Shown piece after piece: positions 1 through 64,000 of a stretch of 64,000 bases of DNA. Each line of letters starts with the position of its first letter. Positions within the stretch are counted from its first letter, which is position 1. Both the position numbers and the translations under genes were made by a program. This DNA comes from Brevibacillus laterosporus (GTDB taxonomy: Bacteria; Bacillota; Bacilli; Brevibacillales; Brevibacillaceae): positions 3,404,001-3,468,000 of the forward strand of contig CP033464.1 in the NCBI GenBank assembly GCA_007833815.1, written 5' to 3'. The notes beneath the pieces are model-generated. The model was given only the letters and a program-made list of their open reading frames with translations, had not been told where the DNA came from and ran no database searches.

Positions 1-331
1 AATCGCGCCAAATATATGTGGCAGGGAGACTTTGTAACCAGCTAATTTGCTGGGGAGTTGTCTCTTTTAATATAGAGGGTGCATGGGTGGATAAGGTATG
101 GTCTTCAAGAGATTCCCATAATATTCGATCCTGATTTCCGGAAATGTGGATAATATCACGCCGCTGTAATAGATCGTAGGTACGCTGTGGATCTAATGGG
201 CCTAGCAACGTGTCACCTAGATTAACAATAGCATCTATTTGACGCTGATCCAGATCAGTCAATACGGCGTCCAAAGCCCAGGCATTTCCGTGTATATCTG
301 CTAGGATGGCAAGCTTTGTTTGTTCAAACAT
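1..331 (-). CDS. Metallophosphoesterase, N-terminal part (cut by window edge)
   Basis: About 110 residues are visible and the gene continues past the left edge. A calcineurin-like metallophosphoesterase core is readable: an A-D-I-H-G-N block near residues 11-16, a G-D-T block near 39-41 and G-N-Q-D near 65-68. In this family these residues bind two metal ions that hydrolyse phosphomonoesters or diesters. The start is the ATG at 329-331 (minus strand), preceded by a GAGGTGA ribosome binding site. The rest of the active site (the C-terminal histidines) lies outside the window, so the substrate cannot be judged. It resembles the small YfcE/DevT-like soluble phosphatases. Confidence 0.8.
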   Translation of the reverse strand, partial: MFEQTKLAILADIHGNAWALDAVLTDLDQRQIDAIVNLGDTLLGPLDPQRTYDLLQRRDIIHISGNQDRILWESLEDHTLSTHAPSILKETTPQQISWLQSLPATYIWRD

Positions 332-516
332 ACTATCACCTCATCTTTTACCATACTGCATAACAAAGCAGACGGCAATATAGTTCCGTCTGCTTTGTCC
401 TTTTCCGATTATTTTTCCATCAAAGTGAAATGGTTTATAAATGCTTTTGGAGGTTCCTCCAGTAGTAAATTGATCTCTTTACTCTGCAAAAATGCCACGC
501 TGAATAAGATAAGTTT

Positions 517-1680
517 TTAGCTTGTTGTTTCATTCTTTTTTCTTTTACGTACAACCCTTGTCTGGCTAATCGTTTCATAATAGAATTGCCGTTTTTTTCG
601 TAGAATCATTAATAAGAAATGAAGCATAAACAGCAATTGATACAAGATGACTGCTCCGAAAATTGTGATATAGAGAATCGGGTAATATGGTAGACTGCTT
701 GGCAAGTCGTTGAGAATAAAGAATCCAATGGAAGAAATACCGATATTTCCGATATACAGGGCGCCGTTTCGTTTTGCAATATCTTTTAAAGTCAACATTG
801 GATGCACGCTAGACACAATGCGGAGACGCAATAGCCAGAGTCCAATAGTTTGTCCTTTGAATAGATAAGTCGCTCCGATAAAGTAAAGGATAAAGGACAT
901 CATCGTAATGAGCGGGTAATTGAACGTAGAATTCCCCCAGTTCATAGGAGATGTCTCCTTTATGATAAATAGGGATGCAAGCTGCTCCACGATCACGGAA
1001 TCAATCAAAAAGGCCAGCAAACGATGCATGTACCCAACAGGCTTCTCGTCCAAATTAATACCTTGGTCTAATTGGTCTTTAGGAGGGAACATGATAAGTA
1101 AGAATGGCGCTAGGAAAAATCCAGTTACGGCACCCAATGTATTGAGCATCAAGTCGTCAATATCAAACAGGCGATATGGACATGTATAAATGCCATAGAG
1201 CGCTGTAAGCTGGGTTAATTCAAAAAAGAGCGATGCCGCAAAACCTACACCTAGCGCAAACCTCCAACCTTTTTTAAAGAAATAACGTACAAATACACCT
1301 AATGGCAACAATAAAAGAAAGTTAAAGGCTGCTTGCAAAAAGGCGCGTTCTCGTAGGGCAGATAAATATGTAGCTGGCTTGGACCACACGAGGCTGGTTT
1401 CTTTCACAAAATCTTGTACAAAGGAAAACGGCTGTAGATTGTAATAGACTGTTCCTGGTGATTGGATGGAACAAGTATCTATGACGCTTGGTAGAGGAAG
1501 TATCACCAGAAAATAGGCACATAGTGCGTAAAATAGAAAAGAAGTAAGTAAAAAGACACGATACTTATTGATGTAGCCATAGCGTCGATAGCTGAAGATC
1601 ATATAAGGAACAGTTAAGACGAACGCTGTGAGGAGAAAAAAGAAAAATGCGGTTTGAATTGGTACTAGATAGGCTCCCAT
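517..1680 (-). CDS. VanZ-like / RDD two-domain membrane protein
   Basis: This 387-residue integral membrane protein has about eight hydrophobic segments. The N-terminal half (about residues 1-190) has the VanZ-like pattern, including the conserved helix with F-F-E-L-T-Q and the D-I-D-D-L-x-x-N-T-x-G motif. The C-terminal half starts with G-Y-x-x-R-L-L-A-F-L-I-D, the signature that opens RDD domains, and continues as three membrane helices. VanZ proteins are linked to low-level teicoplanin resistance. RDD domains have been implicated in ion or osmolyte transport. VanZ-RDD fusions occur in Bacillales. The ATG start has an AAGGAGTGG site upstream. The exact role is unknown. Confidence 0.85.
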   Translation of the reverse strand: MGAYLVPIQTAFFFFLLTAFVLTVPYMIFSYRRYGYINKYRVFLLTSFLFYALCAYFLVILPLPSVIDTCSIQSPGTVYYNLQPFSFVQDFVKETSLVWSKPATYLSALRERAFLQAAFNFLLLLPLGVFVRYFFKKGWRFALGVGFAASLFFELTQLTALYGIYTCPYRLFDIDDLMLNTLGAVTGFFLAPFLLIMFPPKDQLDQGINLDEKPVGYMHRLLAFLIDSVIVEQLASLFIIKETSPMNWGNSTFNYPLITMMSFILYFIGATYLFKGQTIGLWLLRLRIVSSVHPMLTLKDIAKRNGALYIGNIGISSIGFFILNDLPSSLPYYPILYITIFGAVILYQLLFMLHFLLMILRKKRQFYYETISQTRVVRKRKKNETTS

Positions 1681-1811
1681 TTTGCCACTCCTTGGATGAT
1701 TTGTGTTGCGACTCTAATTCTAACAATAAAAACAATATTTGAATCGTACACTTTTATCAGCTTGAAAGAAAGAGGCAGTCAACAATTTTTTGTACGTACT
1801 AGTTGCCTTTA

Positions 1812-2777
1812 TCACATACTGGTATTTTTTTGTTTGGTTTTCGGAATGATTTGTGATTGTAGCCTTCTTTGTCCTAGAAAGGAAGTGCCAATTACTCCGG
1901 CTACAATCATGGCTGCTCCTACGTAATGGTAATACTCCAGATTCTCTTGCAAAAAAAAGACACCAGCTAACATGGAGATGAGCGTTGAAAAATTGTTAAA
2001 TACACTCATTTTGGTAGCTTCTATTTTAGATAAGACGTAATTGGATAAAAAGGCAGTGCCAATAGAAGACAGGATACTGAGATAAAGTGTAGCCAATAAA
2101 AAGCGCTGATCACCCCAAGGGGCAAAAAAAGCTGATGTTGTGCCGTTAATCAAGTGTTGTAAAATAGAGAGTACGTTAAAGCAAACAAAGCCTAATGTCA
2201 TCATAATAAAAGTTAGCTCTAATGGTTTCCATCTCTTTGTTAAAGATCGTGCTAGTACGCTGTATGCTGCAAACGCAAGGCAAGACAGTACAATTAACAA
2301 TGTTCCTGTCCCGGAAAACTGAATGGATGAATTTCCTTTCATGACAAAGATAAAAATGACACCAGCAACTGATAGAAAGAGTGAAGCTTTTTGCAAACCG
2401 CTAGATCGCTCCTTTAAAAACACAGACGCTATGATTAACGTAAAGATAGGAACAGTTGCTTGAATAATGCCTGCTTCAGAAGAAGAAGTGTATTGCAATC
2501 CATATACTTGAAGTACAAAGAAAATCGCTGGATAAAATAAGGCAAGCGGTATGATTTTTTTCAGACCATGCCATTTAATTCGAACAGGTATCCAACCGCA
2601 TAGCACTGGGATTAACATAATGATAAATGAGATGGTAAATCGATGCGCAATTGTATCCAACGGGGTGGAAACCTGTAAGGCCAATTTTACAAAAAGAAAC
2701 GAAAAACCGATAATGATGCTGTATAGGATGGCAGCTATATAGGCGTTACCTAAGGACTTATTTTGCAAAAAAATCAT
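1812..2777 (-). CDS. EamA-family (DMT) transporter
   Basis: About 321 residues with ten hydrophobic segments in two repeated halves, as in EamA drug/metabolite exporters (RhaT/YdcZ superfamily). The N-terminal half carries the usual loop with helix-breaking S-S-S-E-A-G-I-I-Q-A, and the second half ends in a basic tail. It is divergent from a MocR-type regulator at 2891. This arrangement is common where the regulator senses an amine or amino acid and controls its exporter. The ATG at 2777 directly abuts an AGGAG, so translation may really start at the in-frame TTG at 2768, eight bases from that site. The substrate cannot be read from sequence. Confidence 0.85.
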   Translation of the reverse strand: MIFLQNKSLGNAYIAAILYSIIIGFSFLFVKLALQVSTPLDTIAHRFTISFIIMLIPVLCGWIPVRIKWHGLKKIIPLALFYPAIFFVLQVYGLQYTSSSEAGIIQATVPIFTLIIASVFLKERSSGLQKASLFLSVAGVIFIFVMKGNSSIQFSGTGTLLIVLSCLAFAAYSVLARSLTKRWKPLELTFIMMTLGFVCFNVLSILQHLINGTTSAFFAPWGDQRFLLATLYLSILSSIGTAFLSNYVLSKIEATKMSVFNNFSTLISMLAGVFFLQENLEYYHYVGAAMIVAGVIGTSFLGQRRLQSQIIPKTKQKNTSM

Positions 2778-2790
2778 CTCCTGAAAAAAA

Positions 2791-2872
2791 GTTATCGGCC
2801 GATAACTACACTATATCGGAGTAGAAAAGTCGTAACAATGTAAAGAAACCGTAACTGTACCGGTACAGTTAC
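2791..2872. promoter_or_regulatory. Divergent regulatory region with two perfect palindromes
   Basis: The gap between the divergent transporter and MocR-type regulator holds two perfect dyads. One is 16 bp at 2791-2806 (centre CGGCCG) and the other is 22 bp at 2851-2872 (centre GTACCGGTAC). The second lies just before the regulator ribosome binding site and the first beside the transporter start. Both are good operator candidates for the MocR-type protein or its target genes. Binding is inferred, not shown. Confidence 0.6.
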
Positions 2873-2890
2873 CAAAGGGAGGTGTCCTTT

Positions 2891-4222
2891 TTGCGGAAAT
2901 ACGTAGAGATCGTGGCTGATTTGGAAGTACGTATCCTTGGAGGAGTGCTAAAGCCTGGTCAAAAATTACCGTCTATTCGACAATTGTCTGAATCTTATCA
3001 ATGTAGCAAGAGCACGATTATTCGCGGTTTTGCCGATTTGCAAAGTAGGCATCTTATCTATTCTGTTCCTCAGAGTGGCTATTATGTGGTTGGACGTAAA
3101 GATCATACTCTGTTAGAAGAGACGAAACAACTAGTTGATTTTTCGTCTGCTGCACCTGATCCGAGCGTGTTTCCCTATCTTGATTTTCAGCATTGCATTA
3201 ATAAGGCGGTGGATACGTATCAAGACGATCTTTTTAGGTATGGAACGCCACAAGGATTGCCTACCTTGTTACGATTATTGCAAAAGCAACTCCAGTTTTA
3301 CCAGGTTTTTACGGACGTTAAGGATCTCTGCATCACCTCTGGAGTCCAGCAAGCACTTGCCATTTTGGGATTGATGAGCTTTCCAAACCACAAAGAAAAA
3401 ATCTTGGTAGAACAGCCTACTTATCATTTGATGATTCAATTTTTGGAATTGCACAAGATTCCTACGCTTACAATTAAAAGAACCGCGTCAGGCATCGATT
3501 TTCAAGAATTAGAGCGGCTCTTTCAGCAGGAATCAATCAAGTTTTTCTATACTATGCCACGTTTCCATAACCCATTAGGTACATCATATTCGCAGAAAGA
3601 AAAAAAGCAAATCGCTTATTTGGCTCAAAAATATGATGTGTATATCATTGAGGATGATTACCTTGCAGATCTCGAACATGACGCTAAAGCAGACCCAATT
3701 CATGCCTACTCTCATTCTCATGTTATTTATCTGAAAAGCTACTCTAAAATCTTGTTTCCAGGCTTACGGATAGGAGTAGCGGTTATTCCAGCACCTTTAC
3801 AAGCATCCTTTTATACTTATAAAAAAATGATGGACATTGATAGCTCTATGTTGTCTCAAGCAGCACTGGAGATTTATGTGAAAAGTGGCATGTTTGATCG
3901 GCATCGGGAAAAAATTCGTCTATCTTATGTTGCGAGAATGGAGCAGGTGAACAAGGTTTTGCGCAATTGGCAACAGAGCCCCAGTGTAGTTGAAGCCCCA
4001 TTAAATGGTGGAGTACACACGTATATCAAGACAAAGGAACGAATATCGGAAACCAATGTAAAAAACAGCCTGCTCAAGCGAGGAATTATCATGGATACAG
4101 TTGATCGCTATTACATGCAATCCTATGAAAAAGAGGTATTATGGCGGATCAATGTGTCTTATGTAGAAGAGTCTCGGATTAGTAAAGCGTTAGGAGAGGT
4201 TGTAGAGGTTCTTCGGTTATGA
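2891..4222 (+). CDS. MocR-type (GntR/aminotransferase) transcriptional regulator
   Basis: About 443 residues. Residues 1-70 form a GntR winged helix (L-P-S-I-R-Q-L-S followed by S-K-S-T-I-I-R-G). The remainder is a fold-type-I aminotransferase-like domain with the N-P-L-G-T segment, the E-D-D-Y block and the S-Y-S-K-I-L-F-P-G-L-R segment, which contains the lysine expected to bind PLP. MocR regulators such as GabR and PdxR use this domain as a ligand sensor. I start it at the TTG at 2891 because AAAGGGAGGTG sits eight bases upstream. The in-frame GTG at 2882 lies inside that ribosome binding site. It is divergent from the EamA exporter and probably controls it. Confidence 0.88.
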   Translation: MRKYVEIVADLEVRILGGVLKPGQKLPSIRQLSESYQCSKSTIIRGFADLQSRHLIYSVPQSGYYVVGRKDHTLLEETKQLVDFSSAAPDPSVFPYLDFQHCINKAVDTYQDDLFRYGTPQGLPTLLRLLQKQLQFYQVFTDVKDLCITSGVQQALAILGLMSFPNHKEKILVEQPTYHLMIQFLELHKIPTLTIKRTASGIDFQELERLFQQESIKFFYTMPRFHNPLGTSYSQKEKKQIAYLAQKYDVYIIEDDYLADLEHDAKADPIHAYSHSHVIYLKSYSKILFPGLRIGVAVIPAPLQASFYTYKKMMDIDSSMLSQAALEIYVKSGMFDRHREKIRLSYVARMEQVNKVLRNWQQSPSVVEAPLNGGVHTYIKTKERISETNVKNSLLKRGIIMDTVDRYYMQSYEKEVLWRINVSYVEESRISKALGEVVEVLRL

Positions 4223-4280
4223 GAAAAGCATTTTCCAAAAAGCTTTTTCTAATAAAAGTGAATAGAAGGAGATATAACAA

Positions 4281-5556
4281 ATGGCAATCATGCAGCTTAC
4301 CTCAACTAACCCAGACCTATCCTTCATTTTAAAAAAGAACCCTGCATCTGGCATGCAGATCAGGAGTATGCGAAAAGGCATAAGCTACGGCTGGTATGCG
4401 GCCCCCAGTACATATGCAATCTATTTTCAGGATGCAGATCATGAGGTATCATACCGAAAAGCAAAAGAAAATACATATGGCTATGTAAATGTATCCCGGT
4501 ACAACAGCCCCTTGTTTCCGTTGAATGCGATCAGCGAATATTTTGGTACGGTGGTAAAAAATCAACATGAAAAAGATAAGGAAGGCTATCAACACGAATG
4601 TAATATTCAGTTGGTTCATATCGATTTTGTGCACTATGTTTCTTTATTTGACCAATATTTCGAAGGGTTCAGTATTGAGGTAAAGCTACTTGTTCACAAA
4701 AGCTATCAATTGACGATTCGCACCTCTAGCAGTCTACATGAGCTGATGATGTTTACTAGTTTATTATTTTTATTTTTAAGTATGTTAAGTGAAGAATACA
4801 TGGATGTAACAGATGGTATCATCGTTAAATATATCGATTATATGAATAAGCTTGATGCACCTTATTTTATCCGGTATTTATTTGCACGTAACGTATTAAG
4901 CGATCGTAAATTGTTTCAGAAATACAAAGGAGAATTAGAAAAAACCAACCGACATCAAGTAACATTGCAGTACGGTGGAACAGCGATTCAACGGCGAGAT
5001 GCTATCAAAGGCAAGCTGTCATTTACGAGAGCGATTGTTGATGTTGGTTCAGGTGAAGGCTTTTATGCCATTCCATTTGCTAAAAAAAACGGAGCCACAA
5101 TTCTACTATGCGATTGATATTTCTGAACATGCGTTGTCGATTGTGAATAAAAAGGCGGAACAAGCAGAACTAGAAAATATTTTGACGTATCCATCACTAG
5201 ACACTTTTTTAACAACATATGAAGACGAGCCAGTTGATATCATTTGTACCGAAGTGATTGAACATATGTTGAAAGAGGAAGCAGAGGATTTCTTGCAGCA
5301 GATGCTTTCTCAGCTTGCCTTTGAAACCTGCATCATTACCACACCTAATGCTGATTTTAACCAGTTTTATGCCTTGGACAACTACAGGCATGAAGATCAT
5401 AAGTGGGAAATGGGCACAGAGGAGTTTCAAAGCTGGATGGGGTCTCTGTTGGGGGATGAATACAGATATGAGTATTTCCAAATCGGCGACTCGGTGGATG
5501 GTATCTCGATTACGCAAGGCGTTCATATTTCGCAAAAGGGAGGGGAAGGGGCTTGA
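4281..5556 (+). pseudogene. hen1: Frameshifted Hen1, 3'-terminal RNA ribose 2'-O-methyltransferase
   Basis: Two overlapping frames together give one Hen1-like protein of about 425 residues. Bacterial Hen1 methylates the 2'-OH at the repaired RNA end while Pnkp repairs the break. Frame one (4281-5117) holds the N-terminal domain and the SAM motif D-V-G-S-G-E-G-F. Frame two continues with Y-A-I-D-I-S, the metal-binding E-V-I-E-H segment and R-H-E-D-H-K-W-E. The switch is at an A8 run (5082-5089), and removing one A restores a single frame. The stop overlaps the TTG start of the Pnkp gene, as in the known operon. This is either a real null mutation, a sequencing error in a homopolymer, or a site where RNA polymerase slippage yields some full-length product. 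AAGGAGATATAACAA precedes the ATG. Confidence 0.85.
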
Positions 5557-8213
5557 ACAGGAACACAAGCATGAACATAAGTACAGACATGAACAATAGC
5601 ATCAATACCGATATATGCATTGCAACCAAGCTACACACCATCTTTTTGTTGGTAGGTCCTTCTGAATGTGGAAAGACGACGTTTGCAAAACAAATTCTAT
5701 TACCACAACTTCAACGTGAAGATGTATCAAAAAATTATCGAGCAAATGTCCAGTACCTTTCCTCTGATGAAATCCGCCAAGAGATTCTCGGAGCTCCTTA
5801 CCACAAGTACGATCAAATCATGCTAGAGAGTAGTAAACAAGCTTTTGATCTGCTGTTTGCCAAATTAGAAGCCGTCACAAGCTTTCCTATTCAAGCTGAA
5901 TTCGTTATTGTGGACACGCTTGGCCTGTCCGAAGAGTTTCGTGAACAGGTAGCCAACATCGCTAAGCAACAACACTATCATCTAGAGATTATCTTGTTTG
6001 ATTATAAAGATGTGCAAGATTATTACAATACGACTAATCTAAAGAAGAGTGTTATTGCTAATCACGTTAAACGCTTACGCCAAGAAGTGTTAGGATCTTT
6101 GTCCAAAATGAAAGCCAATGCTATTCATCGTTTCCGAACGAAAGATTTTGTTGATCCACAGACCGGAGAAGCAAACAAAAAGTACTCGGTCCAGATTGCA
6201 AATGACGAAGAATATCTGACCCATCTCTTACCACAGGAGTACCGGTATCTAGTTGTTGGTGACGTGCATGAGCAGGTTCATTCTTTGAAAGAATTAGTAG
6301 CGGCTAATGGTTTTTCCCTACATGAAAATAAAATTCTAGAAACGGAAAAAACCAGCCAATGGCGCATCGTTTTGCTTGGGGACTGGATTGACAAGGGCGG
6401 GAACACTCGTGAAACCGTCCAGTTCATTTGGGAAAATCGACACTGGTTCTACTTGGTCAAAGGAAATCACGAGAACTTTGTCTATAAACTATTGCGAGGG
6501 GACATTAAACAGAAAGAAATAGACCCTGCTTTACTGGAAAAGTTCTTTACTTCATTTGCTGATTTGCGTGATGATGATCAATTACGTTCAATGTTTTTTC
6601 AGCTAGTTGTGCAATCAAAGGATTTTTATCGCTTTATCGGGTCCAAATGTGCGTCCTTTTTCTTGACGCATGCGCCTTGCAAAAATAAATATATTGGTAA
6701 ACTAGATGCTTATGCTAAAAAACGGCAACGTAATTTTTATTTGGATCGTGAACAGGATATCGAACAACAACTTGATTTCCTACAAGCAGAGAGCGCGAGT
6801 AACCATCCTTACCATGTGTTTGGGCATGTGGCTGCTCAGAGCTACTACCGTTTGAAAAATAAGATTGGCCTAGATAGTGGCGCAGGGCATGGACATGCGG
6901 TAAGCTCTGTTTGGTTGGATCGAAATAGACCGGTATTTAAGCAAAATAAAATTGATGATAAGCGTACGAAAGAAGCTTTGCCGTATCTTTTCCAAACAAG
7001 TCATTCGGACGTGCATCTTGATTCGCTGGAGGATTGGGACAAACGCAGAATCGATTATGTTTTGGAGCATAAAATCAATTATATCTCAGGTACGATGGCA
7101 CCTGCGGATAAAGATATTCAACAGAATGAATTGGAATCGTTACAGATGGGGCTATCTTACTTTCGCAGGCATGGTGTGGAACAGGTCGTTTTACAGCCTA
7201 AATATATGGGATCACGCTGTAATCTGTATTTGCATCAGGATTTGGAACAATGTTTTGCTGTGTCGCGTAATGGTTATAAAATGAAGCAAGTCGATTTAAC
7301 GGAAGTATATAAGCAACTTCAGGAGAAATTTCATCCTTATCTGCTTGATAAACAAATCTCTACTGTAATCCTAGATGGGGAACTATTGCCATGGAAGGCT
7401 CTTGGTGAAGGATTAATTGAAAAAGAATATAAGGTAATTGATACAGCAGTAGGGGTAGAATTAGATTTTTTACAAGAGAATGGCTTTGCAGAAGCTCTGC
7501 AAGATTTGATAGGTAAGTATGATTCTACTCCATTTGAAACAGAGCGCCATCATTTGTCCAAAAAGGAACTGGCAAAAATTTACGGAGATGCTACATATCA
7601 GTCATATAAATGGATTCCTCACGTAAAAGCTACACGGGTATCATTGGAAGAACAGAAGCAAGCTTGGCAGACATATCATGAGCAAATGCAGTTGTATGGG
7701 GAATCAGGGGAACTATCTTATAAGCCGTTTACGATTTTGAAAATAATCTACCAAGATGGTACAGAAGAAATTCCGGATTGGCCTACTTCACAATTATTTG
7801 CATTCGTTTCGTCCGATGAATATCTATTACTAGATTTGACGGAGGATCATTATCTAGAGAGGGCAACAGACTATTTTACCAAACTTACGACCAATCAAAA
7901 GATGGAGGGCGTTGTTATCAAGCCAGAGCAATTACAAGCAGGAATTGCACCGTTTATGAAGGTACGTAATTCAGATTATCTGACGCTGATTTATGGCTAT
8001 GATTACAAATTCCCGCATCGCTATCAAAAACTGATCAATCAGAAGCAAACACGAAAAAAATTGCAAACATCAATTGCAGAATTTGAGTTGGGGCAACAGA
8101 TGTTACATGTTAACAACGCGGAAATTTCCGGCGAGAATGAAAGCTATAAGCAAACTATCGCCAATCTGTTGTTCGAGGAGAAGAAAGAAAAGGAGCTTGA
8201 CCCTAGATTGTAA
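5553..8213 (+). CDS. pnkp: Polynucleotide kinase-phosphatase / RNA-repair ligase Pnkp
   Basis: 886 residues with the three-module layout of bacterial Pnkp. The N-terminal 5' kinase has a P-loop G-P-S-E-C-G-K-T at about 35-42. The central calcineurin-like 2',3'-phosphatase shows G-D-V-H near 236, G-D-W-I-D near 275, G-N-H-E near 304, T-H-A-P near 372 and G-H-V near 424. The C-terminal adenylyltransferase has motif I K-Y-M-G-S-R near 550. It heals and seals cut RNA, with sealing dependent on Hen1 in the characterised system. The TTG start overlaps the hen1 stop by four bases (TTGA) behind a G-rich site; ATG codons follow at 5571. All three active sites look intact although the partner is frameshifted. 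Confidence 0.93.
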   Translation: MNRNTSMNISTDMNNSINTDICIATKLHTIFLLVGPSECGKTTFAKQILLPQLQREDVSKNYRANVQYLSSDEIRQEILGAPYHKYDQIMLESSKQAFDLLFAKLEAVTSFPIQAEFVIVDTLGLSEEFREQVANIAKQQHYHLEIILFDYKDVQDYYNTTNLKKSVIANHVKRLRQEVLGSLSKMKANAIHRFRTKDFVDPQTGEANKKYSVQIANDEEYLTHLLPQEYRYLVVGDVHEQVHSLKELVAANGFSLHENKILETEKTSQWRIVLLGDWIDKGGNTRETVQFIWENRHWFYLVKGNHENFVYKLLRGDIKQKEIDPALLEKFFTSFADLRDDDQLRSMFFQLVVQSKDFYRFIGSKCASFFLTHAPCKNKYIGKLDAYAKKRQRNFYLDREQDIEQQLDFLQAESASNHPYHVFGHVAAQSYYRLKNKIGLDSGAGHGHAVSSVWLDRNRPVFKQNKIDDKRTKEALPYLFQTSHSDVHLDSLEDWDKRRIDYVLEHKINYISGTMAPADKDIQQNELESLQMGLSYFRRHGVEQVVLQPKYMGSRCNLYLHQDLEQCFAVSRNGYKMKQVDLTEVYKQLQEKFHPYLLDKQISTVILDGELLPWKALGEGLIEKEYKVIDTAVGVELDFLQENGFAEALQDLIGKYDSTPFETERHHLSKKELAKIYGDATYQSYKWIPHVKATRVSLEEQKQAWQTYHEQMQLYGESGELSYKPFTILKIIYQDGTEEIPDWPTSQLFAFVSSDEYLLLDLTEDHYLERATDYFTKLTTNQKMEGVVIKPEQLQAGIAPFMKVRNSDYLTLIYGYDYKFPHRYQKLINQKQTRKKLQTSIAEFELGQQMLHVNNAEISGENESYKQTIANLLFEEKKEKELDPRL

Positions 8214-8243
8214 AAGAGAATTAGAGTTATAGTAAACAAAATA

Positions 8244-8280
8244 AGAGACCTTTTATCGCTTTGGATAAAGGTCTCTCATT
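8244..8280. terminator. Bidirectional rho-independent terminator
   Basis: Inverted repeat AGAGACCTTT / AAAGGTCTCT followed by T-rich sequence, between the convergent Pnkp gene and the acetyltransferase. It can serve both. Confidence 0.8.
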
Positions 8281-8281
8281 T

Positions 8282-8842
8282 TTAATTGTCTGTAATAAAC
8301 TCTTTTCGTAATATAGCAAAAATAACAGCATCAACAAAATTTCCTTTTTCGAAAAAATATTCTTTCAGTAAGCCTTCTTCTCGGAGTCCCGTTTTTGTCA
8401 AGAGTCTTCTAGAGCCCTCGTTTTCTGGATCAATAAAAGCTTCAATACGATTCAGATTCCATTTCGCAAAACCAAAAGCAACAATTGCCTGGATCGCTTC
8501 GGACATGATACCTTGTTGCCAAAATTCAGGGGACAGTTCGTAGCCAATCTCTGCCTTCGAATGTTCCTTGTTCACATTATGGTATCCACAGGTTCCAATC
8601 ACCACATCATCTGTTTTGCGTGTAATGCCCCAACGAATCCCTTGCTTCGCCTGATAGCGTTCGCCAAATTGAGAAATGATGTTCTCTGCTTGTTGTAGTT
8701 CTGTAAAAGTTTCTAAGTCATAATATTTCATCACTTCATCTTTTGAGAAATAGTGAAACATAGCAGGTGCATCAGAGGGTTGCAGCTGACGTAGAATAAG
8801 TCTTTCTGTTTCAAGTTTGGGAAATGTTCGGTCATTATTCAT
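8282..8842 (-). CDS. GNAT acetyltransferase (RimJ/RimL type)
   Basis: 186 residues. The start T-E-R-L-I-L-R-Q-L and the C-terminal N-x-R-x-x-x-L-L-x-K-x-G-L-R-E-E-G block are typical of the RimJ/RimL branch of GNAT N-acetyltransferases. These use acetyl-CoA to modify N-terminal amines of ribosomal proteins or small amines. The acetyl-CoA site lies around F-W-Q-Q-G-I-M-S-E-A. The start ATG has AGAGAGGAACG upstream. It is convergent with the RNA-repair operon and shares its terminator. The substrate is unknown. Confidence 0.9.
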   Translation of the reverse strand: MNNDRTFPKLETERLILRQLQPSDAPAMFHYFSKDEVMKYYDLETFTELQQAENIISQFGERYQAKQGIRWGITRKTDDVVIGTCGYHNVNKEHSKAEIGYELSPEFWQQGIMSEAIQAIVAFGFAKWNLNRIEAFIDPENEGSRRLLTKTGLREEGLLKEYFFEKGNFVDAVIFAILRKEFITDN

Positions 8843-9228
8843 TGTGCTCGTTCCTCTCTTGGTATCTTTTATCAGAGTAATATTCGAACCAGTTCATCTA
8901 AGTTGGTTTATACTGTCTAACTGTTAGCGTTATTTTAACATAAGAGGAAAAATATACAATCAAAATCAGTGGTGAATAAGAAGACAGTGGAGTAGTGGCA
9001 TCTTGTCGAGACTTTTATGATCTTTTTGAAATATGCACAAAGAATGAAGCAGATTTGTTAGAATAATATGGTAAGTCATTCTAATTAATGACTGGAATAC
9101 TATAATAGGGTTCACACTTGGGCTGATTTCTTACATTCCCTTCTGTTTTTTATTGAAATGACAGAAGGATTTACAGCATAAGGTAAGATCAAGCAATCGT
9201 GAACAAAGATGAAGTAGGAGAGTGAAAC
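8843..9228 (+). promoter_or_regulatory. rtcB upstream region: TATAAT, dyad and leader hairpin
   Basis: This 386-bp gap has no convincing gene. It contains a TATAAT at 9101-9106 without a good -35 box. A dyad GTCATT-N6-AATGAC at 9076-9093 overlaps the likely -35 region and may be an operator. A hairpin CCTTCTGT/ACAGAAGG lies at 9139-9168, inside the presumed leader of rtcB. No sigma-54 site was seen. Confidence 0.4.
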
Positions 9229-10452
9229 ATGTACCAAACCATTCAAAACGTGCGTGTCTGGGGAACACCACTAGACAATGCTGTCACGCAAGCCGTTACT
9301 TGTGCCCAGCACGGAAATGTTGTGCAGGTGCTCCTGATGGCGGATCATCACAAGGGTTATTCACAGCCGGTTGGAGGAGTTGTTGTCTACGAGGGGCAAA
9401 TCTCGCCATCTGGTGTAGGTTACGATATAGCTTGTGGAAATAAGGCTGTCCGCACGAATTTGCAGTATCAGGATATCAAAGAGAAAATACCTGCCATTAT
9501 GAATAAAATTGCCAAGCGAATTTCCTTTGGAATGGGACGCATTAATAATGAAAGGGTAGATCACGAGCTGTTTGACGATGAGGATTGGCATGTATACAAA
9601 CAAATTGGTAAAAAAGAATATCAAACCCTACATTCGTTAGCCCATAATCAATTAGGGACGGTAGGGAGCGGTAACCATTTTGTGGACATTTTTGTGGAAG
9701 AGGCTACTGACGCTGTTTGGATAGCTAATCACTTTGGTAGTCGTGGTTTTGGGCATAAGACAGCGAGTGGGTTCCTCAATTTGGCTCACGGACGTGGTTT
9801 TTCCGACAAAGCACCAGGAGAAAGCATGGATCAAGCTCCTACATTACTAGATTTGCATACAGAGATAGGTGACATGTATATGCGAGCAATGAGCCTAGCA
9901 GGTAAGTATGCTTATGCAGGTCGTGATTATGTTATTGATCAAGTATTGAAAATTTTAGGAGCATCTAGCACCTTTGAGGTACACAATCATCATAATTTTG
10001 CGTGGAAGGAAATACATGATGAGAAAGAGTATGTTGTCGTGCGAAAAGGAGCAACTCCATCTGCACCTGGACAACTCGGGTTTATCGGGGGGAGTATGGG
10101 GGATATTTCTGTGATTGTTCAAGGAAAGGACTCCCAAGAAAATAAAGAAGCTTTTTACAGCACAGTGCATGGGGCAGGTAGAATTATGAGCCGAACGGAA
10201 GCGGCTGGGCGTCTCAATTGGAAAACTCGCAAGCGTAGCGGCGGAAAGATTACCAATGAACAAATGCAAAAAGCTGTGCGAGACTTTGGCGTAGAGCTTC
10301 GAGGTGCAGGCGCAGATGAGAGCCCCTTTGTTTATAAGAAATTACAAGATGTCTTACAAGCTCATGCCGATACGCTAGATGTGCTACATGTGTTAAAGCC
10401 CGTGGGGGTATGTATGGCAGGTGCAGATGAGTTTGATCCTTATAAAGATTAA
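9229..10452 (+). CDS. rtcB: RtcB-type RNA ligase
   Basis: 407 residues, close to the length of E. coli RtcB. RtcB joins 2',3'-cyclic phosphate or 3'-phosphate ends to 5'-OH ends using GTP and Mn2+. Visible family residues include G-Y-D-I-A-C-G-N-K (metal-binding Cys), G-T-V-G-S-G-N-H-F, N-H-F-G-S-R-G, E-V-H-N-H-H-N-F and H-G-A-G-R-x-M-S-R. The last contains the His that is guanylylated in this family. The start ATG follows GTAGGAGAG. It lies about 1 kb downstream of the Hen1-Pnkp operon, so two different RNA-sealing enzymes sit in one locus. No archease or RtcA is next to it. Confidence 0.93.
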   Translation: MYQTIQNVRVWGTPLDNAVTQAVTCAQHGNVVQVLLMADHHKGYSQPVGGVVVYEGQISPSGVGYDIACGNKAVRTNLQYQDIKEKIPAIMNKIAKRISFGMGRINNERVDHELFDDEDWHVYKQIGKKEYQTLHSLAHNQLGTVGSGNHFVDIFVEEATDAVWIANHFGSRGFGHKTASGFLNLAHGRGFSDKAPGESMDQAPTLLDLHTEIGDMYMRAMSLAGKYAYAGRDYVIDQVLKILGASSTFEVHNHHNFAWKEIHDEKEYVVVRKGATPSAPGQLGFIGGSMGDISVIVQGKDSQENKEAFYSTVHGAGRIMSRTEAAGRLNWKTRKRSGGKITNEQMQKAVRDFGVELRGAGADESPFVYKKLQDVLQAHADTLDVLHVLKPVGVCMAGADEFDPYKD

Positions 10453-10595
10453 CACAGGAAAGGGAAGGCTGACTTTTTTGTTGCACTTTTTTCACCTTTA
10501 GCGTTTGCTTCTTGTCTCATTTGGATATTTAATAGAGAAGGGAGGGATTGCTTGGTTCCCTGCCACACAGTAGCAGGAAAAGGGAGGAGATACCT

Positions 10596-11345
10596 ATGAA
10601 TAACATCATTGAAACCATTTTGAACCATCGTTCCATTCGCCAGTACGAGGACCGTCCGCTAACAGAAGAACAAATTAATACGATTGTTACATGCGCTCAA
10701 GCGGCCTCTACTTCCAGTTACATACAGGCTTATTCGATCATCGGTATTACGGATAAAGAAACGAAACGTCAGTTGGCCCAACTGTGCGGTAATCAACCGT
10801 ATGTGGAAACCAATGGGCACCTGTTTGTTTTTTGTGCTGATTTACACCGTCACCACGTGATTGGTCAGATGGAAGGAAAAGACCTGTCTACATCCATTGA
10901 AAGCACGGAAAAATTCATGGTAACTGTCATTGATGCGACACTTGCAGCGCAGAATGCGGCCCTGGCAGCAGAATCGATGGGACTTGGCATTTGCTATATT
11001 GGTGGGTTGCGTAATCAGTTGCAGGCTGTCACAGAGCTTTTACACATTCCTACTCACGTCATGCCACTTTTTGCTATGACAGTAGGCTATCCGTTGCATG
11101 AATCTACTCAGAAACCACGTTTGCCACTTCACCACGTATATCATCAGGAGAAATATAATCAGGATACAAAGAGCTATCAACAGCAATTGCAGGAGTATAA
11201 CGAGATTACCGCTAGTTACTATCAAGAACGTACACAAGGTGAGCGTACAGATACGTGGACAGGACAGATGGCCAATATGCTTTCTAAACCTACCCGTATG
11301 AATATGAAGGAATTTGTAGAGAAGCAGGGCTTGAATAAAAAGTAG
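10596..11345 (+). CDS. NfsA/FRP-type flavin nitroreductase
   Basis: 249 residues. The N-terminal H-R-S-I-R-Q-Y (FMN-binding Arg and Ser), the central A-A-Q-N-A-A-L-A-A-E-S-M-G-L-G-x-C-Y-I-G-G block and the C-terminal region rich in Y, Q and R match NADPH-dependent oxygen-insensitive nitroreductases and flavin reductases (NfsA/Frp group). They reduce nitroaromatics, quinones or flavin with FMN as cofactor. The start is the ATG behind GGGAGGAGATACCT. The longer frame from 10548 lacks a ribosome binding site. Physiological substrate not known. Confidence 0.88.
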   Translation: MNNIIETILNHRSIRQYEDRPLTEEQINTIVTCAQAASTSSYIQAYSIIGITDKETKRQLAQLCGNQPYVETNGHLFVFCADLHRHHVIGQMEGKDLSTSIESTEKFMVTVIDATLAAQNAALAAESMGLGICYIGGLRNQLQAVTELLHIPTHVMPLFAMTVGYPLHESTQKPRLPLHHVYHQEKYNQDTKSYQQQLQEYNEITASYYQERTQGERTDTWTGQMANMLSKPTRMNMKEFVEKQGLNKK

Positions 11346-11366
11346 GTTGAATATCTGATAGAAATT

Positions 11367-11409
11367 AAAGCGTGCAGAATCTCTCTTTTATGGGGGTATG
11401 CACGCTTGT
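11367..11409 (+). terminator. Hairpin after nitroreductase gene
   Basis: Inverted repeat AAGCGTGCA / TGCACGCTT follows the nitroreductase stop. The T-tract is weak, so termination may be partial. Confidence 0.5.
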
Positions 11410-11474
11410 TTATCAGGTTCTTTAGAATAGATAATAGTGTACCACCTCCCGATTTAATCAAAGGGGGAAGACAT

Positions 11475-11966
11475 ATGGATGCCCCAAAAAAAATACTGTC
11501 GAATAACCAACAAGAGTTGGAAATAAAAACCATTATCAATGAATTAACTGTAGCTTTCTATCGTTCATTTACCAATAAAGGGAATATAAAACCTAATGTT
11601 AATGGAATTTATCAACTCTTTATTCCAGAAGGGTTAATCATTAAAAATTGCGATTCAGCTCCTGAAATTTACAATCTTCAGCAATTTATCGAACCTCGTG
11701 AGAAGCTACTAAAGGAAGGTCTACTAGTGGACTTTGAGGAAAAGGAGTTATTTGATAAAACAGAAATTTTCGGCAATATCGCACATCGTTTCAGCCTGTA
11801 TAAAAAGTCGGGAATCCTATCAGGTAGAGAATTTGAAGCACAAGGAATGAAAACCATACAATTTATTAAAACAACGGATGGATGGAAAATAAGCTCACTG
11901 GCTTGGGATGATGAGAGAGACGGCTTACTTATTCCAGACAAGTATCAATGCTATCCATATTTTTAA
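11475..11966 (+). CDS. NTF2/SnoaL-like protein
   Basis: 163 residues. I recognise only a general NTF2-like (SnoaL/DUF4440) pattern: an N-terminal helix pair, an F-x-x-x-F-x-x-K-x-N block, then beta strands ending in M-K-T-I-Q-F-I-K-T-T-D-G-W-K-I-S-S-L-A-W. Such proteins bind small ligands in a cone-shaped pocket. The ATG at 11475 is chosen because AAAGGGGGAAG lies just upstream. The frame extends further upstream to 11406 without a start signal. It precedes a gene fragment and then a strong terminator. Confidence 0.7.
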   Translation: MDAPKKILSNNQQELEIKTIINELTVAFYRSFTNKGNIKPNVNGIYQLFIPEGLIIKNCDSAPEIYNLQQFIEPREKLLKEGLLVDFEEKELFDKTEIFGNIAHRFSLYKKSGILSGREFEAQGMKTIQFIKTTDGWKISSLAWDDERDGLLIPDKYQCYPYF

Positions 11967-12086
11967 CGATGCTCCTCGTTCTCTTTAGCCTATATTTTCC
12001 ATGGCGTGTATGAAGCGGATGAACAAGCTGTTCAAAAAAGCGCAGAAGAGTATGTGCAGTATATTCTTGCAGAGCATCAGCTATAA
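11967..12086 (+). pseudogene. C-terminal remnant, probably TetR-family regulator
   Basis: A short open stretch with no start codon reads F-S-L-A-Y-I-F-H-G-V-Y-E-A-D-E-Q-A-V and then S-A-E-E-Y-V-Q-Y-I-L before the stop at 12084-12086. This looks like the last helices of a TetR-type ligand-binding domain. The rest of the gene is missing and the NTF2-like gene occupies the place where it should be. Assignment is by eye and tentative. Confidence 0.4.
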
Positions 12087-12094
12087 AGGAAAGG

Positions 12095-12139
12095 AAGAGC
12101 CAATACATCCTTCAATGAGGATTTATTGGCTCTTTTTTA
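12095..12139 (+). terminator. Rho-independent terminator
   Basis: AAGAGCCAATA(catcc) pairs with GGATTTATTGGCTCTT and is followed by T6. This is a strong intrinsic terminator that closes the unit ending in the TetR-like remnant. Confidence 0.85.
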
Positions 12140-12277
12140 TGCTGTCTACTTGACAGGGGTAAGTCCAGAATACTAGTAGCAATCCGACTTCTTTGTTTTT
12201 TTGTATGTATTCCGTTGAGTAGACCATCCCCTTTTGTTACACTAGGGAAATAGCAAAAATAGTAGGAAGTGATTACC

Positions 12278-12883
12278 ATGCCATCTTATGAAAATGAAAA
12301 TTGTGTAGAAATGAATTATGCTCATCGAGATTTACGTGAAACAGAAATGCGCAACGCTGTTTTTACCAAGTGTGTATTTACCGGCACACAGCTACATGAG
12401 GTTACTACTACAGGTTGCCAGTTCATTGATTGCGATTTTTCTGGTGCCAGCTTTAATGGTTCTATTCATGTACGTTCAGCTTTTACAAATTGCCGTTTCT
12501 TTGGTGCTAATTTGTTCTCAAGTAGGTTTGAAGAATGCAAAATGGTCGGTTCAGATTTTGCTAATGCTGTATGGGATGGTATTACGATTCAAGGTGGGGA
12601 CTGGTCCTATACAAATGTGCGTTATGCCAATTGGACCAAACAAAAATTGCAAGATATCAAGCTGGTCGAAGCAGACTTGGCGTATAGCCGTTTAGAAAAG
12701 GCAGACCTGACAAACTCAGATTTATCTTACGCAAGCTTTGGTAATGCTACTTTAAAAGGGGCCGATTTACGTGGGGCTAAGCTAGATGGCATCGATTGGA
12801 AATCGCTTAATGTCCAAGGCGTTCGACTCGATTTTACTCAGGCGGTAGCGTTGGCTCGTTCATATGGGGCAAAAGTGGATTAG
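12278..12883 (+). CDS. Pentapeptide-repeat protein
   Basis: 201 residues. Most of the protein is built of A(D/N)LxX pentapeptides, for example A-N-L-F-S, A-D-L-A-Y, A-D-L-T-N, S-D-L-S-Y, A-D-L-R-G. This predicts a right-handed quadrilateral beta helix. Some members (Qnr, MfpA, AlbG) mimic DNA and protect gyrase, but most have no known function. The ATG at 12278 follows GTAGGAAGTGATTACC; the GTG at 12269 overlaps that site. The gene stands alone after a terminator and before a DUF554 gene. Confidence 0.9.
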   Translation: MPSYENENCVEMNYAHRDLRETEMRNAVFTKCVFTGTQLHEVTTTGCQFIDCDFSGASFNGSIHVRSAFTNCRFFGANLFSSRFEECKMVGSDFANAVWDGITIQGGDWSYTNVRYANWTKQKLQDIKLVEADLAYSRLEKADLTNSDLSYASFGNATLKGADLRGAKLDGIDWKSLNVQGVRLDFTQAVALARSYGAKVD

Positions 12884-12936
12884 GGATAATCCCATAGACT
12901 AGACAACACAATCAGACAAGCAAAGGATGCCGCAGA

Positions 12937-13644
12937 ATGATTTTATTAGGAGCGATTGTAAACGGATTATGCATTGTCCTCGGAACATTACTTGGTAAAC
13001 TTTTTAACAAAATTCCTGAAAAAATGAAAGATACCGTTATGCAGGGGATTGGCTTAGCAGTTATTGTGTTAGGCTTGCAAATGGGTTTGAAAAGTGAAAA
13101 TTTTCTCGTTGTTATTATTAGCCTTGTGGTTGGAGCTGTATTTGGGGAATTATGGGCGTTGGAAGACCGCTTAAATCAATTAGGAGAGTGGTTGGAGCGC
13201 AGAATTGGCTCAAAAGGCGAAAGCAGTGTAGCAGCAGGTTTTGTAACCGGAACGCTTATTTTTGTCATAGGAGCGATGGGGATTATTGGCGCACTTGATA
13301 GTGGAATCCGCGGTAATCACGGAGTTCTATATACGAAAGGTATTATTGATGGAATTATTTCTTTGTTTTTAACCACCACACTTGGCATTGGAATTTTGTT
13401 TTCGGCTATCCCCGTCATTCTGTATGAAGGAATAATCTCCTTATTTGCTACACAGATTGATCGGTTTGTGCCAGAGGTCTTAATGAATACATTTATCAAT
13501 GAAATGACGGCTACAGGTGGCGTAATGATTTTTGCCATTGGGTTAAATCTAACAGGGATTACCAAGATCAGGGTGGCGAATTTGTTGCCAGGAATTCTAG
13601 TAACGGCTGTTGTTGTTTCAGCTATGTACGTATATGGGCAGTAG
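12937..13644 (+). CDS. DUF554 membrane protein (YdfK/YqgA type)
   Basis: 235 residues with about six hydrophobic segments. The opening G-A-I-V-N-G-x-x-I-V-L-G-T-L-L-G-K and the central F-V-x-G-A-M-G-I-I-G-A-L-D-S-G block are the DUF554 hallmarks. These inner-membrane proteins have no settled function, though transport is often suggested. It is 50 bp downstream of the pentapeptide gene and may be co-transcribed with it. Confidence 0.9.
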   Translation: MILLGAIVNGLCIVLGTLLGKLFNKIPEKMKDTVMQGIGLAVIVLGLQMGLKSENFLVVIISLVVGAVFGELWALEDRLNQLGEWLERRIGSKGESSVAAGFVTGTLIFVIGAMGIIGALDSGIRGNHGVLYTKGIIDGIISLFLTTTLGIGILFSAIPVILYEGIISLFATQIDRFVPEVLMNTFINEMTATGGVMIFAIGLNLTGITKIRVANLLPGILVTAVVVSAMYVYGQ

Positions 13645-13794
13645 TGGCTTCTGGAGTTTTCAGAAGTGTGAGCAAAATGTTCAGGATCAGTGTTAAAATA
13701 AGAGAGAATGACAAGATATGTGAAGCAAGAAGTAAAGAAATGAGTTGAATGTAGCTGACTCATGCCCCAATTAACAGAAAAGAGGTAGAAAAAC

Positions 13795-14421
13795 ATGGAA
13801 CAAGTACAAAACATCTTTTGTGTAGGTCGTAACTATCGTTTACATGCAGCAGAGCTAGGTAATCAAGTGCCGACATCTCCTTTTCTTTTTATGAAGCCAA
13901 CTCATGCTCAGGTACTTGCAGATGGGCAAGATATCCTGTTACCTAGTGATCAGGGGTCTATACACTATGAAGTGGAGCTTGTCGTACACATAAATCAGGC
14001 TTATGAGAAAGGCATGAAGGCTGACGAATTAATCGATCGTGTCTCACTAGGTATTGATTTCACCATGCGAGATTTACAGGACCAATTGAAAGAGAAAAAA
14101 CTACCTTGGCTGTTGGCAAAAGGCTTCCGCAACTCGGCTATTCTTACTACTAGCACTCCAATTAGTAGTATTGCGGAACTAGAGAAGGTTGATTTCTGCT
14201 TGCTGAAAAATGGCCAGGAAGTGCAACGTGGTAATATCACGGATATGATTTTTGACATTCAGGCATTGGTTGATTTTACTGGAGATCGTTTTGGTCTAGG
14301 CAAAGGAGATGTCTTGTTCACAGGTACGCCTGCAGGAGTGGGTGCGATTGCAGATGGCGATCACTTGGAGCTTGTTTTCGGAGATAAGGTGTTAGGAAGT
14401 TGTGTCATTAAACTGGGATAA
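13795..14421 (+). CDS. Fumarylacetoacetate hydrolase-family protein
   Basis: 208 residues, the length of the short FAH-family enzymes (YcgM/acylpyruvase group). Readable motifs are F-C-V-G-R-N-Y near the start, the metal-binding H-Y-E-V-E-L block, F-T-x-R-D-L-Q and the C-terminal G-D-V-L-F-T-G-T-P-A-G-V-G. Family members cleave or decarboxylate acylpyruvates and related diketo acids with a divalent metal. The ATG follows AAAGAGGTAGAAAAAC. It has its own terminator. The native substrate is not evident. Confidence 0.9.
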   Translation: MEQVQNIFCVGRNYRLHAAELGNQVPTSPFLFMKPTHAQVLADGQDILLPSDQGSIHYEVELVVHINQAYEKGMKADELIDRVSLGIDFTMRDLQDQLKEKKLPWLLAKGFRNSAILTTSTPISSIAELEKVDFCLLKNGQEVQRGNITDMIFDIQALVDFTGDRFGLGKGDVLFTGTPAGVGAIADGDHLELVFGDKVLGSCVIKLG

Positions 14422-14533
14422 TGTAAAAAAGTGATGTGTGAGTTGATATTGCTGATTTTTCGAGGTTTAGAGGTTTATATTAAGAAAAATGATCAGGTTT
14501 CCGAAATCAAATACTTTGATAGCTGATTATGCG

Positions 14534-14572
14534 ATCCCGTGTCACTTTTTAACAGTGCAACGGGATTTTTTT
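14534..14572 (+). terminator. Rho-independent terminator after FAH gene
   Basis: ATCCCGT ... ACGGGAT with an inner stem, followed by T7. The rest of the 365-bp gap up to 14787 contains no gene that I can support. Confidence 0.8.
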
Positions 14573-14786
14573 ATGGTGTAATTCCCCCGACGCCTAAAAT
14601 TGCTTCAATCGCGATACGGATACGCTACAATTTCCTCACTTATGTTGCCCAATAGAAAGGCTCACCTTATAGTTCGCATATTGAAAATAAATGCTAGTCA
14701 TTTGTTTCAGCAGGCTATGTGCCACATGAACTTTAATTCTTATAATTGTAAGTGAAATCAATCAAGAACGAAAGAGGTGCGTACAG

Positions 14787-15545
14787 ATGAAACTTCAACT
14801 AATCCGCCATGCAACACTTTTGCTCGAATATGCAGGAGTCCATTTCTTAATTGACCCAATGCTAAGTGAAGCTGAAGCGAATCCACCTATACCAATGGCA
14901 CCGAATACGCGACGAAATCCACTTGTGGAGCTACCATTTTCATTGGATGACATGAGACTTCCAGATTATGTTGTAGTGACTCATTTACATCCAGATCATT
15001 GGGATCAGGCAGCTCAAGAGTTTTTACCTACATCACTACCTGTCTTATGTCAAGCTGGAGATGAGACAACGATCTATTCTGCTGGATTTCAGACGGTGAC
15101 ACCGATAGAGCCGGCTACAACCATTGGAAACATCCAGATCATGAGAACAGGCGGTCAGCATGGCACAGGAGAGATTGGACAGAAGATGGGGAAGGTTTCT
15201 GGCTTTGTGTATAAGGCAGAAAACGAACCAACGCTATACGTAGCTGGTGACACAATATGGTGTGAAGAAGTACAACAAGCGATCGAGGAACACAAGCCGG
15301 ACGTTATCATCGTAAATGCCGGAGGAGCCAAATTTGTAGTCGGTGATCATATTACGATGAACGAGCAAGATGTTAGTAGCTGTTGTAGATTTGCACCTAA
15401 AGCTACTATTATTGCGGTGCATATGGACACGATTAATCACTGCCTGGTGACACGTGAAGATTTACGAAGTCATTTAGAACAAGAGAAATTGTTGGGTCAG
15501 GTCATGATTCCTGAGGATGGGGAGTGGATAGATATACAAAAATAA
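14787..15545 (+). CDS. MBL-fold metal-dependent hydrolase
   Basis: 252 residues with a beta-lactamase-fold metal site: T-H-L-H-P-D-H-W-D at about 65-73, then G-G-Q-H-G and Y-V-A-G-D-T, and a late H-x-D-T-I-N-H. It resembles the UlaG/YycJ-like soluble hydrolases that act on sugar lactones or other small esters. The start ATG follows GAAAGAGGTGCGTACAG. It stands alone, and the next downstream sequence is the duplicated csrA/flagellin promoter region. Confidence 0.88.
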   Translation: MKLQLIRHATLLLEYAGVHFLIDPMLSEAEANPPIPMAPNTRRNPLVELPFSLDDMRLPDYVVVTHLHPDHWDQAAQEFLPTSLPVLCQAGDETTIYSAGFQTVTPIEPATTIGNIQIMRTGGQHGTGEIGQKMGKVSGFVYKAENEPTLYVAGDTIWCEEVQQAIEEHKPDVIIVNAGGAKFVVGDHITMNEQDVSSCCRFAPKATIIAVHMDTINHCLVTREDLRSHLEQEKLLGQVMIPEDGEWIDIQK

Positions 15546-15684
15546 GAAGGGGATGTACATTAGGAATCATGTGCAAGTTCGAATAGAGTTATTATTTTTG
15601 TGAGCAACAATCTGGTATTTCCGGTTAAATGGTTGCTTTTTTATGGAAACAAATATGTTGTAAGAAAAAAATTATATTTACTAT

Positions 15685-15710
15685 TAAACATCTCACTGGT
15701 AATACCGATA
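15685..15710 (+). promoter_or_regulatory. Sigma-D-type promoter, distal copy
   Basis: TAAA at 15685-15688, 16 bases, then CCGATA at 15705-15710. This matches the flagellar sigma-D consensus (TAAA, about 16 nt, CCGATAT). It is the distal of two copies upstream of hag. Confidence 0.75.
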
Positions 15711-15754
15711 GTAATAATAGTCAACCTATTTCTAACTTCCGAGGGAGAGTAGAC

Positions 15755-15859
15755 TTGGCTGGTTTAATCCTGATAGCAAAAGAAGGCAAAACCATTTTCA
15801 GTGGTAATGACATTCTGAAGCAAACATTTTGTAGGAAAAATTTTTGTAAAAACTATTAA
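15755..15859 (+). pseudogene. csrA-like fragment, copy 1
   Basis: A TTG behind GAGGGAGAG opens 34 codons beginning L-A-G-L-I-L-I-A-K-E-G-K-T-I-F-S-G-N-D-I. This parallels the CsrA N-terminus (L-V-L-x-R-K-x-x-x-x-I-x-I-G-x-D-I). After D-I the reading runs into the second repeat copy and stops. It lacks the CsrA RNA-binding core and is a relic. Confidence 0.6.
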
Positions 15860-15882
15860 AGATTTCTCTCGTAATTCCGATA
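15857..15882 (+). promoter_or_regulatory. Sigma-D-type promoter, proximal copy
   Basis: TAAA at 15857-15860, 16 bases, CCGATA at 15877-15882. It is the nearer promoter for hag, with a predicted 5' leader of about 260 nt that includes the csrA relic. Confidence 0.8.
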
Positions 15883-15924
15883 GTAATAATAGTCAACCTT
15901 TTATAACTTCCGAGTAGGAGAAAC

Positions 15925-16101
15925 ATGGCTGGCTTAGTACTAGGAGCAAAAGAAGACAAAACCATTTTCAGTGGTAATGACATTCGACTTGAAGTGGTAA
16001 CAACTGGAGAGATGGTACCTTGAAATGAGGCACCGAAAGATGTAACAATTCTCTGGGAAAAAGACTACTTCGAGAAGAGTGATTATTATATAAAGGCTTG
16101 A
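15925..16101 (+). pseudogene. csrA: csrA-like gene with in-frame stop, copy 2
   Basis: An ATG behind GTAGGAGAAAC opens M-A-G-L-V-L-G-A-K-E-D-K-T-I-F-S-G-N-D-I, then L-E-V-V-T-T-G-E, and hits TGA at 16021. The same frame continues with E-A-P-K-D-V-T-I-L-W-E-K to a stop at 16099-16101. That is the conserved CsrA segment E-A-P-K-D-V-x-I-L-R-E. CsrA is the small RNA-binding protein that represses hag translation and is normally encoded just upstream of hag. Here the arginine of the N-terminal R-K pair is lost and the gene is interrupted, so it is probably inactive. Confidence 0.7.
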
Positions 16102-16149
16102 GCATAGGATGGCTCAGGACTACAAAACAAAACACGGAGGTAATTTATC

Positions 16150-17319
16150 ATGAGAATCAATCACAACATTTCAGCTTTGAACACACACCGTCAACTAGGT
16201 GCAAACAATGGTGCAGCTGGTAAAAACTTGGAGAAATTGTCTTCAGGTCTTCGTATCAACCGTGCAGGCGATGATGCAGCTGGTCTTGCAATCTCCGAAA
16301 AAATGCGTGGACAAATCCGCGGTTTGGAAATGGCTACTAAAAATGCACAAGATGGTATCTCTTTGATCCAAACAGCTGAGGGTGCATTGACAGAAACACA
16401 CAGCATTCTTCAACGTATGCGTGAACTAGCTGTTCAAGCTTCTTCTGATACAAATGAAGGTGTTGACCGTCAAAAGCTTCAAGCAGAGGTTGACGAATTG
16501 TCTAAAGAAATCAAACGTATTTCTACAGACACAGAGTTCAACAACCAAAAAGTATTGGATGGATCTTTTGATGATAAAACGTTCCATATCGGTGCTAACC
16601 AAGGACAAAACATTAAATTGAGTATTAACGACATGAGCAATACAGAGCTTGGTGTAAGCGGATATAAGAATGAAACAACACATGGTGATCTTGGTGTTAC
16701 AATTACGAATCGCGACACTGAAAAAGACATTGTAATTGATGTCGAAGCTGTAATACCCGCTGGTCCTGGTACTGCTATTGACGAAACCACTGCTACCATT
16801 GATAAAGATGGAAAAATCACACTAACTCTAGCACAAGATGATGCTGGTGCTATTACAGCTACTAAAGATGATGTATTAAAAGCATTACAGAAACTTGGCA
16901 TAGAAGTTAAGAGTGATGAGTCTGCTGCAGGTACAATTGCCACTACTACTGCTGGTAAAAAGTATACAGCAGCCCAAGTTGATCCAACTGATAAAACTCA
17001 AATCGATGATACAAAAGGTGTTGACATCTCCACTCAAAAAGCAGCTGACAAAGCTATCACAACAATCAACGACGCTCTTAACAAAGTATCTGAAGAGCGC
17101 TCTAAACTTGGTGCAAACCAAAACCGTCTAGAGCACACTATCAACAACTTGGGCGCAACTGCTGAGAACTTGACAGCTGCTGAATCCCGTATCCGCGACG
17201 TTGATATGGCGAAAGAAATGATGGATTTCACTAAAAATAACATCTTAACTCAAGCTGCTCAAGCTATGCTTGCACAAGCTAACCAACAACCTCAAGGCGT
17301 ACTTCAATTACTTCGTTAA
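16150..17319 (+). CDS. hag: Flagellin
   Basis: 389 residues. The conserved N-terminal D0/D1 region (about 1-140) starts [12 protein letters not shown] and includes [16 protein letters not shown]. The C-terminal D1/D0 region (about 300-389) ends [13 protein letters not shown]. The middle (about 175-295) is variable and rich in T, D and A, the surface-exposed part. Flagellin is secreted by the flagellar type III system and polymerises into the filament. The ATG follows ACGGAGGT. Two sigma-D-type promoters lie upstream and a terminator downstream. No fliW or other flagellar genes are adjacent. Confidence 0.96.
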
Positions 17320-17344
17320 TTGATCGTCTTTACAGAACCAAAAG

Positions 17345-17375
17345 AGACCTGGCCTCGTGCCGGGTCTTTTCTTTT
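17345..17375 (+). terminator. Rho-independent terminator of hag
   Basis: AGACCTGGC / GCCGGGTCT hairpin (one G-U pair) followed by TTTTCTTTT, 25 bases after the flagellin stop. Confidence 0.85.
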
Positions 17376-17522
17376 GTCTATAACACCCAAAATTCTTCAT
17401 TGAGTTATCATGAAGCTATCATTGAATGTATAATGACCAGTATCTTACAATTGATGAAGGTGGTGTAATTATTTTACATGATCCAAACATAAAAAAAGTT
17501 CTTTGTAAGAAAGGGGCATATC

Positions 17523-18254
17523 ATGAAAATAACAAATGTATTTGTAGCATTCATGACCGTCTCACTTTTATTAATTGGCTGTAGCAACACTTCTGAACAA
17601 GCAGGCAAGGATGTCACCACACAAGTTTCTGAAGCTGAACAAGGAACAGACACAGCGGAGGGGATGAAGTCAGAAAAGGAAAGCCTCAACAAAACAGAAG
17701 AAGAGACAACAATTGATTCAGAGGCAACAAGTAAATCAACCACAGACGAATCCTCAGATAAACCTGCAGAACCCATCGATGAGAACAAACACAAGTTACT
17801 CCTAGCTATAAAAGAACAAGCTGAAAAAGGCAAACTGAAAGGTATTACTCCCTCATTAGGCACCGCATACAAAGAGATAGAAAAGACCTATGGAAAGCCT
17901 AAAAGCATTTCAAATGTTGAGTGCTGGACTTATAGCTATGACCATCCTAAGACCACAGCCGATTTCTTTTATGATCATGATTCTTGTGGAGAAGAATTAA
18001 ATCAGGTGAAGCCAACTACCCAACTGAACCGAATAACCGTCGAACCAGCGTATTACAATGTAAAACTTACAGAAAATGATATTAGACAAGGATTGGGCAA
18101 ACCAACTAAGGCTTATGTTAACGAAGGCTATGGTGGCTATGATATGTATTATAATGTAGGACAATATCAGATTTTCATAAAGATAGATGATAATTCTCCA
18201 GATAGAAGCGTGAGTACTATTTCTGTTAGAATCCCCCTTGATTTTGATAAGTAA
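17523..18254 (+). CDS. Lipoprotein, DUF4309-like (YjgB type)
   Basis: 243 residues. The signal peptide ends in L-I-G-C with the lipidated Cys at position 20, so it is probably anchored to the outer face of the membrane. Residues 21-90 are a low-complexity linker rich in S, T, E and K. The C-terminal domain (about 105-243) contains two repeats of the type L-G-x-x-x-x-x-I-x-x-x-Y-G-K-P and I-R-Q-G-L-G-K-P, as in the DUF4309 family of Bacillales lipoproteins. Function unknown. AAGAAAGGGGCATATC precedes the ATG. Confidence 0.8.
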   Translation: MKITNVFVAFMTVSLLLIGCSNTSEQAGKDVTTQVSEAEQGTDTAEGMKSEKESLNKTEEETTIDSEATSKSTTDESSDKPAEPIDENKHKLLLAIKEQAEKGKLKGITPSLGTAYKEIEKTYGKPKSISNVECWTYSYDHPKTTADFFYDHDSCGEELNQVKPTTQLNRITVEPAYYNVKLTENDIRQGLGKPTKAYVNEGYGGYDMYYNVGQYQIFIKIDDNSPDRSVSTISVRIPLDFDK

Positions 18255-18268
18255 AAAATATGGGATGG

Positions 18269-18308
18269 AGCCGGGTGCATGTGGTAAAAAACAACCCGGC
18301 TGCTTTTT
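18269..18308 (+). terminator. Rho-independent terminator
   Basis: AGCCGGGT / ACCCGGCT with a T5 tail, 15 bases after the lipoprotein stop. Confidence 0.85.
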
Positions 18309-18394
18309 CATGCATAAAACGCTACTAATTCCCCCTTATATTAAATACTAAGTAAAAGATAAAGATTTCGTATTATTAATGTCCATACCTTTTT

Positions 18395-18550
18395 TATGGG
18401 CAGGTGCCCATATCTTTTTTATCTGCCCATACCCGTTCCTTTTTTTATGGGCTAAAATTCTGTGGATAACCTACCCATTAAAAATGTATCTGCATATTTC
18501 CGACGACCTGAATGTTGCCCATAGGAATTTTATGGGTCACCCATAAAATT
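18395..18550. other. Candidate replication origin or regulator array (ATGGGY repeats and DnaA box)
   Basis: In about 155 bp there are eight ATGGG(C/T) elements in both orientations, at 18396, 18406, 18425, 18447, 18473, 18517, 18532 and 18539. Two form dyads: TATGGGCA-GG-TGCCCATA at 18395-18412, and 12-bp arms around one base at 18526-18550. A perfect DnaA box (TTATCCACA on the minus strand) lies at 18461-18469, and runs of T6-T7 flank the repeats. The array is immediately downstream of a gene for a protein with a DnaA-N-like domain, which suggests an origin. It may instead be an operator region. No gene is present in this gap. Confidence 0.5.
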
Positions 18551-18598
18551 TTATGCTTTCTGGGTTTCGACAAAGACACAAAAACACAAGGAAAATGA

Positions 18599-19600
18599 TT
18601 ACTCGTTCTCATCTATACATGCCATAAATGTTATTTTCTCAAAGGAACTGGACTCATTGTGCAGTGCTTCCATAATTAACTCCCTATAACGACTGGATAA
18701 CCAATCACGGTGAAACGTATTTTTAGCGTATATGATAATTTCCTGTCCACTTACAACACAGAATGTATCGGCATACCAGGTCTTAAAAGAATTGATAGTG
18801 AGTCGTTGCTGAATATAAGTAAGAACATTCATCCACAGCTTTTCATCTGCAATACTTCTTTGATCCATAATGGTTGTAATCTTCTTTTTGGCATACAAGG
18901 TCCGTTCGGCAGGTGAGAGGTCTATTGGAAGCTTTCCAAGCGTGCCTTTTTCGCGTAGTTTCTCGAAATCATTGGTATAATCATAGCTTGTAGCTAGTTC
19001 AATATGAGCAACTTCCATTACTTGTTCAATATAGTGATCGTGCATCAACTGAAAAGGCTTTGGTAAGTTCTCTACTAACTCTCTACTCAGAATGGGAATC
19101 GTGCGTCTTACCTTATAAATAATTCCACAATCATTATTATTCTCTTCAGGATTTTGTAGCCAAAATCGAAAAATAAAGCCGTTTTGTTCAAGGATGTCCA
19201 TATATTTATTTAATGTCGTGGTTGTAATCTGCATTTTTAAGGCAATGGTAGGTAGATCAGGAAAGCAGTAATCCTTATCACCGTAACAATACCGTGTCAG
19301 ATGAATATAGAGGGATGTGGCTGTTGCTCCCATAATTGCACCCCAGAAATCCAAAAAGTAATTGCTGATCGTTGTAAAGCCTTTGTTATCGATGGGCAGA
19401 TTTACACCGAGTTTTTCTAGACGAAGAGCTTGAAAATCTTGATAGGTGTAATAAATCCGTTGTAAAACTTCTTGATCATACGTTTGCTCTACAGGTCTTC
19501 CTTTGACAATTCTAATCCGTGACACAGGTTTTTTAATACCTGTCTTTTCAATTCGATAATAAGTCACTTGTTTCAGATCTAGGTGTTTCTTTTTTTTCAT
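18599..19600 (-). CDS. Replication-initiator-like protein with winged helix and DnaA N-terminal-type domain
   Basis: 333 residues from the ATG behind AGAGAGGATTC (minus strand). Residues about 90-185 look like a winged-helix domain of the phage/plasmid replication-protein type: P-D-L-P-T-I-A-L-K-M-Q-I-T-T-T-T-L-N-K-Y followed by L-E-Q-N-G-F-I. The C-terminal 75 residues match the DnaA N-terminal domain pattern: W-x-x-V-L-x-x-I-Q-Q-R-L, S-F-K-T-W-Y, I-Y-A-K-N-T-F-H-R-D-W-L and Y-R-E-L-I. In DnaA this domain binds DnaB helicase and other partners. The gene is transcribed away from the tail module and its 3' side holds the ATGGGY array. It may be the remnant replication gene of the phage from which the tail block derives. 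Confidence 0.75.
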   Translation of the reverse strand: MKKKKHLDLKQVTYYRIEKTGIKKPVSRIRIVKGRPVEQTYDQEVLQRIYYTYQDFQALRLEKLGVNLPIDNKGFTTISNYFLDFWGAIMGATATSLYIHLTRYCYGDKDYCFPDLPTIALKMQITTTTLNKYMDILEQNGFIFRFWLQNPEENNNDCGIIYKVRRTIPILSRELVENLPKPFQLMHDHYIEQVMEVAHIELATSYDYTNDFEKLREKGTLGKLPIDLSPAERTLYAKKKITTIMDQRSIADEKLWMNVLTYIQQRLTINSFKTWYADTFCVVSGQEIIIYAKNTFHRDWLSSRYRELIMEALHNESSSFEKITFMACIDENE

Positions 19601-19764
19601 GGAATGAATCCTCTCTAAGAAAAGAAATAATAGGTTAATGAGTATCCCTCTTCTTTTTTGAAGAAGAGGGGGGATTTTTGGTGAGTATAGCTTGTTGTAA
19701 ATTAATAATCTGAATATTATAACTCTTAATTTGAACACAGATGGTTAACAAGGATTGCAGCTCG

Positions 19765-19775
19765 CTTATATTGAG
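19765..19775 (+). promoter_or_regulatory. CTTATATTGAG motif, copy 1
   Basis: One of three exact copies of an 11-mer found only in gaps of the tail block (others at 27415 and 32744). A TTAACA lies 16 bases upstream of its TATATT, so it could be a -10 region. It lies 37 bp before a small gene. Confidence 0.4.
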
Positions 19776-19811
19776 TGAGAAACCATCCTTGAGAGTAGGG
19801 AGATGAGCATA

Positions 19812-20048
19812 ATGTTAGACAACCTGTGTAAACAGATGTATTGCACCTACGGACGAGATACCGATTTCATGGGATTGGCTTTCCGATTCAAAAAAGGTAT
19901 CGCAATCGTGGATATACATATTGATGGTGAATACGAAGATGGATATGTCGTTGAATTTGTTAGCTTTGTAGAACATGAGCCTCCTGTATTTAAAATTGTA
20001 AAAAACAAAGAAGAACTCCATACCCTTATACAGGAATTTGCACTGTAA
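19812..20048 (+). CDS. Small hypothetical protein
   Basis: 78 residues, not recognised. It is acidic, starts M-L-D-N-L-C-K-Q-M-Y and has a central stretch of alternating hydrophobic residues (I-A-I-V-D-I-H-I-D-G), suggesting a small alpha/beta fold. The ATG at 19812 is preferred because GGGAG lies ten bases upstream. The in-frame ATG at 19803 directly touches that site. It is the first plus-strand gene of the tail block and may be regulatory. Confidence 0.55.
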   Translation: MLDNLCKQMYCTYGRDTDFMGLAFRFKKGIAIVDIHIDGEYEDGYVVEFVSFVEHEPPVFKIVKNKEELHTLIQEFAL

Positions 20049-20272
20049 CATTTCGTATCGGAAAATCTTGTTCCTCTCCTTTTATTCTTTATAGTAGTGG
20101 TTCTACCATTATGGAAGGTTGCGAAACTTTTTCATTCTCGTCAGGAAAAATTATATACAAGAAGATATCTGAGAAGGGGAGGATACGAGTCTAGCTGATT
20201 GCTGAGAATACATCCAGAATAAAGAGAACAAATGAATGTGAAGAGTGTAAGTGGGAGCGGGTGGGATAACAA

Positions 20273-20533
20273 ATGCAAAGATTCGAAAAATGTGTGCAAT
20301 GTGGCTTTCGCTATGTAACGGAAAAGGCAAGACAAAACTATATAGCTGAAGGTTTGCCTGGTAATCCACAAATATGTTTGCATTGCCTAAGTGTGAGAAC
20401 AGGAAAAGTAATGAATGTGCACGGTAATCTAGTATTTCCAGATGAAGTTGAGACTTCTAATAAACAGAAGTTTATTCCTAAAACAGTGATTGAGGGTTGT
20501 CGACCTTGCATGAAGAAACGAGGGCTTCTCTAA
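20273..20533 (+). CDS. Small zinc-ribbon-like protein
   Basis: 86 residues with C-V-Q-C near the N-terminus, C-L-H-C in the middle and C-R-P-C near the C-terminus, which gives enough ligands for one zinc ribbon and possibly more. The rest is basic. I cannot assign a family. Its place before the tail-tube gene suggests a phage regulator or adaptor. The start ATG has a weak upstream site. Confidence 0.6.
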   Translation: MQRFEKCVQCGFRYVTEKARQNYIAEGLPGNPQICLHCLSVRTGKVMNVHGNLVFPDEVETSNKQKFIPKTVIEGCRPCMKKRGLL

Positions 20534-20621
20534 AAGCTCCTTATACAGTAGGGATATTTAGGAAGGTTAGAAGTGACATACAAAAAGTAATGTCTCCAAT
20601 ACGCGAGGTTAGTTAAAGGCT

Positions 20622-20648
20622 GTATCACTTTTACTTATATTGTGATAC
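20622..20648 (+). promoter_or_regulatory. Dyad with CTTATATT upstream of tail tube gene
   Basis: GTATCAC at 20622-20628 and GTGATAC at 20642-20648 flank TTTTACTTATATT. The loop contains CTTATATTGTG (20634-20644), a near copy of the tail-block 11-mer. It is a candidate promoter-operator for the tail operon that starts at 20762. Confidence 0.4.
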
Positions 20649-20761
20649 GAACCATGAAACATGATGATGGAATAAGTAGTTTCATTGTGTCTAGTATTTA
20701 TACGCATTTATCACAAACTACTTTTACCATTGATTGAGAAAATTAGAGGAGGGTTTTATAC

Positions 20762-21820
20762 ATGAGTACAACAAAGAACAAGAAAATGCTAATTAAGGGT
20801 GCAGGGAAGTTTATGGCAAAAATTCCTAATTGTGATGAATTAATCACGATTGGTACCTTGAACAACATGCGCTTAGATGTTCAACTTGACATGCAAGATA
20901 TTGAAGGTGGAGATTCCAGCGTTGCCTTAGATACGCTTTTACGGAAAAAAACCATTGATATTACTGCTGAGGATGCGAAATTTGACTTAAACCTTGTCCG
21001 ATTAGCCCTTGGTTCCAAATTACGTGAAGGTGTAAGTGGTGCCACATATAAAATGCAGACGGAGAACGTGCAGGTCCCTTCATCTTCACCTTATCAAGCA
21101 ACACTTTCTGAAGCGTCTGTAGCGAGTCCAGCTCATAAAGCGTTTGAAGGCACCATTAATGGAGCTGATGTAACATCAAGCGTGACACTTGCTGGGAAAG
21201 CAATCACTTTTGATGACTCTCTTGCTGGTAAAACTGTTGTTATTGTGTATCCAGTTGCTTTGAGTGGCGTAACGTACGATGAGGATGGCTTTGTGTGGGT
21301 ACTAGAAGAGAAGCATACTGTAAAAGAGAAAGCAGGTAAATTCGAAGTAGACCTTGTTTTCGGAGCTGCTCTTCATAAGGACGCACAAATTTCTGTTCGT
21401 ACATTGAAAGGTAACAAGCTTTTAAAGAAAACGACAAGTTCCACCCCGAAAGAGGAACAGTACGCTGTGAATGGTAGCACATTATCCTTCCATTCAGCCC
21501 TAAAAGATGTAGATATTTACGTAAACTACAAACGTAACGAAGTAGTAGACGTATTGGATATTACTACGAAGGATATGCCTCTTACTGTTCATGTCATTCA
21601 TGATGGCCAATTTGAACAAAAAGATGGTTCTATCCAAGGTTATCAAACCGAATTGTACTTGTGTCGCGTAAAATCAAACTTTACGTTGGATGCACAACGT
21701 CAACAAGCTTCTACTCATAGCGTAACGCTGACTGTTATTGATCCTGACCGTGTAGACGGAAAAATCGGAACAATCAAACGATATGAAGCGCAGGGTGCTA
21801 ATTCCAAGAATCTTTGCTAG
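20762..21820 (+). CDS. Phage major tail (tube) protein
   Basis: 352 residues. The start M-S-T-T-K-N-K-K-M-L-I-K-G-A-G and the following D-V-Q-L-D-M-Q-D-I-E-G-G-D-S-S segment fit phage tail-tube proteins. The middle and end are beta-rich with repeated short T-V and V-T strands, and the last part resembles an Ig-like or tube-domain closure. In siphophages this protein polymerises into the tail tube around the tape measure. Position supports this: it is just upstream of the frameshifted chaperone pair and the tape-measure gene. No sheath gene is present, so the tail should be non-contractile. The call rests on position and weak motifs. Confidence 0.7.
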   Translation: MSTTKNKKMLIKGAGKFMAKIPNCDELITIGTLNNMRLDVQLDMQDIEGGDSSVALDTLLRKKTIDITAEDAKFDLNLVRLALGSKLREGVSGATYKMQTENVQVPSSSPYQATLSEASVASPAHKAFEGTINGADVTSSVTLAGKAITFDDSLAGKTVVIVYPVALSGVTYDEDGFVWVLEEKHTVKEKAGKFEVDLVFGAALHKDAQISVRTLKGNKLLKKTTSSTPKEEQYAVNGSTLSFHSALKDVDIYVNYKRNEVVDVLDITTKDMPLTVHVIHDGQFEQKDGSIQGYQTELYLCRVKSNFTLDAQRQQASTHSVTLTVIDPDRVDGKIGTIKRYEAQGANSKNLC

Positions 21821-21822
21821 AC

Positions 21823-21852
21823 AGGGACCCCTCTAGGAGGGGTTCTTTCCAT
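21823..21852 (+). terminator. Hairpin after tail tube gene
   Basis: GGACCCCTC / GAGGGGTTC followed by TTTCC. A partial terminator here could make the tube protein far more abundant than downstream tail proteins, as is usual. Confidence 0.65.
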
Positions 21853-21897
21853 AATGATGTTCAGATTTTCTCGGAAGTACTTAGAATGACAGCATAG

Positions 21898-22467
21898 GTG
21901 GCTATCTGGTTACCCCCGCCATTTAGCTTACCTATGTCTTTACATCAAATGGGGGAAATCACAAGTGGGGGTGTCACTGTTTTGAGTGATCGAAATTTTG
22001 TAATTCCAAAAAATAATGAAATGACTTCTGAGCAAGCTATTCAGAAAGAGGTCGCCAGTCAAGTTGAAGAGCAACAAGCAATTCCAGCAACCGAGGAAGC
22101 GACAGCCAAGGTACTAAGTGAAGAAGAGGCGTCCATTCGCGAAAAGGTGTTTTTTGAAGAAGATGAGAAGGTTCGATTGCGTGATGGCAAGACGTATTCT
22201 ATCCCTCCTTTGGGTATCAAGGATGCCAGAAAGCTGATGAAATTGTTAAATACCATTGATTCAGGGATCATTATCGCCAATTTAATTCCAGAATCAGAAG
22301 TAGATGATGATCGTTACGAGGAATTATTGAAGGTGCTTTTGATGGCGTTTAAGCCTTACTACAAGCATGTAGACACGGAGTACTTGGCTGACTATGTGGA
22401 TCTGGAGACTGGCAAGAAGATCATTGATGCCATGATTGGATTAAACGGGTTAAAAAAGTCAATGTAA
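21898..22467 (+). CDS. Tail assembly chaperone, short (unshifted) form
   Basis: About 189 residues as drawn from the GTG. The ribosome binding site is poor and a later start is possible, for example the TTG near 21981 behind GTGGGGGTG. The product is acidic with a long K/E-rich N-terminal half and a helical C-terminal half (K-L-M-K-L-L-N-T-I-D and L-L-K-V-L-L-M-A-F-K). It lies between tail tube and tape measure, the fixed place of lambda gpG-type chaperones. It ends nine bases after a slippery heptamer, and a second frame continues it. Confidence 0.75.
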   Translation: MAIWLPPPFSLPMSLHQMGEITSGGVTVLSDRNFVIPKNNEMTSEQAIQKEVASQVEEQQAIPATEEATAKVLSEEEASIREKVFFEEDEKVRLRDGKTYSIPPLGIKDARKLMKLLNTIDSGIIIANLIPESEVDDDRYEELLKVLLMAFKPYYKHVDTEYLADYVDLETGKKIIDAMIGLNGLKKSM

Positions 22468-22802
22468 CCACTGAGGAAGAAGATGAGGAGTACAAAAAAC
22501 GGGCTCCCATCAATTGGGCTGATATTTTCTTTAAGCTGGCCCATTATTGTCATCTGGATAAATTTCAGGTTTGGCAGCTGACATTGCCTCAGTTGGGTTT
22601 TTATTTAGAGCAATGCAATGAACATATCGAATTCACTGTGAAGGTTTCAACCATGTCCTTTGGAAGCTTGTTTGGAGGAGGTTTATCTTCAAAGGATCAA
22701 TCACAAGGATTGACCGAGGCTAGACAAGATGGGACTTACACGGATGGCTATAAAGTAGCAGATGAAACAGATATGGAATGGCTTGCCAACGTTTTGGGTT
22801 AA
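21898..22802 (+). CDS. Tail assembly chaperone, frameshifted (GT-like) form
   Basis: A -1 shift at 22452-22458 fuses the short chaperone to about 115 further residues: V-N-V-T-T-E-E-E-D-E-E, then W-A-D-I-F-F-K-L-A-H-Y and a helical tail ending M-E-W-L-A-N-V-L-G. In lambda and many siphophages the minor G-T fusion, together with free G, coats the tape measure and recruits tube protein. Total length is about 301 residues. The second part has no ribosome binding site or good start of its own, which supports expression by frameshift. Confidence 0.8.
22452..22458 (+). promoter_or_regulatory. Programmed -1 ribosomal frameshift site (A AAA AAG)
   Basis: The zero-frame codons TTA-AAA-AAG form the heptamer A-AAA-AAG, the same efficient -1 site as in dnaX. 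A -1 slip enters the frame that stays open to 22802. The stop of the unshifted frame follows nine bases later. Confidence 0.85.
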
Positions 22803-22867
22803 TACATACTCCTGCTCTGCTCCTGAATGGAGGGGCAGGAGTTTTATTTTATAAGGCAGGTGAGACT

Positions 22868-25800
22868 ATGAATAATGAGATGAGAGCGACATTTGCTTCT
22901 GAGTTACGCAATTCTATCCAAAGTTCCATTCAATACGGTAAGGAGCTCGAGCGACTTGACTCACGATTTGGCAAATTGGTTACTCGTATAGGTACTGTAA
23001 ACAATTCCATACGTTCCTTTCACAGAGAAGTAAACAGAGACAAGGGGACAAAGTTACACCAACAGACGAGCGAAGAACGTAATTCTATGCCCAACAAGGG
23101 GATTGTCCAGAGGGCTGGAACACTTTCTCAGCGAATGCCAGAATTGCAATCTCAAATGCAAAGAGTTTCTGATGAGGTTCAAGGGAAGGTAAAACGAAGC
23201 ATTCATCTTGAATTGCATGAGTTAGTAGAAAGCATTGAAGCTTTAGATATTAAATCGAGCCCTAAGCTAAAAAAACACCTGATTAGTCAAATGAACCTGA
23301 TTAATAAAAAGTTGATACAAAAGATTCGGGAACAATTCGATCTTCAGGTGGAACAGTTAATGCAAGAATTTGGACAAAGTTCTGGGCGGTTACAAAATCT
23401 TAATCGCGCTTATCCACCATTTCTCTCTTCTTCTGGCACCTTACGTACAGACAATGGTATAGCAGGTGGAAGTACAACAGCGTCAGGTAAAGCTACTGGT
23501 TCTACAGCTCCAGAGGAGACGGCTCTTGCTGCTAATGTGGTGACGGCAATCAATGCTCAGAACGCTGCTATTACTTCTATTCGTAACAACTTAGCAGTAA
23601 GTGGAGCAACTGATCCTTCCTCGCTCCTTTATCAAGCGATTGATATTTTTAACAACATTCAGCAGGAAGAGATCAAGCTGTATCGCAGTCTTTCATTAAA
23701 GAAAGACTTTCGTGTTGATCCCAATAACAGTCAGAGTCAGGTTGATCAGGGCAAGCTATCGAGTGCTATTGAAGGTATTAAAGGATTCGTTCGGGAACAA
23801 ACCTCTTTTTACGGCCTTCCTTACAAGCAGCTTTTTGAAGTAGCTTCCATTGGCGGAAAAACACTTGATGACCCTGCCGAAATCAAAAAGCTGGTTCAAC
23901 AAGTAGCGCAAATCAAGACAATAGACCCGTCTTCTGATATGAAAACGATTGCCAACGGGTTGCTTGAAACCAAAGACAAGCTTGGGCTTTCCATGCAAGA
24001 GATTGATGAAAAAATCGTTCGGTCCATTGCTGCCGTAACCCAAATAGGTGCGGCAAACAGTGAACAAATTCTTCAGATGATCAATAAATCAGGAAATACT
24101 TTTAAGTCTAAAACAGATGCAGACATGCTCGTAGGACTCTCTGCTGCATCGATTCAAACAAATACAAGTCTAGGAACCTACGATAAAATTCTGAAACGTT
24201 TTGAAAGTGACAATGGAAGAGACAAGGCGAAAGAATTAGGCATCAAAACAGAAGAGATTGATCCAGCAACGGGTGGAACCAAAGAGCGAAGTGCAGAGTC
24301 GATGTATAAGGATTTTGCGAATATGCTCTCTTCCTTGCATAATCGTACTGAACGAGACAAGCTGATCGATTCTTTTTTTGGGACAAAAGAAGGCGGAAAA
24401 GGTGCCGCAAGTCAAGAAGCCCTTCTAACGCAGAAGCATGCGGAATTTATTGGTGAAATGCAAGGCTTCGATCAGTCCAGATATGAAGAAATGCTTCAAC
24501 AGTCCTTGCAAAATCCTTCCGTCAATATGAATCGAGTTAATTCAAGTCTGGAAGTAGCTTTGGATGCGCTGGTTACGGAACTGACTCCTTCGATCAATAA
24601 AGTTTCCTATATGCTCATGAATATGGCGGATGGGGTTTCAAAAAATATTCATCTCTTTGTAAGTTTGGCAGATGTACTATCTAACGCATTGCTGGGCCTC
24701 ATGCTAATGAAGGGGATCAAGTGGAGCTGGCAAAAATCAGGAATACCTCAGAACTGGGAAAAGCAAAAAGAGCTTTCTTCTTATGTCAATCGTTTTAAAG
24801 GAATGGAGTCAGACCCAGCCTTAACCAGCCTTATTGGAAATGGTCTCAAAGGAAATAATCGAAAACTGTATCAACAAGCAACCGACTTACAAGGAAATCA
24901 AACCTTTTTAAAACGAATGCAAGAATTTAACTCTATGAGTAAAGCTCAGCATGAGCATTTTAAAAAGTATGTAGGCCACTCAGGACAGAAGGTAAATGAT
25001 CTTCCTACTTTCTTTACTATGATGGAGGAATCAAAAAGCTGGAAAGAAAAAGGGAAGGTTTCCTATCAGGAGAGATTTAATCGAAACCAAACCTATGCAA
25101 ATCGCCTGAAAACGAATCCTGAGTCCAATAAGCTCATTCATACTCCGCTTTTGAATACCTTGTTAACAAATACAAGGGACCGATCTACATTTGTGCATAA
25201 AATGGGTTCAAATTCAGGGTATAAAAGTGCCGCAACACGTCTGGGAACGATGAGTCAAACTGAATTCGATGGTTTTGAAAAACATCTTCAGGAATTGAGA
25301 AGAAATGGTTCTCCAGCAATTAATAGCATTACTCGTCTGAATCAAGCTTTGGACAGTTATCAAAATACGTTAAGGCAAAGCGCAACGGTTACACGCAACT
25401 CTTCTGCTACCTACCTGGAATTGTCTCATGCGATGCGTAGCATTAATGAGCAAGCTGGTAGTAACAAAATGGGTGACAAGTTTAAAAATTTTCTGCAGGA
25501 CGCATCTGGTCTAGCTAAGGGAGCAGGAGGGGGCGTCGGTGGTTTAGCCTCAAAACTAGTAAAGGGATTGGCAGGAGCCGTTGTTGGTTTAATTGCAGAA
25601 ACTGTCAAGATGGGTGTCCAGTTAGTAGCCCAACTGGCTTTGGCACAAGCTGCCAAGACAGTTGCCATCAACTTGACGACCACGGAAGACCAGCGTCAAC
25701 TGATGGGTGCTGAAAAACAAGAGAAAGACATAGTAGAGGTGGCCAATCATTTGCGCGTGCTAGGAGATAGCGGTTTTTTGAGCTTTCCTGACTATTTAAA

Positions 25801-27388
25801 TAAAATAAACCTGGGTTATGGAGACCTCATGAACTTCGTAAGTCGCAATTCTGGAGGAAAGGATACACATCTGGGATCAGGGCAAGCAGAAGAAATGATG
25901 GATGGGGTTCGTGAAATGTACAATAAGCGGGGAGCGAACCTCAAAAATAAAGTACAACTCGCTAACTATCTAAGAGATAATGATATATCTAAAGAGGAAG
26001 CTGTTAACGCCTGGGCTGAAGAGAGTGGAAGAAAAAAGGAAATTCAAGAATTAAAAAAACAATCCTTTTCGAAACAATATCAACGGACTCAGCTTGAAAA
26101 TAAAGAAAAAGCTTTGCTCGAACAAGAAGCCAAGAAAAGTTACGATGAAAAGTATAAAAATGGTCTCTTACCAAACATTACGGCAGATGAAGGAAAGGCT
26201 AGGCTAAAAGAAGGCTTCACAGAGGTTCAGAAAAAAAACGAAAAAGAAAACTTACAAGCGGAGCTAGACGGTCTAGCTACCGATAGTCAAGCTTTCATTG
26301 CTATGAAAGAGGGACAGATCAAGAGATTAGAAGAAGTTTTAAATCGAGAACTGGAGATTGTAGATAAATACATCGAGGAATACGCGAAGCAGTTGCAAAG
26401 CATACAAGATAAAAATTCTGATCAATACAAAGACAAAGAAAAACAATACAAAGAATCAATTGATACCCGTAAAAGTGTACAAGAAGACGGACAACAGCAG
26501 ATAAATAAAGACAAACATGCCGAGCAACAAAGACAATTCCAAAGCAAGTTTTCCTCTGTACAACAAGGGTTACAACTGGCAGAGCAAGTCGCACAAGCAA
26601 AAGAATTGATGGTTGGAATAAACATGGACAGGCAATCGAAAGCTTATATTGGCGCATTACAAAAAATTACAGATTCAAAAATTAGCGACTTACGAATGAG
26701 ACTTGCCGACATGAAAGCGATTGAAGCAAAGGGTGATCAAAGAAAAGAGATAGAGTCTGCCATACGTGATGTAGAAAATAGCATTTATAATGAGCAACTT
26801 CGTTATAAGGATCTATCATTATCCAAAATTGGGATTGAGCGTATTGACTTGGAAGAAAAGGCGTCAGACCGTGAAAACAATTATCTGGCTGAAAAGGTAA
26901 GACGAGGGGGCGCATCAGATGATTCCCCTGGAATGAGGGCGCTACGCATTTCTTCTGCCAAGCAGGAGGTCCAGGATATTAATAAGCTCATCGGGCAATA
27001 CAAGAAGGATATGGTTGATAAGAGTCCAGAAGAACAGAAGAAGTATACGCAAGAAATTCGGGACCTAACGAAACAATCTCTACAGGCTCAGCTAGGCATT
27101 CTTGAGGAAGTGAAATCCCCTGTAGGTACCTTTAATTTGCCAGATGGCGTAACAGCGATGAGCCGTTATGAATATTTGACTCGTGGAAATACTCACCAGT
27201 CCTTCACAGTTGGTTCAGGTGATGTAACGGTAAATATTGCATTGCCTAATGTTACCAGTAGTACTACCGATGCACAATTGTCTGCTATTGGCAATGGAAT
27301 TGGCCGTGGTTTATTTACGGGTCGAGTAGGTGGCATGCGAGATCAGATGCTCATGGGGACTGCTGCTTATCGTTCAAACTATCCGTAA
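22868..27388 (+). CDS. Tape measure protein
   Basis: 1506 residues from the ATG behind GGCAGGTGAGACT. The protein is mostly alpha-helical with long coiled coils (about 1-200 and 1060-1400). Around residues 880-940 there is a glycine- and alanine-rich hydrophobic segment (G-A-G-G-G-V-G-G-L-A, then V-K-G-L-A-G-A-V-V-G-L-I-A), the usual membrane-like part of tape measures. It sets tail length and is ejected. By the usual 0.15 nm per residue, the tail would be a little over 200 nm. A terminator hairpin precedes the next gene. Confidence 0.9.
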   Translation: MNNEMRATFASELRNSIQSSIQYGKELERLDSRFGKLVTRIGTVNNSIRSFHREVNRDKGTKLHQQTSEERNSMPNKGIVQRAGTLSQRMPELQSQMQRVSDEVQGKVKRSIHLELHELVESIEALDIKSSPKLKKHLISQMNLINKKLIQKIREQFDLQVEQLMQEFGQSSGRLQNLNRAYPPFLSSSGTLRTDNGIAGGSTTASGKATGSTAPEETALAANVVTAINAQNAAITSIRNNLAVSGATDPSSLLYQAIDIFNNIQQEEIKLYRSLSLKKDFRVDPNNSQSQVDQGKLSSAIEGIKGFVREQTSFYGLPYKQLFEVASIGGKTLDDPAEIKKLVQQVAQIKTIDPSSDMKTIANGLLETKDKLGLSMQEIDEKIVRSIAAVTQIGAANSEQILQMINKSGNTFKSKTDADMLVGLSAASIQTNTSLGTYDKILKRFESDNGRDKAKELGIKTEEIDPATGGTKERSAESMYKDFANMLSSLHNRTERDKLIDSFFGTKEGGKGAASQEALLTQKHAEFIGEMQGFDQSRYEEMLQQSLQNPSVNMNRVNSSLEVALDALVTELTPSINKVSYMLMNMADGVSKNIHLFVSLADVLSNALLGLMLMKGIKWSWQKSGIPQNWEKQKELSSYVNRFKGMESDPALTSLIGNGLKGNNRKLYQQATDLQGNQTFLKRMQEFNSMSKAQHEHFKKYVGHSGQKVNDLPTFFTMMEESKSWKEKGKVSYQERFNRNQTYANRLKTNPESNKLIHTPLLNTLLTNTRDRSTFVHKMGSNSGYKSAATRLGTMSQTEFDGFEKHLQELRRNGSPAINSITRLNQALDSYQNTLRQSATVTRNSSATYLELSHAMRSINEQAGSNKMGDKFKNFLQDASGLAKGAGGGVGGLASKLVKGLAGAVVGLIAETVKMGVQLVAQLALAQAAKTVAINLTTTEDQRQLMGAEKQEKDIVEVANHLRVLGDSGFLSFPDYLNKINLGYGDLMNFVSRNSGGKDTHLGSGQAEEMMDGVREMYNKRGANLKNKVQLANYLRDNDISKEEAVNAWAEESGRKKEIQELKKQSFSKQYQRTQLENKEKALLEQEAKKSYDEKYKNGLLPNITADEGKARLKEGFTEVQKKNEKENLQAELDGLATDSQAFIAMKEGQIKRLEEVLNRELEIVDKYIEEYAKQLQSIQDKNSDQYKDKEKQYKESIDTRKSVQEDGQQQINKDKHAEQQRQFQSKFSSVQQGLQLAEQVAQAKELMVGINMDRQSKAYIGALQKITDSKISDLRMRLADMKAIEAKGDQRKEIESAIRDVENSIYNEQLRYKDLSLSKIGIERIDLEEKASDRENNYLAEKVRRGGASDDSPGMRALRISSAKQEVQDINKLIGQYKKDMVDKSPEEQKKYTQEIRDLTKQSLQAQLGILEEVKSPVGTFNLPDGVTAMSRYEYLTRGNTHQSFTVGSGDVTVNIALPNVTSSTTDAQLSAIGNGIGRGLFTGRVGGMRDQMLMGTAAYRSNYP

Positions 27389-27407
27389 TTTTTGTTATGA
27401 AAATGAC

Positions 27408-27440
27408 GCCCTACCTTATATTGAGGTAGGGTATTTCTTT
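27408..27440 (+). terminator. Terminator-like hairpin with CTTATATTGAG in its loop region
   Basis: CCCTACCT / AGGTAGGG with seven loop bases, then TATTTCTTTT. The 11-mer CTTATATTGAG (27415-27425) spans the loop. It may act both as terminator and as part of a promoter for the distal tail genes (TTATGA lies 16 bases upstream of TATATT). Confidence 0.65.
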
Positions 27441-27514
27441 TAGCAAATAACCTTCCAGACCTTCCTGAGTCTGCACAAAATCAAGTCCAAAGTTTCTAAC
27501 GAGGAGGTACAAGC

Positions 27515-28132
27515 GTGACCCAACAAAACAGTTTTCATTCAGAAGATTACATATATAAAAAGCGTCTTTTTTATGATAATGGCATTCGTTTTACCGAGGT
27601 AAAAGCAAAACTTATTAATGATTACAAGCCGCCTTCTCCTAGCCTTAAGACACATGTAAATCAAACGCTTTCGTCTTCTGCTGGGCTGATCAGCCATGGA
27701 ACATCCCATTTTACGACGACGCTCACTCTATTATTTTACAGTAAAAAAGAGTTTGCTGACTGGCTACAGTTTAGTGGGGCCAAGCATCGTTATTACGATG
27801 AGAAGGGTACGATTTATGTCGGAATTCTTACTGGAGAACCAGATATTAATACGGCTGAAATGGAAACGAAGTATATTGTTACGATTGGGCTATCTCTTAT
27901 TCGAAAACAAGAACATGAGTACCGATATAAAAACCAATTTATTGATATGGAAAAGCATTGGGCCAAAACATACGTTGACGAAATGCAACAAAGGGGACTA
28001 ATTTCCAACTATGAAGATGATGGTGGGGCTGTTTCCTATTTCAGACCAGACAAAGTATGTACACGTGCAGAAGGGATCGCTTTTTTAATGCGGACATACC
28101 GTCATATTGACCGAATTCTAAGGGGGTATTAA
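27515..28132 (+). CDS. Distal tail protein with C-terminal SLH module
   Basis: 205 residues. Residues 1-140 look like a Dit-type distal tail protein, beta-rich, directly after the tape measure. Residues about 145-205 read as one S-layer homology module: D-M-E-K-H-W-A-K-T-Y-V, then R-G-L-I-S-N-Y, then F-R-P-D-K-V-C-T-R-A-E-G-I-A-F-L-M-R. SLH modules bind pyruvylated secondary cell-wall polymer. In a tail this would give host wall recognition. The ATG-less start is a GTG after ACGAGGAGGTACAAGC, a strong site. Confidence 0.8.
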   Translation: MTQQNSFHSEDYIYKKRLFYDNGIRFTEVKAKLINDYKPPSPSLKTHVNQTLSSSAGLISHGTSHFTTTLTLLFYSKKEFADWLQFSGAKHRYYDEKGTIYVGILTGEPDINTAEMETKYIVTIGLSLIRKQEHEYRYKNQFIDMEKHWAKTYVDEMQQRGLISNYEDDGGAVSYFRPDKVCTRAEGIAFLMRTYRHIDRILRGY

Positions 28133-28134
28133 AT

Positions 28135-29184
28135 GTGCGACGTTGGATTGATATTGATCCACTAGACTGGTTCTATCGAGACTTATTGGAAGCTACTCGT
28201 CTTCATTTGGATGGAGACGGAGAACAAAGCTTCATAGATGGCATGTATTATGATGCATTTGAATCAGGCTATGAGCGAGTGATTAAGCGTTTTGTTACCG
28301 TGGATGGACAACAGGAATTTCACGTTCCTAATTATAAGGTGCATGATGATAATCCTATTTTTGTGATCGTACATGGTGTTGAGGTTCAGCCTGAAAAGGT
28401 AGAGAACGGGAAAATTACGATGTCCAATCCGATGTCAGGTGGGATTGAGGTCGTGTGCATTTCTTTTGGAAAGCCCAAGTATCAACAGGTAGGCTGTGTT
28501 AATACACCTTTTAGCTCATGCGGGGAAAATAATGTTCGCATGCCATCTGGCGATTTGATGAACAAAAACCAATACACGTTTAGCTTACGTTTAAAGCCAG
28601 AAGCTTGTACGGTTTTAGGAGTGAAGCTGAAACGTAAGATAGTGGATATTCAACCAGGTGACAATCCAGAACAGAAAATAAAAGAAACCATTGGATTTAA
28701 GCGAGATGTGTTTGTTATACATGCAGGACGGGTATATCTACCGTACATGTATAATGGCTATCCAGCAAAAGTGACGTATAACTACAAAATAGGTGGGAAA
28801 TTCAAGACAACTACAGATACAGTGCTTGTAGAGTCGGGATGTGTTCGCTATAACGACAGGTTTTTCCCTCAAGTCCGATTAAGACGATCTGAGTTCATGG
28901 TTTTCCTGCAACGTATGAGAAAAAGTTTTTACAATCGATTTACAGATAAGGAATATAAGTCCAATCCATCTCCAGCTAGGTACATTGCCGATCAGGCTAC
29001 CTTTTCTGGTAAGTGGTACGAGAAGGATGTTATTGATATTTTGGAGGAAAGGTTTTTGGACGGATGCTATGCTTTTCCTCTATATGAGGATGAACGTTTT
29101 GAACCCGAGGAATGTATGACTCGTGCCGAAGCAATGGTTTTTCTCAATCGTTTCATTGAATGGGCAATAGAAAGGTTTAGGTAG
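28135..29184 (+). CDS. Tail protein with C-terminal SLH-like module
   Basis: 349 residues. The body (about 1-270) is beta-rich and not recognised beyond tail context. It contains several Cys and the strand-like T-V-D-G-Q-Q-E-F-H-V-P-N-Y. The last 65 residues match the SLH pattern with W-Y-E-K-D-V-I-D-I-L, a G-C-Y turn and F-E-P-E-E-C-M-T-R-A-E-A-M-V-F-L-N-R-F. It starts two bases after the previous stop (GTG behind AAGGGGGTATTAA), so the two SLH tail genes are translationally linked. Likely role: second baseplate or hub ring that contacts the cell wall. Confidence 0.75.
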   Translation: MRRWIDIDPLDWFYRDLLEATRLHLDGDGEQSFIDGMYYDAFESGYERVIKRFVTVDGQQEFHVPNYKVHDDNPIFVIVHGVEVQPEKVENGKITMSNPMSGGIEVVCISFGKPKYQQVGCVNTPFSSCGENNVRMPSGDLMNKNQYTFSLRLKPEACTVLGVKLKRKIVDIQPGDNPEQKIKETIGFKRDVFVIHAGRVYLPYMYNGYPAKVTYNYKIGGKFKTTTDTVLVESGCVRYNDRFFPQVRLRRSEFMVFLQRMRKSFYNRFTDKEYKSNPSPARYIADQATFSGKWYEKDVIDILEERFLDGCYAFPLYEDERFEPEECMTRAEAMVFLNRFIEWAIERFR

Positions 29185-29193
29185 GTGACATAG

Positions 29194-32100
29194 ATGGCTT
29201 TCGTAAGTGATGTAAACTATCCAACATCCAGATTACTGGAATCTATTATGAGACGTGTCAATGCATATGGCACACAACCTCGCATAATTATTGAGCTAGA
29301 CAAAATGTCATACGTACCTGGATTTCGACAAAAATATGATGCGGCCAAGTACGTATATGACTCAGTAGTAGGTAATGTGCTGTCCATTGACGGGATTACC
29401 CAATTGACCAACGATGCAGATGGCACATTTATTAATGGACCGACAGAACTAATTAATGCTAGTATGTCAATGCCGATTTTGTCGAGTAGAACGATGAAGG
29501 ATAAGAAAAATGACAATACCCATATTAACGGGATGCTTATCACAGATTGGCATGATTCCGATCCAAGATGCTCCCGAAAAAGGCACAAAGGGATCGATTT
29601 GGACTGTGAAAAAGGAGATTATATTCATGCAGTATGGGGTGGCCGTGTCGTAAAAGCAGGATGGATAAATGGATATGGTGCTGCTGTGTACATTGATCAC
29701 GGAAACGGTTGGTCTACTCGTTACGCCCACATGAAACCGAATCACCTGTTGGTTAATGAAGGAGAAACGGTTCATGCTGGTCAACAAATTGGCATTGGCT
29801 GGAATTCAGGACTTGTGATTAAAGGAAACGGAGGAGACGGTTCACACCTCCACTTTGAGGTACGGCAGAATGGTAATGATCTAAATCCAGAGCCATTCCT
29901 ACGAAGAGAACAGGTAATTCAGGCACCTGCTCGTACCATTCCTACCAAAAATACTTTGTCAGCAGACTCTTATGTTGAGTTTTCGATGGAAGCAACTGCC
30001 TATCATGCAGGATGTGCAGGGTGTACAGGCATTACAAAAGGGGGCACGGATGTTAAGGTATGGAAAAATGATAAAATCATCGCTGTTGATCCCTCTGTCA
30101 TACCTCTTAAAAGTAAGGTAGAAGTCATTGTAGGTGGTGTCAGCTGGGGAGAATATCTGGCAGATGATATAGGTGGAGCCATCAAGGGTAATAAAATAGA
30201 TATTTTAATGGAGAACGATCAAAAGTGTAGAGCATTTGGCAGAAAACAGGTTCTTGTTCGGGTAAAGAGCTGGGGAGATGGTCAGGTACACCAATCAGAT
30301 GGCCAGCTTACTCATACCATTGCCACCTATCAATTTAATAGGACAACAGAAAAGATCTCTTATCATAAGGACTTTACGGCGAAGAAGACTGCTTTGGACG
30401 CCATCAAGTTTACGAATATGGTGGGTGCTGAGCAGTATATGGATTACGATTCACCAAATAAGTCAGTTCATCTACTTGGATTTAAGAACACGGATGGAGC
30501 TGGACAGGTTAAAAAATTTACCTTTGAGCATGACTGGTTTAACGCTGGTAGTTTAGGCTGGGCCTACATGACTAATCTGGAATTAGAAGATGTGGTTCTA
30601 GTCAAAGTAGATGGAATCGTAGTAGCTACCATTAAGGGCGTCAATGCCAAGTATGGGGTAGCTTATCCACCTTCTATTCCCGTACCGAAAGGAAAACACC
30701 AGATCGAGTTTTCTTTATCTAATCCCTCTAAGGCTTCTACAGGACGTTTTGGCATCCTGTTTTTAAAAGCACGTGAATTCGATGTGGAGTCCATGAATAG
30801 CAAAACGATTTGGGATTATGAAGATACGATGAACTCCGCGAAAAATTGGATTACCTATCGACAGGCAGAGATTAAAGATAACGGTGACTATCAAACCATC
30901 ACGACCAAGGGTGGAGAAGCAGGCCTAGAACGAGTAGGACGAGTGAAAAGCTTTCCATTTACCATGCAATTCAAGGTAAAGGTTGATGCAAATTCCCAGG
31001 GAAAAGTGTATGTCTCCGATGGAAAAAAGGTATATCAGCTGGAGATTACCGACGAGGGAATCAGCACCAATGGTGGAACGTTCAAAACAGATAACAAAAA
31101 GGATTTTGTTGAGTATGTTGTGGTTTGTCACAATGAAACGGATATGGATGTGTATGTAAAGAAGCTTCTCCCTGATGATAAAGAGAAATGGGAAAATACT
31201 GGTGTACGTGGGACATCCGTTGCTTATGGGACAAACCGTATTTTATTTGCTGTTACAAAAGGAGCACTTCACATCACTGATGTTAAGTATGCATATAGTA
31301 ATTATGCAATTGAACAGTTTGCGAGCCACATGGAGAATATGTACAAAGAAAAATGGTATGAGGTAGGTAGCTTTCAATATGAGGACACGTTTATCTTGGA
31401 GAGTGACATCATGTCTTGGGAAGTGAACTCTCACCTAGATACCACCTCAACAACGGCTGCGATCACGTTAAACAACGGAACAGGGCAATATTCTCCTACG
31501 TTTGAGAGAAATACCATTTTTCCTGATACCTATAAAAACCTTCCGTCCCCCTACTCCTATTGGGAAGAGGGAGAGATGCGCCATATAATTAGCGAAGGGA
31601 CACCTATCCGTATCTATGCTGGTTATGGTGAGGATGTGGTTCGCATATTTACTGGGTTGATTAAAGGAGAAATTGAAGAGGATGCTGAGGCTAAAACCAT
31701 CACTTTTCATTGTGTTGACAGATACGATACATTAGAAGAATTTGTATTTTATAAACCGATGTCTTACCCACCAGAAGAAGCATATGCAGGTGATGGAGGA
31801 GCATTTACATGGCTAAAGTCTAGTATTGTTGAAGATATTGCTGTTACGGCTGGATTAAGTAATTGGCGCGTTCATTATGAAGATACGAAATATCCTGACT
31901 ACGAGATTGAAGATACGGTCTACATTGATGTAAACAAAGGAAAAAACACCTTCATGAAATTTAACAGGCAGACAACTGAATTAGAGGCAGTCACTCAGGA
32001 AAGTGTGAAAACGGTGGGGGGCTGGCAAAATCCATTTGTTGCGTCTGTAACTTTTCAGGCAGGGACCAGAGCGGCAGATGCCATTCAGTCGTTGCTGCAA

Positions 32101-32649
32101 GATATGCCATACAGAGCCTATTGCGATCGATATGGAACTTTTCATGCAAAACGCCTTTCTTTTCTTGATGTACCTGAATGGCAAATGATTGATTCAACAA
32201 AATGGGAGTTTGCTGACAGTACCAACTTACTAGAAATGACCTCATCCACAGATTACTCTCGCATTCGGAACCACTTGATGATTTCGGGTTCAGCAGACTT
32301 AGTGGAACATTTTTTTGATAAGAGTTTATTAGTAGCCACGAAAGGCAATATTCGAACAGCGGGTATGCACATGCCTTGGATTGAGGAAAAGGATGGGGCT
32401 ACTATGCGTGGACTGAAGGAAGAGATTGCAAAAAAGGTATTCTTCGATATGAAACGTCAAGCGCGGACCAAGAATGTAGTAGTCAAAGGAAATCCACTTA
32501 TTGAATTGCTGGATGGCTGTTACGTCTATGATGAGAATACGTACACAGCTGGTTACTATCTGATCAAAGGAAACAGACTTGTTGGCAATGAAAGTGGGAT
32601 GGTTAACTTTTTGGAACTAACCTGGCATTCTTTACCACAGCCTACGTAG
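29194..32649 (+). CDS. Tail-associated lysin: M23 endopeptidase plus 3D domain
   Basis: 1151 residues. The N-terminal 90 residues are tail-like. Residues about 115-240 form an M23 (LytM) zinc peptidase with H-K-G-I-D near 131 and H-L-H-F-E near 218, which would cut peptidoglycan cross-bridges. Residues about 265-365 form a 3D (double-psi barrel) domain starting A-T-A-Y-H-A-G-C-A-G-C and containing D-D-I-G-G-A-I-K-G-N-K-I-D-I, the MltA/Rpf-like fold of lytic transglycosylases. A beta-sandwich region follows (about 430-720). The last 400 residues (from about E-V-G-S-F-Q-Y-E-D-T) look like a baseplate hub. Start ATG follows GTAGGTGACATAG. Two wall-cutting activities in one tip protein is notable. 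Confidence 0.85.
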   Translation: MAFVSDVNYPTSRLLESIMRRVNAYGTQPRIIIELDKMSYVPGFRQKYDAAKYVYDSVVGNVLSIDGITQLTNDADGTFINGPTELINASMSMPILSSRTMKDKKNDNTHINGMLITDWHDSDPRCSRKRHKGIDLDCEKGDYIHAVWGGRVVKAGWINGYGAAVYIDHGNGWSTRYAHMKPNHLLVNEGETVHAGQQIGIGWNSGLVIKGNGGDGSHLHFEVRQNGNDLNPEPFLRREQVIQAPARTIPTKNTLSADSYVEFSMEATAYHAGCAGCTGITKGGTDVKVWKNDKIIAVDPSVIPLKSKVEVIVGGVSWGEYLADDIGGAIKGNKIDILMENDQKCRAFGRKQVLVRVKSWGDGQVHQSDGQLTHTIATYQFNRTTEKISYHKDFTAKKTALDAIKFTNMVGAEQYMDYDSPNKSVHLLGFKNTDGAGQVKKFTFEHDWFNAGSLGWAYMTNLELEDVVLVKVDGIVVATIKGVNAKYGVAYPPSIPVPKGKHQIEFSLSNPSKASTGRFGILFLKAREFDVESMNSKTIWDYEDTMNSAKNWITYRQAEIKDNGDYQTITTKGGEAGLERVGRVKSFPFTMQFKVKVDANSQGKVYVSDGKKVYQLEITDEGISTNGGTFKTDNKKDFVEYVVVCHNETDMDVYVKKLLPDDKEKWENTGVRGTSVAYGTNRILFAVTKGALHITDVKYAYSNYAIEQFASHMENMYKEKWYEVGSFQYEDTFILESDIMSWEVNSHLDTTSTTAAITLNNGTGQYSPTFERNTIFPDTYKNLPSPYSYWEEGEMRHIISEGTPIRIYAGYGEDVVRIFTGLIKGEIEEDAEAKTITFHCVDRYDTLEEFVFYKPMSYPPEEAYAGDGGAFTWLKSSIVEDIAVTAGLSNWRVHYEDTKYPDYEIEDTVYIDVNKGKNTFMKFNRQTTELEAVTQESVKTVGGWQNPFVASVTFQAGTRAADAIQSLLQDMPYRAYCDRYGTFHAKRLSFLDVPEWQMIDSTKWEFADSTNLLEMTSSTDYSRIRNHLMISGSADLVEHFFDKSLLVATKGNIRTAGMHMPWIEEKDGATMRGLKEEIAKKVFFDMKRQARTKNVVVKGNPLIELLDGCYVYDENTYTAGYYLIKGNRLVGNESGMVNFLELTWHSLPQPT

Positions 32650-32697
32650 TACTAAAACAGTTTCTAAACTGATTTTCCCAATAAATTACAATAAAAA

Positions 32698-32745
32698 AAG
32701 CAAGGAACATTACGTATCAGACGATAACTGTTCCTTGCTTTTTCT
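32698..32745 (+). terminator. Strong rho-independent terminator
   Basis: AAGCAAGGAACA / TGTTCCTTGCTT, then TTTTC. It ends the tail operon after the lysin gene. A third CTTATATTGAG copy starts at its 3' edge (32744-32754). Confidence 0.85.
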
Positions 32746-32778
32746 TATATTGAGATAGAAGCTGAGGTGTTTATTATT

Positions 32779-33195
32779 ATGGTCAATCGTAACTTTACAA
32801 ATGCTAATGAGGTTTTCCCCATCATAGACCTGATTAGAAGAGAGATGAAAAAGGTCGGTTTGTACGGAGGGGGAGACGATCTTACCATTGTCCCGAACCG
32901 GAAAGAGCCTGAGGTTGTGAGTGTGGAAGTCTTACGAGAAATGACATCACATCCGTCTCTGGTTACTACCGTCATATATACGTATGACAATGGTGGGATC
33001 GAAAAGCTTAGTCTTGAACGAGACGATGGTTTAATGGTCACTGGTTTCTTAATCGAGATAGAACAGTCCTCCATCGTTAATGAACAGCTGGAGGAAGAAA
33101 CAGACCTTCTTTCGTTCAAAGCGATACAAGGCAGCATTATACGAGAAAATGGTCTGTTTAAGAGTCTTCAGCTTGACTATGTAAGGGCGGTGTAG
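32779..33195 (+). CDS. Hypothetical tail-block protein
   Basis: 138 residues from the ATG at 32779, eleven bases after GAGG. The in-frame GTG at 32767 lies in that site. Not recognised. It has a helical start (I-I-D-L-I-R-R-E-M-K-K-V-G-L) and then beta strands, with a well-conserved-looking T-V-I-Y-T-Y-D-N-G-G-I. It sits between the tail lysin and the lysis cassette, where receptor-binding or fibre-chaperone proteins are often found. Function is open. Confidence 0.65.
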   Translation: MVNRNFTNANEVFPIIDLIRREMKKVGLYGGGDDLTIVPNRKEPEVVSVEVLREMTSHPSLVTTVIYTYDNGGIEKLSLERDDGLMVTGFLIEIEQSSIVNEQLEEETDLLSFKAIQGSIIRENGLFKSLQLDYVRAV

Positions 33196-33631
33196 ACGTT
33201 GTCGAGTGGCGCTAATTTTGCAAGTTATGCCTGTCAAGCAAACCCTAAAAAATGACAGAATGCGACGGAGACAATACAGCAAATAGTCAACTAAATAGTA
33301 TGCTGTTGTTAAAATCGTATCCGAAATTCCCTGCTATCGAGCTTGATTCGAGGCAAGCTGGGTGATCGTTCTACCCCCGACTGATATGCCTTTTTTATGA
33401 AAGAGTGGCAACCCTTGTCCTTACCGGCAGGGGTTAATTTTTTACTTATTTTACTTATATTAAAAAATATTCAAAAAAACATAATGTGCATTTAGTTAAA
33501 AATCGTTTCATTAAGCACCTATAAAGGTTTGAAGACGATATGACTATCCTATCTTTGCTATAAAGAAAAGGGGTGGATCACAGCCTTGTACATTCCGTTA
33601 TTTTACAGACAAAAAAGAAGGTGAAAAAATT
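33196..33631 (+). other. Gap with short frames, a structured segment and a terminator
   Basis: No convincing gene in 436 bp. An 18-codon frame opens with TTG at 33199 behind GGGCGGTGT, and a 21-codon ATG frame starts near 33300. A segment at 33350-33395 can fold (AGGCA...TGCCT around GGGT...ACCC) and ends in T6. AACCCTTG/CAGGGGTT with a T-tract at 33409-33442 is a terminator. CTTATATTAAA lies at 33454. GCACCT-N15-CGAT at 33515-33539 is a weak relative of the sigma-block promoter motif. Confidence 0.4.
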
Positions 33632-33955
33632 GTGGATGCTAATGTAATGATGGCAATCATTGGGGGGGCAGTGTCCCTTGGTACAGGTTTTATCGGTTAT
33701 ATATCAGGCCGAAATAATAATCAAAAGGATGTTAGCATTTCAGATCGTCAATTACTGTCTCAAGCTGAACAGGCATTTCGAGCTGAATTGCGGGAGGAGC
33801 TGCGAATTTACAAAGAAGAAATCAAGGCATTAAAACAAGAGATTGAGGTATTACGGCAAGAAAACTTCAAACTTTTAACAGAGAACAGATCACTAAATAC
33901 AAAAGTAGAATCATTAATGTTGCGCTTAAATGGAGATCAAAACAATAGAAAATAG
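33632..33955 (+). CDS. Small membrane-anchored coiled-coil protein (lysis cassette)
   Basis: 107 residues. An N-terminal hydrophobic helix (M-A-I-I-G-G-A-V-S-L-G-T-G-F-I-G-Y) is followed by a coiled coil rich in E, L and K (about 45-105). This layout resembles XhlA/hemolysin-type phage proteins that assist holins, although those usually have the helix at the C-terminus. The GTG start lies behind GAAGGTGAAAAAATT. It is 20 bp upstream of the amidase. Confidence 0.65.
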   Translation: MDANVMMAIIGGAVSLGTGFIGYISGRNNNQKDVSISDRQLLSQAEQAFRAELREELRIYKEEIKALKQEIEVLRQENFKLLTENRSLNTKVESLMLRLNGDQNNRK

Positions 33956-33974
33956 AAGAAGGTGAGCATTATTT

Positions 33975-34802
33975 ATGTTTGTCATGAAATATCCAATTCA
34001 AACAAAATACCTGACTCCAAGAACAAAAAGACGTTCGGGGATTCCTATGAACCGTGTAGGTTTTATCGTGGCCCATGATACGGGAAACCCTGGATCAACA
34101 GCGCTTGCCAATATTAGTTATTACCAAAATACTTGCAACAGCAGCAGTGTATCTGCCCACACATTTATCGATGACACAAGCGTCTGTGAATGTATCCCAG
34201 CTACTACTGGCAAGCCTGAAAAAGCATGGCATGTTCTGTACGACATACCTTTGGATAATCAATGGTTTGGTGGGGATGCCAATGATATTGCAATCGGGGT
34301 AGAGCTTTGTTACGGAGAGTATAGAAAAAACGGGATCATTAGACAAAAAGTAAATGATTCTGAGGCATATAAACGCTATGTATGGTACATCGCATACCTT
34401 TGCTATTTATATCATTTGTTACCGGAAAAGCATATTGTTGGTCATTGTGATCTTGATCCACAACGTAAATTAGATCCCACCAAAAATGCCTTTAAGAGAA
34501 TGAACATCACGTGGAAACAATTTATTCAGGATGTGAATAAAGAATATCAAGCATGTACAGAAAAATCCAATTCTTCAGTCCCTGTACATGACGAATCAAT
34601 AGTGGGAGATGAAAAAGAATTGAAACTAGCTGAGTGGCAATTCGATATGCTGGTCCAAGCGTTGGAAGACCTTACACAAAGAGGTTATTTAACTGATAAA
34701 GCTTGGGTTGAAAAAGCTAAAACCAAAACGTTAACACAGAGTGAACTTAGTTTTATTATGACTATCGTGTTACAACGCAATCTAAAAGGTGAATCTAAAT
34801 GA
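33975..34802 (+). CDS. N-acetylmuramoyl-L-alanine amidase (endolysin)
   Basis: 275 residues. Residues about 20-190 form an Amidase_2/PGRP-type catalytic domain: F-I-V-A-H-D-T-G-N-P with the zinc His, S-A-H-T-F-I-D-D, W-H-V in the middle, and G-H-C-D-L-D-P-Q-R-K-L-D-P with the second His and Asp. It should cut the bond between muramic acid and L-Ala. The C-terminal 60 residues (E-W-Q-F-D-M-L-V-Q-A-L ... L-T-Q-S-E-L) form a helical module with an SLH-like rhythm, probably for wall binding. The stop overlaps the start of the holin gene (ATGA). Confidence 0.9.
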   Translation: MFVMKYPIQTKYLTPRTKRRSGIPMNRVGFIVAHDTGNPGSTALANISYYQNTCNSSSVSAHTFIDDTSVCECIPATTGKPEKAWHVLYDIPLDNQWFGGDANDIAIGVELCYGEYRKNGIIRQKVNDSEAYKRYVWYIAYLCYLYHLLPEKHIVGHCDLDPQRKLDPTKNAFKRMNITWKQFIQDVNKEYQACTEKSNSSVPVHDESIVGDEKELKLAEWQFDMLVQALEDLTQRGYLTDKAWVEKAKTKTLTQSELSFIMTIVLQRNLKGESK

Positions 34803-35098
34803 CAGAGATTATATTAGAAAAAGCTCAACTGCTCATCCTTTTGGCCTTCTTAACAGAATCACTCACAGAAATTCTAAAAGGATTATTTTCACAGTGGATC
34901 AGAGATCGAATGACTTATTTTTTGTCCATCTTCGTGGGGATTATCCTATGTTATGCTTTTGAAATGAATCTATTTGGCATGCAACATATCTGGCAGCATG
35001 TCTCTATCATTTCAGCTGGATTAATCGTGAGCCGAGGAGCAAATTATGTAAATAGCTTTATCAAGAGCTTAAGAATTTTACAAAAAGGTAGTAAATAA
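34799..35098 (+). CDS. Holin-like membrane protein
   Basis: 99 residues with two to three hydrophobic segments (about 10-28, 38-56, 66-84) and a basic tail ending K-S-L-R-I-L-Q-K-G-S-K. It overlaps the amidase gene by four bases. Size, topology and linkage to an endolysin fit a phage holin that opens the membrane for endolysin release. No specific family was recognised. Confidence 0.7.
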   Translation: MTEIILEKAQLLILLAFLTESLTEILKGLFSQWIRDRMTYFLSIFVGIILCYAFEMNLFGMQHIWQHVSIISAGLIVSRGANYVNSFIKSLRILQKGSK

Positions 35099-35127
35099 AC
35101 TCAACCAGAATTTGATAGAAACAGAAA

Positions 35128-35165
35128 AAGAGCCAGTAGCGAGTTATTCGTTAGTGGCTCTTTTC
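35128..35165 (+). terminator. Rho-independent terminator after lysis genes
   Basis: GAGCCAGTAGCGA / TCGTTAGTGGCTC (imperfect) followed by TTTTCC. Confidence 0.75.
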
Positions 35166-35207
35166 CTTTAGCAATGTCATTGATATGTATTTTTATAGCT
35201 AGAAAAA

Positions 35208-35221
35208 GAAACGTATGTTCG
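35208..35221. promoter_or_regulatory. LexA (DinR)-box-like dyad
   Basis: GAAACGTATGTTCG differs from the Bacillus SOS box CGAAC-N4-GTTCG at two of ten fixed positions. It is 32 bp upstream of an ECF-like promoter motif and precedes a sigma-factor gene. SOS control would suit phage-tail release but is unproven. Confidence 0.35.
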
Positions 35222-35252
35222 TTTTTTGCAGGGAAATAAGTGGAAAAACCAT

Positions 35253-35278
35253 GCAACTTATCAAAACCTTGTATCGAC
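35253..35278 (+). promoter_or_regulatory. Sigma-block promoter motif 1 (GCAACT-N16-CGAC)
   Basis: GCAACT at 35253-35258 and CGAC at 35275-35278, followed by TACTATAG. It is the first of four copies with identical spacing. It lies 325 bp upstream of a sigma-factor gene. The rest of this 505-bp gap holds a LexA-like dyad and a 21-codon frame. Confidence 0.6.
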
Positions 35279-35478
35279 TACTATAGTATTTGCTACTCAA
35301 AGACTATTACCTTAGGTGTAAAACTTTAGTTGATATCCGTATTTTTAGGTATTTTATCTGGGTTTTCTCTCTAGATGAGATAGTTAGTAAGTCCTTTTTT
35401 AGGGTTTTTGCCTGATTTGACAAGCCAGTAGGGGGGATATGCGTAAAACATAATAACTGAAAGGAGAGATAAAACTGA

Positions 35479-35544
35479 GTGATAGAAAAAATGATTGTAA
35501 ATAAAAAGTTTATAGGGTTACTTGCTTTTACATTTCTCAACTAG
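35479..35544 (+). CDS. Possible 21-residue leader peptide
   Basis: A GTG behind AAAGGAGAGATAAAACTGA opens 21 codons: V-I-E-K-M-I-V-N-K-K-F-I-G-L-L-A-F-T-F-L-N. The strong ribosome binding site and the basic-then-hydrophobic composition suggest a real small peptide or leader between motif 1 and the sigma-factor gene. There is no other support. Confidence 0.3.
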   Translation: MIEKMIVNKKFIGLLAFTFLN

Positions 35545-35603
35545 GCAATTATCAAATTTGATTATCTCTCATAATATTTACAGTCGTTAGGAGGAATTAT
35601 TAT

Positions 35604-36137
35604 ATGAAACAAGCAAAAGGTACTACAGAAATTCTGGATATTAGAATTTTGAATCCAATATTTGATTTTGTGCTGTCCGGGGTGCACGTAGCTGATAGAG
35701 AGGATGTAAAGCATGATTCCATTGTCCGGATACTAACTGCAATGAACAAAGGGGCCATCAAAAAGGATATCTTTACTTTTTCTCATACGGTAATTAGGAG
35801 AACCGTCATGGACTATTATCGAAAAAAAAGACGAATGATCATTCAAAAAAGTACGATGGTTCATTTCTGCGATGGAGCCGACGATGAAAAGGGATCTACT
35901 ACTGATCATTTCGTTGGCGTAGATTATGAAGTGGGTTATGGATTGGCTGATTTGCGCAATGATTATTTGTTTCATAAAGATCTATTTACAAATCAGGAAC
36001 AGAAAATCATTAGCTATATGCTGTTTACGGAAGATGGAATAGATATGAAGCCGACACAAATTTCCAATCAACTAGGTTTAAATAAGTCCCACGCTTCACG
36101 AGCTATGAACAAACTTAAGCACGTATGCTTGGTATAA
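35604..36137 (+). CDS. Small sigma-70-family factor (ECF size, phage-linked)
   Basis: 177 residues. Residues about 30-80 resemble sigma region 2: D-R-E-D-V-K-H-D-S-I-V-R-I-L, then F-S-H-T-V-I-R-R-T-V-M-D-Y-Y-R-K-K-R-R. The C-terminus holds a region 4 helix-turn-helix: T-Q-I-S-N-Q-L-G-L-N-K-S-H-A-S-R-A-M-N-K-L. There is no region 3, so it is of ECF size, comparable to Xpf-like or TcdR/UviA-like regulators of phage-like elements and toxins. ATG follows TTAGGAGGAATTATTAT. It is the best candidate to read the GCAnCT-N16-CGAC motifs that surround it, one of which lies upstream of its own gene. Confidence 0.75.
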   Translation: MKQAKGTTEILDIRILNPIFDFVLSGVHVADREDVKHDSIVRILTAMNKGAIKKDIFTFSHTVIRRTVMDYYRKKRRMIIQKSTMVHFCDGADDEKGSTTDHFVGVDYEVGYGLADLRNDYLFHKDLFTNQEQKIISYMLFTEDGIDMKPTQISNQLGLNKSHASRAMNKLKHVCLV

Positions 36138-36602
36138 TTATGATAAAAAGGATACGAAATCTATTTATAATAAATATATCATCATGATCATAAATCTGCA
36201 ATCATACTTGAAGAATTTCCGCAACTTTTTAAAGACATAAAACGACAATATTTTGCAAAAAAGCAAAAAAACATGAGGAACTTTCACACACTTGAAAAAG
36301 AAATCCAGCATTCCACTAAAACGGATTCGTCTCATGAATAACTTCAGTGCTCTCAACTACATTAAAAATTAATAAAAAGCTGATGAAGCTGTATATATCT
36401 TACATAGTTCCTTCACGCATACATTTTTGAAGTAAGAATAAAGTCTAAAATATTTTAGCTTACGCACCTTTTAGATCATATAGATCGACTACTTTTACTG
36501 TGGAGTTGTAATAAGTTTGAGAGATGAAAATATGATTTTTTTGTCGAAATATCACCGGATAACAATGCGTACAAAGATAAATCATGAAGGAGAGTTAGCT
36601 GA
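36138..36602 (+). other. Gap with gene-like remnant and promoter motif
   Basis: No complete gene. A stop-free stretch at about 36175-36340 reads I-I-L-E-E-F-P-Q-L-F-K-D-I-K-R and then L-E-K-E-I-Q-H but has no usual start, and may be a decayed helix-rich gene. Motif 2 of the sigma-block promoters lies at 36464-36489. Confidence 0.35.
36464..36489 (+). promoter_or_regulatory. Sigma-block promoter motif 2 (GCACCT-N16-CGAC)
   Basis: GCACCT at 36464-36469 and CGAC at 36486-36489, followed by TACTTTTAC. It is 114 bp upstream of the hypothetical gene at 36603. Confidence 0.55.
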
Positions 36603-37025
36603 ATGTTAGCTAGATACGTAGTAGGTGGAAGATTAGATCCCCCATATTATCCTACAAAGACCAGAGCTCATTTTATCGGGCGAGAAATCTTTGTAAAGGG
36701 CATGAGAAGCTCAGGTACTAAGAGAGTAATTACTGATACTTTTCATCTATCACATGATGTAGAGTTTTATGCTATATCCATAAGATCTGATATTATCACC
36801 CCTTCTGATTATTGGAATCTTCTCATTGATAACCAAATGATTGCAAAAAATGTATATTGTAAAAGTTTAGAAGAAGGGCTCTATTTTCAGGTTGCTCATC
36901 CTATTAAAGCAGGGACCCAATGTAAATTAGAGTTTTATACGGAAGTAGGTGACAGAAAGCAAGTTGAGGTATTGTTTCATTTTCTAAGTGATCCTGAAGT
37001 TGAACCAATTATGATCGGAGCCTGA
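36603..37025 (+). CDS. Hypothetical protein
   Basis: 140 residues, not recognised. Predicted all-beta: many alternating strands (F-Y-A-I-S-I-R-S-D-I, L-L-I-D-N-Q-M-I, C-K-L-E-F-Y-T-E-V-G) as in a small beta sandwich. The ATG follows AAGGAGAGTTAGCTGA. It lies under promoter motif 2 and could be a tail decoration or fibre-type protein expressed separately from the main tail operon. Confidence 0.6.
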   Translation: MLARYVVGGRLDPPYYPTKTRAHFIGREIFVKGMRSSGTKRVITDTFHLSHDVEFYAISIRSDIITPSDYWNLLIDNQMIAKNVYCKSLEEGLYFQVAHPIKAGTQCKLEFYTEVGDRKQVEVLFHFLSDPEVEPIMIGA

Positions 37026-37203
37026 TAATTCAAATGATCTGGGTTCACTACCTCCGAATAACGATTCCCCTTTCAATACCCGATTACGATACTTGTAAAA
37101 ATTCAATTGTATGGAAGCTCTATGCTACAGCAGTGGAAGCTGAGAAATGGAGCAAGCCATCACTTGTAAAAAAGCGAAATAAAAGGAAGCAGGTTGTGTT
37201 GTA

Positions 37204-37551
37204 ATGATTGGTTATTTAAACAAATGTCCGCACTGCAAGAAAGATGCATCCTTTGTACTGGAAGAATTGGAATGTGATAAATCCTTGGTGGCCTGGTGCC
37301 GCTCGTGCGGTAACTATGTCAATCAGACCTTTACGTTAGATACTTTTCGTAAGTGGTGGGAGAGGTACCAGATGGGAGAAGAGAAGATTGCGCCTCCTAT
37401 CAGAAAAGAAATGTTAGAAAAGTTAAAAATGTTAGAAGAAGCTATTGCGCTTGATCCGTCTTGTTATTTGAATAGAGTAGAAATTCATTTGAAAGACTTT
37501 ACTGACTACGTATATAACGATGATGGGGATCAGATCGGTGAAAGGAAGTAA
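37204..37551 (+). CDS. Small zinc-ribbon protein
   Basis: 115 residues. The N-terminus has C-P-H-C and, 23 residues later, C-R-S-C-G, a four-Cys zinc ribbon. A helical region with K-W-W-E-R-Y and K-E-M-L-E-K-L-K-M-L-E-E-A follows. Function unknown, probably nucleic-acid or protein binding. AAGGAAGCAGG precedes the start. Confidence 0.6.
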   Translation: MIGYLNKCPHCKKDASFVLEELECDKSLVAWCRSCGNYVNQTFTLDTFRKWWERYQMGEEKIAPPIRKEMLEKLKMLEEAIALDPSCYLNRVEIHLKDFTDYVYNDDGDQIGERK

Positions 37552-37614
37552 AATTCATTTTGGATAATAGATAGGAAAGTAGTAAGGCTAATCTATTAGA
37601 TATGGAGTGAGAAT

Positions 37615-37947
37615 ATGACAAAACTTGATTTACATACCATTATTTCTGACCAGCAAATTTTTGATACAAAAGCAACGATAGACCTTCAGTTGTTAGTTAA
37701 GATTTTAAGTGGGTATGCAACCATGCAAGAAGAAACCAAGAAACTGATGAAAAAAAATAAAGCATTATCGGTTAACAATGAACATCTTAGTAATGAATTA
37801 CAAGACCTATACGAACAGATAAAACATGCTGAGATAGCTGCTTATCATAAAAATCAATCTGGCAAGGATAGTCGAAGCAAAGATCATAATGAATTGTGGA
37901 TGAAACATGATCAGTTTTTCTGGGGCTTTTTTGACAAAAGAGAATAA
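37615..37947 (+). CDS. Coiled-coil hypothetical protein
   Basis: 110 residues. Residues about 30-80 form a coiled coil (E-E-T-K-K-L-M-K-K-N-K-A-L then L-S-N-E-L-Q-D-L-Y-E-Q). The C-terminus is aromatic: D-Q-F-F-W-G-F-F-D-K-R-E. Not recognised. ATG after TGGAGTGAGAAT. Confidence 0.5.
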   Translation: MTKLDLHTIISDQQIFDTKATIDLQLLVKILSGYATMQEETKKLMKKNKALSVNNEHLSNELQDLYEQIKHAEIAAYHKNQSGKDSRSKDHNELWMKHDQFFWGFFDKRE

Positions 37948-37969
37948 ATAATAAAGAATCTGGAACACC

Positions 37970-38281
37970 ATGACTGGAGGGAAGAAGAAAGAAGTGTATA
38001 CATTAGGCAAACTTATCGAGCAGGTTGATGAAATTAGTAGCGTTATCAATCAAATAAACAGAGCAATGAGACATACGTCATCTGCTTCTGTTGAAGTGCT
38101 CCGTCGGAATAAAGAACAATTGGAAGAGATTGTGGAATATGTGATGGAACAAGATATTTCATCCCCTCTCGATCTGGAAGGGCTACTGATGAGTCATAAA
38201 AAATGCTTGCGAGAATGTATGGAATCCTCGTATAGCAACAAGAGGCCTTCTACAGAAAGGAGCAGGGATTATACGCCATGA
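37970..38281 (+). CDS. Helical hypothetical protein
   Basis: 103 residues, helical and charged, with two conserved-looking Cys near the C-terminus (K-K-C-L-R-E-C-M-E). It shares the K-K-C or A-A-C ... M-R-E-C pattern with the next protein and overlaps it by four bases (ATGA), so the two probably form a pair. The start at 37970 is uncertain. Confidence 0.45.
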   Translation: MTGGKKKEVYTLGKLIEQVDEISSVINQINRAMRHTSSASVEVLRRNKEQLEEIVEYVMEQDISSPLDLEGLLMSHKKCLRECMESSYSNKRPSTERSRDYTP

Positions 38282-38523
38282 GAATGAAGTTTAAGGATCT
38301 TTATGAGGCTGTAAAAGAGACAAATAAAGCTGTTATGGATATAGATTTAGACATAGAAAATATTGGTTGTGGTGCAGCCAAATGCTTGGTTACTTATGAA
38401 CAAATGCGGTTAAAAGAGAGTTATATGGAGCTCTACAATGCAGATGTGTCTATGAAGTCAGTAGATATAGATGAAATTCAGAGACAGATTGCGGCTTGTA
38501 TGCGAGAGTGCGTTCGTTTTTAA
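38278..38523 (+). CDS. Helical hypothetical protein
   Basis: 81 residues, helical. The C-terminus I-Q-R-Q-I-A-A-C-M-R-E-C-V-R-F resembles the end of the preceding product, suggesting related small proteins. It starts in the ATGA overlap behind AGAAAGGAGCAGG. Unknown function. Confidence 0.5.
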   Translation: MRMKFKDLYEAVKETNKAVMDIDLDIENIGCGAAKCLVTYEQMRLKESYMELYNADVSMKSVDIDEIQRQIAACMRECVRF

Positions 38524-38550
38524 GGCGGGGAGTATTCCCGTCTTTTTTTT
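38524..38550 (+). terminator. Rho-independent terminator
   Basis: GGCGGGGA / TTCCCGTC with G-U pairs, then T8, directly after the stop at 38523. Confidence 0.75.
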
Positions 38551-38603
38551 ATCGGATTATCTTCAAAATGCGCAAATAAAGTTTTTAATTAATAGTAGGA
38601 TTC

Positions 38604-38629
38604 GCAACTATTCCGAAGGGTAACCCGAC
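38604..38629 (+). promoter_or_regulatory. Sigma-block promoter motif 3 (GCAACT-N16-CGAC)
   Basis: GCAACT at 38604-38609 and CGAC at 38626-38629, followed by AACTATAGTA. A start of transcription a few bases later leaves the transglycosylase ATG at 38666 with its ribosome binding site but would exclude the ATG at 38645. Confidence 0.6.
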
Positions 38630-38665
38630 AACTATAGTACGATAATGCACGTAAAGGATGGTTGC

Positions 38666-39241
38666 ATGATAATTGTAATGAAATCCATGATGGTTACTTT
38701 TCTGATAATAGCCGAGTTTACTACTTATTACCCAAATTTTGAATGGGATAATACCCCAGTAAAACAAGGAAATACTCCTTCGATTGCTGTAACAACGTCA
38801 ACTTCTACACAGCAAAAGCAAGTTGAACAGATAATCATACAGCATATGCTCTCTAGAAATATTGCAACTACAGACGCGATCAATATATCCAACCATATTC
38901 TTACTTTTTCTGGAAAATACAACGTAGATCCTTATATTATATTGGCCATGATCGAGTTGGAAAGTCATTATCAACCAAAGGCGATTGGCAAACATGGGGA
39001 TACCGGACTTATGCAAATCTTACCCGCCACGCAAAGATATATGGGCATTACAGGAGATCTTACAAATCCAGAAGTAAATATTCATGTTGGATGTAAGTAC
39101 TTGGCTTATACACAAAACAGATTTGGATCAGATTTAGGAATAGTTGCCTACAATCAGGGAGAGGGAAATATCGTACGTGGCACATACAAAACAAACTATC
39201 TGACAAAAGTAAAAAAGATATGGTTAACCATTAAAAAATAG
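38666..39241 (+). CDS. Lytic transglycosylase (SLT type)
   Basis: 191 residues from the ATG behind AAAGGATGGTTGC. An N-terminal hydrophobic signal (about 1-22) is followed by a linker rich in S, T and Q. The SLT domain (about 80-185) shows I-L-A-M-I-E-L-E-S-H-Y with the catalytic Glu, G-D-T-G-L-M-Q-I-L-P, and A-Y-N-Q-G. It cleaves glycan strands with formation of 1,6-anhydro-muramic acid. Motif 3 lies 37 bp upstream. It may help particle release or remodel the wall during assembly, in addition to the amidase and the tail lysin. Confidence 0.85.
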   Translation: MIIVMKSMMVTFLIIAEFTTYYPNFEWDNTPVKQGNTPSIAVTTSTSTQQKQVEQIIIQHMLSRNIATTDAINISNHILTFSGKYNVDPYIILAMIELESHYQPKAIGKHGDTGLMQILPATQRYMGITGDLTNPEVNIHVGCKYLAYTQNRFGSDLGIVAYNQGEGNIVRGTYKTNYLTKVKKIWLTIKK

Positions 39242-39276
39242 ACCACTAGGATTAGGAAAATAATGAGGATCATTCC

Positions 39277-39304
39277 TATGTATATGTATATGTATATGTA
39301 TATC
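39277..39304. repeat. TATATG hexanucleotide repeat next to a promoter
   Basis: About four and a half units of TATATG end two bases before the GCATCT box of motif 4. Confidence 0.8.
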
Positions 39305-39305
39305 T

Positions 39306-39331
39306 GCATCTTTTCGATAGGATAGCCCGAC
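39306..39331 (+). promoter_or_regulatory. Sigma-block promoter motif 4 (GCATCT-N16-CGAC)
   Basis: GCATCT at 39306-39311 and CGAC at 39328-39331, followed by TATTATAG. It is 40 bp upstream of the larger sigma-factor gene. Confidence 0.55.
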
Positions 39332-39370
39332 TATTATAGGGAGCAGGAACGAAAGCATAAGACTAGGAGT

Positions 39371-40423
39371 GTGAAAGAAATCTTGTTAAGTCAACGATAC
39401 CTCCGTTTACGGAAAGAAAACATAAAAGATATGCACAATACAGATCTTATCAGGGAATGTAAAGAAGATAATGATCTGTTGGGAGAGTTTTTGGAAGAAA
39501 ATAAGGAGTTTCTTTTCTCGATTATCAAACATTATAAAGGTAGCATTGAAGAATTGTGTTTTAAGTTTAGAGTAACAGAAGAAGAGCTACTTCAGCATGC
39601 TTACATTGGTGTTTTAAATGCCCTACAGGAGTTTGATTTTCATAGAGGAATCAAGTTTACAACTTTTGTGGTCAGACCGATCATTTGGGAGATTAATCAA
39701 TTACTTTACAATGATTCACGATTTGTTAGATTAAGCAGGGGAGCAGTTGAGCAAATAAAACGAATGATAGCAATTGAGGAAAAGCTAGGATATAGACCCA
39801 GCGAAGAAGAAATGGCAAAACTTCTGGATATCCCTGTTGAAAGGTATAAGGAGATCGCACGATTCAGTGATGAAATTGAGCATTATCATGCCTATGAGAA
39901 CTTCGATGTTATAGATCAAAATTGCCATAATATTGAGGAACTTGTGGTGGATAAAGTTTATGTAGAACATTTACTTGGAAGTCCAATATGTAACGATTTT
40001 GAGAAAACGGTTATGAAGCTTATCATGGAAGGGATCAATAATACTCAAATTGCTGAACGTTTACAGGTATATCCTATGACCATTAATAGGGCAATAATGC
40101 GTATCAGAAATAAAGTTCTGAATTTTCAATCATATAATAAAAACATGCAAAACAATGTAACCTCCAAATATGATCGAGAAATCAAAATTATTGAAGAGGA
40201 GAGTAGATTGCGTAACAAACTTATGTGCGTCAACGAAATTTCAGAACTCCTTGAAGGATACGGCTTTGACAGACAGGCATATTCTACTCGAATTTTATAT
40301 TACATTCGACAAAAGGTAAGCAAGACATGGCCAGATCAGACGGATGAGGCTAGAAAAGCAAGCAAGAAGCTTGATTCAGTTAGAAGTAAAAAGCGAATTC
40401 AGGCAAAACAAGCTGCCACGTAA
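39371..40423 (+). CDS. Alternative sigma-70-family factor
   Basis: 350 residues. Region 2 is clear (E-F-D-F-H-R-G-I-K-F-T-T-F-V-V-R-P-I-I-W-E-I-N-Q), region 3 follows (V-R-L-S-R-G-A-V ... P-S-E-E-E-M-A-K-L-L-D-I), and region 4 has N-N-T-Q-I-A-E-R-L-Q-V-Y-P-M-T-I-N-R-A. A basic C-terminal extension of about 90 residues (to K-R-I-Q-A-K-Q-A-A) is unusual. The start is uncertain: GTG at 39371 nearly touches AGGAG, and TTG at 39383 is 13 bases away. It is probably controlled by motif 4 and could be the second step of a two-sigma cascade. Confidence 0.8.
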   Translation: MKEILLSQRYLRLRKENIKDMHNTDLIRECKEDNDLLGEFLEENKEFLFSIIKHYKGSIEELCFKFRVTEEELLQHAYIGVLNALQEFDFHRGIKFTTFVVRPIIWEINQLLYNDSRFVRLSRGAVEQIKRMIAIEEKLGYRPSEEEMAKLLDIPVERYKEIARFSDEIEHYHAYENFDVIDQNCHNIEELVVDKVYVEHLLGSPICNDFEKTVMKLIMEGINNTQIAERLQVYPMTINRAIMRIRNKVLNFQSYNKNMQNNVTSKYDREIKIIEEESRLRNKLMCVNEISELLEGYGFDRQAYSTRILYYIRQKVSKTWPDQTDEARKASKKLDSVRSKKRIQAKQAAT

Positions 40424-40439
40424 AATGGAGTATATGACG

Positions 40440-40700
40440 ATGGAATTGACATTTTATTATCGTTCTACTTGTGGTTCTTGCAGGAAATTATCGGCTACTT
40501 TGGATCAGATTATTGAAAAAAGAAAGCTTGCGATGCGGACAATACTCACTGACAAACATACACTTGGTATTATATATGTGCCAACTGTAATAATATCGCA
40601 TCAGGGCTCGGAAATAGGACGCTTTACAAGTGCATTAAGTAAATCTGTAATTGAGAAATACTTGGATGAACTTCAAGATTACATTGATAAGCACCTGTAA
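40440..40700 (+). CDS. Thioredoxin-fold protein
   Basis: 86 residues. It starts M-E-L-T-F-Y-Y-R-S-T-C-G-S-C-R-K-L, a beta strand followed by a C-x-x-C redox site, and has the cis-Pro loop V-P-T-V-I-I. This is a small glutaredoxin- or thioredoxin-like fold. I start at the ATG nine bases after GGAG; two earlier in-frame ATGs overlap the site. It follows the sigma gene by 16 bases and is likely in its operon. Redox control of a partner is possible. Confidence 0.7.
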   Translation: MELTFYYRSTCGSCRKLSATLDQIIEKRKLAMRTILTDKHTLGIIYVPTVIISHQGSEIGRFTSALSKSVIEKYLDELQDYIDKHL

Positions 40701-40846
40701 TAAGAATTACAATGACAAGTGTACCAAACACAGTAGGGATTTTTCAAAGCTCGTAGGGACAAACATGCAAATCAAGTTTACAGAATATATATTATGTAAA
40801 ATAAAATGAGAGTTAATCAGAAACAAACAAAAAATAGCATATATAT

Positions 40847-41365
40847 TTGAATACGGAAAATTGGGGAATTGAGAACAAGGAAGATTTACTTCAATCACTC
40901 CAATGGTTATCAAAAGAAGGACATCGACACTCATTTGATGAAATGAAGTTTTTTCTCTCTACGTTATCCGAGCGTGATCAATTACATTACATTGAGTCTA
41001 TTCCTAAGACAAGTGAGAAGTATAGGGATTATCGCATTGTGAAAGCATATATGGACAGACTTCCGTTAGCAGGGATTGCTGCGTGGGATTGGGGTAGATA
41101 TGCTAACCTGTGTCGGAAAGGAGCTTTTGTTGGCTACCTTTCAGATGATGAGGCACTAAAACTAGCAAAACAAGTTGCCGTCATTGCTCAACAACAATAC
41201 TCAAGCTGGCAAGGGTTTGGAACAAGCTTTCTGATAGGAAGACAATTCTGGTGGGCACAGACAACTAGTGAGAGTGCCGAGAAAATGGCACGTTTTGCAC
41301 GGAATTTGATCTTACATCCGAACAGCCTGTGGAATCAGTTAGATTGGAATCTCCCATTGGAATAG
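40847..41365 (+). pseudogene. DUF1266 protein, N-terminally truncated
   Basis: 172 codons from a TTG without a ribosome binding site. The frame is closed by TAG just upstream. The text matches the C-terminal part of DUF1266 proteins: L-N-T-E-N-W-G-I, then A-W-D-W-G-R-Y-A-N-L-C-R-K-G-A-F-V-G-Y-L-S, and W-Q-G-F-G-T-S-F-L-I-G-R. Usual members are longer at the N-terminus, so the gene appears to have lost its start, perhaps through the event that set the right end of the phage-derived block. Confidence 0.7.
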
Positions 41366-41506
41366 TATCACAAAGTGGATTGGATGAATAAACCCATCTA
41401 TAGCCATTTTCCTAGTGCCTTTCCATGCTGAATTCCTAAGCTAAACAATCTTCAGTGATACTTGCTTTTCCCCTTATTGCTGATCCAGTATGTTTACAAA
41501 TTATTT

Positions 41507-41552
41507 CATTAACAATGCCGGTATCCTATAAGGATTACCGGCATTGTTAATG
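41507..41552. terminator. Long hairpin, bidirectional terminator or repeat element
   Basis: CATTAACAATGCCGGTA / TACCGGCATTGTTAATG is a 17-bp perfect stem with an inner TCC/GGA extension. It lies between the DUF1266 fragment and a hydrolase fragment on the opposite strand. T-tracts are weak on both sides. Confidence 0.6.
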
Positions 41553-41595
41553 AACGGATGCTACTTATTTACAATCTCAATATTGGCTCTAACTT

Positions 41596-41826
41596 TTACA
41601 GTGTATTGTTAAAACAATCAACTACAGTTGGTGAGATCTCCTCAGAAAATAAATGCGCTTCTTTCTCAAAAACATCCAAACGCTTGGTACAAGAAAGAAG
41701 AGAGCGTTCCAAATCATAGCTGTTTTCAACAGGAACTGATTGATCTTTTTTTCCATGAATAATCAAGAATGGCTGTGAGATTTTCTTGTTGAAAGTGCTG
41801 ATTAAGACATGGTTATTACGTCAAAT
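41596..41826 (-). pseudogene. C-terminal fragment of alpha/beta hydrolase
   Basis: On the minus strand, a stop-free stretch ending at 41596 reads I-S-Q-P-F-L-I-I-H-G-K-K-D-Q-S-V-P-V, then F-E-K-E-A-H-L-F-S-E-E. That is the last third of an alpha/beta hydrolase, with the catalytic Asp loop (G-K-K-D) and His (A-H). No start or nucleophile elbow is present. The remainder of this 500-bp gap is empty apart from the hairpin. Confidence 0.65.
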
Positions 41827-41861
41827 AAGAGTAAGTGGAATTGGTAGGTAGTAACAATAAT

Positions 41862-42287
41862 TTATTGTTGACCCTCTGTGTAAATTTGGAAGGTTACACC
41901 AAACTTATCCGTTACAATACCATACAACGGACTAAAATGAGTTTCTTGTAGCGGCATGCTCACTTGACCGCCTTGCTGCAAGGCTTCAAATATTTTTTTA
42001 GATGTTTCCTTGTCACTAGTTGCAAGACAGATGGTAACTTGATTTCCCTTTTGATGGGGTTGACCTGGACACGTATCAGAAAACATAAGGTCCGTTTCGC
42101 CTACCTTTAACATTGCATGTGCCACACGTTCCTTTGCATCTGCTGGTAAAGGAAAATCGGGATTTTCAGGCATTTCTCCAAAAGTTTGGTTAAAGAGTAC
42201 TTTGGCATCTAATGCTTTTTCGTAAAATTGAATCGCTTCCTTTGCATTTCCGTCCATCACTAAATAAGGGGTCAATCTCAATGTCAT
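41862..42287 (-). CDS. VOC-superfamily protein (PhnB/YjdN type)
   Basis: 141 residues. L-T-P-Y-L-V-M-D-G-N-A-K-E-A-I-Q-F-Y, the F-G-E-M-P block and the closing P-L-Y-G-I-V-T-D-K-F-G-V-T-F-Q-I-Y match the PhnB/3-demethylubiquinone-like branch of the vicinal oxygen chelate fold. Such proteins occur as small dimeric metal-binding enzymes or resistance proteins. Function is not fixed by sequence. Confidence 0.88.
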   Translation of the reverse strand: MTLRLTPYLVMDGNAKEAIQFYEKALDAKVLFNQTFGEMPENPDFPLPADAKERVAHAMLKVGETDLMFSDTCPGQPHQKGNQVTICLATSDKETSKKIFEALQQGGQVSMPLQETHFSPLYGIVTDKFGVTFQIYTEGQQ

Positions 42288-42536
42288 TCATAACCAGCTC
42301 CTTTAGTTCTAATTATTTTTTATTCGTTTCTACTATGCTCGAAGTTTTGCTAAATCATCTAGGCTAGTTCTCCGTTTGGCACTTGTCAATGAAACCATTT
42401 ATATCCCCCATTATTAACCATAATTCGATTATTTAACAAGGAAACGTAAGTTTGGAATGTTAAAATTTGATCAGAGGGAGGCATGGTTTCTTACCTTCCC
42501 CTCATTTAAGACGATATCTTTTCAGTGGTGAAAATA

Positions 42537-43226
42537 TTAAGTCTGATCGTTCGGAGTGTGATAAAGCTGGTACGGTAGATCATTAATCTCTACTCTTTTG
42601 TCTAATTCGTCTTGAATCTTTACCTTCGTGGGAAACACACCAGGCATTCTTGCATCGGGAAACCACGGACGTTTAGTATCAATGACAATAAACAATCCTT
42701 CGACGTTGCCAATTGCAGCAAATTGTTTTCCGTCTCCTTGCCATATTTCCTGTGAAGAAGCTTCGCAAATACGTTTTGAATCTTCTGCAAAATCGTGAAC
42801 GGGTAGTCCTATTTCGCTGATCTGAAGGATGCTGTTTTGTCTGAAAGGAGCATCCGAGGGATTGTTCAAGGAGTGATGAGCTATAAATTCGACCAGATTA
42901 CCGTCTGGATCGTAAAAATAAGATGCGGTTGCATTCCAGTCGGAGAAAAAGAATTGATCCTGATTGTCAATTGAATATAAAACGATTCCTTTATTCTGAA
43001 GCCACTGCTTTGATTCCTCCAATTTATTAGAAGGAATCATAAAAGCAAAATGATAAAACGCCTTGAGGTCACAGCTAGGTTTTTGAAAAATTATTTTGGA
43101 TTCTCCAGCTTTAACCGTAAATGACTCCGCTGAATCTTTCTCTACAGGAAATTCCAACAACTTTCCATAAAATGATTTCATCTCATCTAAGCGATTCGTC
43201 TGTAGCACAATTTCTATTATCCTCAT
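42537..43226 (-). CDS. VOC-superfamily protein, two-domain
   Basis: 229 residues with a clear glyoxalase/dioxygenase-type N-terminal module: F-Y-G-K-L-L, Y-H-F-A-F with a metal His, and Y-F-Y-D-P-D-G-N-L-V-E-F-I. A second, more diverged module follows from about 125. It is divergent from a LysR regulator at 43345, which probably controls it. The substrate may be a catechol, lactoylglutathione or similar compound. Confidence 0.85.
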   Translation of the reverse strand: MRIIEIVLQTNRLDEMKSFYGKLLEFPVEKDSAESFTVKAGESKIIFQKPSCDLKAFYHFAFMIPSNKLEESKQWLQNKGIVLYSIDNQDQFFFSDWNATASYFYDPDGNLVEFIAHHSLNNPSDAPFRQNSILQISEIGLPVHDFAEDSKRICEASSQEIWQGDGKQFAAIGNVEGLFIVIDTKRPWFPDARMPGVFPTKVKIQDELDKRVEINDLPYQLYHTPNDQT

Positions 43227-43344
43227 TTCAACATTGCTCCTTCCTTTATTATTGCATTCATTGTATATTCACATTTATAATAGTTCAATGCTATTTTTTC
43301 TATTAAAAACATAGTTTAAAACTATCGAAAAGAGAGAGTGTTAC

Positions 43345-44223
43345 ATGGAAATCAGGCAATTACAATATTTTCTTATGTTATGTAATGAACTTCATTTTAC
43401 GGAAGCTGCATACAAACTGGGTATTTCACAACCAACACTAAGTCAGCAAATACGGGTATTGGAAGATGAGCTAGGGTTGCCTCTGTTCGATCGTATTGGT
43501 AAAAAAACAGTTAAGACCGAAGCAGGTAATCTCCTTGAGCACTACGCTTTACAAATTGTTCAACAACTAGAAAATGCAAAAAATTCCATAGAAGATCTTA
43601 CAAATATGAATACCGGTCACATACGTGTAGCGGTACTACCATCCGATCTTGATTATCGATTAACATCATTACTAATAGATTTTCACAAGGAATTCCCAAA
43701 TACTAAGGTTCAAGTGATTCCATCGATTGATATTTTACATAAAGTGCTGGAAAATGAAGTTGATATTGGTGTTGGTTTAGCGATTCAGCCAGACAGTCGT
43801 TTAATTCGTATACCTTTTTATACCGAAACATATAGTCTTTATGTTAAAAAAGAACATGATTTAGCAGAAAAAGCCATTATTTTACCGGGAGACTTGGTAA
43901 ATATACCTTTAGTTATGTATCCGAAGGGATTCTATGGACGTGATTTGATTGATACATGGTGCAAAAATCGAGACATTTCTATCGATACCCTTATGGAAAC
44001 AGGATCAGCTACTTCCTTGTTTCAACTCGTAAAAGAAGGGATTGGAGCTACTATTCAACCTAGTCAATTGATTGAAAGCTTCCAGTCGCTCGGTATCCGT
44101 GCAATTTCAATCAAGGATTCACCTATCAGGAAGTTAGAAATGTTTTATCGTAAGGATAAATATTTAAGTCAAGCTACAAAAGCATTTCTGCAAAGAATGC
44201 ATACCTTTTTTAAAGTCAAGTAA
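43345..44223 (+). CDS. LysR-family transcriptional regulator
   Basis: 292 residues. The N-terminal helix-turn-helix (M-E-I-R-Q-L-Q-Y-F, then H-F-T-E-A-A-Y-K-L-G-I-S-Q-P-T-L-S-Q-Q-I) is classic LysR. The rest is a periplasmic-binding-like effector domain of the CynR/CbbR kind (G-H-I-R-V-A-V-L-P-S, E-V-D-I-G-V-G). The ATG follows AGAGAGAGTGTTAC. It is divergent from the two-domain VOC gene with a 118-bp shared control region. Confidence 0.92.
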   Translation: MEIRQLQYFLMLCNELHFTEAAYKLGISQPTLSQQIRVLEDELGLPLFDRIGKKTVKTEAGNLLEHYALQIVQQLENAKNSIEDLTNMNTGHIRVAVLPSDLDYRLTSLLIDFHKEFPNTKVQVIPSIDILHKVLENEVDIGVGLAIQPDSRLIRIPFYTETYSLYVKKEHDLAEKAIILPGDLVNIPLVMYPKGFYGRDLIDTWCKNRDISIDTLMETGSATSLFQLVKEGIGATIQPSQLIESFQSLGIRAISIKDSPIRKLEMFYRKDKYLSQATKAFLQRMHTFFKVK

Positions 44224-44500
44224 CATTGAATCTGTATTAAATTTCACTGTGTTTTTTCGTTTCTTTTTAGCTTTCTGCTAACAGAAATAAGTTGATCCGT
44301 AAGACTTTGAAGGGACTATTATTAATTTATTTAACATTTTTCGGAATTGTAAAAAGCAGCTACTCATCCAAGTGGAAAGGTAAACGGATCAGAATGATAC
44401 ACCTTTTTAAAGTCATAGAAAAGATTGGCTTTATAATATGCTATTCCACATTGCCTTGTGTCCTTTTATTGCTTATAATCATTTGCATGAGGTGGTTAAA

Positions 44501-45073
44501 ATGTCATTAACAGTTAAAATTATCATTAAGGACGATAACGGCAAAGAAGTTGAAATTGAGCTACAAGAAACTGATAATCTGGCTAAATTAGTAATAGTCC
44601 AAAATGTATTCAACTTATTTGGTGTAGACAAAGATATTCTTGAAACAGTAAGTGAGTTTGAAAAAATAGGCAAGGCTTATAGCCATTTTTTTGACAGCAT
44701 GAAACAAGAAGAAGAGCAGACGGAAGAGAAACATATCCATCATAGTGAAGAAATGAGAGAGCAAACAGTCAAGGAGTTTCAGGAGATCGAGAAGTCTAAA
44801 GAAGTTGAATTAAAAACTGTTAATGAATCGGATTACTTAACAACAGGAATCAAGGAAGATTCAAATGGTAAAAAAAGATATAAATTAAGATACGAATGTC
44901 CAATTTGCATGAATAAGGGAGTTCATTACATTTATAAGAATTCGACCGAAACGTGGTGCCATGCCTGTGGGAGTAAGATGCCAATTAAGGAAGCACACAA
45001 AGAGGGATTTCCCAATAGAGATTCGCATGGAAATTTTTATAGAGCTGGGGATTATTACGACTACTCCTGTTAA
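44501..45073 (+). CDS. Zinc-ribbon hypothetical protein, paralogue 1
   Basis: 190 residues behind ATGAGGTGGTTAAA. The N-terminal 65 residues form a ubiquitin-like alpha/beta stretch (V-K-I-I-I-K-D-D-N-G-K-E-V-E-I-E). A charged linker follows. The C-terminus has C-P-I-C, 17 residues, then C-H-A-C, a zinc ribbon, and a conserved G-F-P-N-R-D-S-H-G-N-F-Y-R-A-G-D-Y tail. I do not recognise the family. Its near-copy at 46344 keeps the Cys residues and tail, which points to function. Confidence 0.7.
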   Translation: MSLTVKIIIKDDNGKEVEIELQETDNLAKLVIVQNVFNLFGVDKDILETVSEFEKIGKAYSHFFDSMKQEEEQTEEKHIHHSEEMREQTVKEFQEIEKSKEVELKTVNESDYLTTGIKEDSNGKKRYKLRYECPICMNKGVHYIYKNSTETWCHACGSKMPIKEAHKEGFPNRDSHGNFYRAGDYYDYSC

Positions 45074-45318
45074 TATGGAGTAGTCGTATTTCAGATCAAT
45101 ATTCTTCTATTAAAATAAGGCACCTCATTTAGATTGCCTTGTGTTTCATAATGATAGGCACTTCATCAAGTTTTTGATTATATCTGAACCCTTATTATAA
45201 ACAAACAACTTTTTACTTCGTGATACCACAGCATGATATTGTGACCATCTTAGAAACCTAACGATACCAATTAATGGCAGGGAATAGGTGAAAGGTGGGG
45301 CTGCCATCGTCTTAATCT

Positions 45319-45510
45319 GTTCATCTTTCAGAAGTTATTGAAACTGCCCAACAAGTAGGTAAAAGAAGAGATGCTAGTCCGATAATTTTAAAAATTGATG
45401 CTAAAAAAGCGTGGCTCTATGGCATGAAATTTTATCATGGTAATGAGATGGTTTGGTTAGCTGATAAGATTGAGAGTAAGTACATTTCAATAAATGGCCA
45501 GATAAAATGA
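45319..45510 (+). pseudogene. kptA: RNA 2'-phosphotransferase (KptA/Tpt1), C-terminal remnant
   Basis: 63 codons read V-H-L-S-E-V-I-E-T-A-Q-Q-V-G-K-R-R, then I-I-L-K-I-D-A-K-K-A and M-V-W-L-A-D-K-I-E-S-K-Y-I. This is the C-terminal half of KptA, which removes the 2'-phosphate at RNA splice junctions using NAD+. A TAA lies in frame just upstream (G-L-P-S-S-stop), and no N-terminal domain can be found in the remaining 230 bp. The other sequence in this 600-bp gap is not coding. Confidence 0.75.
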
Positions 45511-45669
45511 AGAATTTATTGGAGAACTGTTCCGATATTGTTTACAGCCCATGAGAATGGTCAGATTCTCAATTAAAGTAGTATCTGCAATGATTTTGTG
45601 ATCAAAATTAGTAATGTAAAGGACATCCCTAACAAGGCTGGAGAATAATCATAGAAGGTAGTGGAATGA

Positions 45670-46242
45670 ATGTATCAAGCTTCTACACTCAAAGAAATTA
45701 GATACCTGTATAAGTTATATGGAAAAGTAAATGTAATGGAAATAGAAGAACCTCAGAAGCACTTTACGGGATTGGGTATTTTAGATGTATTCGATCGATG
45801 TTTAAACAGTAGAGAAGCCAATAAGCTCATGCTTCCTTTCCCTCAGCATAATTTGAAATATGAGGATCGATTTATCAATTTTATTCAAGATGTATTTCAC
45901 TATCATTTAGAAGAACACGTTTATGTTCTTCTGAATAGGTTTAACCCATTAGGAGTAAATCGAGTTTTAGATGATTTAGAAAAACCTGAGAAAGCAATGT
46001 TCTTGAATTTACTAGTATTCGATAAATGTATATTAAAGGTTACCGATATTAAAACACTTTCATTTTTAATGAAACTAAATACAAGAGAACATTTATTTTC
46101 AAAAATGTATTTTACAAAAACTAAATCAGTAATAATAGGTAATTTTGATTTGAGTTTTCCGCTATACTGCAAAGAAGCTTGTACTTTAAAAGAATATGAG
46201 AAGTTAGCAAGGAAAAATAATCTCTATATAAGGGAATGGTAG
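45670..46242 (+). CDS. Hypothetical protein
   Basis: 190 residues, not recognised. It appears helical, with L-K-E-I-R-Y-L-Y-K-L-Y-G-K near the start and F-D-L-S-F-P-L-Y near the end, and no signal or membrane segment. The ATG lies behind GAAGGTAGTGGAATGA. It sits between the two zinc-ribbon paralogues. Confidence 0.6.
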   Translation: MYQASTLKEIRYLYKLYGKVNVMEIEEPQKHFTGLGILDVFDRCLNSREANKLMLPFPQHNLKYEDRFINFIQDVFHYHLEEHVYVLLNRFNPLGVNRVLDDLEKPEKAMFLNLLVFDKCILKVTDIKTLSFLMKLNTREHLFSKMYFTKTKSVIIGNFDLSFPLYCKEACTLKEYEKLARKNNLYIREW

Positions 46243-46343
46243 TTCAGAAATCTCCAAATAAAAGATTAGTTTAATAATTTGCTATTCCACATTGCCTTTC
46301 ATTCTTTTATTGCTTATAATCATCTGCGTGAGGTGGTTATTAT

Positions 46344-46931
46344 ATGTCATTAGCGGTTAAAATTACCATTAAGAACGATAAAGGCAAAGAAGTTGAAATT
46401 GAGCTACAAGAAACTGATAATCTGGCTAAATTAGTGATAGTCCAAAATGTATTTAACTTATTTGGTGTTGATAAAGATATTCTTGAAACGGTAAATGAGT
46501 TTGAAAAGATAGGCAAGGCTTATAGCCATTTTTTTGACAATATGAAACAAGAAGAAGCTCAGACAGAAGAGAAGCAGATAAAAGAAAAGAGCGTACATAA
46601 GAACGATGAAATTAGAGAACAAATGATCAAGGGTTTTCAAGAAATAAATGGTGTAAACACAAACCATCAAGAGCCAATAGCTACTTCTAACTTTCATGAG
46701 ACTGGAATTAAAATTGATGCTGACGGACGAAAGAGATATCGATTAAGATATGAGTGCCCAATTTGCAGCGGGAAAGGCAACCATTATGTATTCGAAAATT
46801 CAGTGGAAGCCAAATGTCATTCATGTAGAAGTATGATGCCAATTAAAGCAGCACATAAAGATGGATTCCCCAATAGGGATTCATATGGAAATTTTTATAG
46901 AGCTGGAGATTATCACGACTACTCTCATTAA
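46344..46931 (+). CDS. Zinc-ribbon hypothetical protein, paralogue 2
   Basis: 195 residues. The first 65 residues are nearly identical to paralogue 1. The linker differs (five extra residues net). The C-terminus keeps C-P-I-C ... C-H-S-C and G-F-P-N-R-D-S-Y-G-N-F-Y-R-A-G-D-Y. ATG behind GTGAGGTGGTTATTAT. The most diverged part is the linker, as expected for a retained functional duplicate. Confidence 0.7.
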   Translation: MSLAVKITIKNDKGKEVEIELQETDNLAKLVIVQNVFNLFGVDKDILETVNEFEKIGKAYSHFFDNMKQEEAQTEEKQIKEKSVHKNDEIREQMIKGFQEINGVNTNHQEPIATSNFHETGIKIDADGRKRYRLRYECPICSGKGNHYVFENSVEAKCHSCRSMMPIKAAHKDGFPNRDSYGNFYRAGDYHDYSH

Positions 46932-46940
46932 GCCAATGCC

Positions 46941-47308
46941 ATGACAGCAGATAATCAAGCGAGTGCCTTATCCGCAACGAGAATATACAAGGATAGTCAG
47001 GGTCATCAGGTCGATATTCCGGCTAAACCTCAGTGCATCGTTCTGCAAGGCAATCCAATTGGCGATCTGCTGGCATTGGGCATACAACCGATCGGCATCG
47101 GCCGTCGGTTTATCTGAATAAGGAGCAGACGCCTGCACAGGATATCGGCTTTCCGACGAATATGGAGAAGGTGCTCTTCCTGGAGCCGTGTGGGTAATGA
47201 GGCCCAGCATTGCTCCAAGACTACAATCACAAGGCTGAAGTGATGTGGAGGGACTTTCGTGCAAACGGGAAAATAGCTGACGGCGAGACGGCGGTTGTAC
47301 TTCAATAG
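46941..47308 (+). pseudogene. Decayed siderophore ABC transporter binding protein
   Basis: The first frame reads A-T-R-I-Y-K-D-S-Q-G-H-Q-V-D-I-P-A-K-P, then L-L-A-L-G-I-Q-P-I-G-I, the usual opening of an iron-siderophore substrate-binding protein, and stops. The second frame adds G-F-P-T-N-M-E-K-V-L, and the third ends with W-R-D-F-R-A-N-G-K-I-A-D-G-E-T-A-V-V-L-Q. The membrane signal and most of the protein are missing. This is a frameshifted, deleted relic next to the NRPS genes. Confidence 0.7.
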
Positions 47309-47403
47309 AATTATTGACAAAAAACGTTTTTCGCTAATTGAGCGGTTTCCAACAAGCATTCCCCTTTCCCTGCAAGGGTTTTTCGTCGTTCCCGCACTTT
47401 TGG

Positions 47404-47433
47404 TTGTTATTGAGAATAATTATCAAATATAAT
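47404..47433 (+). promoter_or_regulatory. Promoter with Fur-type box
   Basis: TTGTTA at 47404-47409 and TATAAT at 47428-47433 are 18 bp apart. Between them, TGAGAATAATTATCA (47411-47425) matches the 7-1-7 Fur box TGATAATNATTATCA at all but one fixed position. Iron-dependent repression of what lies downstream is expected. Confidence 0.75.
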
Positions 47434-47472
47434 AGTTATTAAAGCAGCGAGAATTGAATCAGAGGGGGATGT

Positions 47473-47619
47473 ATGGATACGATGATAGTAAATGACCATA
47501 TATTGCTTTGGAATCATGCTTCCATTAAGGTTTATTTCTTATGTTTATATGGAGTTTGGTCTTCTTTGTGTAATCTTAAAAGGTGTACGAAATGCGTTTT
47601 ATACAAATGGGTCGTTTAG
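47473..47619 (+). pseudogene. Truncated Btr-type AraC regulator start
   Basis: An ATG behind CAGAGGGGGATGT opens 48 codons beginning M-D-T-M-I-V-N-D-H-I-L-L-W-N-H-A-S-I-K-V, which resembles the start of AraC-family siderophore regulators of the Btr (YbbB) kind. After this the frame becomes unrelated and stops. Without DNA-binding or siderophore-sensing parts it cannot act as a regulator. Confidence 0.55.
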
Positions 47620-47760
47620 CTAATTAAGCTAAGAAAGTTGAATCAATTATTTTATTAATGTTTTATCGCTTGTTTCTGTCTTATTTTGTAATATAATCAA
47701 TTTGATGGAAAATAATAATTTTCAATATTTATAAAATGAGCTACTTATACAAAGGGGGAA

Positions 47761-50700
47761 ATGGCGAGCGTGTACGAAAGAGAAACATACCCATTGACTC
47801 ATCCCCAAAAGCGTATCTGGTTTACTGAGGAATTTTTTCCGAATACCAGTATCTCTAACATTGGCGGTCTGATTAATGTACAGGCCAACCAGTTAGATTA
47901 CGAACTTTTGGAGCAAGCGATTCAAGCATTTATCCAATTAAATGAATCCATCCGTCTGCGAATTGTATTGGAGGAAGAGTACAATGAACCGCAGCAGTAT
48001 ATTGCACCGTATGTTAAAACCTCACTGCCATTCTACGATTTTAGTGGAGCGGTCAATACTAATAATTTGTACGCCTGGGCACAACATCAAATCGAGACAC
48101 CACTGCCACTCATCGATCAGGATTTATTTGAAATCGCAACGATAAAAGTAAGTGAACAACAGGGCTATATCTTCCTGAAAATCCATCATATCATCGCGGA
48201 CGGTACGGCTTACATCCAGAGCGTAAACCAAATCATGACCCTTTATACTGAACTGGTTGGCGGCGTTGATGTATTAGAAGCAACAAAGGTGTCCATCCCC
48301 GCTTCCTATACAGAATATATCCAGGGAGAGCTCGAATACGAACGTTCCGATCGATTTGCCAAAGATCGGGCATTTTGGCACGAGGAATTTGCCACAAGGT
48401 CGGAATTTATGGGACTCAAAATGCAGGACACCTCCTCAGTCAGCACCAGAGGGAACCGAAAACGTTTTATTGTGCCACAAGAATTGCGTAAACAGGCCCA
48501 AACATTTTGCAAGGAGCATAACATTAGTTTTTTCACCTTGTTCATATCCGTGTTTCATACATATCTCTCCCGTATGACTGGTCAAACAGACATCACGATT
48601 GGTACTAATTGTTACAACCGTACCCAACGAAAAGAAAAAGACATGATTGGAATGTTGGTAAGTACGATGCCATTTCGTGTGCAGGGGAACGCCGACCAGA
48701 ATATTCTTTCTTTTATTCGCAGTGTTGCGAAGAAACAAACCAAACTGTTTCGTCATCAAAAGTATCCGTACAACAAATTGGTGCAGGAAATACGTGAAAA
48801 TCACTCAGATGTCAACGGGCTGTTCAGCATTTATGCCGGGTATCAGGTACTTGGATTCGAGCAGAGAGAAGGCGTTCGGTATATCATGGAGCAACTTTTC
48901 ACCGGTCATTTGACTGAGGAAATTTCACTGTACATTCAAGAACACCCTGATAAAGATATTCTGACGATTGATATAGACTACTTATGCGAGCTATATACTG
49001 AAGAAGAGCTTAGCGTAATGACTAATCATCTCTTGCATCTAATGAAAGATGCGATTACAAACCCAGACAAAAGAGTCGCCGACTTGCAAATGATTACGGA
49101 AACGGAAAAAGAGAAACTGCTTATGATCTTCAATCCAACACCGATACCGTATCCAGAAAGCCAAACGGTTCATCAACTATTTGAAGAGCAAGCAGCAAAA
49201 CACCCAGCACGATCTGCTGTTATGTTCAATGAAGAACAACTTACCTACAGTAAACTCAATGAAAAAGCAAACCAACTTTCCCGTGTGCTTCTAAAAAAAG
49301 GGATCGGTGCAGAACAACTCGTCGCGATAATGGCTGACCGCTCTTTAGAAATGGTCATCGCCGTTCTTGCTGTCCTCAAAGCAGGCGGGGCTTACATCCC
49401 GATCGATCCGACCTATCCAGTAGAACGTATCCGTTACATGCTTGAAGACAGTCAGGTACAAGTGCTACTTTCCCAAATGCATTTGATGGATACAGTTATG
49501 TCGGATGAAGGCCTAGCATGGACAGGTTCGATCATTGACCTCATGGACGGGCATCTTTACCAAGGCGATGCAAGCAACCTTGACTTGTCTGTAAAGCCAA
49601 ACGATCTGGCGTATCTAATTTATACCTCTGGTACCACCGGAAAGCCAAAAGGGGTGATGGTTGAGCATCGCAACTACGTAAACGTTTCTTATGCGTGGAG
49701 ACAGGCGTATAAGCTAGACACATTCGAGATAAAGCTGCTTCAAATGGCAAGTTTCTCCTTCGACGTATTCGCAGGCGACTTGAGCCGAGCGCTGTTCAAC
49801 GGGGGACAACTTATCATTTGTCCAGATGATGTCAGACTAGACCCGCCAGCGTTGTACGAAGTAATCATGCAGCATAGAGTCAATATCTTTGAGGCAACAC
49901 CAGCGCTGGTGTTGCCGTTGATCCAGTACATATACAGGAATGGTCTGGACATTTCCCAAATGGAACTGCTTATCCTCGGGTCTGACACGTGCGTCGTTGA
50001 GGACTTTCGGAAACTCGTAGACTATTTTGGAGATTCCATGCGCATCATCAATAGCTACGGGGTAACCGAGGCGACCATTGACACCAGCTTCTTTGAAGGA
50101 ACCGCAGATAATTTGGAATATATTGGCAGTATCCCCGTCGGCAAACCCCTTTGTAACATGACAATGTATATTCTCGACCACCATCTTCAACCGCAGCCCA
50201 TCGGTGTACCTGGTGAACTTTACATAGGGGGAGCAGGAGTGGCGCGTGGATACCTCAATAATCCGGAGTTGACAATTGAGAAGTTCATCAATAACCCATT
50301 CATTCCGGATGGAAAAATCTATCGCACAGGCGATAAGGCGTGCTGGATGGGAGATGGCAACATCCAATTCCTCGGACGCGCTGACCAGCAGGTAAAAGTA
50401 CGAGGTTTCCGTATCGAGCCAGGCGAAGTTGAAACAGGAATCCTAGTTCAACCAGATATCCAAGAGGCAGTCGTTTTGGCTCAAGAAGACAGCCAAGGAG
50501 TAAAGTATCTCTGCGCTTACTTCGTAGCTACCCGGGAAGTCAAGATCTCTGAGCTGCGCGATTTCCTAGCTAGCGAGTTGCCAAGTTATCTCATTCCATC
50601 CCATTTCGTGCAACTTGAGAAAATGCCGCTCACTCCCAACGGCAAAGTAGACAAACGTGCTCTGCCAAAACCAGACATCTCTCAGATCATAGGTAACAAA

Positions 50701-53700
50701 TATGTAAAACCCCGTAACGAAGCAGAAGCTAAACTTACTAGGGTCTGGCAAGATGTGTTGGACATCGAGCGTATCGGTATTCACGACAATTTTTTTGAGA
50801 TTGGCGGACACTCTCTCAAGGCGAACGTATTGGTTTCTCAGATTCATAAGCTGTTGGGTGTAAGGCTGTCGCTCCGCTATGTCTTCCAATATCCCACTAT
50901 TGCTGAAATGATTCCTTTTTTGGAACTCTCATTAAAAGAAGTGGCAGTTACTCTAATAGAGAAGGAGACAGGCTTAGGAGTAATCCAACCGGTTGAAAAA
51001 AGTGACTACTACCCCCTGTCTGCCGCACAAAGACGTGTGCTAATTATGAGCCAACTGGAAAAGGTGTCGATTAGCTATAACATGCCTCACGTATGGAAGA
51101 TTGACGGTCACTTGAACGACGAACGTTTAGAAGCATCGCTCCTAGCCCTGATTAACCGCCATGAGAGCTTACGGACCAGATTCGTATGGATGGACGGCGA
51201 CCCTGTGCAACAGATTCATGAAACCGTAGACTTTTGCATGGTTCATAGGTACGCATCTCCTGAAGAACTGAACAGCATCGTCGATCTATTCACCCAGCCG
51301 TTTCATCTTGGTCAGGGCCCATTGTTCCGAGCTGAACTTGTGACATATGCAAAAGATAAGCATCTGTTCATGATCGATATGCATCACATTATTTCAGACG
51401 GTGTATCCATTGCTACCTTATGTGACGAGCTGTCCAACCTGTATGCAGGAGCAGATTTGCCACAACTGCGTATCCAGTACAAAGATTTTGCGGTTTGGCA
51501 ACAAGAGTTCTACCGGACAGAGATGATGAAGGCGCAAGAATCGTACTGGTTACAACATCTTTCAGGGGAGGTACCGGTACTCCAACTGTCTACCGACTTT
51601 CTACGACCAGCTGAACAGAGCTTTCAAGGAGACACCGTTTTTTTTGTTACCGATGCCGAATTGAGCCGAAACCTGCACGAACTGACGGCACACACGGGTA
51701 CAACGATGTACATGATACTCTTAGCTGCGTTCCAGGTCTTGCTGGCCAAGTATAGCGACCAAGATGATATCCTCGTCGGTACCGTTTCGGCAGGCCGTTC
51801 ACACAATGACTTGCAGTCTATGGTCGGTATGTTCCTCAACACCTTGGTCATACGTTCTTATCCGGTGGGGGAGAAAACCTTTGCTACCTTCTTGGCGGAA
51901 GTGAAGGAAACGTCCCTGCATGCCTTTGAAAATCAAGATTATCCGTTTGAAGAATTGGTGAAAAAGCTGGGTGTTCAGCGTGATTTGAGCCGAAACCCAT
52001 TCTTTGACGTGCTGTTTGTTATGCAAAATGCAGAAACAAGATCCGACCTCATTTTGGGAGAGGCCCTTATCTCTTCTTACCCAGCAGGTTTTGATGCGGC
52101 CAAATTCGACCTGACTTTCCAAGTGACGGAAGGTGGGGAATCCCTTAGCTTCGCTTTGAACTACTGCACCAAACTGTTCAAACGTGAGACGATTGAACGC
52201 ATGTCCACTCACTTCACACAATTGATACGAGCAATTGTGAAGAATCCACATATTCACCTGGCAGATATCGACATGCTGACCGATGAAGAGAAAGAAAAAC
52301 TGCTTGTCGCTTATAACCCAACACCGACGCCTTATCCAGCGGACAAAACCATTCAGCAACTCTTTGAAGAGCAAGCCGCTCTTATTCCTGATCATGTGGC
52401 CGTCCGCTTCGAGAATCATCAACTAACGTATCAGGAATTGAATGAACGCGCCAACCAACTGGCCAGGCATCTCCAAACCCATGGTGTAACAACGGAAAGC
52501 ATCGTCGGCATCATGGTAAAGCGTTCGCTAGAGATGATCATCGGGATTCTTGGGGTGTTAAAAGCAGGTGGAGCGTATCTTCCACTTGACCCGGATTATC
52601 CACAAGAGCGCATCATGTATATGCTCGAAGACAGCGGAAGCAAGGTCCTATTGACGCAAACAGCTTTTTTACAGGAAGAAATCCCGCTCTTGTTTAGGGG
52701 AGATATCATCCTCATAGATGGTGAGGATATCTGCCAACAAGAAAGTTCCAATTTAGTAGAGTGTACAACATCAGACAGTCTGGCTTATCTCATCTATACT
52801 TCAGGCTCTACCGGTAAGCCGAAGGCGGTTTTGATCGAGCATAAGGCTGTTCACAACTTTATGTTGGGAATGCTTGACCTAATCCCTTTCTCAAATCAGA
52901 GCGTGATTTTGTCGCTTACATCCATGTCCTTTGATATTTTTGTGTTGGAAACGTTACTGCCTCTCACCACAGGTGCAGAAGTAATCATCGCTACGGAGGA
53001 ACAACAAGTCTCCCCGTCCCAGATCACTCAATTGCTTAGAAAACACCGGGTCAATCTGCTACAAATGACACCGTCTCGGATGAACATGGTCATAAATCAG
53101 ACAGATGGAGCAATGGGTCTGAGCGATCTGGAAGCCATTCTCATTGGTGGCGAGGCGTTTCCGAAGCAATTGCTGACCAGATTGCAACAGGTCACGTGTG
53201 CACGGCTGTTTAATATGTATGGGCCAACGGAGACGACAGTCTGGTCTTCAATCCACGAGTTGACCCATGCAACGGCCGTTTCTATCGGCAGACCGATCAG
53301 AAACACTAAATTTTACATCTTGAATGAAAATCAACAGATACAGCCAATTGGAGTAGCAGGTGAACTCTACATCGGCGGAGATGGAGTGGCACGGGGATAT
53401 TGGAATCGTGCAGATTTGACTGAGGAGAGATTTATTCTTAATCCGTTTGTAGAAGGGGAGAGACTCTACCGCACAGGTGATCGGGCTATGCGATTGGCTG
53501 ACGGCAACGTGAAGCACCTTGGACGGACAGACGATCAGGTGAAAATACGTGGATATCGGGTTGAACTGAGTGAGATTGAAGTGATGTTGCTTAGACACGA
53601 AGCGATTCACATGGCAGCTATCACGGTTCAAGAAGAAACCGGTCAAGAAAAATCACTTGTTGCTTACTATGTCAGCCAGGAAGTGATTTCGGCGGCTGAA

Positions 53701-54165
53701 CTTCGCCTCCTTCTGATGCAAACCCTCCCGTCTTACATGATACCAGCCTATTTTGTTCATATGGAATTTTTTTCCTTGACACCGAATGGGAAGATAAACC
53801 GCAATGCACTCCCTAAACCAAAACAGGATCCGCTCCATTATGATTACGCTATACCTACAAACGAAATGGAAGTAAAGTTAGTTGTCATCTGGCAAGAACT
53901 TCTCGGGATTGAAAAAGTTGGCGTAAATCAAAACTTCTTTGAATTGGGGGGACATTCTCTGCTGGGTATCGAGATGGTGGAGAGAGCAAAAATTGTTCTG
54001 CAAACAGAGGTTGCTTTGATGGATATTTTCAAGTTCCCAACAATTTCCACCCTATCTAAACATCTAGGAAACAATTCGGTTCAATCTCTGGAGCACTCGC
54101 AGGTACGGGCTGATACACGTAAAGAGTCGATGCGTCGTATGCGGCAAACCAGAAAACATAGATAG
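47761..54165 (+). CDS. Nonribosomal peptide synthetase, C-A(Orn)-T-C-A(Gly)-T
   Basis: 2134 residues. The first C domain (about 1-440, H-H-I-I-A-D-G near 141) stands at the start of the line and may be a starter C that accepts an acyl group. A1 (about 455-960) has the ten-residue specificity code read by eye as D-V-G-E-I-G-S-I-D-K, the known ornithine code. T1 has G-G-H-S-L near 1017. C2 (about 1080-1500) has H-H-I-I-S-D-G near 1207. A2 (about 1520-2010) reads D-I-L-Q-L-G-M-V-W-K, close to glycine codes. T2 has G-G-H-S-L near 2065. The last 20 residues are basic and may dock to the next protein. The ATG is very near AAAGGGGG, so the GTG at 47770 may be used. Confidence 0.9.
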   Translation: MASVYERETYPLTHPQKRIWFTEEFFPNTSISNIGGLINVQANQLDYELLEQAIQAFIQLNESIRLRIVLEEEYNEPQQYIAPYVKTSLPFYDFSGAVNTNNLYAWAQHQIETPLPLIDQDLFEIATIKVSEQQGYIFLKIHHIIADGTAYIQSVNQIMTLYTELVGGVDVLEATKVSIPASYTEYIQGELEYERSDRFAKDRAFWHEEFATRSEFMGLKMQDTSSVSTRGNRKRFIVPQELRKQAQTFCKEHNISFFTLFISVFHTYLSRMTGQTDITIGTNCYNRTQRKEKDMIGMLVSTMPFRVQGNADQNILSFIRSVAKKQTKLFRHQKYPYNKLVQEIRENHSDVNGLFSIYAGYQVLGFEQREGVRYIMEQLFTGHLTEEISLYIQEHPDKDILTIDIDYLCELYTEEELSVMTNHLLHLMKDAITNPDKRVADLQMITETEKEKLLMIFNPTPIPYPESQTVHQLFEEQAAKHPARSAVMFNEEQLTYSKLNEKANQLSRVLLKKGIGAEQLVAIMADRSLEMVIAVLAVLKAGGAYIPIDPTYPVERIRYMLEDSQVQVLLSQMHLMDTVMSDEGLAWTGSIIDLMDGHLYQGDASNLDLSVKPNDLAYLIYTSGTTGKPKGVMVEHRNYVNVSYAWRQAYKLDTFEIKLLQMASFSFDVFAGDLSRALFNGGQLIICPDDVRLDPPALYEVIMQHRVNIFEATPALVLPLIQYIYRNGLDISQMELLILGSDTCVVEDFRKLVDYFGDSMRIINSYGVTEATIDTSFFEGTADNLEYIGSIPVGKPLCNMTMYILDHHLQPQPIGVPGELYIGGAGVARGYLNNPELTIEKFINNPFIPDGKIYRTGDKACWMGDGNIQFLGRADQQVKVRGFRIEPGEVETGILVQPDIQEAVVLAQEDSQGVKYLCAYFVATREVKISELRDFLASELPSYLIPSHFVQLEKMPLTPNGKVDKRALPKPDISQIIGNKYVKPRNEAEAKLTRVWQDVLDIERIGIHDNFFEIGGHSLKANVLVSQIHKLLGVRLSLRYVFQYPTIAEMIPFLELSLKEVAVTLIEKETGLGVIQPVEKSDYYPLSAAQRRVLIMSQLEKVSISYNMPHVWKIDGHLNDERLEASLLALINRHESLRTRFVWMDGDPVQQIHETVDFCMVHRYASPEELNSIVDLFTQPFHLGQGPLFRAELVTYAKDKHLFMIDMHHIISDGVSIATLCDELSNLYAGADLPQLRIQYKDFAVWQQEFYRTEMMKAQESYWLQHLSGEVPVLQLSTDFLRPAEQSFQGDTVFFVTDAELSRNLHELTAHTGTTMYMILLAAFQVLLAKYSDQDDILVGTVSAGRSHNDLQSMVGMFLNTLVIRSYPVGEKTFATFLAEVKETSLHAFENQDYPFEELVKKLGVQRDLSRNPFFDVLFVMQNAETRSDLILGEALISSYPAGFDAAKFDLTFQVTEGGESLSFALNYCTKLFKRETIERMSTHFTQLIRAIVKNPHIHLADIDMLTDEEKEKLLVAYNPTPTPYPADKTIQQLFEEQAALIPDHVAVRFENHQLTYQELNERANQLARHLQTHGVTTESIVGIMVKRSLEMIIGILGVLKAGGAYLPLDPDYPQERIMYMLEDSGSKVLLTQTAFLQEEIPLLFRGDIILIDGEDICQQESSNLVECTTSDSLAYLIYTSGSTGKPKAVLIEHKAVHNFMLGMLDLIPFSNQSVILSLTSMSFDIFVLETLLPLTTGAEVIIATEEQQVSPSQITQLLRKHRVNLLQMTPSRMNMVINQTDGAMGLSDLEAILIGGEAFPKQLLTRLQQVTCARLFNMYGPTETTVWSSIHELTHATAVSIGRPIRNTKFYILNENQQIQPIGVAGELYIGGDGVARGYWNRADLTEERFILNPFVEGERLYRTGDRAMRLADGNVKHLGRTDDQVKIRGYRVELSEIEVMLLRHEAIHMAAITVQEETGQEKSLVAYYVSQEVISAAELRLLLMQTLPSYMIPAYFVHMEFFSLTPNGKINRNALPKPKQDPLHYDYAIPTNEMEVKLVVIWQELLGIEKVGVNQNFFELGGHSLLGIEMVERAKIVLQTEVALMDIFKFPTISTLSKHLGNNSVQSLEHSQVRADTRKESMRRMRQTRKHR

Positions 54166-54181
54166 AAAAGAGGTAGAGGTA

Positions 54182-57100
54182 ATGATTGATAAGGATTTGC
54201 TTGAAACCGGGATAGCCATCATCGGCATGTCCAGTCGTTTCCCAGGAGCAAAAAATATCGAAGAATTTTGGACCAATCTGGCAGAAGGTGTGGAATCGAT
54301 TACTTTTTATAGTGAGGAAGAAATGCTTGAGTCCGGGATTGATCTGGAACTTGTTAAAAAAAATCCCAACTACGTCAGGGCAAATGGCTATTTGAGTAAT
54401 TCGGAGTATTTTGATGCCTCCTTTTTCGGATTCAGTCAACGAGAGGCAGAGATTACTGATCCGCAGCAGCGACTGTTCTTGGAATGTGCGTGGGAAGCCA
54501 TGGAACACGCGGGCTATGTCGGAGAAAAATATGAAGGAAGAATCGGAGTATATGCTGGAACCGGTGCAAGCACGTATCTCATATCGAATCTCTTATCTAC
54601 TGGTCATCAGATGACACTTGATGAATATTCCTTATTCGTTGGCAATGATAAGGATTTTCTCGCCCCCCGTGTTTCTTACAAGCTTAGTCTTCGGGGACCA
54701 AGTGTGGGTGTGCAGACAGCATGCTCCACTTCGCTCGTTGCCGTCCATCTGGCATGCCAATCCTTGCTAAGTGGTGAATGTGACATGGCCCTTGCCGGCG
54801 GTAGTGCGGTTTCTTTTCCGCAAAAGCAGGGGCATCTGTACCAAGAAGGCATGATTTTCTCGCCAGATGGTCATTGTCGCGCATTTGACAGCCAAGCGAA
54901 AGGAACGGTGGGTGGCAACGGAGTCGGAACCGTTCTACTCAAACGATTGGAGGATGCGTTGGCAGACCGAGATACAATTCATGCGGTCATTCGTGGTTCA
55001 GCGGTGAATAATGACGGAGGTCTTCGTCTTGGCTTTACCGCGCCCAGTGCTCTTGGACAAGCAGATGTAATTGCAGAGGCGATCAACATGGCCAATATAA
55101 CGGCGGATACGATTACCTATGTCGAAACACACGGAACAGGCACGCCCATAGGCGATCCAGTGGAAATCGAAGGGCTCACCCAAGCATTCAGGCAAAGTAC
55201 AGAGAAAATGGGATATTGTGCCATCGGTTCGGTAAAAGCAAACATTGGACACCTTGATACAGCAGCGGGCGTAACAGGATTAATCAAAACGACTCTGGCT
55301 CTCAAGCATAAAAAGCTACCTCCTTTGCTCCATTTTACCGAAGCAAATCCGAAAATAGATTTTGCCAACAGTCCGTTTTATCCAAATACAGAACTGACTG
55401 AGTGGGAGAGCAAAAGAACGCCGCGCCGTGCAGGAATAAGTTCGTTCGGAATCGGGGCGACCAATGCACATGTCATCGTGGAAGAAGCACCATACATACC
55501 AGCGCAATCCTCTGAGCGTCCATATCATCTGCTCGTCCTGTCAGCACAGACCGACACCGCACTAGAAGCAGCCACAATCCAAGCAGTCCACCATTTTGAA
55601 AAATATCCTGATGTGAACATCTCGGATGTAGCTTATACCTTACAAGTGGGACGCAAAGAGTTTGACCACAGAGGTATCGTTGTGTGCCGTAGTATGGAGG
55701 ACGCTATCCTTGCTCTGACAGATCAAGCGTCTGAACGAGTCTATAAGAACGATGGAACCGTAGCGAAACGTCCGGTCGCCTTCTTGTTCACGGGTGAATC
55801 AGAGGTATTACGACAAATGGCAAGAGAGATGTACAGTATAGAGCCGATATTTTCAAGCCATCTTGATTTAGTAGCAGAAAAATTACAGTCCACAACGGGG
55901 ATCAATATGCACTCATATCTGTTAACGGAAGGGGAAGCAGAGCAGGATACTCTTGCGGCAGAGTTGACGAAATTAGTCGTTCCTTATGCTGTGGCACATC
56001 TCTGGCTGTCATGGGGAGTGCAACCAGATATGGCAATTGGTGAAGGGATTGGTGAGTATGTGGCCCGTTATTTCACCAATGAACTATCACTTGATGAGTT
56101 CCTTGCGCATGCCTTGGCATACGTGAAGGAAGGAGAACGTGTTCGTTCAAACCTTTTTCAAGACCAGGTACGGATTCTTGAAGAAAAGGAAACGTACGTT
56201 CTGGTTGTGATCGGCACAGAGCAAAAAGAAAAGAGTCCGTTCTCCGCTATGCACTCTCTTCTTAGCTCCCTTGGTCGCCTCTGGCTGGAAGGGGTTGAGG
56301 TAAATTGGGGTTCCCTTTACGAAGGGGAAGAAAGATTCAGAATTCCGCTCCCCACCTATCCATTTGAAAGGAAGCGTTACTTTATTGACCGACCGAAAAC
56401 GAATGCACAAAGCGCGCTGTCGGAACTTGCACAAGCACAAGCGGAGACGGCAATTACCAGCCAAGCTGTCACGGCAGAAGAGATCGACCCCGCTCATTCA
56501 CCGACTGTTCTGTCCAAACAGATTGAGCAAAAAGTGGCATCATGTTGGAAAGAAGTCCTCGGTGTGCAACAGGTCTCGGCTGAGGATAGCTTTTACGAGA
56601 TGGGCGGGGATTCTCTGCTGATCACCCAACTGATTTCCCGTTTGGAACGTGTACTTCCGATCAAGATGGATATGCAGGTATTTTTCGAAGCTGATTTATT
56701 TTCTGAATTTGTTGGTTTGGTTGAAAAGAATCTGATCAAACAGTTGGAAACAGATGAGAACGCTCATACACCATTGATTCAACGCAGCGATGCTGTCACG
56801 CAAGGAGAGTATCCCCTGTCATTTTCCCAGCAACGCCTATGGTTCCTCCATCAGATGAATCCTGAAAATACAGCATACAATCTGCCCTATGCTTTTTCCA
56901 TAACAGGTAGATTGGACGTCAGGGCACTGGAGCGAAGCATCGAAGAAATCATGAAGCGACATGAAATATTACGTACCACATTTGCTTTTCGGGACGACCA
57001 ACCTGTACAACGGGTTGCACCTGCTCAACTGTACAGCATACCTGTTCTTTCATTAGAAGAGAAGGCTGAGGAAACGGACCGGGAGACAGTCATGAAAGAA

Positions 57101-60100
57101 GTGATGAAGGGCTTTAACCAGCCGTTCCATTTGCAAACGGATCAGTTGTTCCGTTGCCAGCTTTTACGTTTTACCGAAACCGAACACGTTTTGCTGATCA
57201 ATTATCACCACATTATCACCGATGGCTGGTCCCATAGTATTTTCAACCAAGAATTAACGACTTTCTATCAAGCCTTCGCAGCAAGAGAAAGAGTTGAACT
57301 CCCGCCGCTGTCTATCCAGTACGGGGATTTTGCCAAGTGGCAACACCAACGTCATCAGGAAGGCTCACTGGAAGCACAGGTTGACTACTGGAAACAAAAG
57401 CTGGAAGGGGTTTCAGGTCAGCTTGCTTTACCGACCGATTATCCACGTACGTCTGAGCCGACATTACACGGGAAACAAGTTCCGTTCTCTCTTTCACATC
57501 AAGTGACAAAGCAATTGCAAGAGCTATCCCGTAAAGAAGGGGCTACTCTGTTTATGACGCTGATGGCGGCGTTTAAAGTCCTGCTCTACCGTTATTCCGG
57601 AGACAGAGACAGTTGTGTAGGTACCACGGTGGCCAATCGCAACAACAGAGAGATTGAAGAGTTGATCGGCTTTTTCGTCAACAACCTCGTCATCCGTAAC
57701 CATATAGAGGAGAATCTGTCTTTCCGCCAACTGATCCAAGAAGTCCGGACCACATGCCTGGAAGCATATGCGCATCAAGATCTGCCATTCAACCACCTGA
57801 TTAGCGAGTTGAACCTAGAGCGGTCGCTTAGTCACAACCCGATGTTCCAAGTGATGTTTGTCTTGCAAAATACCCCAGCTTCAGACCTGGAGCTTCCCGG
57901 ATTAACCTTTTCTCCGCTTCTCTTTGAAACGGATGCGCTTCAATCCGATTTGACATTAGAAATGGTGCTTACGGAAGACCGATTGACGGGAAATGTAGCG
58001 TTCAATACTGGGCTGTTTACAGAAGAAACCATCTATCGCATGATGGGTCACTTCAAAATGCTGTTAGAAGGAATCATCACGAACCCCGATGAGTCGATTG
58101 AAACCTTACCGTTGTTAACAGAGTTAGAAAAAGAACAGTTGCTTCTGACGTGGAATCAAACCAGCCGGATCTATCCGATTGGGAAGGGTATCCATCATCT
58201 GTTTGAAGAAAAAGTGGCGCAATACCCTGATCATAACGCGATCATGTGGGGGGAGATGTCGTCATCCATTACCTTTGATGAATTGAATCGTCAAGCAAAT
58301 CAACTGGCCCATCATTTAATTGCATTGGGTGTAGGTTTGGAAGTTCCGGTCGGCATCTGCGTTGAGCGTTCACCATGGTATATCATCGGAATGTTAGCCG
58401 TTCTTAAGGCAGGCGGAACCTATGTGCCGATTGATCCTGCTATTCCGACGGAACGAATTCATTATCAAGTAAAGGATTCTGGCGTTTTGGTTATGCTGAC
58501 GACTGAATCACTCATGAACAACTTGCCTATTCCACAAGGCGGGCTGGTCGTTCTTGATCGTGAGTGGGAACAAATCGAACAACTGTGCGGTGAGAACCCA
58601 GAAGTTAAGATGGATGACCATGTTAGTGCCTATATCATCTATACATCTGGCTCTACCGGGCGACCAAAAGGTGTGCGGATCCAACATAAATCTGTCGCAA
58701 ACCTCATCCACTGGTTTATCGAGTCTCACGAACTTACCAATTTGGATCGTTCTACCTTTACCTTTGGTCTCGGCTTTGACGGAGTTACCCTGGAAGTATG
58801 GCCATCTCTGATAGCAGGAGCATGCATGTTCATACCAGATGAAGAAACGCGACTTTCGCCTGAAAAGATGCAAACCTGGTTGATTGAGAAAAAGATTACA
58901 TTTGCTAGCGCACCGACACCGATGGCTGAATTATTGATGGACCTGGATTGGCCAGCAGAAATCGTATTGCGCATGATCTGTATGGGCGGGGACAAACTGC
59001 GAGCTTATCCCAAAAAAGCACTGCCGTTCCTGATCAGTAACAACTATGGACCAACAGAGTCGACCTGCGTTGTCACTTATAGCATTTCCAACACCAGACA
59101 AGTGGTCAGCGAAAAAGTAAACATTGGACGTCCTGTGCCAAATACCTTGATTTATATTTTGGACAGGCACATGCAACCCGTTCCCGTAGGTGTAGCAGGA
59201 GAAATCCATATTGGCGGGATCGGACTTACATCTGGATATGTTGGACAACCAAATTTGGCAGACGAAAAATTCATCGAAAATCCGTTCCCTTCATCGGCTA
59301 CTTTTCCATCTTCACACCTTTACAAAACAGGAGACTTGGCCCGTTATCTCCCGGATGGAAGAATTGAGTATCTGGAACGGATGGACCAGCAGATGAAGAT
59401 TCGTGGTTACCGGATCGAACTAGGAGAGATCGAGGCCGTATTAACAGAACACACTGCCGTGCGCGAAGCGGTGGTGATTGTTCATGAAGATGAGGCAGGG
59501 GAGAAGCGCTTGGTTGCCTACGTCGTTTTTGACAAAAGAGAAGAAAAAGCAACAATGATGCTTGAATTACGCAGCTATCTGCAAGCAAAACTTCCGCGTT
59601 ACATGGTGCCGGCGCATTTCCTGGAGATAGAGCATATTCCCCTCACTGCTAACGGAAAATTCGATCGAAAGGCGTTACCAAGTGTACCTGCCGTAGTAGA
59701 AATGCTTGACGAAATTATTCCGCCACGAAACGAGGTTGAGAGGATTCTCTCCACCATCTGGTCAAATATCCTGCAGTGTGAGAGTGTTGGGGTTAATCAG
59801 AACTACTTCGAAATCGGTGGAGACTCGATTAAAACGATCATGATCATCTCCCAGATGAAACGGCAAGGCTACCTCTGTACCCCTGACCAATTTTTTAAGA
59901 ATCAAACCATCGCAGAGCTTGCGGAAGGCGTACAGCTCGTTGTCCAAAATGAAGAAGCGGCACAGGATGACACGGAAAAAGACTATGATTACCCGCTGGT
60001 CAAACTGAATAGAAGTGACTTTGATCATCTTGTGGGAACAGATGAAGAGATCGTAGATGCCTACCCACTGACCGCTCTTCAGAAATTTATGCTGGCAAGA

Positions 60101-61429
60101 CATCTGGAAAAAATCGAATCCGGAAAATTCTTTGTCAACATGGTCTTTGTTATGAATGATGATATGGATGAAAACAAGATGAAGGAGGCATGGCAGGAAG
60201 TAGGGAAGCTTTATCCGGTGACACGAACCTGCATTCTTTACGAAGGCTTACCGCATCCGGTTCAAGCCGTTCGTAAGAGTGCCCAAATTCCCGTCGAGTT
60301 TGTCGATTGGCGGCATATGACAAAAGAACAGCAGGAAGAAGCCCTTCGAAAAACACAACAGAAAATTATTCTGGCAAATGACGTCACTTATCTTAGTCGT
60401 CCATCCACCTACAAGATTTTGTTCTTCCGCATAAGCGAACGTAGATATCAAATTATCATGTCTGCTTCGTATTTGCTTATGGATGGCTGGACTCACTTCA
60501 TTGTCCTGATCGATCTCCTACAACGCTATTATGCGTTACGCCAGGGAAATCAGCTTGAGACTGGGTCACGCCGTTCTTATCATGATTACATCGATTGGCT
60601 TCAAAGACTAGACCATATAGAAGCAGAGAACTACTGGCAGGAGGAGTTGAAAGGTTATACGGCACCAATCGCACTCATTGAAAGTGTACCGGATAATACC
60701 GTTGACCACACAAGAGTTGGTTTCGGGAAACAAGATTTATTTATTGAAAAGTCTTGTCAACAAAAATTACAAGCACTAGCAGCCAAGCATCATCTTACCA
60801 CCAACATCTTGATGCAAGGGGCGTGGGCTTTATTACAAAGCTATTATACAGGCTATACCACAATCGTTTACGGCATGATGTCCAGTGGCCGGCAATCCGC
60901 TTTTGAAGGCGCGGAAACCGTGGCAGGTCCTTGTATCAACACCTTGCCTTTGCGGATAGAGATCAAGAAAGATATGGGATTGATCCCGTGGTTAGGAACC
61001 ATCCGTGACAAGCAAGAGAAGCTAACCCAGTTTGATTACATCTCGCTCGAAACGATTCGCAAGCTAATTGACTTCCCAGCAGATCAGCCATTGTTCTCTA
61101 ACTACATGATCTTCCAGAACCTTGGCTCCTATTTCAGTATAAATGTTCCCGAACTGTTCAACCGACCAGACTTTGATTTCGAAAACCAGTATGAAAAGGC
61201 CCTTGCCATTTACGATGAAAGCACACCGTTGCGTCTTGATACAGGTGTGGGAGTGGACCACCTCTTTATCCACGCTACGTACTTTAAGCAGTTTTTCCGA
61301 GACGAAGCGATTACTCAAATGATGCGCGATTACCAAAGCATGATAGAGCTTTTCATCGAACATCCAGATGCAACAGTTGAGGAGTTATTACACAAGCACA
61401 ACAACTCTGGCCGTACCCCTGTCAAGTAG
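54182..61429 (+). CDS. Hybrid PKS-NRPS, KS-degenerate AT-T-C-A-T-degenerate C
   Basis: 2415 residues. KS (about 10-435) is complete: T-A-C-S-T-S near 181, H-G-T-G-T near 317, K-A-N-I-G-H near 356. The AT region (about 535-730) is short, and its G-H-S-x-G motif is G-E-G-I-G, so the nucleophile is lost. ACP has G-G-D-S-L near 810. C (about 855-1290) has H-H-I-I-T-D-G near 1008. The third A domain (about 1310-1840) is intact (Y-T-S-G-S-T-G-R-P-K-G), but its code (D-G-x-S...) matches nothing I know. T has G-G-D-S-I near 1880. The final C-like domain has S-Y-L-L-M-D-G in place of H-H-x-x-x-D-G. No KR, E or TE domain. It begins 13 bp after the NRPS gene behind AAGAGGTAGAGGT. Confidence 0.9.
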   Translation: MIDKDLLETGIAIIGMSSRFPGAKNIEEFWTNLAEGVESITFYSEEEMLESGIDLELVKKNPNYVRANGYLSNSEYFDASFFGFSQREAEITDPQQRLFLECAWEAMEHAGYVGEKYEGRIGVYAGTGASTYLISNLLSTGHQMTLDEYSLFVGNDKDFLAPRVSYKLSLRGPSVGVQTACSTSLVAVHLACQSLLSGECDMALAGGSAVSFPQKQGHLYQEGMIFSPDGHCRAFDSQAKGTVGGNGVGTVLLKRLEDALADRDTIHAVIRGSAVNNDGGLRLGFTAPSALGQADVIAEAINMANITADTITYVETHGTGTPIGDPVEIEGLTQAFRQSTEKMGYCAIGSVKANIGHLDTAAGVTGLIKTTLALKHKKLPPLLHFTEANPKIDFANSPFYPNTELTEWESKRTPRRAGISSFGIGATNAHVIVEEAPYIPAQSSERPYHLLVLSAQTDTALEAATIQAVHHFEKYPDVNISDVAYTLQVGRKEFDHRGIVVCRSMEDAILALTDQASERVYKNDGTVAKRPVAFLFTGESEVLRQMAREMYSIEPIFSSHLDLVAEKLQSTTGINMHSYLLTEGEAEQDTLAAELTKLVVPYAVAHLWLSWGVQPDMAIGEGIGEYVARYFTNELSLDEFLAHALAYVKEGERVRSNLFQDQVRILEEKETYVLVVIGTEQKEKSPFSAMHSLLSSLGRLWLEGVEVNWGSLYEGEERFRIPLPTYPFERKRYFIDRPKTNAQSALSELAQAQAETAITSQAVTAEEIDPAHSPTVLSKQIEQKVASCWKEVLGVQQVSAEDSFYEMGGDSLLITQLISRLERVLPIKMDMQVFFEADLFSEFVGLVEKNLIKQLETDENAHTPLIQRSDAVTQGEYPLSFSQQRLWFLHQMNPENTAYNLPYAFSITGRLDVRALERSIEEIMKRHEILRTTFAFRDDQPVQRVAPAQLYSIPVLSLEEKAEETDRETVMKEVMKGFNQPFHLQTDQLFRCQLLRFTETEHVLLINYHHIITDGWSHSIFNQELTTFYQAFAARERVELPPLSIQYGDFAKWQHQRHQEGSLEAQVDYWKQKLEGVSGQLALPTDYPRTSEPTLHGKQVPFSLSHQVTKQLQELSRKEGATLFMTLMAAFKVLLYRYSGDRDSCVGTTVANRNNREIEELIGFFVNNLVIRNHIEENLSFRQLIQEVRTTCLEAYAHQDLPFNHLISELNLERSLSHNPMFQVMFVLQNTPASDLELPGLTFSPLLFETDALQSDLTLEMVLTEDRLTGNVAFNTGLFTEETIYRMMGHFKMLLEGIITNPDESIETLPLLTELEKEQLLLTWNQTSRIYPIGKGIHHLFEEKVAQYPDHNAIMWGEMSSSITFDELNRQANQLAHHLIALGVGLEVPVGICVERSPWYIIGMLAVLKAGGTYVPIDPAIPTERIHYQVKDSGVLVMLTTESLMNNLPIPQGGLVVLDREWEQIEQLCGENPEVKMDDHVSAYIIYTSGSTGRPKGVRIQHKSVANLIHWFIESHELTNLDRSTFTFGLGFDGVTLEVWPSLIAGACMFIPDEETRLSPEKMQTWLIEKKITFASAPTPMAELLMDLDWPAEIVLRMICMGGDKLRAYPKKALPFLISNNYGPTESTCVVTYSISNTRQVVSEKVNIGRPVPNTLIYILDRHMQPVPVGVAGEIHIGGIGLTSGYVGQPNLADEKFIENPFPSSATFPSSHLYKTGDLARYLPDGRIEYLERMDQQMKIRGYRIELGEIEAVLTEHTAVREAVVIVHEDEAGEKRLVAYVVFDKREEKATMMLELRSYLQAKLPRYMVPAHFLEIEHIPLTANGKFDRKALPSVPAVVEMLDEIIPPRNEVERILSTIWSNILQCESVGVNQNYFEIGGDSIKTIMIISQMKRQGYLCTPDQFFKNQTIAELAEGVQLVVQNEEAAQDDTEKDYDYPLVKLNRSDFDHLVGTDEEIVDAYPLTALQKFMLARHLEKIESGKFFVNMVFVMNDDMDENKMKEAWQEVGKLYPVTRTCILYEGLPHPVQAVRKSAQIPVEFVDWRHMTKEQQEEALRKTQQKIILANDVTYLSRPSTYKILFFRISERRYQIIMSASYLLMDGWTHFIVLIDLLQRYYALRQGNQLETGSRRSYHDYIDWLQRLDHIEAENYWQEELKGYTAPIALIESVPDNTVDHTRVGFGKQDLFIEKSCQQKLQALAAKHHLTTNILMQGAWALLQSYYTGYTTIVYGMMSSGRQSAFEGAETVAGPCINTLPLRIEIKKDMGLIPWLGTIRDKQEKLTQFDYISLETIRKLIDFPADQPLFSNYMIFQNLGSYFSINVPELFNRPDFDFENQYEKALAIYDESTPLRLDTGVGVDHLFIHATYFKQFFRDEAITQMMRDYQSMIELFIEHPDATVEELLHKHNNSGRTPVK

Positions 61430-61502
61430 ACAAACGTAAACAAGTCTTATCATTTGAATATTAGGTAAGCAACCTGAGCCAACCGTATTACATTCATTTT
61501 AA

Positions 61503-61541
61503 GAAAAGTTCAAGAGAACTTGTCGTTCCCTTGAACTTTTC
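61503..61541 (+). terminator. Rho-independent terminator of NRPS/PKS operon
   Basis: AAAAGTTCAAG / CTTGAACTTTT with an inner GAGAAC/GTTCCC partial stem. It is 75 bases after the PKS-NRPS stop, with no further biosynthetic gene before it. Confidence 0.85.
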
Positions 61542-61834
61542 ACTTAATCGTTACATGTAACTTTTTTTATATGGTAAAATATATTATTTATAATTTACCG
61601 TTAATTTCATTTTAAGGAATATTTCTAACAAAAAAAGTTATCTTTTACAGTCGTCACTGGTTGAGTCATACTTAATGGCGATGCAGTTTAAACTGGCTGG
61701 TGAAAGCAATCTATATACTAACGACAATAAAGAATGTACCATCGAAAAGCTTAAATGTGGAGATGACGATTTTTTACGATGCTCTCTTTTATTGGATTTA
61801 CTAATAGCTTAATTTCTCGGTGGAGGATTTCGAT
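61542..61834 (+). other. Gap with palindrome and a doubtful 44-codon frame
   Basis: GTTACATGTAAC (12-bp palindrome near 61550) and a weak GGTAAA/TTTACC dyad near 61573-61600 are visible. An ATG frame at 61677-61811 (44 codons) has no ribosome binding site. Nothing else is supported. Confidence 0.3.
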
Positions 61835-62055
61835 TTGAAAAAATAGCAAATGTACTAATTTTGGTGCTTGTTCTGTTGTCTTTACTTACTGCTTGCACGG
61901 ATAGTAAAAATGAAGCCCAAAACATAATTTATGAAAAAACTAATAACAATTTCAACATCGAACTCCCTAATAGCTGGACAGGAAAATATGAAACAGTTGA
62001 AACTGAAAATAGTATTACATTCTATAATAAAGCGAATAAAGAAACAGGGTTTTAA
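61835..62055 (+). pseudogene. Frameshifted and truncated lipoprotein gene
   Basis: A TTG behind GGTGGAGGATTTCGAT would start M-K-K and then hits TAG. Adding one A to the A6 run gives M-K-K-I-A-N-V-L-I-L-V-L-V-L-L-S-L-L-T-A-C, a perfect lipoprotein signal with lipobox L-T-A-C. The mature part (N-F-N-I-E-L-P-N-S-W-T-G-K-Y-E-T) ends after about 45 residues, much shorter than expected. Both ends indicate decay. Confidence 0.65.
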
Positions 62056-62553
62056 CAACATTGAAAAATAAAAAGTAGATGAGTTACGTCTAATACAATT
62101 TTACCTAATAAAAGACTCATTTCATCATACTCCTTTTTTAATTTTTACTTTATTATTTGTGATCTGAAATACGATCAAGAAACAGCAGGGTCATCCAAGG
62201 AAGTTCTTATCTGATTTCTTCACGTTGTTGATTATTAGTTACACCATTTGGATCGTATTTGCTTATTTTATGTTCTTCGCTTCTTGTCTTTCTAAGCAGA
62301 GTAATAGTCATTCGATCATTGCAAAGAAACCTATAATAAACAAAGTTTTGAAGCCTTCCTAGAAGTCTTCAAGGAATAGGATGCTAGAGAGAATAATGAA
62401 TAAGCACGATACAAAGACATGGCGACCCCTATATTGGAATTCGGAAGACGCAAAAACAAAACAACAGAGTCAATTGGAGTTGGCGGATAGATTTCCTTTT
62501 TGTGATTATTTACATAATTCCCAACAAACTAAAAATTGAATGGAGTTGTTTTT
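62056..62553. other. Gene-free gap
   Basis: About 500 bp with many stops in all frames. A minus-strand stretch near 62230-62290 reads I-S-K-Y-D-P-N-G-V-T-N-N-Q-Q, possibly coding in origin, but too short to assign. No promoter or repeat was recognised. Confidence 0.4.
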
Positions 62554-63302
62554 ATGAGAAAAATAAAAAAAGCTGTTCTAATTTGAAACTGTGGCTGAAA
62601 ATTCTCATGAAAATTGGAAAGATGCAGAACTTGAGGATACATCAGACTTATATGATTTTGATGGGAATCTTACTACGTATTTATTTCCAGTCACAGCCAA
62701 CGGTGAAGAGAGTGGCTATGTTATTTATGGAGTAAATGAAGGAAATGACGGTATATTAGAGTCTACAAGAGAGGGGGAGCATCCATATAGTGGAGTCGAT
62801 GAAAGTGAACGAATCTATGTTGGTTCCCTAATGCACTATAAAAAAATTGATTCAGGTGAATTTGAGGATTTACATTCAAAACAACTGATACAAGAAGAAG
62901 ATTTACAGAGTGAGGGACCGCTTTCCCAAAATGCTATTGTGCAAAGGTTGCTCTAAAGACGCAACAAGTTGGGATGACACATTAGATGGAATAGAGGCAT
63001 ACTGGAATGACAAAGGTTATAAAGACGTTTCGGTAAAAGGGCATACAAGCAGTTCAAGATTTTCTAAACATCAGTCTGCTATGGACGATGAAAGACCAGA
63101 CATTATTTGGTTGGGAGGTCACCCAACATATGGAAATCACGCAGTGACAGGAGTGGGATATGAAGAATATCAAGATGCTGACGATGATCTTAGATATTAT
63201 CGCTCAGTTATTATCCACAATACGTGGAGCAACACACCTAAAGATTGCTGGGTCAAGTGGGATTCATCCACATTCACAGGGGTTATCACTGTTACACCAT
63301 AA
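62554..63302 (+). pseudogene. Broken C39-like cysteine peptidase gene
   Basis: The start (M-R-K-I-K-K-A-V-L-I behind TGGAGTTG) ends at TGA after ten codons. A second frame (62591-62956) carries a propeptide-like part with L-F-P-V-T-A-N-G-E-E-S-G-Y-V. A third frame (to 63302) carries the C-terminal part with G-N-H-A-V-T-G-V-G-Y (catalytic His) and I-H-N-T-W-S-N-T-P (Asn). The segment with the catalytic Cys appears deleted between the last two frames. This resembles secreted C39/papain-like peptidases. Confidence 0.6.
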
Positions 63303-63618
63303 GCATCTCATCAGTATATGTTGCGCCACTTTACTTTTTACTGGATGTTCAGGAACCACAGAACAAAAACCAGAGCCTACGGGAGCAAAAATCAGCCAAG
63401 AACAAGCAGAAAAAGTTTCTTTAGAAAAATATCAAATGTCGAAAGTGAATAAAGTTGAACTTAGACAGCTCTCAGATCAGGAAATGAAGCTGGTTCCTGA
63501 AGACGCAAAAAATAAAACGCCAATTTACTATGTAGTTTCTGGGGTGAATGAGTCGGGAAAGCAAGTCACTGTATATGTATCTTCCAATGATGAGAGTCAT
63601 TATTATAGTAACGAATAA
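63303..63618 (+). pseudogene. Lipoprotein gene without a start codon
   Basis: From the junction with the peptidase end, the frame reads H-K-H-L-I-S-I-C-C-A-T-L-L-F-T-G-C-S-G, a lipoprotein signal with lipobox F-T-G-C but with no ATG, GTG or TTG at its start. About 85 mature residues follow (I-S-Q-E-Q-A-E-K-V-S-L-E-K-Y and Y-Y-V-V-S-G-V-N-E), resembling a small PepSY-like or YpeB-like domain. A deletion probably joined it to the peptidase gene and removed its start. Confidence 0.55.
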
Positions 63619-63667
63619 ATGTACCAGCGTTTTTCTGAGTACCAATTATTTCATATGTATAAGCCTT

Positions 63668-63697
63668 AACGTCCGAATACCCAAAATTCGGACGTTT
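63668..63697. terminator. Bidirectional terminator-like hairpin
   Basis: AACGTCCGAAT / ATTCGGACGTT with a 7-base loop and TTTT on the plus side. Confidence 0.75.
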
Positions 63698-63734
63698 TGC
63701 TGTAAAAATATGTACTCACTTTGGAATACTTGCT

Positions 63735-64000
63735 ATGGAAATTAATAGTGCATCCATAGAATATTTTGATGATGCAGGTTCAATTGAATACAACGAGGGA
63801 GAGGAAAATAACGTTGATTCTATAGATGCTCAAGACTTGTTTAATACTTGGCACAAAAAGTCTGAAGCAAATGTCTGTCTAAAACCAGAAGTAGTAGAAG
63901 ATTACCATAATAATACTAAGTTAAACGTGACCTATACATTCACCGCAAAGGGAAGCAAGAAAACAGCATACAATACAAACGTTTCCGCTGGATTTTTACA
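63735..64000 (+). CDS. Unidentified gene, cut by the right edge
   Basis: An open frame of at least 88 codons from an ATG without a clear ribosome binding site. The frame is open back to about 63668. The text is acidic at first (E-Y-N-E-G-E-E-N-N-V-D-S-I-D-A-Q-D) and later beta-like (L-N-V-T-Y-T-F-T-A-K-G). I do not recognise it. The missing start signal and decayed neighbours make a truncated gene possible. Confidence 0.4.
   Translation, partial: MEINSASIEYFDDAGSIEYNEGEENNVDSIDAQDLFNTWHKKSEANVCLKPEVVEDYHNNTKLNVTYTFTAKGSKKTAYNTNVSAGFL

Follow-up and report, generated by a model that had tools for sequence, protein, structure and literature searches.

A headless siphovirus-type tail block and a distant tail-tip cassette in Brevibacillus laterosporus, most likely an F-type tailocin in two chromosomal modules

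Organization of the tail block

The window analysed here (64,000 nucleotides; positions 3,404,001 to 3,468,000 of CP033464.1, assembly GCA_007833815.1, forward strand) belongs to the 5.76-Mb genome of Brevibacillus laterosporus (G000) and carries an ordered block of tail, lysis and sigma factor genes of siphovirus type at 19803-40423. Genes were assigned by profile scans (20 block proteins with Pfam, 20 with PHROGs) and by matches to Brevibacillus phage Jenst, which the block follows gene by gene, tube to hub being collinear at 38 to 78% identity; positions of open reading frames agree with the earlier description of the block. Genes lie on the plus strand unless stated otherwise. A divergent gene on the minus strand (18599..19738), encoding HTH_36 and DnaA N-terminal domains, is 27% identical to JENST_4 and takes phage-like matches further left than the start at 19765 given by the earlier note. 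It is retained in three relatives (85 to 89% identity over 90 to 92%; dN/dS of 0.04 to 0.05) and is a possible regulator of the cluster.

The block opens with a JENST_8 homolog without an assigned function (19803..20048; 54% identity) and a small protein with CxxC pairs, noted by eye, related to JENST_17 (20273..20533; 60 to 62% identity), the final gene ahead of the missing head module. The tail tube follows (JENST_32 homolog, 20762..21820; 78% identity; PHROG virion structural protein, role assigned by position), with a structure prediction too poor for fold searching (mean pLDDT of 55). The tail assembly chaperone (JENST_33, 21898..22467) carries a canonical slippery A_AAA_AAG near its 3′ end, 16 bases ahead of the end of the frame, from which the second chaperone frame (JENST_34, 22584..22802) is open in the −1 frame for 116 amino acids. 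This site was kept in all 29 loci read (30 were given; L071 was left out), bearing out the frameshifted chaperones proposed previously. The tape measure protein (22778..27388; PHROG tail length tape measure; 38% identity to JENST_35) has 1,536 amino acids as an open reading frame, although comparison of N-termini indicates that its true start is probably the ATG at 22868. Two distal tail proteins come next, a JENST_36 homolog with a C-terminal SLH domain (27515..28132; 72% identity; Pfam SLH, 3e-6), again predicted too poorly for fold searching (mean pLDDT of 40), and a JENST_37 homolog (28135..29184; 60% identity). Acquisition of the SLH domain upon domestication was rejected, since each of the 21 homologs, those of headed phages among them, aligns across this region (judged by eye, with Pfam run on the window protein alone). 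The tail hub (JENST_38, 29194..32649; 65% identity over the full length) bears M23 peptidase and 3D domains by Pfam. The non-contractile set of a tailocin (tube, chaperones, tape measure and hub) is present and, in line with the earlier note, no sheath family was found among the 20 block proteins scanned by Pfam or the 20 scanned by PHROGs.

Downstream of the hub lie a JENST_39 homolog (32767..33195; 65% identity), a hol-like JENST_54 homolog (33632..33955; 62% identity; PHROG hol-like), an Amidase_2 endolysin (JENST_56, 33975..34802; Pfam, PHROGs and Jenst match) and a holin-like membrane protein (JENST_57, 34799..35098), assigned by 53% identity and position with the Pfam holin model below cut-off; with the amidase and the holin-like gene, lysis functions for tailocin release are found. 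These are followed by a sigma factor (JENST_140, 35604..36137; 56% identity; sigma70-ECF model below cut-off), a virion structural protein related to the N-terminus of JENST_116 and to JENST_40 (36603..37025; PHROGs and Jenst comparison), small conserved genes at 37204, 37615, 37970 and 38278 (37204..38523; homologs of JENST_111, 83 and 82, 37615 excepted), an SLT transglycosylase (JENST_77, 38645..39241; Pfam and Jenst match) and another sigma factor, a candidate reader of the motif described below (JENST_74, 39371..40423; 63% identity; in Pfam, sigma70 region 3 passed the cut-off and region 2 fell just short of it). A thioredoxin-like gene (JENST_70/71, 40344..40700) marks the right edge of phage-like matches. 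Pfam, PHROGs and Jenst matches all uphold the order first read from the sequence (tube, chaperones, tape measure, distal proteins, hub, amidase, holin, sigma factor, transglycosylase, sigma factor). Reading frames for the tube, chaperones, tape measure, hub, lysis proteins and sigma factors are uninterrupted, and the genes follow the phage order, with head genes missing. No RNA families were found in the window (Rfam).

Absence of head, packaging and replication genes

Between the JENST_17 homolog and the tube lie 229 bp, against 11,011 bp of head genes in Jenst. All Jenst head genes were compared with 384 kb around the window, and terminase and capsid with the whole genome. No Jenst head gene had a match at E ≤ 1e-4 within the 384 kb, as expected from the claim that head and packaging genes are missing; at a relaxed cut-off (E ≤ 1) three scattered weak matches appeared, to Jenst genes 22, 24 and 31. 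The terminase, portal and capsid that would mark a Jenst-like phage were not found in the block. The earlier note had named capsid or terminase genes beyond the window, in the same transcription unit, as a finding that would overturn it; Jenst-type terminase and capsid had no match anywhere in the G000 genome. Identical searches detected both genes in a separate prophage of one relative (G004), and the same comparison detected the capsid gene at 18 of 56 tube loci. One terminase-like match to PF03354 lies ∼0.6 Mb away in G000, with two stops in its frame.

The replication and excision module is likewise absent: Jenst polymerase, primase, helicase and XerD had no match in the block, and a DnaA_N/HTH gene persists at 18599. 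XerD had only two matches in the 384 kb (24% and 37% identity; coordinates 182-185 kb). The block has also lost JENST_31, the tail terminator (role by position), which leaves the ending of the tail without explanation and counts against the reading preferred below.

Displaced receptor-binding cassette

The tail-tip and receptor-binding cassette of Jenst (genes 40-52) is missing from the block; relatives retain it in place. At its position lies a deletion scar on the plus strand (33190..33640; scar proper 33195-33632), comprising the beginning of gene 40, 78 bp that match the gene 42 region, the 3′ terminus of the final fibre gene and the gene 54 leader. A complete but diverged cassette in JENST_40-52 order, with 14 open frames, lies outside the window, ∼71 kb downstream of the block (genome C4:3508449-3532095, window coordinate 104449-128095), and holds every JENST_42 match in G000. 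A transposase gene adjoins it. The displaced cassette is just 41 to 70% identical to genes 40-49 of the relatives, gene 44 aside, so its fit with the tail of the block is open to doubt. Among phage records, a search for its source turned up Jenst and SecTim467 (69% DNA identity); a single-protein query of viral contigs, a search that reaches close relatives only, returned no relative, and the best match in 40 genomes searched, own genome aside, had 69% protein identity. The composition of an F-type tailocin that brings its own genes for lysis and sigma factors, as originally suggested, is supported, but the cluster is not self-contained: receptor-binding genes lie outside the block, making the tailocin layout a variant one.

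Promoter-like motif and regulation

Six copies of the motif GWTAW-N16-CTTATAWT are present in the G000 genome, all of them inside one or other of the two modules, block and displaced cassette. Plus-strand copies stand at 19744..19772 (GTTAA-N16-CTTATATT) upstream of the gene at 19803, at 27394..27422 upstream of 27515, and at 32723..32751, overlapping a hairpin, upstream of 32767; this last element recurs ahead of the displaced cassette, beyond the window. Another copy lies in the deletion scar (33433), and two lie in the cassette module beyond the window (window coordinates 104313 and 116174). Because the motif was derived from five of its six sites, independent support comes only from 116174 and from the lack of further sites. 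Motif totals were not above the reversed control (6 versus 8 in G000; 37 versus 35 summed over six genomes), and 24 of the 37 matches in six genomes of the genus fell in tail clusters or the cassette (counted from the list); it is the places of the motif, not its number, that are unusual. Jenst itself carries this motif ahead of its genes 39 and 48. A broad form of the motif was missing from all three g2-genus clusters that were scanned, where a sigma homolog is present too, and from 3 of 15 loci among L060-L074. Scanning 32600-41500 for consensus promoters gave no excess over shuffled sequence (37 versus 34.5).

Since block and cassette share the same rare promoter-like signal, they look like one system, and one or both encoded sigma factors may read the motif and jointly switch on both modules. 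The only exact LexA-type boxes (GAACN4GTTC) lay at 10622 within the window and, near the cassette, at 102630 in the 95-135 kb region; the cluster has no exact SOS-type box, a result compatible with mismatched boxes or indirect control, and the mitomycin C inducibility envisaged by the earlier note finds no direct sequence support.

Conservation in relatives and repeated head loss

The expectation that close relatives would carry the block without head genes held in three (G003, G004 and G005), which have the same headless block in the same chromosomal place and order. Across relatives, dN/dS from tube to hub was 0.015 to 0.13, with dS within the range of nearby chromosomal genes; on the G000 branch it was 0.012 to 0.127. 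Shared locus and low dN/dS amount to the long-term maintenance by the host that is expected of a tailocin, and sequence comparison suggests that purifying selection has preserved the block as it passed down vertically within the B. laterosporus group. The tail is missing from G001 and G002, but neither genome gives a clear empty site for the whole block: a gene of the downstream flank is lacking in G002 and has 33% identity in G001. Headless tails of Jenst type also occur in Paenibacillus and one further genus of Brevibacillaceae; their head-gene leftovers differ, which points to repeated head loss. In four Paenibacillus genomes, tape measures are just 247 to 286 amino acids, a length that would give tails of ∼40 nm in Paenibacillus terrae.

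Interpretation and alternatives

These observations are best explained by a siphovirus tail of Jenst-like ancestry that has lost its head genes and become domesticated, most likely an F-type tailocin in two chromosomal modules (probability roughly 0.65). We infer particle formation, killing and recognition of the motif by sigma factor for the B. laterosporus block. In such a system, one or both sigma factors of the block would recognise the motif and turn both modules on together, tails of ∼230 nm would assemble with fibre proteins from the distant cassette, and the holin and amidase would free them from the cell; the particles would then attach to related Gram-positive cells, whose walls the M23 peptidase of the hub would help to breach, killing them. 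A fuller version, to which we give about even odds, is a two-locus tailocin in which the host has exchanged the entire targeting module, acquiring fibre genes of foreign origin far from the tail and losing the original set, with a dedicated sigma-promoter pair of phage origin uniting the two loci in a single regulon. In this version the tailocin is one of a family of headless tails of Jenst type that arose on several occasions in Brevibacillus, Paenibacillus and their relatives, some of them now with a stub tape measure.

The scar in place of the fibre cassette, the missing terminator, the divergence of the displaced cassette and the transposase gene next to it would also fit an incomplete relic making non-binding tails, the distant cassette being an unrelated leftover of another phage. 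We consider this unlikely, given the low dN/dS of tube, hub and sigma genes on the G000 branch (on which cassette loss is undated), the 14 open cassette frames, the restriction of the motif to the two modules and the confinement of JENST_42 matches to the displaced cassette. Simple decay of a prophage without selection would account for the lost head genes and terminator, but is very improbable with one locus conserved in four species-level genomes at dN/dS far below 1 and a conserved frameshift site.

The tail could instead be kept for a non-killing job, for instance as a delivery particle or as a device acting at the surface or in lysis, since the SLH domain of the distal protein and the wall-degrading hub suggest envelope binding; however, the SLH region is conserved in headed phages too and so is not a new feature, and the holin and amidase indicate release by lysis, which makes this quite unlikely. 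Headed Jenst-like phages infect or reside in the same group and might supply heads to the block as half of a phage or a satellite, an idea that is scarcely credible when G000 has no Jenst-type terminase or capsid and a Jenst XerD homolog is absent from the block, the 384 kb yielding only the two low-identity matches at 182-185 kb.

Comparison with known systems

The F-type tailocin in two modules favoured here shares its tail, lysis and sigma genes and its tube-to-hub order with the Jenstvirus phages Jenst and SecTim467; Jenst is headed, carries replication genes and infects, whereas the B. laterosporus block is without head and replication modules and its fibre cassette is displaced. Intact Jenst prophages have been reported in Paenibacillus (PMC12643537), and the present comparison suggests that some of these regions may be headless tails. 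A phage-tail particle is already described from the same species group, the PBSX-like particle of B. laterosporus 1821L and 1951 (PMC9406221, PMC11245835), which, as those accounts have it, possesses a contractile sheath (XkdK), in contrast to the headless block, where no sheath was found. Flexible tails figure as background mention only in excerpts of both papers, and the word Jenst does not occur in PMC9406221.

Monocin of Listeria, as described in PMC6872733, is an F-type tailocin with a headless tail and regulatory and lysis modules, chromosomal and vertically inherited, and resembles the block in these respects. By the same description, monocin is a single 17-gene locus, SOS-induced, with a CI-like/MpaR switch, whereas the B. 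laterosporus system has two loci, encodes sigma factors itself and lacks an exact LexA-type box in the block. Rhizoviticin of Allorhizobium vitis is, in its authors' account (PMC10811719), a headless flexible F-type tail of ∼164 nm with antagonism shown; it differs in its Gram-negative host, its chimeric single locus and, probably, its phage ancestry. The same account calls F-type tailocins rare and names F-pyocin and monocin as other examples. To these, the present system would add a type of Jenst descent that occurs in several Gram-positive genera, offers headed relatives for comparison and retains graded head-gene leftovers. It would also be a natural case in which tail and specificity genes are physically apart, and its defined promoter-like motif opens the regulon to testing.

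Headless tail block related to phage Jenst

Open reading frames between 19803 and 40700 agree with the gene order proposed in the earlier note for this part of contig C4 of the 5.76-Mb Brevibacillus laterosporus genome (G000), the window spanning G000:C4:3404001-3468000. Pfam domains in the block proteins comprised SLH, M23, 3D, Amidase_2, SLT and sigma; PHROGs assigned one protein to a tape-measure family and others, over their full length, to families without known function. The block proteins match a single phage, Jenst, a headed siphovirus of Brevibacillus. In chromosomal order, the block genes correspond to JENST_8, 17, 32, 33, 34, 35, 36, 37, 38, 39, 54, 56, 57, 140, 116, 111, 83, 82, 77, 74 and 70/71, an order shared with Jenst as far as gene 57. 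The −1 slippery site of the gene 33/34 chaperones (A_AAA_AAG) was found in 29/29 loci read (30 given; the B. chungangensis locus L071 was left out). The first distal tail protein (27515 to 28132) carries an S-layer homology domain by Pfam, and headed phages also conserve this region; by eye, the end of the next protein (28135 to 29184) resembles it, though Pfam finds nothing there. Matches to the endolysin (33975 to 34802) in the relatives G003 and G005 cover just 20 to 24% of the gene, and this lysis gene, different from their version, may have been exchanged.

Genes 17 and 32 are separated by 11,011 bp in Jenst (terminase, capsid and adjoining head genes), whereas the same distance is 229 bp in the G000 block and 264 to 364 bp in its relatives G003, G004 and G005. 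Jenst head genes gave zero matches in 384 kb around the window (E ≤ 1e-4). Genome-wide, a search limited to the Jenst terminase and capsid found no match in G000, G001, G002, G003 or G005. In G004 there was one match to each, both in a separate prophage that served as the positive control for this search. That prophage is headed and Jenst-like (G004:C1:1106626-1166625; loci L089, L095 and L096), so that G004 carries both a headed and a headless form. The G000 block also lacks gene 31, which we read from its position as the tail terminator. Elsewhere in G000, a terminase-like PF03354 match (G000:C4:2792082-2792258) has two stop codons in frame and is perhaps a remnant of another prophage.

A search of close relatives for the same headless block, as suggested in the earlier note, found it in G003, G004 and G005 with common flanking genes: upstream, those at 16150 (flagellin) and 17523, and downstream, those at 41862 and 42537, are common to all three. 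In all four genomes, G000 included, the flagellin gene (16150 to 17319) is thus a conserved neighbor on the upstream side. Within 40700 to 41862 the relatives have additional DNA (∼20 kb in G003 and G005). Two big open reading frames of higher GC (2,134 and 2,415 amino acids) occupy 47761 to 61429, the first of which has condensation, AMP-binding and PP-binding domains and is a peptide synthetase.

Displaced fiber cassette

Genes 40 to 52 lie between genes 39 and 54 in G003, G004 and G005. The corresponding interval in G000 (33195 to 33632) is a deletion scar, reduced to the opening bases of gene 40, 78 bp that match the relatives' gene 42 region, and the terminal part of the final fiber gene with the gene 54 leader. 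A gene 40 to 52 series of 14 open frames lies instead on the block's strand at 104449 to 128095 (window coordinates continued downstream), and every JENST_42 match in G000 falls within it. This cassette sits within an insertion relative to G004, as its flanks (99000 to 100122 and 129975 to 130998) align to G004 positions just 227 bp apart; its neighbors are an S9 peptidase gene on the left and a DDE transposase gene on the right. Because the cassette is 41 to 70% identical to G004 across genes 40 to 43, 45, 46, 48 and 49, whereas those G004 genes are 90 to 100% identical to G003 and G005, it derives from another lineage. Variation was greater for gene 44 (9% aligned in G000) and genes 50 to 52.

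Shared promoter-like motif

When the intergenic stretch between genes 38 and 39 was aligned with the cassette's left edge, a conserved hairpin followed by CTTATAWT emerged, and a second box at fixed spacing around CTTATATTRA sites gave the pattern GWTAW-N16-CTTATAWT. This occurs six times in the whole of G000, always on the forward strand and always in the block (19744, 27394, 32723 and 33433) or the cassette (104313 and 116174). The pattern was derived from five of these sites, leaving as the sole independent one 116174, whose position ahead of gene 48 is shared with the relatives and with Jenst. A reversed control pattern matched eight times in G000, so the total is ordinary, and what is unusual is that there are zero motif matches outside the two modules. 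Spacings of 12 to 20 other than 16 gave five matches across 384 kb, of which a single one (spacing 17) falls within the modules. Across six genomes of the genus there were 37 motif matches versus 35 for the control; by our count 24 of the 37 were in tail clusters or the cassette, three of these on the minus strand. A narrower form picked after viewing the data (GTTAW-N16-CTTATATT) had 17 matches in the six-genome list, 16 of them in modules. The cluster-free genomes G001 and G002 had six and one broad matches, respectively, and none of the narrow form. In Jenst the broad form matches five times: ahead of genes 23, 39 and 48, in the interval from gene 52 to 53, and, in minus-strand orientation, between 77 and 76. 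Among 15 loci scanned (L060 to L074), three had no broad match and two had minus-strand matches only, and none was found in three scanned clusters of genus g2, which we regard as Brevibacillus sensu stricto; these gaps count against a general role of the motif.

Selection on block genes

By a simple Nei-Gojobori calculation (own script; rough, as some dS values approach saturation and two on the G004 branch fell slightly below zero), dN/dS against G004, G003 and G005 was 0.015 to 0.13 for the tube, chaperone, tape measure, both distal proteins and hub. Against G003 to G005, values were 0.03 to 0.10 for the sigma genes, 0.21 to 0.26 for SLT and 0.11 to 0.38 for the holin; those for the amidase were 0.18 to 0.35, with G003 and G005 alignments of just 73 and 51 codons. 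Block dS was 0.32 to 1.89, compared with 0.41 to 1.85 for seven chromosomal genes that flank the block or lie downstream of it. When only the G000 branch was considered, dN/dS was 0.012 to 0.127 from tube to hub, 0.218 for the holin and 0.245 for SLT. Two displaced fiber genes tested had saturated dS and so gave no usable ratio.

Distribution and tail length

Among 40 genomes from the family, 13 matched the tube query, which also found 26 loci in viral contigs and 16 in named genomes (12 Paenibacillus-titled, plus Brevibacillus laterosporus, Bacillus sp. FJAT-27264, B. chungangensis and B. tequilensis). Of 56 rows compared (duplicates counted), 18 had a capsid gene and 38 did not; among the latter, upstream sequence was <1 kb in L100 and L107, ∼1 kb in L097 and L121, and ∼3 kb in L103 and L106, with gene 17 near the tube in the last four. 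Locus L071, another of the 38, is rearranged, its tube and chaperone/tape measure matches lying 8 to 9 kb apart, and its head status is undecided. Head leftovers were zero in B. laterosporus, P. oryzae, P. farraposensis and P. terrae; Paenibacillus sp. OK003 keeps fragments of terminase and gene 23 together with connectors, P. tengchongensis keeps genes 27, 28, 29 and 31, and gene 31 is the only leftover in second-genus clusters. A second, diverged headless form (L080 to L088) occurs in eight g2 genomes (G010, G011, G012, G017, G018, G025, G028 and G029), each with homologs of SLT and sigma preceding the tube, and in G038 of genus g6. On the tube tree (43 rows) the head label requires five changes, at least four of these forced by supported branches, or four changes with L071 excluded. 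The exact number is unsure, because some branches are long, some forks are open, and phages and clusters may have exchanged tails.

The tape measure is a stub of 247 to 286 amino acids in four Paenibacillus genomes (L067, L068, L069 and L074; one each from P. farraposensis and P. maysiensis, two from P. terrae), with both ends conserved and the middle lost, compared with 1,536 in G000 and 1,738 in Jenst. Tail length follows a rule of ∼0.15 nm per tape measure residue, which roughly predicts tails of ∼40 nm from the stubs versus ∼230 nm in G000. Such estimates are rough because Jenst and SecTim467 have measured tails of 286 and 415 nm, respectively, despite genomes reported to be ∼100% identical except for a 4.1-kb region (PMC4909266). 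A table in PMC12643537 labels Jenst prophages “int” (in our reading, intact) in strains Psp, Pkr, Ppe, Pfa, Pte and Pma; we read the last three abbreviations as P. farraposensis, P. terrae and P. maysiensis. In our loci from these three species, which may or may not be the regions in that table, terminase and capsid are absent from the 9 to 10 kb upstream of the tube.

Proposed cycle and comparison with known systems

Building on the established anatomy, conservation and shared motif, a working cycle is likely in which a trigger would raise the block's sigma factors, which would transcribe both block and cassette; tails would then assemble with fiber proteins from the distant cassette, holin and amidase would bring about lysis, and the hub peptidase would help the tail breach the wall of a target cell. 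An exact LexA-type box was not found in the block.

Among the papers listed on Brevibacillus and Paenibacillus tailocins, B. laterosporus tail-like particles, Jenst, headless Paenibacillus siphoviruses, F-type tailocins, monocins, and tailocin fibers or unlinked loci, none reported in its title or abstract start either a Jenst-type headless tail or a tailocin with a distant fiber locus (many journals being outside coverage). Published work on B. laterosporus tail particles describes them as contractile and PBSX-like (PMC9406221, PMC11245835). The Jenst paper reports a repeated promoter-like motif, which may or may not be the same as GWTAW-N16-CTTATAWT, together with three sigma genes (PMC4909266); two of these, gp74 and gp140, are retained in the G000 block.
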